Below, one piece after another: positions 1 to 52,266 of a stretch of 52,266 nt of DNA (positions are counted from its first letter, which is position 1; each line of letters opens with the position of its first letter). The DNA is from Bacteriovorax sp. GTDB taxonomy: Bacteria; Bdellovibrionota; Bacteriovoracia; Bacteriovoracales; Bacteriovoracaceae. The position numbers were made by a program, and so were the translations under genes. The stretch is from NCBI GenBank assembly GCA_028710485.1, contig JAQTTZ010000017.1, positions 1 to 52,266 of the forward strand, in the 5' to 3' direction. The notes beneath the pieces were generated by a model. That model searched no databases and had not been told where the DNA came from. It saw only the letters and a program-made list of their open reading frames with translations.

Positions 1-239
1 TTCATTTAATACTTCCCTTTGAAGAATACTGAAAAATAATTATATGGCGGAAAGCTATATAGAATATTTTATTGGAGCATGCTCAAAAACAAGCAAAGAC
101 TGTTAAATGGTTGTATTTTTTCTAAAAAATTTACCATGAACAAAATTAAAAATGTTAAAAAATCAAAAATATCTGACTCTTAAATAGTGAAGAAATATGT
201 GATAATTCGCTTTGAAAGACTTCCGAGAATTTTGATCGT

Positions 240-476
240 TTAAGAATCCCCATCGCTCCCGATAGCTTCCACGGGGCAAGCTTCGAGGGCGCTGAGGCAT
301 TCTGCAATATCTTTCGCTGTTCTTGGTTGAAGTTTGACGTAAGCGTGGCCGTCAGTATCGTTCATTATAAAAAAACCTGGGGCTTCGATAACACATGCAT
401 CGCAAGCGATACATTGATCATCAACGTAAAATTGTCCACCAGAATTTTCAGACCATTTCGATTTTTTGTCGGCCAC
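240..476 (-). CDS. Single-cluster [4Fe-4S] ferredoxin
   Basis: A 78-residue soluble electron carrier. The sequence shows CIACDAC (Cys22, 25, 28) and a distal CPVEA with Cys67, the four ligands expected for one [4Fe-4S] cluster. Cys60 is spare and may form a disulfide, as in other monocluster ferredoxins. The start is GTG, preceded by AAAGG at normal spacing. It lies 10 bases after the ppiD stop codon, so the two are probably cotranscribed. The redox partner cannot be read from the context. Confidence 0.9.
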   Translation of the reverse strand: MADKKSKWSENSGGQFYVDDQCIACDACVIEAPGFFIMNDTDGHAYVKLQPRTAKDIAECLSALEACPVEAIGSDGDS

Positions 477-486
477 TGCTTTACCT

Positions 487-1989
487 TTATTCTTGTAACA
501 TATTCGAGTAAATTTTTACTTTCGTCTCTTCTTCAAGTTTCTTTAGGATTGACTCCATCATTTTTCTTGAAAGTGCATTTTTTAAACCAGCATTGTCGGT
601 TGCTACTTTTGATTTTTCATTTAAATCAGCTGCAGCAGTTGCTGGAGTTGTTTTAATCATGACCATTGAGGCTCCGTCATCAAATAAATGAATTTGGGGC
701 TTTGTTAAGTCACCTGAAAAAAGTTCTTTCATATTTTCAGCTGTTAAGTTAGTCCCAGTAGTAGTTCCATCCAAACGATTCACTGAACCTTTAACATATT
801 GTAGCTTATATTTTTCCGTGATTGCTTTCACCTCATTTGCATTTCCGGCCAGAAGTGCACGGCGAAGATTATTTGAAATATCAACCGTAAGTTTCTTAAT
901 AGCCTCTACTTTATCTTTTTGGATCAACTCAGTTGCAAATTTGTCTTTATATTCAGCAAAAGTGGCTGCGTGTCCTTCTATCTTCTTTTCTACTAATAAT
1001 AAATGATAACCGAATTGAGTTTTGATTGGAGCTGAAACTGTTCCAGGTTTTTGAGTGAAGGCTACTTGGTCGAATTCAGGAACCATTCTACCTTTACCAA
1101 AAGTACCAAGATCTCCGCCTTTTCCTTTTCCAGATGGATCTTCAGTGTATTTATCAGCCATTTTTGCAAAGTTTGAAGGGTTAACTTCTTTTGCAATTTT
1201 TTCGATAGCCACTTTGAGGTCAGCATCTTTTTTTCCTTCGGCCATTAGAAGAATATGGCGAGCCTTCACTTCTTCAGGCTTATCCAGGCTAGGTTTTCTC
1301 TCATTGAACATTGATTGAAGGCGTTTTTGATTTGTTTCAACGGCTAAAAACTTTGTGAGCTCGTCTTTAGACACTTCAACAAAATTTCTCAAACCATTTT
1401 TTGAAATCGAAATAATTTCAGCATTGAGCTTTTCGTCTCTAATTTTTTGAAGATCATTCAAATATCCTTTTGATAAAGGAAAACTCTGAACAAGACCTTG
1501 GGTATTTTTCATTTTTAATTGATTAATTACATCGGCTTCAAATTCAGCAGGTGTTAGTTTATTGGCAGCTAAAACTGCTTTGTAACGGTTAATATCGAAC
1601 TGGCCATTGCTTAAGAAATAGGGAAGAGTTTTGATCTCACTTTTGATTTCTTCAACAGAGGGATAAGCTCCAATATCGGTGGCAAATTTGACCATTAATT
1701 TCCTCTGAACAATATTTTTCAAAGTGCTTTCTTTAATTTTCATTGCCTCAATTTGTTTAGCACTGATTTCACCGCCCATCATTTGTTTATAAAACTCAAT
1801 TTGGCGGTTGTATTCTTGTTGGTATTCTTCAGTTTTAATTGGCAGATCACCAACTTTCCCTATGGCATTCGGAGAACCCCCACCTTGCTGGAAAGATTGG
1901 TATCCAGTAAACATAAAAGAGAGAACGATAATTCCGATTAAAAGAGTGGCAAACATATTTGCCGTTTTGTTTTTGGTAAATTCCGACAT
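487..1989 (-). CDS. ppiD: PpiD-like membrane-anchored parvulin peptidyl-prolyl isomerase
   Basis: Periplasmic folding chaperone anchored in the inner membrane. The 500 residues hold a short cytoplasmic N-terminus, one membrane segment at about residues 12-30, a SurA/PpiD-type chaperone region to about 235, and a parvulin domain at about 241-336 that opens with KARHIL and contains GGDLGTFGKG and FGYHLL. A helical tail follows. PpiD proteins often carry more than one parvulin-like domain and are longer (about 620 residues); only one is clear here. AAGGA stands upstream of the ATG. The gene diverges from mreC and is followed closely by the ferredoxin gene. The family assists outer-membrane and periplasmic proteins leaving the Sec translocon. 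SurA-like function is the main alternative, but the membrane anchor argues for PpiD. Confidence 0.85.
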   Translation of the reverse strand: MSEFTKNKTANMFATLLIGIIVLSFMFTGYQSFQQGGGSPNAIGKVGDLPIKTEEYQQEYNRQIEFYKQMMGGEISAKQIEAMKIKESTLKNIVQRKLMVKFATDIGAYPSVEEIKSEIKTLPYFLSNGQFDINRYKAVLAANKLTPAEFEADVINQLKMKNTQGLVQSFPLSKGYLNDLQKIRDEKLNAEIISISKNGLRNFVEVSKDELTKFLAVETNQKRLQSMFNERKPSLDKPEEVKARHILLMAEGKKDADLKVAIEKIAKEVNPSNFAKMADKYTEDPSGKGKGGDLGTFGKGRMVPEFDQVAFTQKPGTVSAPIKTQFGYHLLLVEKKIEGHAATFAEYKDKFATELIQKDKVEAIKKLTVDISNNLRRALLAGNANEVKAITEKYKLQYVKGSVNRLDGTTTGTNLTAENMKELFSGDLTKPQIHLFDDGASMVMIKTTPATAAADLNEKSKVATDNAGLKNALSRKMMESILKKLEEETKVKIYSNMLQE

Positions 1990-2131
1990 TGGTCAATCCT
2001 TCGTTACTATTAAAAAGTACGATTATTGTAACGAGAAAAAAGTTACTTCGTAAAGGTTATTGGCTTTTTAAAATAGATTGCATAAGCTTACTTGGTACAA
2101 TTAATTCAAATCATTTTTCGGAGTAGTTAAC

Positions 2132-3022
2132 TTGAGGCTGTCTGATACAGAAGAGAGACGAACCAAGATCATAATCAACAGTGTAATTCTGGTGATTGCT
2201 TTGTATGGGATGTCGCAGCGAGATTATGTATTTCAAAAAACGTCGATTGCCGAGAGAGTCATTATAGATCTCATGGCACCTGTTCAAGGTATGGTTACCT
2301 CTTTTCAGCGAGGAGTTTCTTCGTATGTTGAGCACTACGTAGCCAATTTGAACGCCAGCAAAGAAAATATCAATTTGAAAGGCAAGATTGCTGATCTCCA
2401 AAACGAAATGTTTAGTTATCAAGAATCAATTAAGGAAAGTGATCGCTTGCGCGAACTTATAAAGTATGGCGAGCAAATTGACCGCAAGAAAATCGTGGCA
2501 AGAGTTGTCTCTTGGGATTCAGCTGATGATTATAAAGTCGTGCGAATCAACCGTGGTTTAAAAGATGGAGTGCGACTCCAGTCGGTAGTTACCAGTGCTG
2601 AAGGCTTAGTTGGTTATGTTTACCGTCTTACTGATCATTTCGCGGATGTTATCACAATTTTAGATGCCAATAATAGAGTGGATGGGGTCGTTGAGCGTCT
2701 TCGCTCCCACGGAATCGTTGAAGGCTATAGTCGTGGACGCTGTATCATGAAATACGTGAATAGAACCGAGCCGATTATTCTCAACGATCTCGTGCTAACA
2801 GCAGGTCTAGGAAATGTTTACCCTAAAGGACTCAAAATTGGGTATATCTCTCGCATCGAACGCGAAAGCTACGGGATCACTCAGCATGTAGAAATCACTC
2901 CTTTGGTTAATTTTTCTAAATTAGAAGAAGTTTTAGTTTTGGTTTACGAACAAGAAGAACACAAGCAATTAGAGTGGAAAGCACTTGAAGAGCAGCTTAA
3001 CAACACTGAGGTCAAACGATGA
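2132..3022 (+). CDS. mreC: Rod shape-determining protein MreC
   Basis: Scaffold of the elongasome. It is a bitopic inner-membrane protein whose periplasmic part bridges MreB/MreD to the PBP2-RodA synthase. The 296 residues show an N-terminal hydrophobic segment (about 14-30), a coiled coil (about 65-105) and the beta-rich MreC core (about 115-275) with SAEGLVGYVYR. The start is TTG at 2132 with GGAG at 2120-2123; the next good start lies too far inside. Its stop overlaps the mreD start (ATGA), so translation is probably coupled. It is first in mreC-mreD-mrdA-rodA; mreB is not in the window. Confidence 0.93.
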   Translation: MRLSDTEERRTKIIINSVILVIALYGMSQRDYVFQKTSIAERVIIDLMAPVQGMVTSFQRGVSSYVEHYVANLNASKENINLKGKIADLQNEMFSYQESIKESDRLRELIKYGEQIDRKKIVARVVSWDSADDYKVVRINRGLKDGVRLQSVVTSAEGLVGYVYRLTDHFADVITILDANNRVDGVVERLRSHGIVEGYSRGRCIMKYVNRTEPIILNDLVLTAGLGNVYPKGLKIGYISRIERESYGITQHVEITPLVNFSKLEEVLVLVYEQEEHKQLEWKALEEQLNNTEVKR

Positions 3023-3552
3023 AAACCAATTTAAAAGACATCGTATTTCCTCTAATCAAAACTCTTATTCTGCTTTTTGTTTTGGAAATCATAACGACTG
3101 CTATTTTTCCAATGATCGGCCTTTTGAATTTCAGAGTTCCTTTTAATATTTTAGTGGTACTTTTTCTAGGCCTTCGTCTTGAAACTCCGTACCTCGCAAT
3201 TTTGATTATGATCGTTCAGTACTTCCACGCTTTCTTCTCAGTTGAAGGCTGGGAAATGGGAACAGTCACTGGAATTGTTATTTGTGTTGTTGTTTCATAT
3301 GTTAGAGAGATGATTCACTTCTCTTCTTGGGGTATGACTATTTTAATCACTCAGGTTTTTCAACTTTTATGGTTTTTCGTGCAATCGATTCTTATTTATA
3401 TTCAACTCGGAAATCTCGATTATATTTTCGACAAAGGATGGCGCTTCCTTCCTCAGAGTGTGATTATCGCTCTTTTATCGCCACTCTTCTTTTTTATTTT
3501 GAATAAAATTTGGAACGTCGACGACCGCGGAATGCTAGGAGATAAGATTTAA
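3019..3552 (+). CDS. mreD: Rod shape-determining protein MreD
   Basis: A 177-residue polytopic inner-membrane protein with about five hydrophobic helices and a short charged C-terminus. MreD sequences diverge strongly, so the call rests on size, membrane topology and position between mreC and the PBP2 gene, where mreD always sits in this operon type. It overlaps mreC by four bases (ATGA) and the next gene by one base (TAATG), indicating tight translational coupling. MreD works with MreC to regulate the elongasome. Confidence 0.85.
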   Translation: MKTNLKDIVFPLIKTLILLFVLEIITTAIFPMIGLLNFRVPFNILVVLFLGLRLETPYLAILIMIVQYFHAFFSVEGWEMGTVTGIVICVVVSYVREMIHFSSWGMTILITQVFQLLWFFVQSILIYIQLGNLDYIFDKGWRFLPQSVIIALLSPLFFFILNKIWNVDDRGMLGDKI

Positions 3553-5603
3553 TGTTTGGAGAAGACGATCTCGTCAGGTCTCACCAGGAACGAGCAGACA
3601 TCATTCTAAATATCATCGTGATATCTTTTGCTATTTTATTAGCAAGACTTTGGTATTTACAAATTTATCACGGGAAAATGTTTTTTAATTACTCATTAGA
3701 AAACCGCCTGCGAAAAGACGTTGTGCGCGCTCCAAGGGGAATGATCTTTAGCCGCAATAACGTCCTTCTTACTCATAATGTTCCGCGCTTCGACGCCATC
3801 ATTACTCCTCAGTATCTTGAAGGCGATGATGAAACGATTGGTTATTTATCAAAAATTCTTGAAACAACTCCAGAATCAATTGTTAAGATCTTGAAGAAAT
3901 ATCAAGGGCAAGCAAAATATATCCCGGTAGTCATTAAGAAAAATATTTCACGTCGTGAAGTGGCCATTCTTGAGACAGAGTCTTCAAAGCTTCCAGGTGT
4001 CTCAGTCGAAACATTTATTAGTCGAGAATACACGGATAAAGATTCGGGAGCGCATTTGCTCGGATATATTTCTGAAATTTCTCAAGAAAAAATTCCACGC
4101 TACAGAGACCGCGATAAATACGACTACAAGCAAGGAGATTTTATCGGGCAAGGTGGAATTGAGTTGCAATACGATCTGGAAATTAGAGGTCAAGACGGTT
4201 ATCAGTTCATGGAAGTTGATGCTAGAGGAAGAGCTCGTAGACACGTAACAAGTGATGATCTTTATTCTGGTATTGATAACAAAGCTGCAGAGCCAGGAAA
4301 AAATGTTCGTTTAACAATTGACCGCGATGTTCAGCTTGCTGCCTATCACGCCCTCGATGGTAGAGATGGAGCCGCAGTTGCCGTCGATGTTGAGTCCGGT
4401 GAAATTATTGCGATGGTTTCACGTCCTGCTTATGATCCTTCTAATTTCTCAACCGGTCTTTCAACGAATTATTGGGGCCAGTTGGTAATGGATGAAAAAC
4501 GTCCTCTTCGAGACCGCACTATTCAAGAACATTATTCCCCAGGATCTACTTTCAAACCTCTAACTGCTATTGCTGCACTTGAAGAGGGAGTCGTGGATGA
4601 AAATACTAAAGTCGTTTGTAACGGCGGTTACCGAATGGGGGGGCGTGTTTTTCACTGCTGGAAGAAAGAAGGCCATGGTGTAGTTGATGTTTTAAGAGCT
4701 CTTAAAGAATCTTGCGATGTTTATTTTTATAGCATCGGAAATAAAATTGATATCGATGTCATTTATAAATATGCAACTCTTTTTGGAATGGGGCAACGTT
4801 TAGGAATAGTTCTTCCAAGAGAAACAAAGGGATTAATTCCCAATAGACAATGGAAGAAAGAACAAACGGGCGTTGAATGGCAAAAAGGAGAGACTCTCTC
4901 ATGTGTTATTGGTCAGTCTTTTGTTAACGTTACTCCATTGCAGTTAGCGATGTTCTACGCAACCATGGCCAACGAAGGAAAGTTGTGGAGACCCCATGTT
5001 GTTAAGGAAGTTTTTTCAAATTCGGGACAAGTATTGAAACGGGTTGAGCCGGAATTGATTCACCAATTTAAAATCTCAAGAAAAACTTTGGATATCGTAC
5101 ACGAAGCATTATTTAATACTGCCAACGCTCAAGGCGGAACAGCTGGCGCATCCAAAGGTGTGGGGATACAGATGGCCGCTAAGACTGGGACCGCCCAGGT
5201 TATCAGTTTTTCTGCAGATAAAATTTTCAATAAGTGTGAAAACCAAGAATATAAATATCGTAACAACGGATTGTTCGCAGCCTACGCACCTGCAGGAAAT
5301 CCAAAAATTGCAGTGAGTGTAGTGATTGAACATGGATGTCACGGGGCAAGTGCCGGTGGTCCAGTCGCGAAGGCGATTATCTCTGCCTATATGAATAAAT
5401 ATTATCCTAGCTATCAGAAAAAAATTATTGCACAAGAAAATGCAAAAATGACTTGGACTCAAATCCAAGAAGACAATCGAGTGAATCCAGTTCCAATGGT
5501 ACTTGAAAACGATACCAAAGATTACTTTGACGAAACTGGAAAATTAATAAGACCTTACACCTTAGAGAAAGGTGGGCAAGTGCAAACCGGACCGTTGGAG
5601 TAA
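3552..5603 (+). CDS. mrdA: Penicillin-binding protein 2, elongasome transpeptidase
   Basis: Class B PBP that cross-links peptidoglycan during side-wall growth. The 683 residues comprise an N-terminal membrane anchor (about 18-38), a dimerisation/pedestal domain, and a C-terminal transpeptidase domain. All three catalytic motifs are visible: STFK with acyl-acceptor Ser332 and Lys335, SCD at 387-389 (the SxD variant typical of PBP2), and KTGTA from Lys544. The C-terminal tail after about residue 625 is polar and longer than in Escherichia coli PBP2. It overlaps mreD by one base and is followed two bases later by rodA, its glycosyltransferase partner. Confidence 0.95.
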   Translation: MFGEDDLVRSHQERADIILNIIVISFAILLARLWYLQIYHGKMFFNYSLENRLRKDVVRAPRGMIFSRNNVLLTHNVPRFDAIITPQYLEGDDETIGYLSKILETTPESIVKILKKYQGQAKYIPVVIKKNISRREVAILETESSKLPGVSVETFISREYTDKDSGAHLLGYISEISQEKIPRYRDRDKYDYKQGDFIGQGGIELQYDLEIRGQDGYQFMEVDARGRARRHVTSDDLYSGIDNKAAEPGKNVRLTIDRDVQLAAYHALDGRDGAAVAVDVESGEIIAMVSRPAYDPSNFSTGLSTNYWGQLVMDEKRPLRDRTIQEHYSPGSTFKPLTAIAALEEGVVDENTKVVCNGGYRMGGRVFHCWKKEGHGVVDVLRALKESCDVYFYSIGNKIDIDVIYKYATLFGMGQRLGIVLPRETKGLIPNRQWKKEQTGVEWQKGETLSCVIGQSFVNVTPLQLAMFYATMANEGKLWRPHVVKEVFSNSGQVLKRVEPELIHQFKISRKTLDIVHEALFNTANAQGGTAGASKGVGIQMAAKTGTAQVISFSADKIFNKCENQEYKYRNNGLFAAYAPAGNPKIAVSVVIEHGCHGASAGGPVAKAIISAYMNKYYPSYQKKIIAQENAKMTWTQIQEDNRVNPVPMVLENDTKDYFDETGKLIRPYTLEKGGQVQTGPLE

Positions 5604-5605
5604 GA

Positions 5606-6712
5606 ATGTTTAATTTCAGAGAAGAGCTTAAAAGATACGATTATTCTTTTTTCGGAATTTGTACCGCCATATTTGTTATTGGTATTTTAAATCTTTATTC
5701 GGCCACGCACTCCCAAGGAATTGGGCCAGAAGAGGGTCTTTATAAAACTCAAATTGTTTGGTTCATCTTTTCTTGGATTATTGGGATTGTCGTAAGTTTT
5801 ATTCAACCAAAAAATTTTTTTCGGCTCGCTTATCCGTCCTATTTAATAAGTGTCATCCTGCTTATTATGGTTTTAGTTGTTGGACACTCTGCTCTTGGAG
5901 GTCAGCGCTGGATTGGTTTTGGATCATTCAAGTTTCAGCCTTCAGAGATTACCAAAATAGCAATGGTCTTGGTTCTTTCACGCTGGTATTCAAAAGCTTC
6001 ACCTGAACAAGAAATTGGTTTTAGAGAGCTGATTATTCCTTTTTTAATCACCTTTATTCCGGCCATGATGATTATCATTCAACCCGATCTGGGAACTGGA
6101 ATGCTTGTCATGCTGATTTTTTTCATCATAACTTTTTACCGTAAATTAAAATGGAAAACGATTACCATCATGGCGATCATTGCAATGATCAGCGCCACTG
6201 TTGTGTATAATTTTGGTTTACGTGAATATCAAAAGAAACGTATTACCACTTTTATCGATCCAGAATTTGATGCAAAAGGATCGGGATATAACGCCATTCA
6301 ATCTAAAATCGCCATTGGATCAGGCCAATTTTTTGGGAAGGGATTCCGCAGATCAAGTCAGGGAGCACTCAATTATCTTCCTGAAAACCATACTGACTTT
6401 ATTTTCGCCATCTTCAATGAAGAGCATGGCTTCGTGGGATCAATCTTTTTAATTGCTCTTTATATTGCACTTTTCTATCGACTTCTATGGCTTGCCTCCA
6501 ATGTTAATAAGATCTTCGACTCCGTGGTCGTTGTCGGGATACTCGCTATTTTCTTCTGTCACACCATGATCAATATGAGTATGGTTTCGGGATTGATGCC
6601 TATTGTAGGGGTGCCTCTCCCTCTCATGTCCTATGGGGGATCCAATCTTTTGACCTTCGGGATTTGTTGCGGAATCGTCACTTCTATCAGTAACGCCCGA
6701 AATCTCTTTTAA
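5606..6712 (+). CDS. mrdB: RodA, SEDS-family peptidoglycan glycosyltransferase
   Basis: Polymerises lipid II into glycan strands in the elongasome together with PBP2. The 368-residue, ten-helix membrane protein has the family's usual length and conserved SEDS stretches such as QPDLGTGM, LPENHTDFIFA and the C-terminal PLPLMSYGGS. The ATG lies two bases after the mrdA stop; its ribosome binding site lies within the mrdA 3' end. Last gene of the cluster; copy 1 of the dispersed double-hairpin element begins about 11 bases after its stop codon and may lie in its 3' UTR. Confidence 0.95.
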   Translation: MFNFREELKRYDYSFFGICTAIFVIGILNLYSATHSQGIGPEEGLYKTQIVWFIFSWIIGIVVSFIQPKNFFRLAYPSYLISVILLIMVLVVGHSALGGQRWIGFGSFKFQPSEITKIAMVLVLSRWYSKASPEQEIGFRELIIPFLITFIPAMMIIIQPDLGTGMLVMLIFFIITFYRKLKWKTITIMAIIAMISATVVYNFGLREYQKKRITTFIDPEFDAKGSGYNAIQSKIAIGSGQFFGKGFRRSSQGALNYLPENHTDFIFAIFNEEHGFVGSIFLIALYIALFYRLLWLASNVNKIFDSVVVVGILAIFFCHTMINMSMVSGLMPIVGVPLPLMSYGGSNLLTFGICCGIVTSISNARNLF

Positions 6713-6723
6713 TGTACTGAACA

Positions 6724-6776
6724 TCGCCTGCTTCGGCTCCTGCCTCCGCAGACATACAATCCATCCTGGATTTATA
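6724..6776 (+). repeat. Dispersed double-hairpin element, copy 1
   Basis: First stem GCCTGC (6726-6731) with GCAGAC (6748-6753), one mismatch, around a 16-base loop containing CTCCTGCCTCC. Then the linker ATACAA and a small stem TCCA-TCC-TGGA (6760-6770), extendable by one A-T pair. The same layout recurs at 13493-13547 (reverse) and 41904-41958 with changed stems and conserved loops. It lies just downstream of rodA, in the same orientation as that gene. Confidence 0.85.
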
Positions 6777-6865
6777 GTCCTACTATCATACTTGACTTGC
6801 AGAATCTCTTCATGGGACACTAATTTGGTCTCATTTAAGGACTATGAAGGTCCGGGAGTTGTTTC

Positions 6866-7327
6866 ATGAAGAAAGTTTCAAGCATTGGCAGTCTAGTAAA
6901 AAAAATTTACCGAACTTATTCAGGCGAACTTTTGACCCTTTTACAAGTAAGGGGCTTCACTGATTTACGCCCGTCATTTCTAGAAGTTCTTTTGTTTATT
7001 TGTGAACATCAGGGGCCGACTATTAAAGAAATCGGTTACGGTTGCGGTCTTAAAAAACAAACGATGACATCCCATTTAAATGAACTGGAAAAGCGCGGCT
7101 ATATTGAGCGCAAAGTGAATATTCAAGACAAACGTGAACAAAATATTTTCCTTACTGAATTTGGCCTGAAGTTTAAACTCAATCTCTTTGAGTGCATCAA
7201 CGAAATTGAAAAAAAATATACCGATTTAGTAGGGGATTTGGAACTCAATAGAGTTGAGTTAATTCTTAAGAATTTTCACTCAAAATTGCTGATTCAGCCC
7301 GGTCTTTTTGAGCATCTTTCCGAATAA
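6866..7327 (+). CDS. MarR-family transcriptional regulator
   Basis: A 153-residue winged-helix DNA-binding protein, probably a dimer. The recognition region shows TIKEIGYGCGLKKQTMTSHL followed by LEKRGYIERK and the wing DKREQNIFLTEFG, the standard MarR arrangement at about residues 50-105. N- and C-terminal helices would form the dimer interface. No obvious target gene is divergent from it; the upstream neighbour is rodA and the downstream neighbour is convergent. The effector and regulon are unknown. I see no clear palindromic operator in front of it. Confidence 0.88.
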   Translation: MKKVSSIGSLVKKIYRTYSGELLTLLQVRGFTDLRPSFLEVLLFICEHQGPTIKEIGYGCGLKKQTMTSHLNELEKRGYIERKVNIQDKREQNIFLTEFGLKFKLNLFECINEIEKKYTDLVGDLELNRVELILKNFHSKLLIQPGLFEHLSE

Positions 7328-7342
7328 AGTAAAAAAAATTGC

Positions 7343-7864
7343 TTAGACGTCAATGTTTGGAGCATCTTCTTTTTTGGCTTCAACTTTTTCATTTCCAGGC
7401 CAAAATTCATAGCCACCTGAAATATTATTGATATTAAAGAAGCCTTTTTTTACTAACATTTCACAGGCCTGAATTGAGCGAAGTCCATTTTCTGAAATGA
7501 TCATTACGGGAACAGTTTTGCTTGGGATTTCCACGAAGCGAATATGAAGTTCTTCTAATGGAATTTGAATAGCTTCTTTTAAGCGAGGGCTTTGAAAAGT
7601 TTTTTGAGATACATCTAAAACAAAGAAATCAATATTGGGATTATTGTAAATTTCCCAGGCTTTTTGTGGGCTGATATCGTTATACGGTCTCCCCATCAAA
7701 ATCATATTATCGTCGATTTCTTCGCCGTTTTTTACTCGAACCAAATGGTTTCTTTGAAGAGTAATAGAGAAGTCTAGTTTTTCATCCATGCGAGTAATAT
7801 TTTTCTCGATATTATTAAGACGAGAATTGATGAACTCTAACATTTGAAAAATTTTAAGATCCAT
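7343..7864 (-). CDS. Rhodanese-like domain protein lacking the catalytic cysteine
   Basis: A 173-residue soluble protein. Residues 1-35 look like a short amphipathic coiled coil (INSRLNNIEKNITRMDEKLD), and about 60-158 form a rhodanese fold with FVLDVSQ and the active loop SENGLRS. In active rhodaneses this loop begins with Cys; here it is Ser124, so sulfur transfer is unlikely and a binding or structural role is more plausible. The ATG at 7864 was chosen because AGGAG lies eight bases upstream; an in-frame TTG 24 bases further out lacks one. It is convergent with the MarR gene. Confidence 0.82.
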   Translation of the reverse strand: MDLKIFQMLEFINSRLNNIEKNITRMDEKLDFSITLQRNHLVRVKNGEEIDDNMILMGRPYNDISPQKAWEIYNNPNIDFFVLDVSQKTFQSPRLKEAIQIPLEELHIRFVEIPSKTVPVMIISENGLRSIQACEMLVKKGFFNINNISGGYEFWPGNEKVEAKKEDAPNIDV

Positions 7865-7945
7865 TGCTGTCACTCCTAAATGGGCCAATCGCTACCATTT
7901 CAATTGTAGCGAAGAGCACGAATCTTTTGGAGTGAGGCAAAAGCT

Positions 7946-7969
7946 GCTAGGTCCTTATAAGAACCTAGC
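7946..7969 (-). terminator. Probable terminator of the HD phosphohydrolase gene
   Basis: Seven-base inverted repeat GCTAGGT (7946-7952) and ACCTAGC (7963-7969) with a self-complementary CTTATAAG loop. On the minus strand it overlaps the gene's stop codon and is followed by AGCTTTTG. The short T-run makes this a weak to moderate call. Confidence 0.4.
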
Positions 7970-9278
7970 CTCTGTAGGAATGAATAAGAGCTAAAAGATT
8001 TTTGTGTTGAATAGCGCTCATGCTGCCTACATCGCAGTGTAATCTGTTAACTGCATGGGCCTTGGCAAATTTAGTGAAGAGATCAGTAGCTTCATCAATA
8101 TTAAAAGTGATTTTCTCATCACTTCCATAAAGTTTCCTAACTACTTTCATCGGGTATTTGCTGATGCTTTCTTCATCCACATAATATTTTGAAAGTCTGC
8201 CACTTGAGCCGGAACGAATATATTCAATATTTTCTTTTTCAAGAAAAGCCTGAACAGTTTGCAGGTGAGTTTCTTGGCTTTCATTGAAAGATTCAAAAAT
8301 CTTTTGAGGAACTTGATTTTTTATAATGGCATCGGCGTATTTATTTTTACTCTTCTTTAAGACTTTCATTAAATAGTGATCGTCGTGTTCAATATATTCT
8401 TCAATTGAAGCAGGGATAGTGTATTCAAGCGGTGAAGTTTTAAAGTATTTATAAAGCAATTGCTCCAAGCATACAGCTCGGTAATGAAAATAAACCATAA
8501 TGAACATATGGTAGCGAGACAAAAGAAAATCATCAAAAGTCACAACCGCACGTTCATTGATTCCCAGATAAGCAGTATTATTTTCAATAGAAATTTCTAG
8601 ATTATCCAACAACCAATCGAGATCGTATGAGCCGTAACTGACTCCACAGAAATAACTGTCTCTTAGCAGATAATCCATTCGATCACAGTCGAGTTCACTT
8701 GAAACCAGCTGGTGAAGAATTGGAAAATAATTAATTCCTTTCACGGTGAAGTAACTTGCATCACTCGTGTGTCCAGTGATCAGGTCGGCAATATATTTTC
8801 TTCCCACGCCAAACTTTTTTTCGACCAATGAAAATGAACCGGCAAAAGAACTGTCGACGATGGATTTGATTGTATAATCTTCGTGAGTCGCTTGGCGGTC
8901 AGTTTTCTGATCTTTCTTAGAAAGAAAATCAGTTGGAATATTGAGCTCTGAAAGTTTTGGCATAACCGTTTCAGTTGAATGCGAAAGAGGGGCGTGTCCC
9001 ACATCATGAAGCAAGCAGGCTAGCTTAAAAGTTTCTTTTAATCGTTGAATATCTTTTTCAAAAAGAGTTTCTTTAAAGAGTCGATCAAAAGCTTTTTCCG
9101 CAATATGCATGACACCTATTGAATGAATAAATCGGTTATGAGTCGCTCCTGGAAAAACATATTCTGAAAAACCAAGCTGCTTGATATTTCTTAAACGTTG
9201 AAAAAAATCATCGCGAATAATAGGAATTTCTTCATCTAAAATATGAATAGAACCGTGGACGGGATCGCGAATTTCCAT
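7965..9278 (-). CDS. HD-superfamily phosphohydrolase, SAMHD1/dGTPase-like
   Basis: A 437-residue metal-dependent phosphohydrolase. The N-terminus has the family signature DPVHGSIH, followed by ATHNRFIHSIG (His52), LLHDVGHAPLSHSTE (His91, Asp92) and LDCDRMDYLLRDS for the distal Asp. This arrangement is that of the SAMHD1/YwfO branch of dNTP triphosphohydrolases; the exact substrate is not provable from sequence. The glutaredoxin gene ends 12 bases upstream, so the two are likely cotranscribed. The link between a deoxynucleotide hydrolase and a glutaredoxin, a possible ribonucleotide reductase electron donor, is suggestive only. Confidence 0.88.
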   Translation of the reverse strand: MEIRDPVHGSIHILDEEIPIIRDDFFQRLRNIKQLGFSEYVFPGATHNRFIHSIGVMHIAEKAFDRLFKETLFEKDIQRLKETFKLACLLHDVGHAPLSHSTETVMPKLSELNIPTDFLSKKDQKTDRQATHEDYTIKSIVDSSFAGSFSLVEKKFGVGRKYIADLITGHTSDASYFTVKGINYFPILHQLVSSELDCDRMDYLLRDSYFCGVSYGSYDLDWLLDNLEISIENNTAYLGINERAVVTFDDFLLSRYHMFIMVYFHYRAVCLEQLLYKYFKTSPLEYTIPASIEEYIEHDDHYLMKVLKKSKNKYADAIIKNQVPQKIFESFNESQETHLQTVQAFLEKENIEYIRSGSSGRLSKYYVDEESISKYPMKVVRKLYGSDEKITFNIDEATDLFTKFAKAHAVNRLHCDVGSMSAIQHKNLLALIHSYRG

Positions 9279-9290
9279 TGGGAGATTTCC

Positions 9291-9551
9291 TTATTCAGTT
9301 TTATCTAACGTTTCTTGATTGGCCTTTAACCAATTAATAATATCCAAAGACTCATGCATCGGATCGCCATTGATAAATAGGCACGGCACCGTTTTTCTGC
9401 CAGTAATATAGATAAGCTTTTGCATCTCATTTATGTCGTCATAAATATTTTTGTAAGCAACTTTGATTTTAAGTTCATTAATAATATTCAATACTCTTTG
9501 GCAATAAGGGCACGAATCAAAATAATACAATTCTAATAATGGAGCTTTCAT
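9291..9551 (-). CDS. Glutaredoxin
   Basis: An 86-residue thioredoxin-fold protein with the dithiol active site CPYC (Cys14, Cys17), the cis-proline motif TVP and GDPMHESLDIINWL, which resembles the glutathione-binding end of glutaredoxins. It is a thiol-disulfide reductase acting in the cytoplasm. AAGG precedes the ATG. It is probably the first gene of a two-gene unit with the HD phosphohydrolase. A terminator separates it from the histone-like gene upstream. Confidence 0.88.
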   Translation of the reverse strand: MKAPLLELYYFDSCPYCQRVLNIINELKIKVAYKNIYDDINEMQKLIYITGRKTVPCLFINGDPMHESLDIINWLKANQETLDKTE

Positions 9552-9571
9552 CTTTAGCCTTATTCTAGATT

Positions 9572-9605
9572 AAAAAAAAGGCTTCTTTTCAGAAGCCTTT
9601 TTTTT
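9572..9605 (-). terminator. Rho-independent terminator (bidirectional shape)
   Basis: Nine-base stem AAGGCTTCT / AGAAGCCTT with a four-base loop, flanked by eight A and eight T. It lies just after the stop of the histone-H1-like gene on the minus strand. Confidence 0.9.
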
Positions 9606-9613
9606 ATAAATGT

Positions 9614-10402
9614 TTAGAAATCGTCATCATCATCATCAATCATTTCTTCACTACTGCTACTTCCAGGCCCTGATTTTTTTCCAAGAGCGTACTCTTCGTC
9701 TTCATCAAGAATATTGCTTAGATCAACATCTTCCGGTTTATCGAAAGCGTCGTTGTAGCCCCAACCGTAAGAGTAAGCACCTTCGGTTTTAACTTCCTCG
9801 TCTTCATCTGGATCAAATGAGCCACCTGAAAAACGTGGATCGCCTTCTGCTTCATCATCCTCATTAGCAAAGTCTTCATCGGCCATTGCTTCATCGACAG
9901 TTTCAGCATCCTCATCTTCAAGAAGATCAACTTCTAAATCAAAATCCTCGTCGTCTTCATCTTTGATTACGACAGGTTTAGCTTTTGATTTAGCCTTAAT
10001 TGGAGCCGCTGAATTTTTATATTTCTGAATGGCCTCTTCTTTAGAAAGAACCTTCGACTTTTTGTCCACTTTTTTTGCAGGAACGCTAACTGCTTTCGCC
10101 TTTTTAGCTGCAACTGCAACAGGAGCTGTTTTTTTGGCAGGAGCTTTTTTAGCGACTGGCTTTTTAACTGAAGCCGCTTTTTTGGCAGGAACTTTTTTAG
10201 CCACTGGCTTTTTAGCTGGAGCCGTTTTTTTGGCAGGAGCCTTTTTAGCGACTGGCTTTTTAATTGGAGCCGTTTTTTTAGCAGGAGCTTTTTTAGCCAC
10301 TGGCTTTTTAGCTGGAGCCGCTTTCTTTGCAGGTGCTTTTTTTGCAGGTGCTTTTTTTGCAGGTGCTTTTTTTGCTGATTTTAAAGCTTTCGATTTTGCC
10401 AT
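9614..10402 (-). CDS. Histone-H1-like basic protein with acidic C-terminal tail
   Basis: A 262-residue protein of two opposite halves. Residues 1 to about 115 are almost only Ala, Lys and Pro, including about four copies of a 16-residue unit ([16 protein letters not shown]), like eukaryotic H1 tails and bacterial AlgP/HctB-type proteins. Residues about 150-262 are rich in Asp/Glu, ending [11 protein letters not shown]. The basic half should bind DNA non-specifically; the acidic half could shield it or bind other basic proteins. GAGGG stands seven bases before the ATG. The DNA repeats make copy number prone to slippage. Long open frames on the opposite strand here are an artefact of the repeats. 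Its role in nucleoid compaction is inference. Confidence 0.8.
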
Positions 10403-10493
10403 TATCTTACCCTCTTTTCTCTATAGATGACTGCTAATGATCTAGTATCAACTGGGAGCTAGTATATATGTACTATTTGAATTTTTTCAAGGA

Positions 10494-13211
10494 TTAAAAA
10501 TCGAGAAAGTAACTATTGTTGCCGACTTCACTATATTTAAGCGGATTTCGAAGCTGAATTTTTCCTACGAGATCATCGGGGAATGCTTTGTCTGATTCTC
10601 TTAGCGCAGGTTGCTCTTGGTAGACCGCAATGCCCGTGCCAGCGCCACCACCAGGAGCAGTATCCAGGACTTTTGCCATTTGAAAAAACTTTGTCGAATA
10701 AAAATTGCGTCTTGTTGAATAACTGTCGCTGCCCGGGCTAGTTAATTTTAAAGGATGTTCAGCAATGCCTTTTTCCCCACTGGTTCCCTGACGAGCGCCG
10801 GGGAAATAGGCGGTCATGAGTGTTTCTGGCTTAAGATTGAGATCTGAGCCCGGCTCATTAAAGTAATAACCAATATAAAACATACTTTTATCTAAGCCTC
10901 CTTCGTTAGAAGATGCTCTGTTGAGGAATTCAATCATCATTTTTTTAAGTGGAACAATGTCGCAGCCAGTATATTCAGCTGTGAAGAAATGATTAAACTT
11001 TGAAGCCAGGTCAGATTTACACCCAGGGTCACTGGCCGGAGCTGCTGGGAGAGGGTCAGGGGTGCTAGTATTACTTCCAGCGTTGGCATGAATAGAACGA
11101 GCAGCCTCTTTATTATCACCTTGAGTGGCCAGATTAAAAATACTATTGGCCACGACCAAAAGAGATTTTAAATAAGTGTCCACGGCAGGACCGTTGGTAT
11201 CAATATATGTATTAATAACTGATTTAACCGCGTCTGGAGTTGTATACAAAAGGTTTGGACCGATGAGAGGGGCAAAAAGTTTGTAGGTAAAGCCGACTCC
11301 TGAAATAGCATTTAATCTTTGAACAATTGGAGCGGCATTATTTTGATCACTTACTTCCCTAAAATCTGGAACTAAATAATTAATGGCGTCGTATCTCGTA
11401 GGTCGCCTAGCGCGAATGATTGATTTTAAAACGTCATCCCCAGACATTGATGTTCCAGGATTAAGCATACCGATACTGGCCCTAAGAGCTTTTAGTTGAG
11501 GAGCATGATAAAGGCCTAGCGTTTCCTTGGGAGGGACTATTGCATTTGTAAAAACTCCTGCAATTAATGTAGGGACATTATTTTTTGAAGCAAATGCCGA
11601 ATCAATAACCTGAACTTTTCCTGAACCTGCTTTCTGTGTAACCAGATCACTTTCATCTGCAAAGTCGTAAATCATATTGGGAATGCCAAAAAATACCGGC
11701 TTGCCTGTTCCAGGGACGCCACCGATAACTGGATTGGAGTCGTTTACCCAAAAACTTGAACTGGAAGGTATTGGCATGCCAGGTTTAAATTTAAATCCTC
11801 CAGCCGCAATGACTTCTATTTTTAATCCATTTATGTATGACCTAGATCGACGGTTGGCATCTTCTCTGGCCTCAACTGTTGCTTGATCTCCACCGGTGTA
11901 GGCAAATAATTTGGGACCAATTCTTCCCCCGAATGGTTTAGCTGCAGCATAGGCAGTCAGCTTAATTCCTGAACTCGTGCCAATGGGAAAAAATAATCCA
12001 ATAAATTTACTCTCGGCCTTTACCGCGTAGTAAGTAAGAACCTCGGGATTTTTATTAAAGCCCATAATATAGCCAGGAACAGGTAGGGCCGATTTTGAAA
12101 TACCGCAAGTTGCTTCCATTGCCACCCCGCCCATCGCGGCTGACCCAGCATTCGCAGTATCTACAAAAGTAGAAAACATTGTGGCGAGATTAACTGGCAT
12201 CAACTGCAAATCTAAATAACGTTTCTCAAGAGCACTTGTCCCATTGGAATAATGAAAATCTGGAGGAATAAGAAATCTCGACAGAGGATATCCATCAGCA
12301 TGAAAAGACTGGGGAGCAAGCTCCGTCAGTGATAAATTATATGACAATTCATCAATCGCTCCGCTACCAACATTATTGTTTTTATAAGCTCCTCCACCTA
12401 AATTCCGATAGGCAGACCAGAAAGCTTTTATGGGACGTTCATTGAGTCCAATTTCCACGGCCTGTCCCTGGAACTGCCCAATATTTTTTAATGAGATATC
12501 AGCGACGGGAGGACGGTTCACGATCATTTCTAAATTTCTTATTCTAAAAGATAACTCTAAAGCCTCAGGCCATGCTCCTGGGCGATTGGTTGCAACCAGT
12601 GGAGCATCCGGCATACTTATTCCGCCGCCAGCACCGTAGGCCCAAGTCAGCGCTGTTAAAAAATTAGCTTTGCTTCTTCTACTGCAGTCTTTTCCTTTTT
12701 CTTCAACCAGTTTGTTTACGAAGGCTTCGTGAATTTCAGAAATACCAGCAACACCAATGGCCGGAAAGCGCGGAATCCCAGGGAGAGCATAGATTGGACA
12801 AATATTGGTTTTTGAATTGTTGTGAATGCAGATTGAGGGAATATTGTATTTATCAAAATCGGTAACACCACTTATATCCGGAGTGGGAAGAAGAAAATTT
12901 ACTGTTTGTTTGCCGGCAATATTATTGTCTTTTAAATTATAGGGAACAAGGCCCAATTGCCCTAAAACATAATACTTAAACATCCATTCTTTGTAGGTGT
13001 TTCGAAGCTCCCAATTAGCATAGGCAATATTTGTCAGCTGGCGGGCCTGAGTGGCGGCTCCCGAAAAGGCAGCGGCATCCGTAGCGTTCTGTAAGTTAAT
13101 TTTAGCTTTTACGAACAAACCGACATTAATAATAAATGCCAGCATACTCATGACGATGATGAGCGTGATGCCCATAAAGATACTTAATTGGCCACGGTTA
13201 CTTTTAATCAC
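10494..13211 (-). CDS. TadG-like large exported/membrane-anchored protein
   Basis: A 905-residue protein with an N-terminal segment typical of Tad/Flp pilus-associated pseudopilins: NRGQLSIFMGITLIIVMSML, one hydrophobic helix, then KINLQNATDAAAFSGAATQARQ. That signature matches the TadE/TadG-like N-terminal domain. The remaining 850 residues are a large extracytoplasmic part rich in Gly, Pro, Ala and Asn, which I do not recognise. The start is GTG with only a weak upstream GGGA. No other tad or pilus gene is nearby, so it looks like an orphan or part of a scattered system. It could be a surface or envelope protein. Confidence 0.6.
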   Translation of the reverse strand: MIKSNRGQLSIFMGITLIIVMSMLAFIINVGLFVKAKINLQNATDAAAFSGAATQARQLTNIAYANWELRNTYKEWMFKYYVLGQLGLVPYNLKDNNIAGKQTVNFLLPTPDISGVTDFDKYNIPSICIHNNSKTNICPIYALPGIPRFPAIGVAGISEIHEAFVNKLVEEKGKDCSRRSKANFLTALTWAYGAGGGISMPDAPLVATNRPGAWPEALELSFRIRNLEMIVNRPPVADISLKNIGQFQGQAVEIGLNERPIKAFWSAYRNLGGGAYKNNNVGSGAIDELSYNLSLTELAPQSFHADGYPLSRFLIPPDFHYSNGTSALEKRYLDLQLMPVNLATMFSTFVDTANAGSAAMGGVAMEATCGISKSALPVPGYIMGFNKNPEVLTYYAVKAESKFIGLFFPIGTSSGIKLTAYAAAKPFGGRIGPKLFAYTGGDQATVEAREDANRRSRSYINGLKIEVIAAGGFKFKPGMPIPSSSSFWVNDSNPVIGGVPGTGKPVFFGIPNMIYDFADESDLVTQKAGSGKVQVIDSAFASKNNVPTLIAGVFTNAIVPPKETLGLYHAPQLKALRASIGMLNPGTSMSGDDVLKSIIRARRPTRYDAINYLVPDFREVSDQNNAAPIVQRLNAISGVGFTYKLFAPLIGPNLLYTTPDAVKSVINTYIDTNGPAVDTYLKSLLVVANSIFNLATQGDNKEAARSIHANAGSNTSTPDPLPAAPASDPGCKSDLASKFNHFFTAEYTGCDIVPLKKMMIEFLNRASSNEGGLDKSMFYIGYYFNEPGSDLNLKPETLMTAYFPGARQGTSGEKGIAEHPLKLTSPGSDSYSTRRNFYSTKFFQMAKVLDTAPGGGAGTGIAVYQEQPALRESDKAFPDDLVGKIQLRNPLKYSEVGNNSYFLDF

Positions 13212-13465
13212 TAGGTAAAATTTCCCATAAATTAGAAATCAGGTGTCTCAATGCTACCGAAGGGAAATTCGGTGGTCAAACAATACATTGAAAAGTGGTC
13301 GGGAGTGGTCCGATAAATGGTTCTACAGTTTGGTACGTTATTTGAAATAGTAAGCTTAGTTCTAGAGTGTCGAGTCTAGATAAGTGGAACGTTTGTTGTA
13401 TTTCGGCAATCCCATCACTACCACCCTCAAAGTGCATACGCACACCAGACTGAACAATCTAATCA

Positions 13466-13487
13466 CCAGGACTCGCGGGGGTCCTGG
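13466..13487. repeat. GC-rich perfect hairpin beside repeat copy 2
   Basis: CCAGGAC (13466-13472) pairs with GTCCTGG (13481-13487) around the loop TCGCGGGG. It has no T-run on either side. It lies five bases from copy 2 of the dispersed element and is not present next to copies 1 or 3. Confidence 0.6.
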
Positions 13488-13492
13488 CTCGC

Positions 13493-13547
13493 CTTTATTC
13501 ACAGGATGTGATGTATTTCCGCGGGAGGCAGGAGTCGAAGCGGAAAG
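13493..13547 (-). repeat. Dispersed double-hairpin element, copy 2 (reverse orientation)
   Basis: Read on the minus strand: stem TTTCCGC / GCGGAAA (seven pairs, 13540-13546 with 13516-13522), a 17-base loop containing CTCCTGCCTCCC, linker ATACAT, and small stem CACA-TCC-TGTG (extendable to TCACA/TGTGA, 13499-13511). Both stems differ from copies 1 and 3 by paired changes, while loop and linker are kept. Confidence 0.85.
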
Positions 13548-13629
13548 CTCTGCACAGGGAAAATTTTCCTTCTAATTATCCCCTTGTAGATGAAGTACAA
13601 TAAACCGTGTTAGTTGTGGAGAAAAATAC

Positions 13630-14028
13630 GTGAGATCAAAACCCCTAGTCGACCGAGTTTATAAATACAAAAATAAGGCGAGCACTTTTTTCTGTCCTCT
13701 GTGCAGAAGCGAGCGAGGGATCTCCATTTCTCCGCGTTTAAGTAAAAAAAATTATGCTCAAATTCTTCTCACTTCTATCGTCTTAGGCAGCTTTCTTTTT
13801 CCTTTTATAGGGGTGAAGTGCTTTTTTATTTTTTTCGTGAGCTGGGGGGTTTTCGAACTTGCAGTGCGCACAGATTACAAAAAGCAAATTGCCTGCCCTC
13901 ATTGTGGCTTCGACGCAACTTGGTATAAGCGAGATGTAAAGGTGGCCAGACAAATAGTTAAAGATTTCTGGGTACAAAAACAAATGCTTAGCGATAAAAA
14001 AAATCAACCTGCCGCAAAACAATTCTAA
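13630..14028 (+). CDS. Small membrane protein with split zinc ribbon
   Basis: A 132-residue protein of unknown function. CPLC (about residues 22-25) and CPHC (about 89-92) can together form one zinc ribbon, with two adjoining hydrophobic segments (about 45-77) between them. The start is GTG, with GGAG at 13618-13621. The ribbon halves would lie on the same side of the membrane, with a hairpin of two helices. It is followed 149 bases later by ssb in the same direction. I do not recognise a named family. Confidence 0.7.
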   Translation: MRSKPLVDRVYKYKNKASTFFCPLCRSERGISISPRLSKKNYAQILLTSIVLGSFLFPFIGVKCFFIFFVSWGVFELAVRTDYKKQIACPHCGFDATWYKRDVKVARQIVKDFWVQKQMLSDKKNQPAAKQF

Positions 14029-14177
14029 GAATTCACCCGCTTATAAATTGTCAGAAAAATCTTCTTTTGCTCCTATGATTTAGCGTTTAATGTTGCAACA
14101 TAAAACTAAATTAATCAGGTAACAGTAAGCTTAAACGTAGCACTTGCTGTGAATAAAACAAAAGGGAGACTTCTGGA

Positions 14178-14636
14178 ATGAGTGTTAACAAAGTTATTAT
14201 TTTAGGCCGCCTAGGGCAAGATCCAGAGTTGAAATACACTCCAGGTGGGATGGCAGTTTGTAACTTTACCGTTGCAACAAGTGAATCATGGGCAGATAAA
14301 GCAGGACAAAAACAAGAAAGAACTGAATGGCATAGAATTGTTGTTTGGGGAAAACTTGCTGAGCTTTGCAATCAATACTTAACTAAAGGCAGACAAGCTT
14401 TTATCGAAGGTGGTCTTCAAACTCGTTCATGGGACGATAAGAGCGGACAAAAACGTTATACAACTGAAATCGTCGCAAAGACTGTTCAGTTCATTGGTGG
14501 ACAAGCTGGTGTTGGAGCTCCGAAAGAGAACTCTCAATCTCAAGGTGCTTCACAATCTTACGATACTAGTATGGTTAATCAAGAATACGATATCTCAACT
14601 GATACAAACTTTACTGCTGATGATATTCCGTTTTAG
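14178..14636 (+). CDS. ssb: Single-stranded DNA-binding protein
   Basis: Binds and protects single-stranded DNA in replication, repair and recombination. The 152 residues hold an OB fold at about 1-105 ([42 protein letters not shown]), a Gln/Ser-rich linker and the partner-binding tip DDIPF, all standard. GGGAG lies nine bases before the ATG. The strong terminator at 14697 shows that it ends its transcript. Confidence 0.97.
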
Positions 14637-14696
14637 CCTGGCCATCTTCTAATCTGTAAAATATTAGAGGAATTAATTTATTTAAACTATTGAAAG

Positions 14697-14723
14697 AAGG
14701 GAGATTTAGGTCTCCCTTTTTTT
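14697..14723 (+). terminator. Rho-independent terminator of ssb
   Basis: Stem AAGGGAGA (14697-14704) with TCTCCCTT (14711-14718), six-base loop, T-run to 14723. Confidence 0.93.
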
Positions 14724-14874
14724 GTTAAATAATTCATAAAAATCTTTTAGCCAACCAATATCTTCTACAAACAGAGGGCCACTACATTCGCTTAATACGC
14801 TCCGAAAAAATGCATCTACATTTTGCTTGGTGCTTAAGAAGTAACTGCTTTATTTCGCATGAATTCACTATTTA

Positions 14875-14947
14875 GTTAATTTTGAAATTTTTTAGCTTGA
14901 ATTGTTAAAAATTAACTTATTTGTTAATAATTAACATTTAAGTTAAT
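14875..14947. promoter_or_regulatory. Array of GTTAA palindromes before the decayed hipA gene
   Basis: Two 13-base palindromes, GTTAAAAATTAAC (14904-14916) and GTTAATAATTAAC (14923-14935), lie 19 bases apart centre to centre, flanked by half sites GTTAAT at 14875 and 14942. Such a repeated inverted-repeat array in front of a hip locus resembles HipB operators. No antitoxin gene is found here. The rest of the 319-base gap after ssb holds only the ssb terminator. Confidence 0.5.
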
Positions 14948-14955
14948 TATCGTAA

Positions 14956-16078
14956 TATTATTCCAAAAAAGATGGTAATTTTACTTTTAAATATGATGAT
15001 TCATGGATTGGTTCAAAAGAATCGTTCGACATGAGCCCAAATATTAAAAGAACACTGAAAATTCATTCCGGTAATCAGGTAAAAAACTTCTTAGAAAATT
15101 TACTTCCAGAAGATACCATCCGTAAAAGAATTGCGGAAAACAATAAGACTGTTCCCAACGAATGGGGGAGCAACAACCCACATCCTTAAGCCGAACAGTG
15201 TTGCCAGGGATAAACTTCTCAAGTTATCTGCTCTCAATGAACTTGTTTTGATGAGATTGGCAAAAAAGATATTGGTCAATGTACCTAGTACTCATTTTTA
15301 CGAATCAACTGAGCGCGATCTTTTTATCGTTGATAGATATGACAGAATAATTGAAGAGACTGACATTAAGAGAATCCACCAATTCGATTTTTGTCAGTAT
15401 TTCGGTATTAGTAGTACTGATAAATACGAAGTGAGCAATAGCGGTGGAACGATTGGGCCATATGGAATTAAGAGCCTAGTCGAAGCTAGTAAAGATGTCT
15501 CCGAGATGTCTTTGGATACTGATTCATTCTTGGATTGGATAATCTTTAATTACCTTATTGAAAATACCGACGGTCACTTAAAAAACATAAGTATGATCTC
15601 GACAGGATCTGGTTTTAAATTAGCTCCATATTATGACATGACCTCTGTCGGATTCTATCGTGATGGAAAAGCATTTCTTTTTGATAACCACTTTGCATTT
15701 TTGATTGGTGGAGTATCAAAGATGAACGATATTGGTGATCATCATTGGACTCTTTTGGCGAAGGAATTGGGACTTGCTCAAGGAATTTTCCTTGTAAAAA
15801 TTAAAAATGTGTCGATCAAAATCTCGAAGTATTTGCCTGAGGTTTATATCGAACTAAAGAATGAAATTACGAATGCAAAAAATTTGAAAGGCGCTGAGAA
15901 GATACTTAAGTACATAGGGACATCTGTTAAAGAAAAATCATATAGATGTTTAATAAACACTACGTATAAAAATATTCGTGAGAAGTGTCTTGAATGTGAT
16001 AAGGTCCTGGCAACAAGAATTGCCAATAAATCGGTTTTAGGAATTGGGCCAGAGTGCCTGATGAAAATCGAGAAATGA
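14956..16078 (+). pseudogene. HipA-type kinase gene, truncated, internally deleted and frameshifted
   Basis: The first frame (14956-15189) reads like the HipA N-subdomain (DGNFTFKYDDSWI, FLENLLPEDTIRKRIAENN) but has a stop codon just before it and no start codon. The second frame, open from 15131, resumes at GGATTHILKP and runs through the kinase core with the catalytic NTDGHLKN (about 145-152) and PYYDMTS to residue 315. About 80 residues normally lying between these parts, including the Gly/Ser-rich phosphate-binding loop (SxxGxQxK), are missing, and the frame changes at the join. HipA kinases phosphorylate glutamyl-tRNA synthetase and are neutralised by HipB; no hipB is present. A split HipS/HipT pair was considered, but the missing loop and start argue for decay. 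Confidence 0.75.
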
Positions 16079-16258
16079 TCAATACTTAAATGCCTATGGA
16101 TTTACTTCGTTAAGAGTTTGATTGAAAGAGTTCTTGTTGATTAGACCAATCGGTAAGATTGTTTAAATTGCAAAGAATTTATTTAAAGCAAGAATCAGTA
16201 TAGTTGTTTTGAAATCTTGTACGTTCAAATTTGATACTTTCAAGGATATTTCAGATAT

Positions 16259-16285
16259 AAAAAAAAGGACCGCAATTTGCGGCCC
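16259..16285 (-). terminator. Rho-independent terminator of the His-rich peptide gene
   Basis: On the minus strand GGGCCGCAA pairs with TTGCGGTCC, followed by a run of about eight T. It lies shortly after the stop at 16294. Confidence 0.85.
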
Positions 16286-16293
16286 TTGCTATT

Positions 16294-16539
16294 TTAGTTA
16301 GCTGTGTGGTGTTTTTTCTTAACGTGGTGTTTTTTCTTTGCATGGTGAGAAGCAACTTTATGAGCTTTCTTATGCTTTGTTTCGTGTGCCATTGAAGCTT
16401 CACCAGCAGCAGGTGCTGCCATATGCTCTTCTTGAGCAGGAGTTACTGATTCGGTAGCAGCAGGAGCTGCAGCAGTTTGTGCTGAAACTGAAACTGAAGA
16501 AAGTAGAGCAAGAAGTAACGAACTGATTACTAATTTCAT
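16294..16539 (-). CDS. Small secreted His/Lys-rich protein
   Basis: An 81-residue precursor. The N-terminus is a signal peptide (MKLVISSLLLALLSSVSVSA, likely cut before Gln). The mature part is Ala/Glu-rich and ends in a His/Lys block (KKAHKVASHHAKKKHHVKKKHH). The His content suggests metal or polyanion binding in the periplasm, but no family is recognised. GGAGG lies five bases before the ATG at 16539; longer upstream extensions lack a site. It has its own terminator and is probably a single-gene transcript. Confidence 0.8.
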   Translation of the reverse strand: MKLVISSLLLALLSSVSVSAQTAAAPAATESVTPAQEEHMAAPAAGEASMAHETKHKKAHKVASHHAKKKHHVKKKHHTAN

Positions 16540-16688
16540 GAAAACCTCCATAGTGGTCAAAAAAATAAGACAATAATACTCTAATATTAAAGTTGAATAA
16601 ATTTTTTTTGTCACCTTTTTTAAATAAAAAGCTCAACTTCTATTTTGAATGCCCGACTAGGTTGGTAATACATCTAGGAGGGAACATT

Positions 16689-17048
16689 ATGAAAAAGGTG
16701 ATAGGTTTAGTCGGGTTATTGAGCGCATTTACCATCCAAGCTGAGACCTTCCAAAGAATGCCGGTGCTGGGACTCGTTCCAGTTGAAAATATGTACGCAT
16801 CTTTCGAAGTACTAACTCCTAAATACGATAAAGTGATACTTGATTGCCAAAGTTTTGTGAATGGCATGACTTTTTATAATAATAAAAAAATTGTTCATGA
16901 AATTAAGATGGTGAATTATGAAGATTGTAGCAATGTTTATAATTTTATCAGTCAATCTAATCAAGACAAAAAACCAGTCTGTATGGAAATAGGAGAAGAG
17001 GGCAGTGCTCTTAATCTTTCAAATGATGAGGCATCTGCTTGTCAATAA
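16689..17048 (+). CDS. Small secreted protein with four cysteines
   Basis: A 119-residue protein of unknown function with a signal peptide (MKKVIGLVGLLSAFTIQA, cut before ETF). The mature 101 residues hold four Cys (LDCQSF, EDCSN, PVCMEIG, SACQ), which would form two disulfides in the periplasm. AGGAGG stands about seven bases before the ATG; the longer frame opening at 16593 is not supported. Its last 38 bases overlap the end of the convergent hydrolase gene. Confidence 0.82.
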   Translation: MKKVIGLVGLLSAFTIQAETFQRMPVLGLVPVENMYASFEVLTPKYDKVILDCQSFVNGMTFYNNKKIVHEIKMVNYEDCSNVYNFISQSNQDKKPVCMEIGEEGSALNLSNDEASACQ

Positions 17049-17973
17049 TTTTTCTGAGCTCATCAGTCGTCTGAATTTCGATAAAAATATCTTGGTGATT
17101 GCTTTCAGCTAAAACATCGTTAATGGACTCAAAGATTTTAAATTGAACTTCTTTCGAGTCATCCATTTTTGAGTGAAGCTCAGAGCGCAGTTCATTAACA
17201 ATTTCAGTATAGTCAGTGTTTCTTGCAATGTCGGGGGTTCCGTGTAGAAAAGGAACAACTCCCTCACCAATAAAGTTTAAATTTCTTTTTACGTTCATCG
17301 GAATAATTGTATTATTCATTCCAACTGAATCGATACTGACCAATAAATCAATCCCTCTAAATCCATTTTTCACAGAGTTTAAAGTATTGGCAATTTCCAC
17401 CGCAGAGTCTCCACCAAAACTATGTCCAACGAGAACGACTGGTTGATCTGGAGCATGTTTTTTGATTTCATCGACAATTTTATCTTGCTCATCCCAAGAA
17501 AATCTTTTTGCTCCCGGAAGATTGTCGGCCATGTCTTTTATTCCATCACCATTCGAGATTCCAAAGGCACTGAAGCCTTCGATGAAAATAAGCGCGGGTT
17601 TTTTAATGAAGCTTAATTTTGGTGGAAAGTTATCTGAAATTTTTTCTTCCAGTTTTTTAGCATCTTTAGATTCGCTCGGAACAGTGATAGGAAGAACGGG
17701 GATCTTGGCGAGAGTTTTGGCAATATTGGTGGCCGTACTTGTGGCTTGTTCAGCTTTCATCGAAGCGCTTGGAGGTTCTGCTGCTTCTGGAGATGAGGTG
17801 GGGTCTGTCGGTTGCGCCTGAGTGGCATTGAGAGTCTTCGCGGTTTCAGAAATATCAGCGGGAGCATGAGTTTTAGCGGCGTAGACCTGTGTCCCCTTAC
17901 CATTCATTGGTTTAAGGTTTTTTAGATTATCGTTCTTAATAGGTTCTCTGGTCTTTGGTTGAACCGTTGTCAT
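17011..17973 (-). CDS. Alpha/beta-hydrolase (lipase/esterase-like) with disordered N-terminus
   Basis: A 320-residue protein. Residues 1 to about 95 are Pro/Ala/Thr/Ser-rich and probably disordered. From about 125 follows an alpha/beta-hydrolase core: PALIFIEGFSAFG (oxyanion strand), VVLVGHSFGGDSAVE with the nucleophile Ser in GHSFGG, then DLLVSIDSVG. The acid and His of the triad are probably in IDSVG and near the NTDY/SNHQD region, but I cannot fix them. No signal peptide is evident, so it is likely cytoplasmic. It overlaps the convergent small secreted gene by 38 bases. It has no Shine-Dalgarno; a perfect TATAAT ends six bases before the ATG, suggesting a leaderless mRNA. Confidence 0.8.
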   Translation of the reverse strand: MTTVQPKTREPIKNDNLKNLKPMNGKGTQVYAAKTHAPADISETAKTLNATQAQPTDPTSSPEAAEPPSASMKAEQATSTATNIAKTLAKIPVLPITVPSESKDAKKLEEKISDNFPPKLSFIKKPALIFIEGFSAFGISNGDGIKDMADNLPGAKRFSWDEQDKIVDEIKKHAPDQPVVLVGHSFGGDSAVEIANTLNSVKNGFRGIDLLVSIDSVGMNNTIIPMNVKRNLNFIGEGVVPFLHGTPDIARNTDYTEIVNELRSELHSKMDDSKEVQFKIFESINDVLAESNHQDIFIEIQTTDELRKIIDKQMPHHLKD

Positions 17974-17979
17974 TAAAAG

Positions 17980-17985
17980 ATTATA
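17980..17985 (-). promoter_or_regulatory. TATAAT -10 box six bases before the hydrolase ATG
   Basis: Read on the minus strand: TATAAT, CTTTTA, ATG. A start of transcription at or within a base or two of the ATG is expected. The -35 region is poor. Confidence 0.5.
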
Positions 17986-18038
17986 GAGCGAGATGGCATT
18001 GCCACATAGCGGGTAAAACTTGTCCTAATAAAAGTTGA

Positions 18039-18782
18039 TTAAAATAGTTCAGGGCTTTGAAAAATACTAGTGAAGGCCTTTTTCAGTGGTAGCATCTGTT
18101 GCTTCTCCAGAGGAGTTTTTTTTAAAACAATACCCGTTCCTCGAGGAGACTCGATTATAAATTCCAGTTTTGGAAGTTTATTTCTAAGGTTAGTAAGATG
18201 AGTGTTCACCGTGCGATCAAGAACATTTTCTTGATTCCAAGCTTTTTTCATCATCGTTTCGCGCGTAATTTTTTCAGGAAAATTTTTAATGAGCGAAGTC
18301 AGGATTTTAAATTCAATTGGAGTGAGGTTTAAATTAACTTCGTGGTGGAAAGCTTCAAGTGTTTCAAGATTTAATTTAAGAGAGTCAAGTGTGAGATGTT
18401 TCTCTTCACTATTTCTTTTTGAGAAAAGATTTATTTTATTCAAGATACGCAATTCAATTTCTCTATCGCTGAGAGTTCTGTAAATGATGTCACTGGCCTG
18501 TGAAGCAAGGGCTTGATAGCGGATAACTTGCAATTCATCAGAGGTGTACATGAGAACTGGTATATTCGAAAAACGGGATTCATTGATTTCTTTTAAGACT
18601 TGAAATCCATCTCTATCTGGCATGTGAATGTCCAGTAGAATGGCATCGTATTTTTGCCCCTCGAGTAAATTGAAAATATTTTTAGAAGAAGTCGATATGG
18701 TAATATCGAAAGTATTAGAATACTTTTCTTTAAAGATATTGAGGTTGGTAACGCTGTCATCGATGTATAATAGTCTGTTCAT
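18039..18782 (-). CDS. OmpR-family response regulator, receiver with altered switch lysine
   Basis: A 247-residue two-domain regulator. The receiver (about 1-115) has the acidic pair Asp8-Asp9, phospho-acceptor Asp51 in LLDIHMP and switch Thr80. The invariant Lys is replaced: the expected KP-type loop reads DIIYRTLS, with Arg102 in its place. Residues about 135-230 form an OmpR winged helix (LTPIEFKILTSLIKNFPEKI, RTVNTHLTNLRNKL, ESPRGTGIVL). No histidine kinase is adjacent, so it is an orphan. It may be regulated atypically or be independent of phosphorylation. No good Shine-Dalgarno is visible; TAGAAT lies eight bases before the ATG. Confidence 0.88.
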   Translation of the reverse strand: MNRLLYIDDSVTNLNIFKEKYSNTFDITISTSSKNIFNLLEGQKYDAILLDIHMPDRDGFQVLKEINESRFSNIPVLMYTSDELQVIRYQALASQASDIIYRTLSDREIELRILNKINLFSKRNSEEKHLTLDSLKLNLETLEAFHHEVNLNLTPIEFKILTSLIKNFPEKITRETMMKKAWNQENVLDRTVNTHLTNLRNKLPKLEFIIESPRGTGIVLKKTPLEKQQMLPLKKAFTSIFQSPELF

Positions 18783-18914
18783 ATTAAATAATTCTAGAGC
18801 CGATCTACTGAAAAAAGAAGTTTATAATATACATCAAGAAATCTTGACATACTTTTAGCTAAAACATGATAAATATATGTAAACATTATGGGTTTAACTG
18901 CCTACCGATGCATC

Positions 18915-19988
18915 TTAATCATTCAATTTATAGTCTTTCAGTAGATTGCCGAAAGCTGTCTTGTTATTACCAACTTGAGATTTGATTGGTTGCTTGTTCT
19001 TATAAATTGTATTTTCATCAATCAAATAGTCTGTAAAGGTAGGCAGTTGACTCTTGTAAACGATACGGTCGAGATGCCTCACAAAACCACTCCAATTATT
19101 AGTGCTGGAGTCCGTCTTCTTCACCTGTTCAAAAGAACTCATTTTTGAGTCCATTAGGTCTATTAGGTGTACTAAAAAAGCTTCGCTAGTATGAGGAAGC
19201 TTTGGTGATCCGTATTCATATTCTCCGTGGTGGGCGAGTAAAATATGTTTAATATGAGTTTTAACAGAGTAAGGAAAATTTTTAATTTTAGCAGCGTAGT
19301 GATCGACGATTTCCAATCCTTTCACAAGGTGCCCGATCAATTTTCCTTCTTCTGTATACTCGACAACTGGTCCTTCAGAGAGTTCATATATTTTACAGAT
19401 ATCGTGCAAGATACATCCGGCAACGACATAAGAGCGATTAACTTTATAGTGAGGCGAAAGAGTTACTGCCAGCTGGGTGCAAGAAAGAATATGTTCAAGC
19501 AGGCCCGATTGATAAGCATGGTGAATAGATTTTCCGGCCTGCCAAATTTTCAATCTGCGAGCGATTTCATAATCATTCAAAACACTCAGGAGAAGATCGC
19601 GAATATAGACTTCTTCCAGCGCATTTACTATTGCCAAGAGATCAGCAAACATTTTTTCAGGAGCACTTCCTGCTTTTTGAATATAATCTTCACGATTAAA
19701 TTGAGACTCGGAGAGCACAGACATTTCCTGGATGATCAACTGGATTCTTCCCTGAAATTGATTAACCTTGCCATTGACTATCACAATATCACCAGCACTA
19801 ATTCTTTGCATTGCCAACTCGGCGCCTTGCCATTTGCGAGCTTCAATTTCACCGGAATTATCGGCTAGAATGACGTTCAAATACGCTTTGCCGTCTTTGC
19901 CTTCTGCGGTGGCGATATATTTGACCAAAAATGGTGAAAGGACATCATCTTTAGCATTGAGTTGAGAAATAAATTGCGTTTTATTCAA
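18915..19988 (-). CDS. YhaM-like 3'-5' exoribonuclease (OB fold plus HD domain)
   Basis: A 357-residue nuclease. Residues about 15-95 form an OB-fold nucleic-acid-binding domain (LADNSGEIEARKW, GDIVIVNGKVNQFQGRIQL). Residues about 150-310 form an HD phosphohydrolase domain with HHAYQSGLLEHI, CILHDICKIYEL, and LLAHHGEYEYGSPKLP. That pairing and length match YhaM/CBF1 proteins, which trim RNA and single-stranded DNA from the 3' end. The gene diverges from gap. The C-terminal 40 residues are polar and probably flexible. Confidence 0.9.
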   Translation of the reverse strand: MNKTQFISQLNAKDDVLSPFLVKYIATAEGKDGKAYLNVILADNSGEIEARKWQGAELAMQRISAGDIVIVNGKVNQFQGRIQLIIQEMSVLSESQFNREDYIQKAGSAPEKMFADLLAIVNALEEVYIRDLLLSVLNDYEIARRLKIWQAGKSIHHAYQSGLLEHILSCTQLAVTLSPHYKVNRSYVVAGCILHDICKIYELSEGPVVEYTEEGKLIGHLVKGLEIVDHYAAKIKNFPYSVKTHIKHILLAHHGEYEYGSPKLPHTSEAFLVHLIDLMDSKMSSFEQVKKTDSSTNNWSGFVRHLDRIVYKSQLPTFTDYLIDENTIYKNKQPIKSQVGNNKTAFGNLLKDYKLND

Positions 19989-20100
19989 ATGAAACTCCCA
20001 GGAATTAAGCTATTCAATTCTTCGCCAATATGGCATAGTAAGGCAATCAAAAAAATGGATCATTATTTAACATATTTATAGACGTTATCCTGGAGACCTT

Positions 20101-21117
20101 ATGACTAAAGTAAAAGTTGGTATTAATGGAATGGGAAGAATTGGACGCACCGTTCTTCGCGAATTCTTCAATCGTGCTGAAGCTAATTTTGATATTGTTG
20201 CAGTTAACAATCCAGGAAAACCTGCTGATTTCCTCCATTTATTGAAATATGACTCAGTTCATGGCCGTTTTAATGGCGAAGTTAAGCTCGAAGGCGATGT
20301 GTTAACAATCAACGGAAAATCGATTAAGTTTTTTACTCAAAGGGACCCTTCCGAGATTCCTTGGGGCGATTTAAAAATTCAGATTGTTATCGACGCAACT
20401 GGAATCTTCAAAGATAAGCCAGGTCTTGGTCTTCATATGAAAAGTGGATCAGTCAAAAAAGTAATTATGTGTGCTCCTGGAAAAGATTTGGATGCAACTT
20501 TTGTAATGGGAATTAACAACAATATTTACGATGCAGCAAAACATCACATTGTTTCAAATGCGAGTTGTACAACTAACTGTCTTGCACCGGTGGTAAAAGT
20601 TCTTAATGACAAATTTGGAATTGAAAATGGATTTATGACAACTGTTCATTCATACACCTCAGATCAAATGCTTTTAGACGGAGCTCATGCTGATCCACGC
20701 CGTGCTCGCGCTGCTGGCCTTTCAATGATTCCTACAACGACTGGAGCCGCTAAAACGGTTGGAGAAATCATTCCAGAGCTTAAAGGGAAACTTGATGGAT
20801 ATTCGGTTCGCGTTCCAACACCAAACGTTTCATTAACCGATTTTACAGCGAACTTAAAAAAGACAGCCTCAAAAGAAGAAATCAATGCTGCTCTTAAAGA
20901 AGCAAGCGAGACTTTCCTGAAAGGAATTCTTCGTTTTGAAACTGATGAATTGGTTTCAGTTGATTATATGGGAATGACGCATTCTTCATGTGTCGATGCC
21001 TCTCTAACAAATGTTATCGGTAACAGCGTAAAAGTTGTTGCTTGGTATGATAACGAGTGTGGTTTTTCAAACCGCGTTCTAGATCTTGCAAAATTCATAG
21101 TGAGTAAAGGACTTTAA
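20101..21117 (+). CDS. gap: Glyceraldehyde-3-phosphate dehydrogenase
   Basis: NAD(P)-dependent glycolytic enzyme converting glyceraldehyde 3-phosphate to 1,3-bisphosphoglycerate. The 338 residues show the Rossmann start VGINGMGRIGRTVLR, the catalytic loop SCTTNCLAP with nucleophile Cys156, HSYTSDQ with the catalytic His, and WYDNECGFSNRV near the end. The length is normal. GGAG precedes the ATG. pgk starts four bases after its stop codon, so the pair forms an operon for consecutive glycolytic steps. Confidence 0.98.
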   Translation: MTKVKVGINGMGRIGRTVLREFFNRAEANFDIVAVNNPGKPADFLHLLKYDSVHGRFNGEVKLEGDVLTINGKSIKFFTQRDPSEIPWGDLKIQIVIDATGIFKDKPGLGLHMKSGSVKKVIMCAPGKDLDATFVMGINNNIYDAAKHHIVSNASCTTNCLAPVVKVLNDKFGIENGFMTTVHSYTSDQMLLDGAHADPRRARAAGLSMIPTTTGAAKTVGEIIPELKGKLDGYSVRVPTPNVSLTDFTANLKKTASKEEINAALKEASETFLKGILRFETDELVSVDYMGMTHSSCVDASLTNVIGNSVKVVAWYDNECGFSNRVLDLAKFIVSKGL

Positions 21118-21120
21118 TTC

Positions 21121-22323
21121 ATGGCTTTAAAATTTATTACTGATGAAAGTTTCAAAACAAACGTAAAAGATAAAAAAGTTTTAGCGCGTTTTGATTTCAA
21201 TGTACCGATGGACAAAAACGATCCGACTAAAATCGCCGATCCGACTCGTATCGATGAAGCGCTTGAGACGATTCAGGCAATACTAGAATTAAAGCCTAAA
21301 AAACTTGTTTTGATGAGCCATTTTGGCCGTCCAAAGGGGAAAGTTGATCCTCAGTATTCACTGGAGCCAGTTGCTAAATATTTAGCTGAAAAATTAGGTC
21401 AAGAAGTTCTTCTTACTGAAACAGCACTTGATCGCGGAATTAAAATTCTGCTTAATTTAAATGAATCAAAAATCATCTTACTTCAAAATCTTCGCTTTCA
21501 TCCGGAGGAAGAAGCTAATGACCGCGATTTTGCCCGCACGCTTTCAACTTATGGCGACCTGTTTGTCTTTGATGCTTTTGGAGCTGCTCATAGAAAGCAT
21601 GCCTCAACTTACGAAATCAATGCTTTCTTCAAAAACACAGCTTACGGTGGATTGCTTTTAAAACGCGAGATTGAAGCTCTGGATAAAATTGTAAAAAATC
21701 CAGCAAAACCATTTGTGGCAATCGTCGGTGGTGCAAAAGTTTCTGACAAAATTAAAATCATCGAGATGCTCCTGGTATCTGTCGATAAACTTCTTATTGG
21801 TGGAGCGATGGCCTATCCGTTCCTGAAAGCTCAGGGACGCGAAATTGGAAATTCTCTTTGCTCAGAAGAGGATGTGCTGCTCGCTAGAAAAATTCTAGGA
21901 ACACCAGGAAAAGGAAAAATCGTACTTCCAAGTGATCATATTGTTTCGGCTACTTTTGGTGGAATTCCAGAAGAAGTCGGTCAAGCGAATATTCCAGATG
22001 GGAAAATCGGATTAGATATCGGGCCTTCGACTTTGCAAAATTTTACCGATTATCTGCGCCCCGCTAAAACTGTGTTGTGGAATGGGCCAATGGGACTTTT
22101 TGAAAATCCAAATTACGCCAAAGGCACTTTGGGAATTGCCAGAGTATTGGCATCTCTAGATGCATTCACGCTTGTTGGTGGTGGAGATTCAGTCAACGCT
22201 GTAAAAATGTCAGGGTTGTCTGATAAAATGTCTCATATCTCAACTGGTGGCGGAGCTAGTTTGGAATATATCGAGAATGGAAGTTTGCCAGGCATTCAGG
22301 CGCTGAAATTTGGGATTGATTAA
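21121..22323 (+). CDS. pgk: Phosphoglycerate kinase
   Basis: Makes ATP from 1,3-bisphosphoglycerate. The 400 residues show RFDFNVPM, SHFGRPKG, LLQNLRFHPEEE, DAFGAAHRKHAST, AIVGGAKVSDKI and the C-terminal VGGGDSVNAV and STGGGASLEY, all characteristic. The length is normal. AAGGA in the end of gap serves as ribosome binding site. It is followed by a strong hairpin at 22348-22381. Confidence 0.98.
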   Translation: MALKFITDESFKTNVKDKKVLARFDFNVPMDKNDPTKIADPTRIDEALETIQAILELKPKKLVLMSHFGRPKGKVDPQYSLEPVAKYLAEKLGQEVLLTETALDRGIKILLNLNESKIILLQNLRFHPEEEANDRDFARTLSTYGDLFVFDAFGAAHRKHASTYEINAFFKNTAYGGLLLKREIEALDKIVKNPAKPFVAIVGGAKVSDKIKIIEMLLVSVDKLLIGGAMAYPFLKAQGREIGNSLCSEEDVLLARKILGTPGKGKIVLPSDHIVSATFGGIPEEVGQANIPDGKIGLDIGPSTLQNFTDYLRPAKTVLWNGPMGLFENPNYAKGTLGIARVLASLDAFTLVGGGDSVNAVKMSGLSDKMSHISTGGGASLEYIENGSLPGIQALKFGID

Positions 22324-22347
22324 GAAAGGAAACATTGAATAAATAAG

Positions 22348-22381
22348 AGAATGGCTGCGATTTTTAGTCGACAGCCGTTCT
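22348..22381 (+). terminator. Hairpin after pgk, possible terminator
   Basis: AGAATGGCTG pairs with CAGCCGTTCT (ten pairs, one G-T), extended inside by CGA/TCG with one bulge. It is followed by AATTCTTAGCTTTTAT rather than a clean T-run, so it may end transcription weakly or protect the gap-pgk 3' end. Confidence 0.5.
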
Positions 22382-22443
22382 AATTCTTAGCTTTTATACT
22401 CAAATTTTGAATTGAAGATTAGTAAATAACCGCTCAATTTGAA

Positions 22444-22947
22444 TTAATGTTTTAAACTAACGATAGCTGAGATGATCCCAATACTTGCCGCAAGCATTAC
22501 ACCTAGACGCACAGTGAGGTTATGCTCAAGCTCCTTCATATCAGCTTTCACTTCGGTTCTCAAATCTTTTATTTCCGTCTGAAACTCATTTTTTAGGTCT
22601 TTTATTTCCGTCTGAAACTCATTTTTTAGGTCTTTCATTTCCGCCTGAAGCTCATTTTTTAAGCCCTTCATCTCAGCCTGAAGCTCATTTTTTAAGCCCT
22701 TCATCTCAGCCTGAAGCTCATTTTTTAAGCCCTTCATCTCAGCCTGAAGCTCATTTTTTAAGCCTTTCATTTCAGTCTGAACTTCCTTGAGATCAGTTTT
22801 AGTCATGAAGTAGTGCTCTTTGAAATCTGATTTCGTTGCAAAATTTTGATCCATAAGATCCATCCATAATTGCACAGACTTTTTTGCCTGCTCGTTGGTG
22901 AAGCCCACCTTCTCTAGTTCCTCAGTATACCTTAAAATATGAATCAT
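22444..22947 (-). CDS. Hendecad-repeat coiled-coil protein with C-terminal membrane anchor (DUF1640-like)
   Basis: A 167-residue protein. The N-terminal 45 residues (YTEELEKVGFTNEQAKKSVQ) resemble the start of DUF1640/CCDC90-type proteins. Then comes a coiled coil built from 11-residue units MKGLKNELQAE, repeated almost exactly four times and then with variation (MKDLKNEFQTE, IKDLKNEFQTE). A C-terminal hydrophobic anchor (LGVMLAASIGIISAIVSL) follows. An 11-residue period gives a slightly right-handed coiled coil rather than the classic heptad. At DNA level these are 33-base tandem repeats at about 22555-22785. It lies between pgk and tpiA in reverse orientation. Function unknown. Confidence 0.8.
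   Translation of the reverse strand: MIHILRYTEELEKVGFTNEQAKKSVQLWMDLMDQNFATKSDFKEHYFMTKTDLKEVQTEMKGLKNELQAEMKGLKNELQAEMKGLKNELQAEMKGLKNELQAEMKDLKNEFQTEIKDLKNEFQTEIKDLRTEVKADMKELEHNLTVRLGVMLAASIGIISAIVSLKH
22555..22785. repeat. 33-base tandem repeats within the coiled-coil gene
   Basis: About seven units of 33 bases. The four units at the 3' side of this interval (from about 22650) are nearly identical, including TTTTTTAAGCCCTTCATCTC, which suggests recent expansion; the others have drifted. Confidence 0.85.
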
Positions 22948-23156
22948 AGCTCATCTCCTTTTTATTTTTCTTTAATAAATGCAAAGGAGGGTTGGTTAGG
23001 AAGATCGAAAGTATTAATATTTCATGGACCTAGCAACTAGGAATAAAAAATTAATTTAAGACTTCTCATTTTTTGCAGGACTCTCTGGAAAAAATGCCGA
23101 AACTACATCTGACGATATTTATTCTTTAGCTTATTGAAACAAGTTTTTTAGAGAGA

Positions 23157-23228
23157 TCAGAGGTTTAGAGCAGAGTCTGCAAATGCTACAAATGAAAAAA
23201 TAAATATAAAAATGCCAATGAATCTCAT
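23157..23228 (-). CDS. Candidate 23-residue signal-peptide-like frame, probably a gene remnant
   Basis: AGGA precedes an ATG encoding MRFIGIFIFIFSFVAFADSA and three more residues before a stop. It reads as a complete signal peptide with an AFA-D cleavage site and almost no mature part. Downstream frames contain scattered stops, consistent with a decayed small secreted protein. Very short, so uncertain. Confidence 0.25.
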   Translation of the reverse strand: MRFIGIFIFIFSFVAFADSALNL

Positions 23229-23505
23229 AATCGTTCCTTGTAATCTCAAATATTTTTCAAGCTGAGTATACTTATTTGGTACTTCAAAAAGCAAGTTTCT
23301 ACCTATTGATTTTGAGTTGATTAAATTCTACGAAATCTTCGCCATGATAAACAAGATTCTTATCAATACTTGCACTTGGTTTTTTCATTTTAAAGATTAG
23401 TCTGTTCTGTAATTAACTCGATCGAATATTTTAAGCCAATAAACATTTCATTAGTGAAAATCTCAAACGCTAAGCTCTGTAATATTTAAAACAGTGGAGG
23501 AGATT

Positions 23506-23661
23506 ATGATAATTCGTTTTGAAAAGGCTTATCAAGAATTTGGGAAGTTTTCTGGTGGTTGGGATTCAAAAATTGCCTGCAAGCGAATCCTCACCCCACC
23601 ACCAGTTTTTATTCTAGCAGAAGTCTTAAAACAATCAATAACAATTCATCGCTTTGCATAG
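23506..23661 (+). CDS. Candidate 51-residue frame, possibly the start of a lost gene
   Basis: GGAGG lies five bases before the ATG. The first residues, MIIRFEKAYQEFGKF, resemble the opening of ABC-transporter ATPases (I-x-F-x-x-V-Y-K-x-F-G), but nothing after residue 16 fits that family and no Walker motif follows. The frame also spans a terminator-like hairpin. It may be the surviving 5' end of a deleted gene, or a short leader peptide before tpiA. I cannot assign a function. Confidence 0.3.
   Translation: MIIRFEKAYQEFGKFSGGWDSKIACKRILTPPPVFILAEVLKQSITIHRFA
23552..23612 (+). terminator. Terminator-like hairpin upstream of tpiA
   Basis: Outer stem CTGGTGGT (23552-23559) with ACCACCAG (23598-23605), inner stem GGATTC (23562-23567) with GAATCC (23585-23590), then TTTTTATT. 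It could end an upstream small RNA, or act as an attenuator for tpiA, which starts 120 bases further on. Confidence 0.45.
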
Positions 23662-23732
23662 AGTCTAGTTGCATATTTACTCCACGCAAATTTTAAAGCA
23701 GAATCTGTAAAATCAAAATAATCAGGATCGAT

Positions 23733-24491
23733 ATGAAAAAGCGCGAAGTGTATATTGTTGGCAATTGGAAAATGCATAAAACTCTGGTGGAGATAAGTCA
23801 TTTTTTTATCGAAATGAGCAAAATGAAAATGGAACTCAAGTGCAAGGCTTGGATTGCTCCGCAATCAATTCATATCCCAATTTTAAAAGAAATAGCTTTC
23901 ACCACAGGCTCAATTCAAATTGGAGCTCAAAATTGTAGTGAGCATGAATTCGGCGCCTATACTGGGGAAGTTTCACCTATGGCCTTGGCCGATATTGGAG
24001 TGGAGTTCGTCATTATTGGACACTCTGAACGCCGATCTCTTTATGGAGAAAAAGACGAGGTTTTGAACAAAAAAGTTTTACTGGCCTTAAAACATGGGCT
24101 TAAAGTTATTTACTGTGTAGGCGAAACTTTAGCCGAACGCGAGGCTGACCAAACTTTTAGTGTCATTGAATCTCAACTTAATATAGGGCTTAGAAATCTA
24201 ACTCCTGAATTGGCCTCTCTTTTAATGATCGCTTATGAACCAGTATGGGCAATCGGAACGGGAAAGACAGCTACCGCCGAGCAGGCCGAAGAAGTGCATG
24301 CCCATATTCGTAGGAAGCTAAAACTTAATGCTGAACAAACGATAATCCTTTATGGTGGATCGGTTAAACCTGATAATATCGACTCGCTGCTAAGACAAGA
24401 AAACATTGACGGTGCATTAGTCGGGGGCGCAAGCCTTAAGGCCCAGGATTTTAGGGCGCTTTGTTCAAGTGCCAGCACTGCTATGATGTAA
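23733..24491 (+). CDS. tpiA: Triosephosphate isomerase
   Basis: Interconverts dihydroxyacetone phosphate and glyceraldehyde 3-phosphate. The 252 residues carry the substrate-binding NWKM (Asn11, Lys13), IIGHSERR with catalytic His97, YEPVWAIGTGKTAT with catalytic Glu169, and the phosphate-binding YGGSVKPDN and ALVGGASL. The length is normal. AGGA precedes the ATG. secG follows after 87 bases, the common tpiA-secG pairing. Confidence 0.98.
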   Translation: MKKREVYIVGNWKMHKTLVEISHFFIEMSKMKMELKCKAWIAPQSIHIPILKEIAFTTGSIQIGAQNCSEHEFGAYTGEVSPMALADIGVEFVIIGHSERRSLYGEKDEVLNKKVLLALKHGLKVIYCVGETLAEREADQTFSVIESQLNIGLRNLTPELASLLMIAYEPVWAIGTGKTATAEQAEEVHAHIRRKLKLNAEQTIILYGGSVKPDNIDSLLRQENIDGALVGGASLKAQDFRALCSSASTAMM

Positions 24492-24578
24492 GTAGAATCC
24501 TAACCCACGGCTTTATCTTTACAAAGGTTTGGTAAGTTTGTTATTTAATTAGGACGTTAATTTTTAGAGGATTGATAC

Positions 24579-24980
24579 ATGACTACAGCACTAATGGTTC
24601 TTCAAGCGATCACTTCATTACTTCTTATCATTGTTGTTCTTCTTCAGTTCGGTAAAGGAGCAGAAGCGGGATTAATGACAGCTGCAGGTTCTGAATCAAT
24701 CATGTCGAGTTCAACTCGTGGTAACGTTATGGTTAAGATCACGGCTTTTTTAGCTTTGCTTTTTTTGGGAAATTCAATTCTTCTTGCTCGTATTTCAGAT
24801 ACAAAATATCAAAAATCAATTTTAGATACTGAAAAACCAATTTCACGTGCACTGAACACGGATGCAGAACAAAAAGCTGCTGCTGAAAAAGCTGCTCAAG
24901 CAGCTCCGACTTCATCTGCTAAAGCGCCTACAGCACCTACGGCTCCAGCAACACCTGCTGCTGCTCCGACTACCAAGTAA
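24579..24980 (+). CDS. secG: Protein-export membrane protein SecG
   Basis: Auxiliary subunit of the SecYEG translocon. The 133 residues have two membrane helices (about 3-22 and 50-70) around the conserved LLQFGKGAEAGLM. A long Ala/Pro/Lys-rich tail of about 55 residues follows. The tail is Ala/Pro low complexity, as in several SecG proteins. GAGG precedes the ATG. The aminotransferase gene follows seven bases after the stop, so it is likely cotranscribed. Confidence 0.93.
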   Translation: MTTALMVLQAITSLLLIIVVLLQFGKGAEAGLMTAAGSESIMSSSTRGNVMVKITAFLALLFLGNSILLARISDTKYQKSILDTEKPISRALNTDAEQKAAAEKAAQAAPTSSAKAPTAPTAPATPAAAPTTK

Positions 24981-24987
24981 TCAGATA

Positions 24988-26133
24988 ATGGATGAAGTGC
25001 AAAAGAGCTTAATCGAAAAAGAATATGCACATTTAAAATCAATTTATTTTAACTCTGCTTATTTTGGGCCGAGTCCGATACGCTCTAAGGCCACTATCCT
25101 TGCGGCCATGGAGAGAGAACTTGATCCTTCGTTTTACGCTTACGACGATTGGATGAGTATCTCGGAAAAACTAAGAATTAAATTCGCCACCCTGATTAAG
25201 ACCTCTCCCGATAACATCACTCATTCAACTTCATCTTCTGATGTCGTTAATATTGTCGCCAACGGATTTATATTTGAAAAAGGTGATAGGGTTGCGGCGA
25301 TCAACAAAGATTATCCATCGAACATCCTTCCCTGGATGCTGGCCGAAAGACATAAAAAATTTGTCTTTGATAAGCTTGATCTGGGCTCCGTTGTTGTTCC
25401 GACACCTGATTGGTTAGAGCAAAATTTAAAACCACAAACCCGAATTTTTAATATGTCTTATGTGGCCTTCGATACAGGTAAAAAAATTGATTTAAGTTCG
25501 ATTGGAAAATACCTGAAATCAAAAAATATTCTCTTTGTAGTTGATGCTACCCAGGCCCTCGGAGGGCTTGAGATAACGCCAGAGGAGCTTTCTTATATAG
25601 ATGTGCTCACTGTCTCATCTTATAAGTGGATGCTAGGTCCTTATGGGCACGCCTTTGCTTATTTTAGCCAAAAAGCTCAGGATCAAATTTATCATTTAAA
25701 TGCCAATTGGATTTTAAGTCCGAATTCAAAACAAGTTTATAATCTTCTCGATTATACAACTGAAACTCTGCCGGGAGCTCGTCAGTACGACAGAGGGCAA
25801 GCCGCGAATCTTCTTTGCTCTGGGTGCCTTGAAGGAAGTTTAAGCTTTCTTTTGGAGATAGGGCTTTCGAGTATTGAAAAATACAATGCGAGTGTTCGCG
25901 ATTATTTTTTAGCTAATTATCCAAAAGAAAAATACAACCTCGTCACTCCGCTTGAGCATATGGCAAATATTGTGTGTCTTAAAGCAGTTGCTGGAGACAG
26001 TATTGTACTGGAAGCTGAACTTAAAAAACGCAATATTGATGTTTCAGTTCGTCAGGGAAATATCAGGCTTTCATTCCATGTCTTTAATAATAATCGTCAG
26101 GTTGATGAGTTGATTAAAGCTCTCGATATATAA
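24988..26133 (+). CDS. Class V aminotransferase (cysteine desulfurase/kynureninase-like fold)
   Basis: A 381-residue fold-type I PLP enzyme. VVDATQALG holds the PLP-contacting Asp186 and Gln189; SSYKWMLGPYG contains the Schiff-base Lys213. FNSAYFGPSP at the N-terminus and LPGARQYDRG further on fit the IscS/SufS-like superfamily. The mobile catalytic Cys loop of true cysteine desulfurases is not evident, and no iron-sulfur genes are adjacent, so the substrate is uncertain. The ATG at 24988 was chosen; the upstream extension in the same frame is the out-of-frame image of the secG Ala/Pro tail. Confidence 0.82.
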   Translation: MDEVQKSLIEKEYAHLKSIYFNSAYFGPSPIRSKATILAAMERELDPSFYAYDDWMSISEKLRIKFATLIKTSPDNITHSTSSSDVVNIVANGFIFEKGDRVAAINKDYPSNILPWMLAERHKKFVFDKLDLGSVVVPTPDWLEQNLKPQTRIFNMSYVAFDTGKKIDLSSIGKYLKSKNILFVVDATQALGGLEITPEELSYIDVLTVSSYKWMLGPYGHAFAYFSQKAQDQIYHLNANWILSPNSKQVYNLLDYTTETLPGARQYDRGQAANLLCSGCLEGSLSFLLEIGLSSIEKYNASVRDYFLANYPKEKYNLVTPLEHMANIVCLKAVAGDSIVLEAELKKRNIDVSVRQGNIRLSFHVFNNNRQVDELIKALDI

Positions 26134-26139
26134 TATCAA

Positions 26140-27288
26140 TTAACCGACTCTCTTTTTTATTTTCCCAAAGGCCCGCTCTTTTTCCTTATCACTAAATCCT
26201 TCGACTTTAAAACTAGGTTTTGGAATTCTAAATGGAAGAATGTTTTGTGGCTGACAAGGATCAAAATCTTCTGGTAACTCTTTATTAATTTTTCCAGACA
26301 TAACTAATTGCTTCACACTCTTTGTGAATATTTCGAATAATTCAGGATCAAGTTTTTTACCAACAGATTTTGCCATGACGGCAATGGCATCTTCTGTCGG
26401 GAGAACGTCATGATAAGAGCGCTTGGTTGTAATGGCGTCGAAAAAATCAGCGATAGCTGTCACTCGCGCTAGCAAGTGAATATCAACGCCTGCGAGTTTG
26501 CCAGGGTATCCAGTGCCGTTAAAATTCTCATGGTGTTCATGAACAATTCTTTTAATAACTTCGAAATTTACACCTTCACAGCTGCATGAATTTTCCACCA
26601 ATAAATTGAATCCGTAGTCCGGATGCTTTTTGATGACATCAAATTCTTCTTCAGAGAGCTTGTCTGGATTGTTAATGATGTCGGTAGAAATTTTTACCTT
26701 CCCAATATCGTGAAGTAGTCCGCCTAGGCCCGCTAAAACGATTTCTTCTTTAGGAGCATGTGGTCTGGCCGCTGAGTAGAGAGCAATACAATACATGGAA
26801 ACATTGATCGAATGATCGTAAGTATAAAAATCGTGAAAGCTCAAAGTGGCTATCAAACTTTGTAATTTTGAAACATCATAGTCTTTAATGACATCGACCA
26901 TCGATTCGACAGTTGCCTTACAACCTTGAATCGTTTCCGAGAGCATCTCTGTGGTAAATTCTTTATCTTTATCAAATAATTTATCGAGGTAGTGAATAGC
27001 TGAGTCTTTAATAATTTCTGATTTTTGTGAATCTGGAATTTTCGAGCAATGAATGAGACTTTTTAAATACTCCTCTCTTTGAGACTCATGAACGTAAAGT
27101 TGGAAATATTTTTTCTTAAAAACCTTTAACTCTTCTACGCTGACGGAATCGTTCTTTGGATAAATGCGAACATATTTTTCTTTGTTTTCATTGGTCGAAG
27201 AATTTACATACAGATCATATGGAATCGCAGAATCAATTGCGATCAAATCAAAAGAGATTGAAAAAAAATTATTACCCATTTTAGCCAT
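26140..27288 (-). CDS. HD-GYP domain protein, probable cyclic-di-GMP phosphodiesterase
   Basis: A 382-residue protein. The N-terminal 140 residues are an unrecognised domain. The HD-GYP domain (about 145-335) shows YDHSINVSMY (His159), LLHDIGKVKI (His193, Asp194), KHPDYGF, HEHHENFNGTGYPG (the GYP motif at 260-262) and ADFFDAITTKRSY, all needed for catalysis. It would degrade cyclic-di-GMP in the cytoplasm. No signal peptide or membrane segment is evident. It lies six bases after the convergent aminotransferase gene. No Shine-Dalgarno is visible at this start. Confidence 0.9.
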   Translation of the reverse strand: MAKMGNNFFSISFDLIAIDSAIPYDLYVNSSTNENKEKYVRIYPKNDSVSVEELKVFKKKYFQLYVHESQREEYLKSLIHCSKIPDSQKSEIIKDSAIHYLDKLFDKDKEFTTEMLSETIQGCKATVESMVDVIKDYDVSKLQSLIATLSFHDFYTYDHSINVSMYCIALYSAARPHAPKEEIVLAGLGGLLHDIGKVKISTDIINNPDKLSEEEFDVIKKHPDYGFNLLVENSCSCEGVNFEVIKRIVHEHHENFNGTGYPGKLAGVDIHLLARVTAIADFFDAITTKRSYHDVLPTEDAIAVMAKSVGKKLDPELFEIFTKSVKQLVMSGKINKELPEDFDPCQPQNILPFRIPKPSFKVEGFSDKEKERAFGKIKKRVG

Positions 27289-27364
27289 AATTATCTATCG
27301 GTAACATTTGCTTGGTAGTTAAAAGCTTTTATCAATTGTATTTTACCATATTTCAGTGCCTTTA

Positions 27365-27393
27365 TGGTCAAATACACCTAAGTCCTCTACAAT
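27365..27393 (+). promoter_or_regulatory. Promoter of the MFS gene, leaderless arrangement
   Basis: TGGTCA (27365-27370), 17-base spacer, TACAAT (27388-27393), then six bases to the ATG. Transcription should begin at or next to the start codon. Confidence 0.5.
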
Positions 27394-27399
27394 ACAGGG

Positions 27400-28653
27400 A
27401 TGAAAAATAATAATTTCCCTAAATTAGACCCTTATATAGCTCTAAAGTTTCCCGATTTTCGCTTCTTCGTGACGGCTAAAATCCTAATGACGATGGCGTT
27501 GCAGTTTCAAGCGGTTATCGTTGGATGGCATGTCTATTCTATTACTCACGATCCACTTTCTCTAGGGTTGATTGGTCTAGTGGAAATTATTCCCAATTTT
27601 TCAGTCACATTATTCGCCGGCCATTTTGCCGATCTCTACGATAGAAAAAAAATTGTTTATAGCTGTCTAGCGGTGCTTCTCTTTTGCAGTCTCGGGCTTT
27701 ATTACACGTCTTATCACATCGAGGTGGCCCACCAGCTTTATCTACTCTACGGAATTATTGCCGTCAGTGGATTTGCACGTGGAATTATTGCACCCTCATT
27801 ATTTTCTATTCTCACCGAGTGCGTGCCTAAAGCGCATTTTGTAAATTCGACATCATGGCATTCAACTCTCTGGCAAATTGCATTTATGTTGGGAGCTGGT
27901 ACAAGTGGATTTCTTTTTTCTGCCATTTCCTATAATGCCTATCTGGTGATTACCCTCTTTGTCCTATTGGCAATGATGGTTTTTCATTTCATTTCACCGA
28001 AACCTCACCTTACTAAAAATGATCCGAAAGCTCCGATGTTTGATTCAATTAAATCAGGAATAAAATTTGTATTTAGTAGCCAAATTTTTTTAGGCGCTAT
28101 TTCTCTTGATCTCTTTGCTGTTTTATTTGGTGGAGCGGTGGCACTTCTTCCCATTTACGCTAACGATATTTTGAAGGTTGGGCCGCAAGGATTAGGATTT
28201 TTAAAAGCAGCTCCAAGCCTTGGTTCTTTTCTAATGGCAGCAATTGTTGTTTACTGGCCACCGGTAAGAGATACGGGAAAAAAATTATTGCTGGCGGTGT
28301 TTGGTTTCGGAATTTGCATGATCGTTTTTGGAATATCTAAAAATTTTTATCTTTCAATCTTCGTACTCGCGCTGAGTGGTGCCTTTGATAATATTTCAGT
28401 AGTCGTCCGTGGGACGATTATGCAATCACTTATCCCCGCCGAGATGAAGGGAAAGGTTTACGCTGTTAATTCTATCTTTATAGGCTCATCCAACGAGATA
28501 GGGGCTTTTGAGTCGGGACTAGCTGCCAAGCTCATGGGGGTGGTCCCTTCAGTCGTTTTTGGTGGCACAATGACACTTCTCGTGGTCATTTTTACATCAT
28601 TTAGGGCCCCAAAACTTAAAAATTTAAACTTTGTAGATAATCAGAAGTCTTAG
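27400..28653 (+). CDS. MFS transporter, EntS/MFS_3-like exporter
   Basis: A 417-residue inner-membrane protein with about twelve hydrophobic helices. The loop after helix 2, GHFADLYDRKKIVY, is the MFS signature (G-x-x-x-D-R-x-G-R-K type). FPDFRFFVTAKILMTMALQF at the N-terminus is typical of the MFS_3 branch that includes the enterobactin exporter EntS and macrolide pumps. The substrate is unknown. It lacks a usable Shine-Dalgarno, and its -10 box ends six bases before the ATG. The next gene, a secreted protease, has its own promoter. Confidence 0.88.
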   Translation: MKNNNFPKLDPYIALKFPDFRFFVTAKILMTMALQFQAVIVGWHVYSITHDPLSLGLIGLVEIIPNFSVTLFAGHFADLYDRKKIVYSCLAVLLFCSLGLYYTSYHIEVAHQLYLLYGIIAVSGFARGIIAPSLFSILTECVPKAHFVNSTSWHSTLWQIAFMLGAGTSGFLFSAISYNAYLVITLFVLLAMMVFHFISPKPHLTKNDPKAPMFDSIKSGIKFVFSSQIFLGAISLDLFAVLFGGAVALLPIYANDILKVGPQGLGFLKAAPSLGSFLMAAIVVYWPPVRDTGKKLLLAVFGFGICMIVFGISKNFYLSIFVLALSGAFDNISVVVRGTIMQSLIPAEMKGKVYAVNSIFIGSSNEIGAFESGLAAKLMGVVPSVVFGGTMTLLVVIFTSFRAPKLKNLNFVDNQKS

Positions 28654-28655
28654 AT

Positions 28656-28683
28656 TTGACTAATATTTTTGTTGAGTTATAGT
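28656..28683 (+). promoter_or_regulatory. Sigma-70-type promoter of the S8 protease gene
   Basis: TTGACT (28656-28661), 16-base spacer, TATAGT (28678-28683), 44 bases before the ATG. Both boxes match five of six consensus positions. Confidence 0.7.
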
Positions 28684-28727
28684 CACGCGTCCACAGTCGG
28701 AATATTGCAAAGCGCGGGAGACTCTCA

Positions 28728-31700
28728 ATGAAAAATTTCTCAACATTACTTTTAGTTCTAGCACTGGCTTCTTCATGTGCTCCAAAAAATGCAGGAGATA
28801 AAAATAGCGGATTCAATAATCCTCTTAATAAAATAACTACCATTCTTGGTGAGATGTTCAGCAATCGCCAGCAGTCATCTACAATGTATGTAGGTTTGGT
28901 TCAATTGCAATTGCCGGCCCTTTTAGCTCAGGCCCAAATGGTAGACGGAAAAGCAGTAATAGATGATGCAGCAAAAGCCGCATTATTGGCAGAACAAGAA
29001 GCAGTTATTCAATCCCTGAAAGATCTTTCACCAGAAATTAAAATTATTTCAACTTATAAATTAGTCTTGAACGCAATTGCCTTTGTTGCTCCAAGTAACC
29101 TGGCAGCTGAAATTGCTAAAATCGAAGGTGTTAATAAAGTTATCGAGAATACCAATTTTGACCGTCCAAAAATTTCTTCAACAGAACAAAAATTATCTGA
29201 ACTCTCTACAAGTCTCTCAACTCAAGGTTTAAACGATCACAATACTGTTACTTTTATCGGAGCAGATATTCTTCATAAAGCAGGTATCACAGGGCTTGGT
29301 ATGCGAGTTGGGATTATCGATACAGGTATCGACTACACTCACGCTATGCTTGGTGGTTCTGGTAAAAAAGAAACCTACGATTCAATTGATCCGTCAAAAG
29401 CATCAGAGTTTTTTCCAAACCAAAAAGTTGTTGGTGGAGCTGACTTCGTCGGTACTGAGTACTCTTCAGGAGATCCTGATGTAGAAAAAAATATTCCTAA
29501 ACGCGATGTGAACCCTATTGATGAAGCTGGACACGGAAGTCACGTAAGTGGAACTGTGGCAGGTCTTGGAGATGGAGTAAAAACTTATTCAGGAGTAGCA
29601 CCAGAAGCAAAGCTTTATGCTCTTAAAGTATTTGGTAAAGAGGGAAGTACTTCTGATATCGCAGTTATCGCAGCTCTTGAGTACGCAGCTGATCCAAGTG
29701 AAAAAGCTGATCCAGCAGATCACCTTGATGTCGTTAACCTCTCTTTAGGTGGTGGTTTCGGAAAACCTAAAATTCTTTATACTGAAGCAATTAAAAATTT
29801 AACTAAAGGTGGTACAGTTGTTGTCGCTTCTGCGGGGAACTCTGGAGACAATCCATATATCGTTGGTGCTCCATCAACAGCTGACGAAGCTATTTCCGTT
29901 GCAGCCACTATCGATGATATGCCACAAAATATTTCAATCCCTGCTGTGGGATTAAAAATTGGAGACTCTGAACAACTTCTTGAAGCAACCGAAGGAACAA
30001 TTAGCGTTCCTGCTTCTGAAAGTCATATCTCAGGATCATTCGTTTACATCGGTAACGGTGCTGATCCAATTGCTGAAGATGTTCAAGCGATGGTTAAAGG
30101 TAAAATCGCTCTTATTGATCGTGGAGGAATGTCTTTCGTAGACAAGCTTGCTGTGGCAGTTAAGCTTGGAGCAATTGGTGCTGTTGTTGCTAACAATCAA
30201 GATGGAAATCCTATTCAAATGGGCGGAGAGGGGAAATTTGAAATTCCAGCTATCATGATCACAAAAGCAGTTGGTGTTCAAATTAAAGAGGCACTAAAAA
30301 ATAATTTAGCAGTTGTTTTTAATTTTTCTCCAGGAAAAGTTATTACTCGCGATGATTTAATCGATACGATTACAGACTTCTCTTCTCGTGGTCCTCGTTC
30401 AATCGATTCATTGATTAAACCTGAAATCGCTGGCCCTGGCGCGAATGTTATTTCTGCTAAAATGGGGTCAGGATCTGAAGGTGTTCAGTTTAGCGGAACA
30501 TCAATGTCTGGTCCGCATATCGCAGGAGTTATGACTCTTTTAAAACAAGCTTTTCCAAAATTAACGGTTGCTCAATTAAAAGCAAAAGTTTTAAACAACT
30601 CAAAAATTATGATGAAAGGCCCGGTTCATGTTCCAGTTTCTCTTCAGGGAGCGGGACGCGTTCAAGTGGCCCAAGCATTCAAGTCGCAGGTCATTGCAAT
30701 GCCGGCAACTTTATCTCTTGGTGAAGTTTCTCTTTCTTCGAATAAAACTGTTTCAAAAGTAGTAACTCTTACTAACTTCTCTGATAAAGATATCGTTTTT
30801 AGTTCGAAAGCATTAAACAACAAAAATATTAAAGTTTCATTGCCAGGTTCATTTAAAATAAAGGCCAACAGCTCTCTTAAATTGAATATCAGTTTTAATC
30901 TTCAAAGAGCTAATGCTGACCAAAACAATATTGAAGCTGACGGGTTCGTGGTTCTTCAGTCAGGAGATGGGGCAGAGAAAATCAATCTTCCATTCCTAGC
31001 TGTTCTTAATAAAGTGACCAATATTATTGGTTCTGATTTTTTAACTCTTACTAATTCACAAGATGATAAAGTTGGAGCTGAAGTTCGTTTGGCCTTAACC
31101 AACAAAGGTCAAAACGATGGAGACGCTCTGGTCTTCAACCTTCTTGGAACTGACGATAGAAAAAAAGTACTTCCACCTTTAAACCTTTCTAAGAGCACAG
31201 GTTGTGATCTTGAAGCAGCAGGTATTCGTATCGTTGATAAAGTGGTAGATGGTGCAGATAAAAAAGTATTACAAGTAGGAGTGAAGTTATACGACGCTCT
31301 AACTTTTTGGCAGCCATGTGATATCTCCCTTCAGATTGACTCTGATGGTGATGGTATTGCAGATCTTGAATTAGTGGGGACGAAGGCCAATTATTTGGCA
31401 GGTGTAACTTCTGATACTATAGCTTCACTTTTATTAGATGCAAAAGCTGTTCGCGAACTTCGTAGCACTTATGAAGCTTCTCCGAAAACTGTTAAAGAAA
31501 ATTATATCTCAGCTATTCTCGATGCTGGAGAAATGAAATTCTATGATCATTCAGACGTTGCTGTGATTGAAGCGGATGTCACAAAAATAGCGACTTCAAA
31601 AAATGGGAATATCGGTATTAAATTAGCGGTATCAAACCTTGAATCTGATGAAAATTCAGATGACTTCCTTGCTGATCATGAAACGAAATGGCAAAAAATC

Positions 31701-31901
31701 AATATTAGTGAGAATGCTTTTGCATTCTACAATATGCCTGAAGCTGTTACAGTGAAAGCTAATGATCTTGAAGTGCTTTCTATGAAGCGCGGAGCGGGAA
31801 GTGCAAGGTTACTTGTTCTTTATCCAAATAATGCTCCAGCGTTTAACGAAGTTTTAAAGGATCATCAGTCTCAAATCCTGATCGAAAAGTTTCAAAAATA
31901 G
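28728..31901 (+). CDS. Large S8 (subtilisin/Vpr-like) serine protease lipoprotein
   Basis: A 1057-residue exported protease. The N-terminus has a lipobox (LALASSC, lipidated Cys17). Residues about 55-145 resemble an I9-type inhibitory propeptide. The S8 domain has all three catalytic residues: Asp198 in IIDTGIDYTH, His269 in GHGSHVSGTVAG and Ser592 in GTSMSGPHIAG. A protease-associated (PA) domain lies between His and Ser at about 395-530 (GKIALIDRGGMSF), as in Vpr/C5a-peptidase-type enzymes. The remaining 400 residues look like beta-rich repeat domains. A good promoter and a strong terminator make it a single-gene transcript. In a predator it could attack prey or matrix proteins, but that is inference. 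Confidence 0.93.
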   Translation: MKNFSTLLLVLALASSCAPKNAGDKNSGFNNPLNKITTILGEMFSNRQQSSTMYVGLVQLQLPALLAQAQMVDGKAVIDDAAKAALLAEQEAVIQSLKDLSPEIKIISTYKLVLNAIAFVAPSNLAAEIAKIEGVNKVIENTNFDRPKISSTEQKLSELSTSLSTQGLNDHNTVTFIGADILHKAGITGLGMRVGIIDTGIDYTHAMLGGSGKKETYDSIDPSKASEFFPNQKVVGGADFVGTEYSSGDPDVEKNIPKRDVNPIDEAGHGSHVSGTVAGLGDGVKTYSGVAPEAKLYALKVFGKEGSTSDIAVIAALEYAADPSEKADPADHLDVVNLSLGGGFGKPKILYTEAIKNLTKGGTVVVASAGNSGDNPYIVGAPSTADEAISVAATIDDMPQNISIPAVGLKIGDSEQLLEATEGTISVPASESHISGSFVYIGNGADPIAEDVQAMVKGKIALIDRGGMSFVDKLAVAVKLGAIGAVVANNQDGNPIQMGGEGKFEIPAIMITKAVGVQIKEALKNNLAVVFNFSPGKVITRDDLIDTITDFSSRGPRSIDSLIKPEIAGPGANVISAKMGSGSEGVQFSGTSMSGPHIAGVMTLLKQAFPKLTVAQLKAKVLNNSKIMMKGPVHVPVSLQGAGRVQVAQAFKSQVIAMPATLSLGEVSLSSNKTVSKVVTLTNFSDKDIVFSSKALNNKNIKVSLPGSFKIKANSSLKLNISFNLQRANADQNNIEADGFVVLQSGDGAEKINLPFLAVLNKVTNIIGSDFLTLTNSQDDKVGAEVRLALTNKGQNDGDALVFNLLGTDDRKKVLPPLNLSKSTGCDLEAAGIRIVDKVVDGADKKVLQVGVKLYDALTFWQPCDISLQIDSDGDGIADLELVGTKANYLAGVTSDTIASLLLDAKAVRELRSTYEASPKTVKENYISAILDAGEMKFYDHSDVAVIEADVTKIATSKNGNIGIKLAVSNLESDENSDDFLADHETKWQKINISENAFAFYNMPEAVTVKANDLEVLSMKRGAGSARLLVLYPNNAPAFNEVLKDHQSQILIEKFQK

Positions 31902-31922
31902 AAAATATAAATATTAAGAAAT

Positions 31923-31951
31923 AAAAAAGCCCTCTGAAAGAGGGCTTTTTT
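31923..31951. terminator. Bidirectional rho-independent terminator
   Basis: A6 GCCCTCT / AGAGGGC T6 with a GAA loop, lying between the convergent S8 protease and pyrophosphatase genes and usable by both. Confidence 0.93.
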
Positions 31952-31972
31952 ATGTCTTATATATAAAAAAAA

Positions 31973-32581
31973 TTATTTTCCAAAGTGAGTTTTGTAGTCT
32001 GCCATGCCAGCTTCAACTACCTTATAAGCTTCTTCCGCTCCGTAAACCGATTCAATTTGCATTTTAACAGGTTCGCCAGGAATAGTTTTATAGCTTAAGA
32101 AATAATGTCTGATCCGGTCAATGATCACTGGGTTGATTTGAGAAATATCATTCACGCCTTTGTAAAATGGATCGCCATTTAAAACAGAAATAATTTTATC
32201 ATCAACTTCACCTGAATCGATCAAGCGAATTCCACCAATAACTCTAACATCCATGATGATGTCAGCTCTTTGTATTGGAAGCTCTGAAAGAACACATAGA
32301 TCATGTGGATCGCTATCGCCTACTGGTGCCATCTTTGAGAAAGCTGCTGTTTTTTCTGCAGAGTATGTTTGAGGAATAAACCCGTATAAAACTGGAGGAA
32401 GAGAAGAAAATTTTTGGGGACGATCAACCATGATGAAACCAGTTTCTTTACAGATTTCATATTTGATCACATCATTAGGAATGATTTCAATATAGGCCTT
32501 AACGATCTTTGGGGCTTCAGCGCCAATATTGATTCCGTGCCAAGGGTGAGGACGACTAGCTAGATAGTTTTTTTTGCTCAT
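31973..32581 (-). CDS. ppa: Inorganic pyrophosphatase, type I
   Basis: Hydrolyses pyrophosphate, pulling biosynthetic reactions forward. The 202 residues hold KYEICKETGFIMVDR, LYGFIPQTY, the metal-binding GDSDPHDLCVLSE (DxDPxD) and the substrate-contacting region around HYFLSYKTIPGE, as in soluble family I enzymes. The ATG at 32581 is chosen for GAGG eight bases upstream; the longer frame to 32650 has no support. The convergent terminator at 31923 ends its transcript. Confidence 0.93.
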   Translation of the reverse strand: MSKKNYLASRPHPWHGINIGAEAPKIVKAYIEIIPNDVIKYEICKETGFIMVDRPQKFSSLPPVLYGFIPQTYSAEKTAAFSKMAPVGDSDPHDLCVLSELPIQRADIIMDVRVIGGIRLIDSGEVDDKIISVLNGDPFYKGVNDISQINPVIIDRIRHYFLSYKTIPGEPVKMQIESVYGAEEAYKVVEAGMADYKTHFGK

Positions 32582-32770
32582 AAAGATTACCTCGTTAAAG
32601 TATTGAATTTGGTGAGATTCTAGCACTATAAGAAGGGAAAATCGACCCAAAAGTTTTTACCACTAATCTTTGGGCACATAAGATTTAAGCCTAGAATAAT
32701 TACACACTCTCAATTGTGTCCACTAGTTACCTATATACTTCAAATAACAATTCAATTCGGGATAAATCAA

Positions 32771-33925
32771 ATGATGAGTTCAAAGACTAGTTCGCTGGCG
32801 TTTTTATGTATGGCACTAATGATCACAGGCTGTGGGAAAACAACACATACTCGGGTCGTTCAACAAAGCAGCGCTCTAAAAACTATTTTTGTTAAAGGGG
32901 ATCCGCTGAACTTGTTAGAGGGAAGTACTTCAAACAGTACGTCTTTTATAACTCCCACCAAGCTTGAAGATTTTAAAAATTATTCTTTAGCAGGTATTTC
33001 ACAATTTACAGAAAAAGAAGAAGTCGTTGAACAAGAAGATGTTGGTAATATTGAATCAGGCAATGAAGCGACTGAAGAAGATGCGACTAAGAAAGCTGGA
33101 AAAATAGTTTTTGGTTTTGTCCAAAATGGAAATGATTATATTTATACCAGTCCAGCAGGAAGTTTAGAATTAGCCTTTGAGTTAAAGAATGGGAAATTAG
33201 ATTTAACTAGCTTACAAACCAATAGTGGTGGAATTTACGATTTAAAATCGATTCATTATAGCGTGAAAAAGACTGGGAATGCCTTTTCAATCTTGGCGAG
33301 ATTAAATGATGTAGACGAAGGCAAAATTTTACTAGCTTTCTCTTTTGTAAAGCAAACACAACAGAAAGAAATTCCTCAAACGGCATCCACTTATAAGTAT
33401 ATTTATGGTCCAGGAGTTATCGTTCCTTGGAATCAAAAAGAAGTTTTAGAAGTTGATATTTGTGGGGCCCCATCAGCTAAAATCGAAAATACGTATAGAA
33501 ATGGAATCAGCTTGTGGAATGAAGCACTGGCCCGTCGCTTGAAAATTGTGACCAAAAGTCTATATGTATATCCACCATTTAGTGACTTGAATACACACTG
33601 TATTTATACAGTTAATAATTATCAAACTCTTCCTGGAGATAATGTAATGAACCCAGGAACAACTTATACTATCGGGGATACTTTTCAAGGAAAACTCGTC
33701 GATTCCGATATTATAATCTGGGTTAAAGAAAATGAAAAAACAGGTCAAACTCTTGAAGAGCGATCATCTCTTCAGAAAACTATCGCTCACGAGTTTGGAC
33801 ATGTCTTGGGACTGGATCATCAGTTTAGTGACGGCTTGGCCAGTATCATGTCTTACGATGGAATTAGTTGGGTGACCAGTTATGACCAAGACGCTGTTGG
33901 TCAGTTATATCCTTTAATGAAATAA
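32771..33925 (+). CDS. Matrixin-like zinc metalloprotease lipoprotein
   Basis: A 384-residue exported protein. The N-terminus is a lipoprotein signal (MALMITGC, Cys21). The middle has an acidic stretch (EEVVEQEDVGNIESGNEATE) of a propeptide or linker type. The C-terminal domain carries the metzincin motif HEFGHVLGLDH (zinc His340, His344, His350; catalytic Glu341) and the Met-turn SIMSYDG. This places it with the M10A/matrixin-like proteases. GGGA at about nine bases precedes the ATG; a second ATG follows directly. It is the second lipoprotein protease within 5 kb. Confidence 0.88.
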   Translation: MMSSKTSSLAFLCMALMITGCGKTTHTRVVQQSSALKTIFVKGDPLNLLEGSTSNSTSFITPTKLEDFKNYSLAGISQFTEKEEVVEQEDVGNIESGNEATEEDATKKAGKIVFGFVQNGNDYIYTSPAGSLELAFELKNGKLDLTSLQTNSGGIYDLKSIHYSVKKTGNAFSILARLNDVDEGKILLAFSFVKQTQQKEIPQTASTYKYIYGPGVIVPWNQKEVLEVDICGAPSAKIENTYRNGISLWNEALARRLKIVTKSLYVYPPFSDLNTHCIYTVNNYQTLPGDNVMNPGTTYTIGDTFQGKLVDSDIIIWVKENEKTGQTLEERSSLQKTIAHEFGHVLGLDHQFSDGLASIMSYDGISWVTSYDQDAVGQLYPLMK

Positions 33926-34741
33926 TTATAAATTGAACAACTCGATACTATTTTTGTAACAAATTTTTAAAATAGTATCGAGATTTACTCCTTTTATTTC
34001 AGCAATTTTTTCAGCAATAAAAGGTAAATAGTATGGAGCATTCTCAAATCCACGATAAGGATCTGGAGTAAGGAAAGGAGAATCAGTTTCAAGGAGAATT
34101 TTTTCAAGTGGAGTAATTCTAAGAGCGTCTCGAACATTCTCCGCATTTTTAAAAGTAATAATTCCGTTATAGCCCAAACAAAAATTTTCATTCAAGGCAA
34201 AGCGAGCAAGTTCAAGGCCTGAGGTAAAACTGTGAATCACCCCTTTTCTTTTTAGTGTAGTACTAAAGTTTTTAAGGACAGCAATAGTATCAACGTCTGC
34301 ATCACGGGAATGAATAACAACAGGAAGATTATGATCGACGGCGATCTGAAGTTGTTCTTCAAAAGCTTTCAATTGTTCATCTCGAGGAGATTTTGAATAA
34401 TAAAAATCCAAACCGATTTCACCGACAGCGACAATTTTTTTATTTTTTTTAGGATCAGCTAGGTTTCTTAGCACATGAGCTTTCACATCATCATTCCATT
34501 CAGATCCTTCATGGGGGTGAAGACCTTGAGTGCAGTAAATTTCTGGAAATGTTTCACTGATTGATATCACCTCATCCAGATTGTCAGAAGATGTTGAAAT
34601 GGTGATCATTTTTTCGATATTGTGAAGACGAGTTTTTGCTACCACTTCCGCGCGCGACATGGATTTCAACATATCGAGATGAAAATGGGTCTCTATTATT
34701 GGTAGTTCCAGGATAGGGATCTCGCGTTTTTTCTTGCTCAT
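33926..34741 (-). CDS. tatD: TatD-family metal-dependent hydrolase/DNase
   Basis: A 271-residue TIM-barrel hydrolase. The metal site is shown by ETHFHLD (His19, His21), GEIGLDFYY (Glu), VIHSRDAD (His), GVIHSFTSG (His) and LLETDSPFLTPDPYRG (Asp). The family removes nucleotides from 3' DNA ends in repair. It is the last gene of the minus-strand block that starts with the MinD-like ATPase. Its stop codon is directly adjacent to the end of the convergent matrixin gene, with no space for a separate terminator. Confidence 0.93.
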   Translation of the reverse strand: MSKKKREIPILELPIIETHFHLDMLKSMSRAEVVAKTRLHNIEKMITISTSSDNLDEVISISETFPEIYCTQGLHPHEGSEWNDDVKAHVLRNLADPKKNKKIVAVGEIGLDFYYSKSPRDEQLKAFEEQLQIAVDHNLPVVIHSRDADVDTIAVLKNFSTTLKRKGVIHSFTSGLELARFALNENFCLGYNGIITFKNAENVRDALRITPLEKILLETDSPFLTPDPYRGFENAPYYLPFIAEKIAEIKGVNLDTILKICYKNSIELFNL

Positions 34742-34787
34742 AGGCGTATTTTACTCCTGTCTTACTTTGTATGGAGAGGGTTAGCTC

Positions 34788-35924
34788 TTACTTACCAGCT
34801 CGTCTAAGGATTTCATCCATAATGGCATACATTTGGTCTGCTGGAAGTCCTCCTTCAATTTTAACTCCGTTGATCAGATAGCTTGGAGTTGAGCGAATAT
34901 TGAACGGATCTGCAGCTGTGATCAAAGAAACAACTTTTTCTTTTGTCTTAGGATCAGCTACGCAAGTCTCTAGTTTATTGGTCTTAATATATTGATCCAG
35001 AAAACCAGCTTCAAATTTATCCTGATTCTGGAAAATTTCATCATGAACTTTTGCAAAGTCTTGTTTTGGCATACAGCTAGCGACGTAAGATGCTTTACAT
35101 GCATACTGGTGCAACGGTCTTTGCATTGAAGGATTACAACTATTATCAAGAGGGTAAAAGAAATACTGAATATCAATTTTACCATTATAACGGGATGCAA
35201 TTAGTGGCATTAATTCTGAAAGGCCCTTACAAGCAGGACATTCAAAATCTGAAAAGATCACCATTCTTATAGGAGCATTTTCCGCTGTTGCAATTTTAAA
35301 TTCAGAAATAACTTTTGGATTCCCTAAGTTTGGAAGAGAATAATATTGTTTAATCAAATCACCCGCTACATCACTTTGGGCTTTTGCTTTTGAATCAATA
35401 TCCATTTTAGTGAAACCGCTGATAACAATAACAATCACGGCGAATAGAGCAAGGTATCCTGGAGCAGGTATTATCGTTCTACTTTTTCTAATAAAAAAAA
35501 GATAAATAATTCCAGAGACGATATAATAGAGCGTACAAAATGGACAAAGTCCCTTTAGCACAAATAGTGAATAAGAAAAAAGCACTATGCAACCGATAAA
35601 ATTTACAGCGAGAGTAAAGTATATCGTGCGTTCGTAATTTTCATTTTTAACGATCAAGCCAACCATTACAAGCAGACCAATCATGACGCCAAAAAGAGCA
35701 AGTGGCACACCCAGGATATTTCCAAATAATGAAAGAGTAGTCTTATCACAATTAAAAAACTGGTTGACGTTACAAAGTGATTTACTTTCCAGGCCCGTTG
35801 GAAATTTAAGATCAAAATAATGTTGAGTTAAATAAACTGAAAATCCAATCATCAACGCACTTAAAATAAAAAGGATGATGCTGGTTTTGAGTTTTTTGTC
35901 CTGATAAATTGTGGTCTTAAGCAT
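34788..35924 (-). CDS. VKOR-DsbA fusion, disulfide-forming enzyme
   Basis: A 378-residue two-part oxidoreductase. Residues about 15-170 are a VKOR membrane domain with CNVNQFFNC (Cys51, Cys59), the following SLFG and the active site CPFC (Cys127, Cys130). Residues about 200-378 form a DsbA/thioredoxin domain facing the periplasm with CPAC (Cys229, Cys232) and the cis-proline RSTPSYLING. VKOR re-oxidises the DsbA part with quinone, replacing separate DsbA and DsbB. The ATG at 35924 has GGAG nine bases upstream; an in-frame ATG at 35939 directly after the pgeF stop is the alternative. It would oxidise the Cys-rich secreted proteins encoded in this window. Confidence 0.92.
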   Translation of the reverse strand: MLKTTIYQDKKLKTSIILFILSALMIGFSVYLTQHYFDLKFPTGLESKSLCNVNQFFNCDKTTLSLFGNILGVPLALFGVMIGLLVMVGLIVKNENYERTIYFTLAVNFIGCIVLFSYSLFVLKGLCPFCTLYYIVSGIIYLFFIRKSRTIIPAPGYLALFAVIVIVISGFTKMDIDSKAKAQSDVAGDLIKQYYSLPNLGNPKVISEFKIATAENAPIRMVIFSDFECPACKGLSELMPLIASRYNGKIDIQYFFYPLDNSCNPSMQRPLHQYACKASYVASCMPKQDFAKVHDEIFQNQDKFEAGFLDQYIKTNKLETCVADPKTKEKVVSLITAADPFNIRSTPSYLINGVKIEGGLPADQMYAIMDEILRRAGK

Positions 35925-35939
35925 ATTTTCTAACTCCAT

Positions 35940-36521
35940 TTAGGGTATATAAACATTCCAATTGCGTTCACTTGTTTTATTTCTGCGGTAGCTATGAAAA
36001 TTATCATTTGAGAAAGTGCATATTTCAGACTCTTCAATTGTTATTCCAGGAAAAAATGATTTTAGTTGCGCTCGGGCCACAGCTGATAAATCGAAATAAA
36101 GTTTTCCTTCTCGATCTAAGAAGGCATCGTTTTGCTCGAAGTTTGCTTTGAAATCTGGCTGCACTTCATAATGTGCGGAGCTGATATGAGGTCCAATAAA
36201 AGCATAAAAAGGATTAATTTTTTTGATCAGATCATTTCTTAGAATTTCATTATGAAGTCCTCGCCATCCAGCGTGAACAAAAGCGTGTGCTTTTTCGCCC
36301 AGAAGAAGAATTGGCAGACAGTCAGCTGTCAAGATTGCTATGGGAGAGACTGAATCACCAACTATGCCATCAGCTTCTAATTCATTAGCTTTTTTTTCAT
36401 TGAGAACGATGGCAGAATGAGTCTGTTTTACTCGAATGAGATCGAAATCGGGTCTTGACTGATAAACACAGAAAAGACCTCTAGGAAGTTTCTTTTTTAA
36501 AACCAATAAAGCATTAGGCAT
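35940..36521 (-). CDS. pgeF: PgeF/YfiH-family purine nucleoside or peptidoglycan-editing enzyme
   Basis: A 193-residue copper/zinc-binding laccase-domain protein, shorter than the usual 240 residues. Signatures are RVKQTHSAIV (first metal His), LTADCLPILL (Cys), FVHAGWRGL (His) and AFIGPHIS. Family members have been described as a cytoplasmic peptidoglycan-precursor editor and as multifunctional purine nucleoside phosphorylase/adenosine deaminase (FAMIN-type). It sits between rluD and the VKOR-DsbA fusion; the rluD-pgeF pairing is common. Confidence 0.9.
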   Translation of the reverse strand: MPNALLVLKKKLPRGLFCVYQSRPDFDLIRVKQTHSAIVLNEKKANELEADGIVGDSVSPIAILTADCLPILLLGEKAHAFVHAGWRGLHNEILRNDLIKKINPFYAFIGPHISSAHYEVQPDFKANFEQNDAFLDREGKLYFDLSAVARAQLKSFFPGITIEESEICTFSNDNFHSYRRNKTSERNWNVYIP

Positions 36522-36530
36522 AAAATATTC

Positions 36531-37574
36531 TTAGATGTTTTTTATACTTTGTCTTGAAAATTCCAAAACGTCTTGGAATATTTTAGGAGCAGGAACTTCA
36601 AAACGCAATCTTTGGCCGGTAATCGGATGAATAAGTCCTAAAACTTTTGCATGAAGAAATGGGTAATTATAATCACCGATTATTTCTTTATAAGAAGCGC
36701 CAAGTTTCATCATGTGTTCATTTTTTGAGCTGTACATTGAATCGCACAGAATAGGCATTTTTAAAATATCTGCAGTGTGAACTCGAATTTGGTGAGTACG
36801 ACCTGTTTCTAGTTTAAATTCCATATGAAGGTGACGGTCATAAATTTCTAGAACTTTATAATTAGTGATTGCCGTTTTTCCGCGAGTTCCACTATTTTTC
36901 ATTTTTAAACGATTGTGTGGGTCGCGACCGATTAAACTTTCAATGGTTCCATAAGATTGACAACGATTTTTTATAACAAGGGCTTCATACACACGCTCAA
37001 TATCGTGAGTTGAAAAAAGTAAAACTAAACCCTCATGACAAGCCTGGGTTTTTGCAACGACCATTACTCCACTTGTTCCCTTGTCTAAACGGTGAACAAT
37101 TCCCGGGCGCCTTTGGTCTCCAATACCAGTGAGGTCTTTGCAATGCCATAAAATAGCATTCACTAAAGTTCCAGTATAATTTCCGGGTGCCGGATGGGTA
37201 ACCATACCAGCTGGTTTGTATACGAAAAGCAAATGCTCATCTTCGTAAAGAATTTCAAGAGGAATATCTTCTGCCTCTGCTACGCAAGCGATAGCTGGCG
37301 GAACCAATATTTCAATGATCGTTCCAACAGGAGGCATTTTTTTTAATTCGATTTTAGGAATAGGTAGGGGAGACTCATCGCCAACGACGATTTGTTCTTT
37401 TAGAAAAAGATTTTTCAAGAATGTACGAGAATGACCTGATGATTTTTCTGCCAAGAATTGATCGAGGCGCTTATATTTCTCACGGTCTTCTGCCGTAATT
37501 GTATAAGTTATAAATTCATCTTCTGTCGTTTGAGTTTCGACTAGGCTTTCGACTGTATCAACTGGAGTGTTCAC
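36531..37574 (-). CDS. rluD: RluD-family 23S rRNA pseudouridine synthase
   Basis: A 347-residue enzyme that converts uridines in 23S rRNA helix 69 (RluD) or related sites. The N-terminal S4 RNA-binding domain (about 35-95) begins RLDQFLAEKS. The catalytic domain has ILYEDEHLLFVYKPAGM, then GIVHRLDKGTSGVMVVAKT with catalytic Asp164, and ETGRTHQIRVH. The start is GTG with a weak upstream GAG. It is followed ten bases later by pgeF. RluC or RluA specificity cannot be excluded from sequence alone. Confidence 0.92.
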   Translation of the reverse strand: MNTPVDTVESLVETQTTEDEFITYTITAEDREKYKRLDQFLAEKSSGHSRTFLKNLFLKEQIVVGDESPLPIPKIELKKMPPVGTIIEILVPPAIACVAEAEDIPLEILYEDEHLLFVYKPAGMVTHPAPGNYTGTLVNAILWHCKDLTGIGDQRRPGIVHRLDKGTSGVMVVAKTQACHEGLVLLFSTHDIERVYEALVIKNRCQSYGTIESLIGRDPHNRLKMKNSGTRGKTAITNYKVLEIYDRHLHMEFKLETGRTHQIRVHTADILKMPILCDSMYSSKNEHMMKLGASYKEIIGDYNYPFLHAKVLGLIHPITGQRLRFEVPAPKIFQDVLEFSRQSIKNI

Positions 37575-37602
37575 GCGGTGCTCGTTTAAGTTAACGGTTA
37601 AG

Positions 37603-38406
37603 TTAAGGTTTTAACTTCTTCATTCGAGCGACGTAAGAGTTAGCTACAACTTCCGGCTTAAGTTTTAAACATTTCGCGTATTGAAAAACAAAACCGCGAA
37701 CATAAACAGGAGCTGGTAGTTTATCGTAGTCTTCACTCTCGATTCCCTGAAGATAAAGTCTTGAGACTTTAGTCATATCACTTAAGCGTTCAAGGTCAAC
37801 ACTTTTGTATTCGCGAATCTTGCGAAGGAGCTCGCCTGTAAATTCAGTAGCATCTTCGATTTCTCTCTCAAAAGTTGCGTTTACTACATAATCGAGAGCA
37901 AAACGTTTTTGAGTGACAAGTTTAGTGACGTTCGTCGTGTTTGAAAGGGTTTGCGCTGCTCTTGGTGACATTTCACCTATAGAAATAGGAGCTGATGATT
38001 GCGAGTTCAAGGTAAATTCTTCGCGGAGCATGGAACTCACTGAAGCATTGCTTGATTTATTGCTGCTATAAACAGATTCCCCTCTTTGTGGGGCCACGCG
38101 ATCCGACAGAGTATTATAGTTTAGAGCATTGTATTCGCGATTGATTCCGCGAGCTTCATCGTAGCGTTTTCTCTTCATCGGGTCAGAAAGAATGGAATAA
38201 GCCTCTTCAACTAATTCCAATACATTTCTGCATTCTTCCGGGCTCATTAAAGAATAAAGTGCCAGCGAATCAGATGAGTATGCAGATTTCGCTCTTTGGT
38301 AGCTATGGTAAACTTCTTCTGACCTTGCAGTTGAAGGAATTTCTAATACTTCATAATAGTTTTTTAAATCACTGCTCATTCTTGCTGTCTCAGGTGTCTG
38401 TCTCAT
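37603..38406 (-). CDS. J-domain-like plus RodZ-type helix-turn-helix protein
   Basis: A 267-residue protein. Residues about 16-85 resemble a DnaJ J-domain (NYYEVLEIPSTARSEEVYHS, VEEAYSILSDPMKRKRYDEA), but the HPD tripeptide that stimulates DnaK ATPase is absent. A low-complexity Ser/Asn-rich linker follows. Residues about 188-255 form a RodZ/HTH_25-type helix-turn-helix (LLRKIREYKSVDLERLSDMT, APVYVRGFVFQYAKCL). Unlike RodZ it has no membrane helix. Its ATG overlaps the stop of the MinD-like gene (TAATG), implying coupled synthesis. A spatial or DNA-linked role with the ATPase is plausible inference. Confidence 0.82.
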   Translation of the reverse strand: MRQTPETARMSSDLKNYYEVLEIPSTARSEEVYHSYQRAKSAYSSDSLALYSLMSPEECRNVLELVEEAYSILSDPMKRKRYDEARGINREYNALNYNTLSDRVAPQRGESVYSSNKSSNASVSSMLREEFTLNSQSSAPISIGEMSPRAAQTLSNTTNVTKLVTQKRFALDYVVNATFEREIEDATEFTGELLRKIREYKSVDLERLSDMTKVSRLYLQGIESEDYDKLPAPVYVRGFVFQYAKCLKLKPEVVANSYVARMKKLKP

Positions 38407-39362
38407 TAATTAATATTTAGTAGTCGGTGGATAATGCGATCAAAATTATTTACTAGAGTAGAGTTCGGAAACTCCATCAAAAGAGGTTTTCTCTTCTTTA
38501 CACTCTGCCAAACAGTTGCATCGTAATCCAGGTAACCGACATAATCGAGATTGATCCCAAAATACTTTTTACTAATTAGCTTCATAGAGAAACCAATATC
38601 AATATCGGCTTGGGTTCGAACTTGATTAATAATTAATCTTGGATTCAGTTTATTAATTTCTGATCGAAGTTTTTGTCCAATAATTGGATTGATTTCAATC
38701 ACTCGATTAATGAGGTCAGCGGGAGTTGAGTTTTGTGAAATTTTGGCATTCATCGCCTGGTCAATTAATGGACCAATCTCTAAAAGCTCTTCGGCCATTT
38801 TTAATTTTCTATGATAAACGGCCTTGATAAATCTGTATGAGTTCTCAATTGATGTCGGTTCAGGAAGAGTCGTAATAATTCCCTGATCAGCCGAGATAAA
38901 AAAGTCGATAGTATTAAAAGTTGTTCCAGCACCTAGATCTAGTAAAACGTAATCAACTGGAAGTTCACTAAGCTGATTTAAAAGTTTTGCTTTTTGCATT
39001 TGCTTTAAATTGGCAATCCCTAAATCATCTTGAGCACCGCTGATAATATATAAATTATTGATGGCAGTCGGAGTGAGAAGTTCGTTTAGACTCCGGACTT
39101 TTTTGGAAAGATAATCTGAAAGAGTTTTTTCAGGAATTGGCACACCCAAGCATGTATGCAGGTTGGCCCCCCCGAGATCGAGGTCAATGGCGGCGACTTT
39201 GTGGCCCATTAAAGCTAAACAAATGGCAAGGTTAGCTGTTACGAGACTTTTTCCAACGCCTCCTTTTCCACCACCAATGGCCCATACCTTTTGTTGGCCT
39301 TGAGTTCCCAAATGCGTTTGAAATTGATTATTTAGGCCTGATTGATCATTTAATATAGACAC
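38406..39362 (-). CDS. MinD/FlhG-family P-loop ATPase
   Basis: A 318-residue ParA/MinD superfamily ATPase. The deviant Walker A motif KGGVGKS lies at residues 33-39, followed by AAIDLDLGGANLHTCLG (switch I/Walker A') and DYVLLDLGAGTTFNT (Walker B). Such proteins place flagella (FlhG), divisomes or other polar machines. The GTG at 39362 was chosen because AGAGGA lies nine bases upstream and it begins just before the conserved region; the frame extends 59 codons further without similarity. First gene of the six-gene minus-strand block. Confidence 0.88.
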   Translation of the reverse strand: MSILNDQSGLNNQFQTHLGTQGQQKVWAIGGGKGGVGKSLVTANLAICLALMGHKVAAIDLDLGGANLHTCLGVPIPEKTLSDYLSKKVRSLNELLTPTAINNLYIISGAQDDLGIANLKQMQKAKLLNQLSELPVDYVLLDLGAGTTFNTIDFFISADQGIITTLPEPTSIENSYRFIKAVYHRKLKMAEELLEIGPLIDQAMNAKISQNSTPADLINRVIEINPIIGQKLRSEINKLNPRLIINQVRTQADIDIGFSMKLISKKYFGINLDYVGYLDYDATVWQSVKKRKPLLMEFPNSTLVNNFDRIIHRLLNIN

Positions 39363-39607
39363 AAGATTCCATCCTCTTCTAATAGCCTTAATCCACAATC
39401 TTAGCAGATGTTTCATTTTATTATAGGAAGAAAAACACAAAATGTAAGGAAAAAATAGCAAAGTAGTTGTAACCAGGAAACTTGTAAATAATGCAGAGAG
39501 ATTTACAGTAATGCAGGTTCTATGTAAGCTATTTAACATATTAAGGTACTTGAATTTGAATAAATGACCATCTCACTTGGTTTATTTTACTGCTAAGGAG
39601 CCTCTTA

Positions 39608-40273
39608 ATGGGACAAGCCCTACAATCGCTAGTCAGAATTTCTTCGCCACTAAGGTTGAGATCAGACCTACACATCGCTCGTAAACTTTGGCATATGGCC
39701 ACTGGTCTAATTGGTCTTACGGTTTATTACAAGTCAGGACTTTCAACTGATATGATGGCCACTGCTCTTTTGCTGTTTTCTGCGTTTTCTTTCTTGGTAG
39801 AGTTTCTACGTCTGCGCAATGAAAAATTGAACCAACTCCTCATGATTGTTATGAAACCTATAATGAGAGAGTCGGAGAAAAATTCTGTAAGTGGAATGCC
39901 ATTTTATGCTTTAGGTGTTTCTCTTTCGCTTTTCTTTTTTCCTGAGACAATCGCAGTTTTATCAATTCTCTTTTTAATTTTCGCTGATCCTATCGCTTCT
40001 TTTTGCGGGATTCTTTACGGTCGCGACAAAATTTTTCCAAACAAATCTTTGCAAGGAACGATTGCCGCTTTTTCAGTTTGTTATATCGTTACTTTGATTT
40101 ACGGATTAATTCACACTAACCCTAGTATGAATCTTTTAGTTTTCTCAATTGTGGCGGGTGTCATTGGAGCGGTTTCAGAACTTTGCTCTCAATTTGTTGA
40201 TGACAATCTTTGCATCCCCGTTATCTCAGGGCTTGGACTTTTCTTACTTAACTTCTTAATTACCGTATTCTAA
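39608..40273 (+). CDS. SEC59/dolichol-kinase-like CTP-dependent lipid kinase
   Basis: A 221-residue polytopic membrane protein with about six helices. Family motifs are HIARKLWHMATGLI, ADPIASFCGILYGRDKIF, NKSLQGTIAAF and FVDDNLCIPVISG. These match the dolichol kinase/phytol kinase/CdsA-like family, which uses CTP to phosphorylate polyprenols, phytol or diacylglycerol. The true substrate in this organism is unknown. AAGGAG lies eight bases before the ATG. It diverges from the MinD-like gene and is convergent with the LonN gene. Confidence 0.8.
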   Translation: MGQALQSLVRISSPLRLRSDLHIARKLWHMATGLIGLTVYYKSGLSTDMMATALLLFSAFSFLVEFLRLRNEKLNQLLMIVMKPIMRESEKNSVSGMPFYALGVSLSLFFFPETIAVLSILFLIFADPIASFCGILYGRDKIFPNKSLQGTIAAFSVCYIVTLIYGLIHTNPSMNLLVFSIVAGVIGAVSELCSQFVDDNLCIPVISGLGLFLLNFLITVF

Positions 40274-40281
40274 TTCGTTAT

Positions 40282-40935
40282 TTAACTCGCATTTCTATAA
40301 TGATCTGTTTCGAGGCGTTCAAAACTTTTGATCGCCTCGCACATTTCAACGTCTTCATTTTCTGGACTTTCTCCAACTAGTAAAGCATTCATCATTCGCA
40401 CGCGATCGAGCAGAGATGTGCTCTCTAAAAAAATTTGCTTGAGCTCAATATCCTTAATGAGAAACATGCATAGATTGTTGATTAACTTTGCTGGTGAGCT
40501 CATGTCCTTCATAAAACGCTCACGTTCACGAGTCGAGTTCACATGTCGGTGAAGCCAACTTTCAAGAACCAGATGCAATCTCTCAATAGGAGAGTCGGTG
40601 AGTGTTTGTGTTTTTTCGTCCAGATCATAATAGTCGTCGGTGTGATAAAGAGGATAGGGATCGTCTTTGTCCATATCTAATAATTTAATTCGCACCAGTC
40701 CCTGAATCACTACGCTTAAACTACTATCGGTATTGTGATCAATCAGAATAATCTTACCAAGAGTACCCACCCCTCTTGATCTGGTATGTGGATGAAAAAG
40801 AGCGATATCAGTGCTGTTTTGGTAACTAGTAAGAAGCATTTGTTTGGAAATATTATCGTTCACTGTTAAGGGAATAACGGTTTGAGGATAGAAGATATTA
40901 TTAAAAAGATAGAGAGTCGGAACTGGCTTTTTCAT
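40282..40935 (-). CDS. Stand-alone Lon N-terminal (LonN/PUA-like) domain protein
   Basis: A 217-residue protein similar to the substrate-binding N-domain of Lon protease, without the AAA+ or protease parts. Signatures are LYLFNNIFYPQTVIPLTVND, GVGTLGKIILID and SVVIQGLVRIKLL, followed by helices. Such short proteins are common and poorly characterised. They may bind unfolded or regulatory substrates. The acidic C-terminal tail is unusual only in composition. It lies between two convergent/divergent neighbours with no operon partner. Confidence 0.85.
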   Translation of the reverse strand: MKKPVPTLYLFNNIFYPQTVIPLTVNDNISKQMLLTSYQNSTDIALFHPHTRSRGVGTLGKIILIDHNTDSSLSVVIQGLVRIKLLDMDKDDPYPLYHTDDYYDLDEKTQTLTDSPIERLHLVLESWLHRHVNSTRERERFMKDMSSPAKLINNLCMFLIKDIELKQIFLESTSLLDRVRMMNALLVGESPENEDVEMCEAIKSFERLETDHYRNAS

Positions 40936-41039
40936 AGAGATATTTTAAATGAGGATGCTCAAAAAAGCAGAATTCAGCCTATTGGCTTGAATTCTCGACT
41001 TGAGATTGAGATAATAATGCCAACTATTCGAGGATATCT

Positions 41040-41903
41040 GTGATTAAAGAATTAAAGCCTACAATCGTTCGCAAAATTTGGGGCGGAAATAAATTAGAAA
41101 TAATGAAAGACTTGCCAACTGCATTCAACGGAATTGTTGAGCCTGTTGGTGAAACATTAGAAATTTTTGAAAAGCATTTACCATATCTCGCAAAATTTAT
41201 AGACACTAGTGATGAGCTTTCCATCCAAGTTCACCCAGGAGACGAATACGCTCGTATTCATGAAAACTCCTCAGGGAAAACGGAGTGCTGGATTATTTTA
41301 GAGGCCCATCTTAATGCAGGAATTTATCTGGGATTAAAATCTCATGTCACTAAAGATGTTCTAAAAAACGCTCTTAAAGAAAAAAAAGCAATTAATGAAC
41401 TTCTCAATTTTTATCCTGCGAAAGCGGGAGATTTCTTTTTTGTGCCGTCCGGTAGCATTCACGCTATAGGAAAAGATATTACGCTCGCTGAAGTTCAACA
41501 AAATTCTGGTATCACGTACCGAGTTTGGGATTGGGATCGTCTGGACGATCAGGGAGTCAGCCGCGAATTGCATGTCGATAAAAGTCTCGATGTCATTAAC
41601 TTCGATCCAATTTTTAATACACCTGAATTTTTTAAAATGAGACATGAGCTTTTTTTGACGAATGGATTAAATGAAATTTGCAGTCATCCGGACTTTCATT
41701 TATTTCTTTTGAATTTAAAAAAGGGTGAAGAGTATCTAACAAAATTATCATCCTTAGCTCGTCCTTGTTCTATCCTGAATTTAGAGGGGAAGATCAAAAT
41801 TAATCAAATAATCGTTGCATCTTTTTGCGCCGTCACCATTGAAAAAGAATCAGAATTATCTATTACAGCTCTCGAAAACGGATCGCTTTTACTTATCTTT
41901 TAA
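41040..41903 (+). CDS. manA: Mannose-6-phosphate isomerase, class I
   Basis: A 287-residue zinc-dependent cupin enzyme interconverting fructose 6-phosphate and mannose 6-phosphate. Visible are IVRKIWGGNKL, LSIQVHPGDEYA (zinc His), KTECWIIL, DFFFVPSGSIHAIGKDITLAEVQQNSGITYRVWDW with zinc ligands and substrate residues; only parts of this stretch are quoted here as landmarks: PSGSIHAIG and ITYRVWDW. It is of the shorter Bacillus type. The start is GTG with GAGG seven bases upstream. Copy 3 of the dispersed element begins almost directly after its stop codon. Confidence 0.93.
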   Translation: MIKELKPTIVRKIWGGNKLEIMKDLPTAFNGIVEPVGETLEIFEKHLPYLAKFIDTSDELSIQVHPGDEYARIHENSSGKTECWIILEAHLNAGIYLGLKSHVTKDVLKNALKEKKAINELLNFYPAKAGDFFFVPSGSIHAIGKDITLAEVQQNSGITYRVWDWDRLDDQGVSRELHVDKSLDVINFDPIFNTPEFFKMRHELFLTNGLNEICSHPDFHLFLLNLKKGEEYLTKLSSLARPCSILNLEGKIKINQIIVASFCAVTIEKESELSITALENGSLLLIF

Positions 41904-41958
41904 TTCGCCTGCTTCGGATCCTGCCTCTCGCAGGCATACATCCCATCCTGGGAATAAA
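41904..41958 (+). repeat. Dispersed double-hairpin element, copy 3
   Basis: Stem GCCTGC (41907-41912) with GCAGGC (41930-41935) around a 17-base loop containing ATCCTGCCTCTC, linker ATACAT, small stem CCCA-TCC-TGGG (41942-41952). It lies immediately after the manA stop, in manA orientation, like copy 1 after rodA. Confidence 0.88.
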
Positions 41959-41994
41959 AAAAGCCTTGGCTTATAGGGGGATAAGACAAGGCTT
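41956..41994 (-). terminator. Rho-independent terminator of the small secreted gene
   Basis: On the minus strand AAGCCTTG and CTTAT pair with ATAAG and CAAGGCTT (13 pairs, one mismatch) around a CCCCCT loop, followed by seven T. It abuts repeat copy 3. Confidence 0.88.
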
Positions 41995-42032
41995 GGGTAT
42001 CGCCAGTGGGGGGGCAGGCGATAAATTAAATT

Positions 42033-42374
42033 TTATTTTTGTTCGCAGCTCAAAGGATATGTCACCTCGTGACCAGACTTGGCCTTGATGATAATATAGT
42101 CATTTGAGTCTGAAAAATGAGCAGCATCTGCAATATGAATTGTGTGCTTTTGGTTTTCAAAATCTACAATTTTAGTCATACCTGCTTCTGTTGATCTCGA
42201 TCTTGAGATAACTGAAGCTAACTCTCTTTTAGCGGTTGTATCGAACTCATTAAAAAAGGTCACTCTAGTATCCTTAATTTCAAAAATTTTATTTGATCGA
42301 GGTGTGTGACAAACAATACTTGCACTTGCACCAAAGCTCATGACTGTGAAGATTGTGATAAATAATGCTTTCAT
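42033..42374 (-). CDS. Small secreted protein with one likely disulfide
   Basis: A 113-residue protein of unknown function. The signal peptide MKALFITIFTVMSFGASA is probably cut before SIVCHTP. The mature part has just two Cys, near the start (VCHTP) and near the end (LSCEQK), well placed to close the domain with a disulfide. A GAGAG-type site precedes the ATG. A strong terminator follows, so it is a single-gene unit. I do not recognise the family. Confidence 0.8.
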   Translation of the reverse strand: MKALFITIFTVMSFGASASIVCHTPRSNKIFEIKDTRVTFFNEFDTTAKRELASVISRSRSTEAGMTKIVDFENQKHTIHIADAAHFSDSNDYIIIKAKSGHEVTYPLSCEQK

Positions 42375-42557
42375 GACTTACTCTCTTTTTTAAGTTTGCT
42401 TATGTTTGTTAAAGCAAGGAGAGTGCCAGCATTTGGGGATGTAGATCTTAGGGTTTAGAAGGAGTTTTCTACTATTTGGGTGTAAAAGTTTTTATAACTG
42501 TCAAAATAATAGACAATTTTATGGACCCCAAAGGAGGCCCATAAGGAGGGAAACTCC

Positions 42558-43685
42558 CTATGGCAGGATCTCAAAGGCCAGAAATTGTGTTCTTTGCGAT
42601 TTTCTAAAGTTGTTATCGCTTACTAGAATAATTGTATTGTGGCCATTGGCCAGCTTCGGTCCAAAACAAATGCCTTCTATATTATCGAGTTTTTGGAAGT
42701 TGGCGGCCATTTGATGACTAAAGTCTTCCAGATCTGCAACCAATTCCTTCTCAACTGTTTTAATATTCATCCCCTTAATGGAATCCATTTTTGATATATC
42801 GGTAGTTTTATCATTAATAGAATTTTTGAAGATTCGAATGACTGATTTTTTAGCTAAAGGCATATAGCTTCTTTCAATCGAATAAAAATTATTATCATCA
42901 AGGGCGAGCATCTCAGAGAGACCTGTTTCACCAACCACCAGACCTGCTATTTTTATACTAGGGACTTTTTCCAAGCGATAAGCCACTTCTTTTACGGGCT
43001 TCAAATCTTTGTACTGAATGAGGCGGATAACGCTAGCGTAATTAGGACCAGATGTGCGGTCATCTTGGTTTAGAGCTTCTTCAGTTCCCATCCAAACAGT
43101 TTTTCCATCAGTAGTAGTTGTAAGTGCTTCAAAGGCTAAATTGTCTCTCACACCTATTTTATTTTCTTTATCTTTTAATGGAAGAAATTTTGCAGGAATT
43201 TCAATATTATTTTTATAAGCCCCAAGGCGAGTGAATTGAATGAATTCAGGAGGAATAGGTGGTTCATGGTTGATCCATCCCTCAGAACTCACGAGTAAAT
43301 CACCATTGTAAAATGCTATTCCTTCAAAATCGATCGTGCCTTTTTTGAATGGTTTTCCTTCTTTATTTTTAAGAGTGACCACTTCAGTTGGAGTAACGCT
43401 AAAACTTTTATCATCAAGCTTAAAATCGAATTCGTAAAAACGGGCATCATTGATAGCACTTCGGTCGTCACTTATCGCGAGAATCTTATTTTTCTCTTTG
43501 TCATAAGCGAGCCCTGAAAGCCCACCTATTTCAGTTTCTTTAAACTTTTCCCCAGTGGGAATATTTTGGTCACCAATAAATCTCAACTTTTCGGCTGAGA
43601 ATGCATTAGTTGTGGTAAATATACATGTAGCACATAGTGCAATTAAAATGGTTCCAAAAGTGTTTTTGCTAGAGAGTCTTTTCAC
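42558..43685 (-). CDS. Secreted esterase-like/phytase-like beta-propeller protein
   Basis: A 375-residue exported protein. The N-terminal signal peptide (about 1-30, cut near FSAEK) precedes a domain with GLSGLAYDKEKNKILAISDD, IDFEGIAFYNGDLLVSSEG, NLAFEALTTTTDGKTVWMGT and NIEGICFGPKLANGHNTIILV. This pattern matches the family called esterase-like activity of phytase. Enzymatic activity is not established for most members. The GTG start and its AAGGAG lie in a perfect hairpin (43680-43702), which may control translation. Confidence 0.82.
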   Translation of the reverse strand: MKRLSSKNTFGTILIALCATCIFTTTNAFSAEKLRFIGDQNIPTGEKFKETEIGGLSGLAYDKEKNKILAISDDRSAINDARFYEFDFKLDDKSFSVTPTEVVTLKNKEGKPFKKGTIDFEGIAFYNGDLLVSSEGWINHEPPIPPEFIQFTRLGAYKNNIEIPAKFLPLKDKENKIGVRDNLAFEALTTTTDGKTVWMGTEEALNQDDRTSGPNYASVIRLIQYKDLKPVKEVAYRLEKVPSIKIAGLVVGETGLSEMLALDDNNFYSIERSYMPLAKKSVIRIFKNSINDKTTDISKMDSIKGMNIKTVEKELVADLEDFSHQMAANFQKLDNIEGICFGPKLANGHNTIILVSDNNFRKSQRTQFLAFEILP

Positions 43686-43702
43686 ACAATCTCCTTGTGA
43701 AA
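43680..43702 (-). promoter_or_regulatory. Start-site hairpin with the ribosome binding site in its loop
   Basis: On the minus strand TTTCACA and TGTGAAA pair perfectly (seven pairs). The nine-base loop AGGAGATTG holds the Shine-Dalgarno, and the GTG start codon lies within the 3' arm. This could act as a temperature- or protein-responsive translation switch. Confidence 0.5.
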
Positions 43703-43762
43703 GATTTAAAACTAAAGTTAAAATATTAAACTAAATTTGGATCAACAAACCAAGAGATTTCT

Positions 43763-45172
43763 ATGAAGTTTATTAGCATTATTTTCTTTGTAACCTCGAT
43801 GTCATCATCTTACGCTGACGGCCTAAATAACCAATTAAAGGCCATAATAAAAAAGCATCATTTTAATGAAAATACTCTAGGAATTTATATCGAAGATGAA
43901 GGACGCGAAATTTTCAATGTCAATGCTTCGAGGATGATGGTTCCGGCCTCCCTGACTAAAATTGTAACTGGTGCAGCAGTACTCAATACGCTTCCAATGA
44001 ATAAAAAGTTTGAAACTAAGTTGATGGCAAAAAATACGGTGAAAGATGGAGTCCTTCTTGGAGATCTTTGTTTAAAAGGTGGCGGTGATCCTTCTTTTGT
44101 TTCAGAGAAAATGTGGTTTTTGGTAAATGAATTAAAAAGAACTGAGTTGAATTCAATTGAAGGAGATCTCTTGGTTGATGCCACTCGCTTTGACAATGAA
44201 CTCTACGACTCTGGAAGAGAATCAGTCAGAGTGGATAGAGCTTTTGATGCTCCCATTTCTGCAGCCTCCTTTAATTGGAATAGCACCAATATTTTTATCC
44301 GCCCAGGGCCGACCTCCGGATTTCCCGCTAAAGTTTGGCTTGATCCACAGAGTGATTATTTAGAACTGGAAAATAATACCAAGACTACTTCAAAGTCTGG
44401 AGTAAAGACTCTTGAAGCTTTGAGAGTGAAAGTCGGTGATCACGACAAAATTATTGTTAGTGGTTCTATTTCACTTGATGGCGCTGAAGCTGTTATCTAT
44501 AAAAGTGTTTCTAATCCCAATTTATGGATAGGGATGCACTTAAAAGAATTTTTGAAACAAAGAGGAATTACACTTAAAGGAAAAGTGAAAGTAGCGGCCT
44601 GTCTGCCCAACGCCAATACCTTGGCGGTATCACCGTCTAAGAATTTGAATGAAATTACTACCGATATGCTTAAATTCTCCAATAATTTTGTAGCTGAAAT
44701 GTTGGCTAAAAACTTGGCTGCCGAAAATAGCACGGTACCGGCCCGTATGAAAGATGGAATTGAAGAAATCAAAAAATATATGGATAGCTTAGGCTTCGAG
44801 CGTAAAGATTATATATTGGAAAACGTTTCGGGCTTAACCCGCGATAATCGCTTTTCAGCTAAGCAATTAGCTTTAGTATTAAACACGGTGAAGAATGATT
44901 TTCTTATATTTCCTGAGTTTGTAGGTGGCTTACCAATAGCAGGTGTCGATGGTACTTTAAAGAATCGGATGAAAACAAAAATGCTTGATAAGTCCGAGCA
45001 AAGCCTGGTACGGGCCAAAACCGGTTACCTTGATGGTGTTGTGGGCCTTGCTGGATATGTAGGAAGAAAGAATAATTCTCCACTGATTTTTGTTTTTATG
45101 TTCAATGGTGATTATCAACAAGGCATGGCCGCTCGTCCCTTGTTCGACGACCTAATTAAACAATTAAAGTAG
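43763..45172 (+). CDS. dacB: D-alanyl-D-alanine carboxypeptidase/endopeptidase (PBP4, peptidase S13)
   Basis: Periplasmic peptidoglycan-trimming enzyme. The 469 residues start with a signal peptide (cut after SSSYA). All three motifs are present: SLTK (nucleophile Ser63, Lys66), SNN (Ser306, Asn308) and KTG (Lys419-Gly421). The extra domain between the first and second motifs is typical of the S13 family. It would cleave D-Ala-D-Ala and cross-link bonds. In predatory bacteria, expanded DacB sets reshape prey walls; whether this copy does so cannot be told. The adenine deaminase gene follows 11 bases later. Confidence 0.95.
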   Translation: MKFISIIFFVTSMSSSYADGLNNQLKAIIKKHHFNENTLGIYIEDEGREIFNVNASRMMVPASLTKIVTGAAVLNTLPMNKKFETKLMAKNTVKDGVLLGDLCLKGGGDPSFVSEKMWFLVNELKRTELNSIEGDLLVDATRFDNELYDSGRESVRVDRAFDAPISAASFNWNSTNIFIRPGPTSGFPAKVWLDPQSDYLELENNTKTTSKSGVKTLEALRVKVGDHDKIIVSGSISLDGAEAVIYKSVSNPNLWIGMHLKEFLKQRGITLKGKVKVAACLPNANTLAVSPSKNLNEITTDMLKFSNNFVAEMLAKNLAAENSTVPARMKDGIEEIKKYMDSLGFERKDYILENVSGLTRDNRFSAKQLALVLNTVKNDFLIFPEFVGGLPIAGVDGTLKNRMKTKMLDKSEQSLVRAKTGYLDGVVGLAGYVGRKNNSPLIFVFMFNGDYQQGMAARPLFDDLIKQLK

Positions 45173-45183
45173 GGAAATCAATT

Positions 45184-46938
45184 ATGTCATTAGCAACCAA
45201 AAGAACCCAAACTCTCACTCGATCTGAACTGCAAAAAGTTTTAGCGGTTGCCCGTGGTGATGAGCTCGCTGATATCCTGATTAAAAATGTAAAAATTCTG
45301 GATCTGGTTAATGGTGAAGTGATTGAATCTGCCATCGTTATTTCTGGAAAAACGATTGCAGGTATCGGTATAGAGTATAGCGATTCGGATGCTCATCAAA
45401 TTATTGACGGAAGGGGATTGACTGCCGTTCCTGGCTTTATTGACGGACATCTGCATATTGAGTCCTCAATGATGAATCCTTTTGAGTTTGAACGCATGAC
45501 ACTTCCTTTGGGCACTACTACTGCCATTTGTGATCCTCATGAAATAACCAATGTTATGGGAGACCGAGGATACTCGTGGTTTCTTCGTTGCTCAGAACTA
45601 ATGCACCAAAATCTTTTCGTCCAAACCTCATCATGTGTTCCGGCCTTGCCAGGATTTGAAACCAACGGTGGTGAATTCAAACTCGTTGATATGAAAAAAT
45701 ATAAAACTCATCCCAATGTTTTGGGTCTCGCTGAAATGATGAATTTTCCCGGAGTGATTAACGGAGACGAGAGCGTTTTAGATAAAATTGAAGAATACTC
45801 CGACATGAATCTCGATGGTCACTGTCCAATGTTGCGCGGAAAAGCTCTGAATGCTTATATCGCAGCAGGAATTCAAAACTGTCACGAAACTGTGACCAAG
45901 GAAGAAGGGCGTGAGAAATTACAAAAAGGCATGGCGCTTATTCTTCGCGAAGGATCCGTTGCCAAAAATTTAAAAACCCTTTCTCCGCTGGTGACTGAAT
46001 TTAATTCGACTCAATGTTTTCTCTGCACTGATGACCGCAATCCTTACGAAATATTAAAAGAAGGTCATATTAATTATTTGATAAAAAAAATGATTAATGA
46101 ATTAAAGATCCCTGTACATATCGCTTACAGACTTTCTTCTTACTCAGCCGCGAGACATTTTGGTTTAAAACGTTTGGGCCTTATTGCTCCAGGTAAACAA
46201 GCCGATATTGTTTTGTTAAAAAATCTAGAAAAGGTTGAAATTGCCCAAGTCTATATGGCAGGTAATAGAATTCAAAACTTAAAATTGAATGAAGAGCTCA
46301 AAGAAAAATTGAAGCATTCTCACCCGCCTTTAGAGAACACTATCAAGCGTGAGCCTTTAACTGAAAATGATTTTCAATATAATTTAAAAGTTGGAAAGTA
46401 TAATGTTATTGAAATCGTAAAAGATGAAATTATTACCAATCATATTATTGCAAAGTATGACGGCGAAAAATTTGATCAAGATGATATTCTCTTTATAGTT
46501 AATATTGAACGCTATGGAAATAATTTAAAACCGGCACTTGGATTGGTAAAAGGAATCGGTTTATCAAAAGGGGCAATCGCCGCCAGTGTTGCTCATGACT
46601 CTCATAATTTAATGGTAGTCGGAAAAACGATTGGTGAAATCGTGGTTGCGGTCAATGCTTTAATTAAGTCAGGCGGAGGACTTTGTGTCGTTGATGGAAA
46701 AAATGTCACGGCGCTGCTGGAACTTCCTTTGGCCGGATTGCTCAGTCTGAAAACGGGAATTGAGATTTATGAGGAAATTAAAAAATTAAAAATTGAATAT
46801 CATAAGTTAGGCATCACGCTTGAAGAGCCGTTTATCCAAATGGCGTTTCTTGCTTTGCCGGTAATTCCCAAATTAAAACTGACCGACAAAGGTCTTTTTG
46901 ATGTGAGTACATTTTCTTACATATCTCTAGAGGCTTAA
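45184..46938 (+). CDS. ade: Adenine deaminase
   Basis: Amidohydrolase converting adenine to hypoxanthine in purine salvage. The 584 residues match the Ade family in length. Seen are PGFIDGHLHIESSMMNP (metal His pair), TTTAICDPHEITNVMG, GLAEMMNFPGVI, DGHCPMLRG, CHETV and LCTDDRNP (metal Asp), followed by the C-terminal domain with KGAIAASVAHDSHNLMVVG. AGGGA precedes the ATG. It is 11 bases after dacB and seven bases before the GIY-YIG gene. A predator living on prey nucleic acids could use such salvage. Confidence 0.95.
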   Translation: MSLATKRTQTLTRSELQKVLAVARGDELADILIKNVKILDLVNGEVIESAIVISGKTIAGIGIEYSDSDAHQIIDGRGLTAVPGFIDGHLHIESSMMNPFEFERMTLPLGTTTAICDPHEITNVMGDRGYSWFLRCSELMHQNLFVQTSSCVPALPGFETNGGEFKLVDMKKYKTHPNVLGLAEMMNFPGVINGDESVLDKIEEYSDMNLDGHCPMLRGKALNAYIAAGIQNCHETVTKEEGREKLQKGMALILREGSVAKNLKTLSPLVTEFNSTQCFLCTDDRNPYEILKEGHINYLIKKMINELKIPVHIAYRLSSYSAARHFGLKRLGLIAPGKQADIVLLKNLEKVEIAQVYMAGNRIQNLKLNEELKEKLKHSHPPLENTIKREPLTENDFQYNLKVGKYNVIEIVKDEIITNHIIAKYDGEKFDQDDILFIVNIERYGNNLKPALGLVKGIGLSKGAIAASVAHDSHNLMVVGKTIGEIVVAVNALIKSGGGLCVVDGKNVTALLELPLAGLLSLKTGIEIYEEIKKLKIEYHKLGITLEEPFIQMAFLALPVIPKLKLTDKGLFDVSTFSYISLEA

Positions 46939-46944
46939 AGTTAA

Positions 46945-47286
46945 ATGTCAGAATGGTTTGTTTATATCATCCATACCGAGAAAAATCGCCTGTACACAGG
47001 GATTACCACCGATATTGACCGCCGCTTCCAAGAACATTCTGGAGAGTTACCTCGCGGAGCTAAATTTTTTCGAAGTGATAAACCATTAAAAATTGTGTAT
47101 GTTGAGCCTTGTAAAAATAGAAGTGAAGCATCCATTAAGGAGTCGGCCATTAAAAAGCTAACTCGGTTGCAAAAAGAAAATTTTATCAAGGACTCTATTC
47201 ATGGTGGAAACAAAATTCACAGCGGAAGGAAAAAGCAAAGCAAGCACGTGGCAGGAAGCGCTCGATCTCCTCGTAAAGGGAAATAA
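46945..47286 (+). CDS. GIY-YIG domain protein (UPF0213/YhbQ-like)
   Basis: A 113-residue small nuclease-domain protein. The GIY-YIG core is seen as WFVYIIHTEKNRLYTGIT, DIDRRFQEH (catalytic Arg) and a Glu in the ASIKESAIKKL region. The UPF0213 members have been linked to DNA repair-type nuclease activity. The C-terminus is longer than usual and basic, and its last 86 bases overlap the start of the carbonic anhydrase gene in another frame; the tail is probably a non-conserved extension. Confidence 0.85.
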   Translation: MSEWFVYIIHTEKNRLYTGITTDIDRRFQEHSGELPRGAKFFRSDKPLKIVYVEPCKNRSEASIKESAIKKLTRLQKENFIKDSIHGGNKIHSGRKKQSKHVAGSARSPRKGK

Positions 47287-47824
47287 CGACTTCGCCACTG
47301 GTTCTACTACTCATCCTGAGCGCGGACATGAAACTCTTTTCGCTCAATACCTAAAACAATATCCATTCGCTGGAATTTTAGGATGTGCCGATTCACGAGT
47401 CGTTCCCGAACTAGTATTCGATGTGGGCATCGGGGATCTCTTCACTTGTAGAATCGCTGGAACCGTTTTATCAGATGCAGTTATAGGCAGTCTAGAGTTC
47501 GCGGTAGAAGTCTTAGGTGTGCCATTAATCGTTGTTATGGGACATGAAAATTGCGGAGCATTTCGCGCTTGCATGAATCCAGAACACCATCCAAATGTAA
47601 AAGGTATTTCTTGGCAGATCATGCCCATCATCGAAGAGTGCCGCAGCCTTCCTGGGGATCTTCTTTATAATTCGATTTTAGCAAACGCACGAAAAGTTTC
47701 TCAGCAATTAAGAACAGTCGGTCCAATTTTAAGTCAAAAAGTAAGATCGGGGGAAATTAAAATTATTCCTGCTTATCACTCACTTTCAACCGGACTTGTG
47801 ACTTTTTTTGACGTCGAACTTTAA
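47201..47824 (+). CDS. Beta-class carbonic anhydrase
   Basis: A 207-residue zinc enzyme that interconverts CO2 and bicarbonate. The zinc and catalytic residues are visible in GILGCADSRVVPE (Cys, Asp-Arg pair) and VVMGHENCGAF (His, Cys). The fold and length match clade-B enzymes. AAGGA lies eight bases before the ATG at 47201, although this start is inside the GIY-YIG gene. Its stop overlaps the next start (TAATG). The three genes are likely translated from one message. Confidence 0.94.
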   Translation: MVETKFTAEGKSKASTWQEALDLLVKGNNDFATGSTTHPERGHETLFAQYLKQYPFAGILGCADSRVVPELVFDVGIGDLFTCRIAGTVLSDAVIGSLEFAVEVLGVPLIVVMGHENCGAFRACMNPEHHPNVKGISWQIMPIIEECRSLPGDLLYNSILANARKVSQQLRTVGPILSQKVRSGEIKIIPAYHSLSTGLVTFFDVEL

Positions 47825-48465
47825 TGGTGCAGGCAATGAAAAATTTTGAAATTCTTTTTGCCGAAAAAATAAATCATGTGCTGGGAACTCTTGATCCGGC
47901 CCATGATCTCTCGCACGTTTTGAGAGTGGTAAAAACAGCAAAGATGCTGGCCCTGGCAGAAGGAGCAAATTTAGAAGTTATTATTCCTGCAGCATGGCTA
48001 CACGATCTTGTTAACCTTCCCAAAAATCATCCAGAGAGGAGCCTTGCTTCTAAGTTAGCAGCAAAAGCAGCGTTAGAATTTCTAACGAGTGTGGATTACC
48101 CTCAAAAATATTTTCCTGAAATAGCTCATGCCATAGAGGCCCATAGTTTTAGTGGTGGAATTCATCCCGAAAGTTTAGAAGCAAAAATTGTACAAGATGC
48201 CGACCGCTTGGACGGGCTTGGCGCTATTGGACTTGCTCGTTTATTTTCGATTTCGAGTCAGCTCAATCGTCCTTTTTATCACGCTGAAGATCCCTTTGCC
48301 TTAAGCCGCTCACTAGATGACAAGCAAAACGCCATTGATCATATCGAAATCAAATTAAAAAAGATTGTTGAGCTCATGAATATGCCATCAGCGAAAGTCG
48401 AAGCAAAAAAAAGAATGTCTTTTATCGAAAAGTTTTTAGATCAACTTAGAACAGAAATCTTGTAA
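47824..48465 (+). CDS. HD-domain phosphohydrolase, YedJ-like
   Basis: A 213-residue soluble metal-dependent phosphohydrolase. HDLSHVLRVVKTAKML supplies the first His, AAWLHDLVNLPKNHPERSLA the HD pair, HAIEAHSF another His, and VQDADRLDGLGAIGLARLF the distal Asp. This arrangement fits the YedJ/YpgQ group, members of which hydrolyse nucleotides. The ATG overlaps the carbonic anhydrase stop by one base. The true substrate is unknown. Confidence 0.88.
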   Translation: MVQAMKNFEILFAEKINHVLGTLDPAHDLSHVLRVVKTAKMLALAEGANLEVIIPAAWLHDLVNLPKNHPERSLASKLAAKAALEFLTSVDYPQKYFPEIAHAIEAHSFSGGIHPESLEAKIVQDADRLDGLGAIGLARLFSISSQLNRPFYHAEDPFALSRSLDDKQNAIDHIEIKLKKIVELMNMPSAKVEAKKRMSFIEKFLDQLRTEIL

Positions 48466-48630
48466 GAGATCAGTTTCAACTCATTCAATACAGATCATTT
48501 TAATTAATATTATTTATTAGAATTATTCTATATGGCATATATGAATAATGTATTTATTGAACACAACTAAAAAAGAGCAAAATTAAAATTGAAGAGTGAG
48601 GAAAGTAACAGGGAAGTCAGGGAGTCAATG

Positions 48631-49038
48631 ATGAAAAAGATAAAAAAAAATAATCTCACATTTTTGTCTACGGCATTGGCCTTAACTATTTTTGTGTCTA
48701 TGAATAATTCATATGCAGCTACCCCCTCAACCACCTCTGGAATATATTTTCCGACACCTATTACAACTTCTCCACCCGCAACTACAACCACGACCACTGG
48801 GGCAGCACCTACATCCACCTCTGGATTAATGATCCCCTTGCCTGGGGCCAGTGCAGTCTCGCCAGGAGTTAACCCCGCCCCCGCTACAATAAATTCACCT
48901 ACCGCAACTCCTGTGTGTGTGGATTCTGGAGTCCAAGGAAGAAGATGTGGGATTGAAGCCGTTACTTTTTGTAAATTAAATCCTGAGGCCCAAAATTGCG
49001 AAACACTGAATAATGCTAAGGGAGATGCAAAGAAATAA
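48631..49038 (+). CDS. Small exported Thr/Pro-rich protein with cysteine-containing C-terminus
   Basis: A 135-residue protein of unknown function. A signal peptide (KKIKKNNLTFLSTALALTIF, cut after YAA or nearby) is followed by a Thr/Ser/Pro/Ala-rich stretch with a repeated TSG-hydrophobic-PxP pattern (TTSGIYFPTP, STSGLMIPLP). The C-terminal 45 residues hold four Cys (TPVCVD, GRRCGI, TFCKL, NCETL). GGGAG six bases before the ATG at 48631 decides the start over an upstream TTG and an adjacent ATG. It overlaps the next small exported gene by about 26 bases. Confidence 0.72.
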   Translation: MKKIKKNNLTFLSTALALTIFVSMNNSYAATPSTTSGIYFPTPITTSPPATTTTTTGAAPTSTSGLMIPLPGASAVSPGVNPAPATINSPTATPVCVDSGVQGRRCGIEAVTFCKLNPEAQNCETLNNAKGDAKK

Positions 49039-49315
49039 TGTGGATAAAAAATTTGGTCACCTATTTTTGATAATGATACTTGTTCTACTTTTGTACATCT
49101 CACCAAAGGCGTTGCTTGCTCAAACTTTTAGTACGACCTGGCAATACACAAATCCTTTTCCCGCAATCACTTCGCCCTCAATAAGTAACTATGGCATAAT
49201 TCAAACTGGTATAATTCAGCCTGGTGTGATTGAACCAGGTGTAATTCAACCTGGAATAATTCAGCCTGGCGTAATTCAGCCTCCAGGCGGCGTAATCCCC
49301 CCATGGAATCCATAA
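49013..49315 (+). CDS. Small exported protein with GxIQP pentapeptide repeats
   Basis: A 100-residue protein with a hydrophobic export signal (HLFLIMILVLLLYISPKALLA, cut before QTF). From about residue 60 it consists of six tandem five-residue units of the form G-(I/V)-I-(Q/E)-(P/T): GIIQT GIIQP GVIEP GVIQP, then two more, and it ends PPGGVIPPWNP. The underlying DNA is a 15-base tandem repeat (about 49194-49283). Starts at 49013, 49025 or GTG 49040 are all possible; none has a well-spaced Shine-Dalgarno. It overlaps the previous gene and probably works with it at the cell surface. Confidence 0.65.
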   Translation: MLREMQRNNVDKKFGHLFLIMILVLLLYISPKALLAQTFSTTWQYTNPFPAITSPSISNYGIIQTGIIQPGVIEPGVIQPGIIQPGVIQPPGGVIPPWNP

Positions 49316-49333
49316 GTAAATGACACTAAAAAA

Positions 49334-49570
49334 TTAATCGTCGTTGTCTTCTTGCTGGTCGATCTCGTCAACACTTTCCCAGGCATCGTTAAATTCGGCA
49401 GGAACGTTTGGATCTACTTTGTCCCTGTAACGGTAAGGGCAATGAAGACAACCGCTCTGGCAGCAGTGCCCGCGATCGAGATGGTATTTTTCAGTGAAGA
49501 CGAGATTGCCATCAGAATTGATGTAAAAGTCGACATTGAGAGTAAGTGCAGGATTAGTATTGGTGGCCAT
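49334..49570 (-). CDS. DUF5522 cysteine-rich small protein
   Basis: A 78-residue protein. The landmark is YHLDRGHCCQSGCLHCPYRY, which closely follows the DUF5522 pattern (Y-H-x-x-R-G-x-C-C-x-x-G-C-x-H-C-P-Y). Four Cys suggest a metal or iron-sulfur site. The C-terminal 25 residues are acidic. Function unknown. The ATG at 49570 is used; a TTG four codons upstream is the alternative. A terminator lies immediately upstream, separating it from the RRM gene. Confidence 0.82.
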   Translation of the reverse strand: MATNTNPALTLNVDFYINSDGNLVFTEKYHLDRGHCCQSGCLHCPYRYRDKVDPNVPAEFNDAWESVDEIDQQEDNDD

Positions 49571-49580
49571 ATTTTTCTTC

Positions 49581-49612
49581 AAAAAAAACGGCCCATTTCT
49601 GGGCCGCTTTTT
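49581..49612 (-). terminator. Rho-independent terminator of the RRM gene
   Basis: Stem CGGCCCA / TGGGCCG with TTTC loop (49589-49606), followed on the minus strand by eight T. Confidence 0.9.
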
Positions 49613-49652
49613 ATATATAGGTGCAAAATAGCATTCTAAATAGAATTAGGGA

Positions 49653-50036
49653 CTAGTAACGTCCGCCACCGCCGCCGCCGCGAGGTCTACCACCACCGCT
49701 TTCACGATTTCCGCCGCCGCCAAATCCGCCGCCGCTTCTTCCACCACCGAATCCACCACCGCCGCCACCGCCGCGAGAATCTCTTTCTGGTTGTGGTTTA
49801 GCTTCTGAAACTCTTAATGAACGTCCTTCGTACTCTTGACCATCCAATTGAGAAACAGCAGATTGTGCTCCATCATCTGATTCCATTTCAACAAATCCAA
49901 AGCCTTTGCTTCTTCCTGTTTCACGGTCGATGATGATTTTAACTGATGCAACTGATCCAGCAGATGAGAAATGTGTCTTGAGTCCATCTTCAGTAGCAGA
50001 GTAAGGAAGATTTCCAACGTACAACTTAGCAGCCAT
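49653..50036 (-). CDS. RRM RNA-binding protein with glycine-rich tail
   Basis: A 127-residue RNA-binding protein like the cold-induced Rbp proteins of cyanobacteria. Residues 1-80 are one RRM with RNP2 LYVGNL (5-10) and RNP1 KGFGFVEM (44-51). Residues about 88-127 are a Gly/Arg-rich tail (GGGFGGG, SGGGRPRGGG) that can bind RNA weakly and drive assembly. GGAG lies seven bases before the ATG. The promoter at 50104-50132 would give a leader of about 60 bases. It probably acts as an RNA chaperone. Confidence 0.93.
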   Translation of the reverse strand: MAAKLYVGNLPYSATEDGLKTHFSSAGSVASVKIIIDRETGRSKGFGFVEMESDDGAQSAVSQLDGQEYEGRSLRVSEAKPQPERDSRGGGGGGGFGGGRSGGGFGGGGNRESGGGRPRGGGGGGRY

Positions 50037-50103
50037 AAAAAAACTCCAAAAAAAAGGTCAAAAGTGGGTAAACGCTGATGACCAACGTAACTATTAGAAC
50101 CAA

Positions 50104-50132
50104 GATATAACACATCTCAGTGCCAGTTCCAA
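50104..50132 (-). promoter_or_regulatory. Probable promoter of the RRM gene
   Basis: On the minus strand TTGGAA (50127-50132), 17-base spacer, TATATC (50104-50109). It is placed for a leader of roughly 60 bases before the ATG at 50036. Confidence 0.45.
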
Positions 50133-50164
50133 ATATAAATTTACATAAATATTGTGACAGACCT

Positions 50165-50193
50165 TTGCGTTAAGAGAGAACTCAAATTAGAAT
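50165..50193 (+). promoter_or_regulatory. Probable promoter of fadD
   Basis: TTGCGT (50165-50170), 17-base spacer, TAGAAT (50188-50193), 28 bases before the ATG at 50221. Confidence 0.4.
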
Positions 50194-50220
50194 TTATACA
50201 TAAACATTTTGAGGATAATT

Positions 50221-51888
50221 ATGGAAAAGATTTGGATCAAAAATTATCAGGCAGGCGTACCCGCAACCATTGAAGATCAGATGGAAAAGTACAATTCTGT
50301 CCCTGAAATTCTAGAAGAGACCTTTAAAAACTTTGCCTTAAATAAGGCCTATCATTGCATGGGGAAGGATCTTACATATGGGGAGATCGATCAACTTAGT
50401 CAGAAATTTGCTAGTTATCTTGAGAATAATTTAAGTCTGAAAAAAGGTGATAGAGTCGCCATTATGTTGCCAAATATTCTCCAATACCCCGTAGTTCTCT
50501 TTGGGATACTACGTGCAGGGATGGTCGCCGTAAACGTCAACCCGCTATACACTTCACGGGAACTCGAGCACCAGATGAAAGACTCTGGAGCCGTGGCCAT
50601 CGTGATATTTGAAAATGCCTGTCATACACTTCAAAGTGTTCTTCCACATACCGAAATTAAATATGTCATAACTACTTCCATTGGTGACATGCTGGGATTT
50701 CCAAAATCCTTGATTGTAAATTTCGTTATCAAGAAGGTAAAAAAAATGATTCCTGCTTGGAGTATTCCGAACACGATCCATTTTGTCGACGCCTTAAAAA
50801 GTGCTGATGCCAGTCAGTTTCATAAACCAGTTTTAACTAAAAATGATATTGCATTTCTTCAATACACAGGTGGCACAACAGGTGTAGCCAAAGGTGCAAT
50901 TCTACTTCACAAAAACATCATCGCTAATATTTGTCAGGCGCGAGCATGGATTTCTCCTTTAGTGAGTTTGGGAGAAGAAATTATTATCACACCACTTCCT
51001 CTTTATCATATTTTTTCATTAACAGCGAACTGCTTTGTTTTCGGATCAATTGGTGGATTAAATATTTTAATTACTAATCCGCGCGATCTTCCAGGCTTTA
51101 TCAAAGAATTAAAAAAATGGAAGTTTACGGCGTTCACGGGAGTGAATACTTTATTTAACGGGCTTTTAAATAATCCTCAATTTAAGACAGTCGATTTTTC
51201 TTCGCTCAAGTTAACACTTGGAGGGGGAATGGCAGTACAAAAATCAGTTGCTGAAAAATGGAAAGAGACCACTGGAAAAGCTTTGATTGAAGCTTACGGA
51301 TTAACTGAAACTTCTCCTGCTGCTTGTATTAATCCAATGGATTTAAAAAAATTTAATGGTTTTATTGGTTTACCCATTCCATCTACCAATGTTGAAATAA
51401 AAGACGATCTGGAAAAGACACTTCCGCTGGGAGAAAATGGAGAGATTTGTGTTAAGGGACCTCAAGTGATGCCCGGTTACTGGAATCGCGATGATGAAAC
51501 AGCAAAGGTTATGACTAAAGATGGCTTCTTAAAAACTGGTGATATTGGCGTTATGAATGCGGATGGATTTATTAAAATCGTCGACCGCAAAAAAGATATG
51601 ATCATCGTCTCAGGATTTAATGTTTATCCAAATGAGATTGAAGAAGTTGTATCGCTGCACCCAAAAGTTTTTGAAGTCGCGGCCGTCGGTGTTCCTGATG
51701 AGAAAACCAGTGAAGCTGTTAAATTATTTATTGTAAAAAAAGATGAATCTTTGACAGCAGAAGAGATAATTAGCTTCTGTCGTGAAAATTTAACAAATTA
51801 TAAAATTCCCCGTCAGGTAGAATTTAGAAATGAGCTTCCCAAAACAAATGTCGGTAAAATTTTAAGAAAAGATCTTAGAGGTCAATAG
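50221..51888 (+). CDS. fadD: Long-chain fatty-acid-CoA ligase
   Basis: Activates fatty acids to acyl-CoA through an acyl-adenylate. The 555 residues show the P-loop YTGGTTGVAKGA (215-226), EAYGLTETSPAA, the adenylate-binding LKTGDIG, VDRKKDMIIVSGFNVYPNEIEE and the C-terminal catalytic Lys in NVGKILRKDL. Length and motifs match FadD rather than a short-chain ligase. The ATG at 50221 has GAGG six bases upstream; the TTG at 50209 does not. It would feed prey- or environment-derived fatty acids into lipid synthesis or beta-oxidation. Confidence 0.95.
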   Translation: MEKIWIKNYQAGVPATIEDQMEKYNSVPEILEETFKNFALNKAYHCMGKDLTYGEIDQLSQKFASYLENNLSLKKGDRVAIMLPNILQYPVVLFGILRAGMVAVNVNPLYTSRELEHQMKDSGAVAIVIFENACHTLQSVLPHTEIKYVITTSIGDMLGFPKSLIVNFVIKKVKKMIPAWSIPNTIHFVDALKSADASQFHKPVLTKNDIAFLQYTGGTTGVAKGAILLHKNIIANICQARAWISPLVSLGEEIIITPLPLYHIFSLTANCFVFGSIGGLNILITNPRDLPGFIKELKKWKFTAFTGVNTLFNGLLNNPQFKTVDFSSLKLTLGGGMAVQKSVAEKWKETTGKALIEAYGLTETSPAACINPMDLKKFNGFIGLPIPSTNVEIKDDLEKTLPLGENGEICVKGPQVMPGYWNRDDETAKVMTKDGFLKTGDIGVMNADGFIKIVDRKKDMIIVSGFNVYPNEIEEVVSLHPKVFEVAAVGVPDEKTSEAVKLFIVKKDESLTAEEIISFCRENLTNYKIPRQVEFRNELPKTNVGKILRKDLRGQ

Positions 51889-51894
51889 TTTTTG

Positions 51895-51925
51895 GGCGAG
51901 TTCATCATCAATTGGTGAGCTCGTC
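51895..51925 (+). terminator. Hairpin after fadD, pairs as plus-strand RNA
   Basis: GGCGAGTTCATC (51895-51906) pairs with GGTGAGCTCGTC (51914-51925): twelve pairs, three of them G-U. On the other strand those three become A-C mismatches, so the structure favours the fadD transcript. There is no U-run. It overlaps the end of the convergent gene. Confidence 0.4.
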
Positions 51926-52266
51926 TATAAAAATCTCAACGGCACTACTGTGAGCATCGTGTTTTTCTGTTTCAACTTTATCGGTTCGCTTCAATTGTTG
52001 CTCATGAGCAATATCATCAGGATTTAATTCGCTGGAGGGAGGTAGCTCAGTTACGACTGTACTATTTTTTTCTGTTTCAACTTTATAGGTTCGGTCCAAT
52101 TGTTGCTCGTGAGCAATATCAGCAGGATTTAATTCGTTGAAGGAGGGCAGCTCCGTTACTTCTGTACTACCTTTTTCTTTGAACCAGAAATAGCGTTCAA
52201 ATCCAATTCCAGCGACAACTAGTGAACCACCACCAATCGAAACCTGCGTTGGTGTAATGCTGGTAA
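51908..52266 (-). CDS. Partial membrane-anchored protein with 35-residue repeats (cut by window edge)
   Basis: The C-terminal 119 residues of a protein whose start lies beyond the window. It reads from a hydrophobic segment (VSIGGGSLVVAGIGF, probably membrane) through FERYFWFKEKG into two tandem 35-residue repeats, each of the form ST-x-VTELP-x5-ELNP-x-DIAHEQQL and ending KVETEK, then an acidic end (VEIFIDELTN). The two 105-base DNA copies are similar but have diverged. The repeats are polar and charged, probably helical. I do not recognise the family. Confidence 0.65.
   Translation of the reverse strand, partial: TSITPTQVSIGGGSLVVAGIGFERYFWFKEKGSTEVTELPSFNELNPADIAHEQQLDRTYKVETEKNSTVVTELPPSSELNPDDIAHEQQLKRTDKVETEKHDAHSSAVEIFIDELTN

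Follow-up and report, generated by a model that had tools for sequence, protein, structure and literature searches.

The window, by which we mean the whole analysed stretch of 52,266 nucleotides from the predatory bacterium Bacteriovorax, carries three copies of a repeat of about 50 bp that is built from two small hairpins. In each copy, a first stem with a long loop is followed by a short linker and a second stem closed by a triloop. The first-pass annotation had described three such copies, and their positions, strands and layout were all found as claimed. Copies 1 and 3 do lie soon after stop codons, as it had stated: the last base of rodA is 6712 and that of the manA-like ORF is 41903, 13 and 3 nt before the respective stem 1. 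The features of the window are as follows:

5606–6712, plus strand: rodA (TIGR02210), the gene before copy 1
6726–6772, plus strand: copy 1, 3' of rodA; stem 1 6726–6731/6748–6753 with the mismatch C6727·A6752, loop 6732–6747, linker 6754–6758, stem 2 6759–6763/6767–6771, TCC triloop 6764–6766
6866–7327, plus strand: MarR-like regulator gene, after copy 1
10494–13211, minus strand: ORF matching Pfam Tad, on the downstream side of copy 2 as the element reads
13499–13546, minus strand: copy 2, read on the minus strand; stem 1 TTTCCGC (13546–13540)/GCGGAAA (13522–13516), loop 13539–13523, linker TACA (13515–13512), stem 2 TCACA/TGTGA (13511–13507/13503–13499), triloop TCC (13506–13504)
41040–41903, plus strand: manA-like gene (TIGR00218, below its cut-off), before copy 3
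41907–41955, plus strand: copy 3, 3' of the manA-like gene; stem 1 41907–41912/41930–41935, loop 41913–41929, linker 41936–41940, stem 2 41941–41945/41949–41953, triloop 41946–41948, end AT 41954–41955
41956–41997, minus strand: A-tract (minus-strand T-tract, 41956–41962) with a terminator-like hairpin, separating copy 3 from the opposing ORF at 42033–42374

The statement that the stems stay paired is correct for stem 1 of copies 2 and 3, which is perfect, and needs amendment for copy 1, in which GCCTGC faces GCAGAC with a C·A at the second pair. A search of the window for the pattern TTCGRNTCCTGCCTC-N(0-3)-GC gave three hits, against none in 100 shuffles. No Rfam family reaches its gathering score in the window, in line with the earlier remark that no named family fits. 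A search of five copy-bearing loci at E <= 1 gave five Rfam matches, none at its gathering score; three weak ones (27–28 bits, gathering 50–55) overlap the end of the element and its terminator, and we take these overlaps for chance. A literature search limited to open-licence papers found no repeat of this sort described.

Copy number, distribution and stem pairing

The genome-wide search with a covariance model that the first-pass annotation had proposed returned many copies, strong covariation and mostly intergenic placement. What had been presented as a three-copy element is in fact present in this genome (G000) in 11 copies with the exact core and in 26 copies by the covariance model (E < 1e-4), which is also the maximum for any genome. 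Matches were found in 45 of the 129 genomes and 19 of the 48 genera of the class Bacteriovoracia. The distribution is patchy, with matches in eight of the 14 genomes G000–G013 and none in the other six. All 12 exact-pattern loci among genomes of named species belong to Bacteriovoracia; the weak matches outside the class (G042, G049 and G054, E 0.02–0.08) are treated as chance, and L038 and L039 (E 0.26 and 0.32) were excluded from the counts. The exact pattern occurs 0 times in viral contigs, and the copy 1 region found no match in the phage collection. Most copies (76 of 84) lie outside ORFs of >= 120 aa and eight lie inside such ORFs as drawn by a crude caller. Tandem copies occur, some of them in head-to-tail arrays.

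Compensatory stem changes beside nearly fixed loops had been noticed in the three copies, and the larger set bears this out. Changes on both sides of a pair are seen in seven of 11 pairs with 11 copies and in 10 of 11 pairs with 112 distinct copies. The covariation is very strong: in alignments that were fitted to the structure (A2–A4), 328 double-sided changes were counted against 104.5 ± 8.8 in shuffles, and 94.1% of cells are paired as compared with 20–49% when the pairing is slid. Such covariation is usually taken as proof of a functional RNA. A cis-acting RNA would here be the plus reading, forming a 3' UTR or a small RNA with its end at a bidirectional terminator just behind the element, and its exposed CUCCU/UCC loops would, by analogy with the cuckoo RNAs, bind Shine-Dalgarno-like GGA or a protein. 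The strong covariation and the mostly fixed loops are what this explanation would predict, but the spectrum of mismatches is not. Among 1214 cells, 32 are G·U and 25 are A·C (p 0.43), and copies with at most one non-Watson-Crick pair have seven G·U and 12 A·C in 911 cells. In the acceptor stems of seven tRNAs, a small control drawn with a finder that itself favours G·U, six of 49 cells are G·U and none is A·C. Since G·U is no commoner than A·C, the spectrum points to an element that acts as a DNA hairpin rather than as RNA.

The stems are also more alike within a genome than between genomes. With duplicates removed and one copy kept per array, stem identity is 0.604 within genomes (n 428) and 0.516 between them (n 4622), and none of 500 label permutations reached a value as high. 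This indicates that the stem types are genome-specific and would fit a spread of the element in bursts within single genomes.

Neighbouring terminators and empty sites

A stable hairpin lies 3' of the copy in 59 of 84 cases and 5' of it in seven (Wilcoxon p 7e-12), some of the 84 copies being orthologous loci; for G000 alone, the counts are 18 of 24 and one of 24. The 3' neighbour is on the opposite strand in 61 of 79 cases (p 1e-6), and most copies share one orientation and stand immediately behind the T-tract in the terminator of the opposing gene. Copy 3 adjoins such a terminator-like hairpin, while copy 1 does not, the sequence downstream of it reaching only -7.0 kcal/mol with no stable hairpin adjoining. 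In many copies, hairpin 1, hairpin 2 and a terminator-like hairpin follow each other in series, an arrangement that would suit the cis-acting RNA, as does the finding that some loci carry copies in several species. However, the upstream gene is co-directional in only 43 of 80 cases, which is no commoner than chance, and because most copies follow the terminator of the opposing gene, a properly terminated transcript of that gene does not contain the copy. The structured 3' UTR that the first-pass annotation had offered as one reading is weakened by this and by the about equal frequency of G·U and A·C. Aligned relatives that have no copy at the sites of copy 1, copy 3 and locus A (described below), the six of 14 genomes without a match and the lack of an Rfam match at gathering score also count against a cis-acting RNA, which we regard as rather improbable.

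The sites of the copies were compared with those of relatives. Copy 1 is missing from all four aligned congeners (eight relatives retrieved, four aligned), and so is copy 3 (again eight retrieved and four aligned); copy 2 is missing from G002, the one congener aligned there, of 11 genomes retrieved. A stretch like 41956–41997 is found in the empty-site relatives G001, G002 and G005. At locus A (G000:C216:10504), the element is absent in 10 of 10 relatives, while a terminator-like hairpin with an A-tract can be seen by eye in all rows; G002 may retain a 15-nt remnant there, and G001 has a different stem-loop. No target duplication longer than about 2 bp is found at copy 3, and A/T runs at the sites mask anything up to about 2 bp. 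The empty orthologous sites and the genome-specific stem types together indicate a short, putatively mobile repeat, its mobility being judged from sequence comparison between genomes. The REP-like mobile reading of the first-pass annotation fared well in this respect: the element is multi-copy and mostly intergenic, with empty orthologous sites, tandem arrays and genome-specific stem types.

Other loci are shared. Eight of 24 G000 locus rows matched a copy-bearing locus of G002 on both flanks, the match between L022 and L068 being, by coordinates, an adjacent site beyond ssb and not the same site. Genes for sigma-70, flagellin and SWIB-domain proteins are followed by copies in more than one genus, and sharing across species could mean a kept function. 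The use of shared loci as proof of inheritance was rejected, as the stems of copies at the same locus are barely more alike (0.59, 23 pairs) than those at different loci (0.515, 243 pairs; p 0.025), so either re-insertion at hot spots or rapid rewriting of stems must be common.

At locus B, a copy occupies the place where G001, G002 and G008 have, by eye, a terminator-like hairpin, and this copy may do a job there. It could be proposed from this locus and from the position of copies behind the same genes in different genera that copies act as backup terminators or 3'-end insulators, kept to stop read-through or to shield neighbours, and that ectopic recombination, not a transposase, spreads them. 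However, no stable hairpin is near copy 1, nor can one be made out in the relatives that have an empty site there; relatives manage without a copy at the sites compared; and in the plus reading of the consensus neither hairpin is followed by a T-tract. This role is very doubtful.

The flagellin locus bears on how the stems change. Between G001 and G013, the unpaired part is 100% identical, the stem pairs are 64% identical and several pairs differ on both sides. Single-step template switching has been proposed for RNA genes (PMC8794818), and the stem covariation might likewise arise by mutation and not by selection, if a switch of template within a quasi-palindrome rewrites one arm from the other and the loops are kept by selection or recent ancestry. 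The low and about equal numbers of G·U and A·C would agree with this, as would the flagellin copies, although each copy at a shared locus may have inserted independently. How the element reached new sites and why its loops are fixed is left unexplained. Template switching as the source of the covariation is possible, if doubtful, and it is compatible with the mobile-repeat explanation, not opposed to it.

Candidate movers and known systems

The first-pass annotation had pointed to a mover of the IS200/RAYT type, for which neither position nor co-occurrence gave support. Y1_Tnp matches occur in 86 of the 129 genomes of the class. Around 20 Y1_Tnp loci in eight genomes, which cover 21 of the 22 Y1 matches of these genomes with flanks of about 0.4–1.5 kb where the contig allows, a search with filters off gave no convincing copy; the 12 matches at E <= 10 were led by one of 15 bits and E 0.019 (two loci). 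In G000, five of the six places with Y1 matches were covered, C139 being the sixth. A Y1_Tnp match is present in 32 of 45 copy-bearing and 54 of 84 copy-free genomes (Fisher p 0.56). The 13 copy-bearing genomes without a match at E <= 0.001 include G143 (16 copies), G024 (10–11) and G124 (five copies; given as 100% complete), although several of the Y1-free genomes are not complete, and divergent Y1 proteins may escape Pfam. A strict RAYT/REPIN system, in which the element is moved by a Y1 tyrosine transposase whose gene lies elsewhere in the genome, would fit the hairpin anatomy, which is like that of short perfect REPs, and the presence of Y1_Tnp genes in most genomes of the class. The empty surroundings of the Y1 loci, the absent co-occurrence, the 13 Y1-free genomes and a foot that reads ATAC and not GTAG make it unlikely.

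A recurrent neighbouring gene was also considered as the mover and rejected. Clustering of 526 ORFs from 109 stretches, some of them overlapping, gave recurrent families, and among those of the 30 largest clusters that were annotated there is no transposase; they include flagellin, a SWIB-domain protein, response regulators, sigma-70, an epimerase and a sigma-54 activator. Eight scanned proteins from recurrent clusters gave no Pfam match.

The element resembles REPs and REPINs as a short, mostly intergenic palindrome that is present in many copies, single or clustered, and that is probably likewise read in folded, single-stranded form, with loops or mismatches as the cues. Its hairpin anatomy is like that of group 3 REPs, which are described in PMC8266576 as short perfect palindromes with loops of 3–4 nt and a fixed tetranucleotide before them; the element has a fixed short motif in the corresponding place. 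Unlike REPs, it has two unlike hairpins in a fixed order, its stems vary freely with compensation, it is placed directionally behind terminators, and it is neither near a RAYT (20 Y1 loci) nor co-occurs with one. The foot is (C)ATAC in the plus reading and GTATG in reverse, whereas the REP tetranucleotide is GTAG/GGAG at the 5' foot. The element has at most 26 copies per genome against about six hundred REPs in E. coli K12 (PMC8266576). It works like a REP but does not belong among the REPs on these features; it represents a new family within a known kind of element, unusual in its choice of target and in the way its stems evolve.

IS200/IS605 elements have unlike hairpins at their ends and insert 3' of a short T-rich target with no target duplication. 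IS608 reads a tetranucleotide (PMC5934647). Miniature derivatives of these elements would fit, but no autonomous parent was found and the copies are only about 50 bp long. The stem-loop target of group IIC introns is often a terminator with a T-tract. These introns insert beside a DNA stem-loop (PMC10190682), as the element does, but about 50 bp is too short for a ribozyme or an intron-encoded protein, and the element is itself a hairpin.

Three further comparisons concern variable stems, loops and arrays. Integron attC sites are recognised as folded single strands and have stems of variable sequence. The element shares the variable stems, but no GTTRRRY/RYYYAAC core was noticed by eye, and integron-like arrays in G005, with copies spaced at about 1.2 kb, were set aside since the copies are parts of a longer dispersed repeat and apparently not attC. 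Cuckoo RNAs are sRNAs of alphaproteobacteria with anti-SD loops of the CUCCU type, multi-copy and sometimes chained. The element likewise has CUCCU-type stem-loops in many copies and sometimes in chains, but it belongs to another bacterial class, its mismatch spectrum is not RNA-like and it is known from sequence alone. A CsrA site (CAGGATG, reverse strand) was set aside because the reverse reading lies behind a terminator. TIGR arrays (PMC12045711) were dismissed because the variable parts of the element pair with each other.

The mobile-repeat explanation

The explanation that we prefer, with a probability of about two in three, is that the element is a non-autonomous mobile repeat of about 50 bp of Bacteriovoracia that works in a REP-like way. 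A folded single DNA strand would be recognised via the fixed loops (CTCCTGCC and TCC) and the fixed linker (CATAC), and the letters of the stems would matter only for pairing. Insertion would take place mostly in one orientation, just 3' of the coding-strand T-tract of intrinsic terminators, without a visible target duplication of more than about 2 bp. Bursts of multiplication specific to each genome would follow, sometimes giving head-to-tail arrays. The number of copies, the covariation, the empty sites, the bias in orientation, the adjacency to terminators and the genome-specific stem types are observed, while recognition of single-stranded DNA, entry where a terminating polymerase holds the DNA open and a structure-reading enzyme are inferred.

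As to the machinery, we tentatively suggest, with a rather low probability, that the folded single strand is copied by a structure-reading enzyme other than Y1, that it enters DNA held open by the terminating polymerase at the end of transcription, and that the stems change by single-step copying from arm to arm. If this is true, the terminators of busy genes are landing sites, and what the element keeps is its shape and its loops, not its letters.

Covariation in a repeat with empty sites, genome-specific stems and no G·U bias would make this a case in which compensatory changes seem to speak for a DNA hairpin and for mobility instead of a functional RNA. The family could serve as a test bed for two questions, namely the means by which small repeats move when no RAYT lies beside them and the possible use of transcription termination sites by single-stranded mobile DNA as points of entry; it also offers annotation landmarks in Bacteriovoracia genomes. 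Within the loop, an inner stem GGC-TCCT-GCC is possible in at least 25 of 112 copies, as counted from the first match of a crude regular expression.

Copies in the window and across the class

The roughly 50-bp double hairpin (stem 1 with its loop, a linker, then stem 2 with a TCC triloop) is a real mobile DNA-hairpin family, without a label in the sources searched. All three window copies are present as the first-pass annotation laid them out, the pattern giving three matches against none in 100 shuffles; the stems follow the described layout, except that stem 1 of copy 1 is not fully paired but holds a C·A mismatch.

6726-6772 (+): copy 1
13499-13546 (-): copy 2
41907-41955 (+): copy 3

The genome carrying the window (G000) is a 4.3 Mb draft in 234 contigs, of which the window is contig 35, with a listed completeness of 99.93% and contamination of 8%. 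It holds 11 copies of the exact core and none of a reversed control pattern. The first covariance model was built from these 11 copies. The covariance-model search of the genome and its relatives, suggested by the first-pass annotation, brought further copies to light: 28 places in G000 at E ≤ 1, 26 of them below 1e-4, and, with a broader model at E ≤ 0.001, matches in 45 of 129 class genomes and 19 of 48 genera, each matching genome having between one and 26 copies. Matches at E ≤ 0.1 were found in 18 of 57 genomes, G000 included. Within the genus (G000–G013), 8 of 14 genomes have a match (a single weak one in G012) and six have none. Among 84,980 named species genomes, the exact pattern occurs at 12 loci, all in Bacteriovoracia (Bacteriovoracaceae, Halobacteriovoraceae and the like). 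A divergent form with the loop ATCGCTCCTGCTCA is present in G076 and G077.

Pairing and variation of the stems

In alignments of 112 distinct copies, fitted to the covariance model and agreeing in picture with an independent alignment of the first 11, standard pairs fill 94.1% of 1214 stem cells, as against 20–49% for slid partners. Double-sided changes were found in 328 cells versus 104.5 ± 8.8 in shuffles, at 10 of the 11 pairs. Variability is among the highest in the outer stem columns (1.3–1.9 bits at several), and 21 of 108 copies do not form the third pair of stem 1; loop and linker columns are mostly near-constant, four of them varying at 1.0–1.4 bits.

If the hairpin worked as RNA, G·U should be acceptable on the strand that is transcribed. 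The 1214 cells contain 32 G·U and 25 A·C (binomial p 0.43), and the 911 cells of the cleaner copies 7 and 12. Seven tRNA acceptor stems used as a control gave six G·U and no A·C in 49 cells, a tiny sample from a tRNA finder biased towards G·U. Since G·U is no commoner than A·C, a hairpin of DNA, or template switching from arm to arm, is favoured over RNA pairing on either strand; such switching, proposed for RNA genes in PMC8794818, would be an alternative source of paired changes.

Stems resemble each other more within genomes (identity 0.604, n = 428) than between them (0.516, n = 4622; reached in 0 of 500 permutations), counting one copy per array with three doubled copies removed; before removal the values were 0.605 and 0.518. 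The stem GTCGAC recurs in five of the eight copies compared from G143, which has 16, and in all copies at two G084 loci.

Placement behind terminators and empty sites

In many copies the final ATAAAA merges with the A-tract of a terminator-like hairpin. Of 84 copies, a set that includes some orthologous, non-independent loci, 59 have a hairpin at least as stable as -10 kcal/mol within about 40 nt 3' of them and 7 have one 5' of them (p 7e-12); in G000 alone the counts are 18 and 1 of 24. The 3' neighbour gene opposes the element in 61 of 79 cases (p 1e-6), while the 5' neighbour shows no bias (43 of 80 co-directional). From the side of the opposing gene, the order usually runs gene, terminator hairpin, T-tract, reversed element. 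Eight of the 84 copies lie inside ORFs of at least 120 aa, by a crude ORF caller. Copies recur behind genes for flagellin (G000 and G024, by Pfam), sigma-70 (G000 and G079 by Pfam, G113 by clustering only), SWIB-domain proteins (G000 and G140, by Pfam) and a family of 241–310 aa, four members of which have no Pfam match; these genes are presumed to be strongly expressed.

Copies 1 and 3 are each missing at otherwise matching sites in all four aligned congeners; in G001 and G002 the empty site of copy 3 has a T-run that directly abuts an A-run, then a similar terminator. At locus A (G000:C216:10504) the element is missing in 10 of 10 relatives, and by eye every row shows an A-tract together with a terminator-like hairpin; a 15-nt remnant may survive in G002, and G001 has a stem-loop of different sequence. 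At another compared site, locus B, one of ten relatives (G004) also has a copy; a terminator-like hairpin takes its place in G001, G002 and G008, and nothing in G005 and G011. Of the 24 G000 locus entries, 11 have no counterpart among the copy-bearing loci of six congeners, and eight match one of G002 on both flanks.

Loci filled in several species often have unlike stems. At the flagellin locus of G000, G001, G002 and G013, the terminator, judged by eye, hardly differs; identity is 75–100% in the unpaired part of the element and 9–64% in the stem pairs. Stem identity is 0.59 over 23 same-locus pairs and 0.515 over 243 others (p 0.025), and the pairs L021/L058 (0.91), L023/L062 (0.91) and L029/L060 (1.0) look like inherited copies. 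Inheritance is therefore mixed with re-insertion or stem rewriting.

Comparison with REPs and associated features

In the proposal of a REP-like element moved by a transposase, the IS200/RAYT-type mover is not supported. Y1_Tnp, the Pfam family of these enzymes, matches in 86 of 129 class genomes, in 32 of 45 with copies versus 54 of 84 without (p 0.56), and no convincing copy lies near any of 20 Y1_Tnp loci in eight genomes. REPs adjoin their tnpA-REP gene and are mostly preceded by GTAG, according to PMC8266576 and PMC3116915. The element resembles them in its way of working but has neither an adjoining tnpA-REP gene nor GTAG in front, and is therefore not filed as a REP. The family is ordinary in kind; its placement behind terminators is unusual, as are stems that change freely yet nearly always pair.

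Head-to-tail arrays occur in several genomes, and three further arrangements were recorded.

L067 175-377, 2323-2524, 7117-7268; L068 2158-2359, 3330-3551; L075 4840-4948 (G005): dispersed repeat of about 200 bp with a divergent element copy inside, possibly a composite mobile unit
L188 2425-3047 (G084:C19): inverted element copies enclosing about 460 bp that contain an inverted repeat, perhaps the decayed remains of an insertion sequence that split an element array
L206 1-300 (G083:C475): tandem duplication of terminator and variant element copy, period 147 bp

Several of the G005 repeats end close to ACTT repeats. A lone hairpin, GGCATCCTGCC, with the TCC triloop of the element, follows the terminator next to the element at L021 and L173, in two genera, and is perhaps half of an element. 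Two other features lie outside the family.

L078 8313-8505 (-) (G000:C166): sub-threshold 6S RNA match (41.4 bits, gathering 46.4, E 2.5e-5), probably the 6S RNA of G000
Window 28728-31901: ORF of 1057 aa, matching several subtilisin-like serine protease families below their cut-offs
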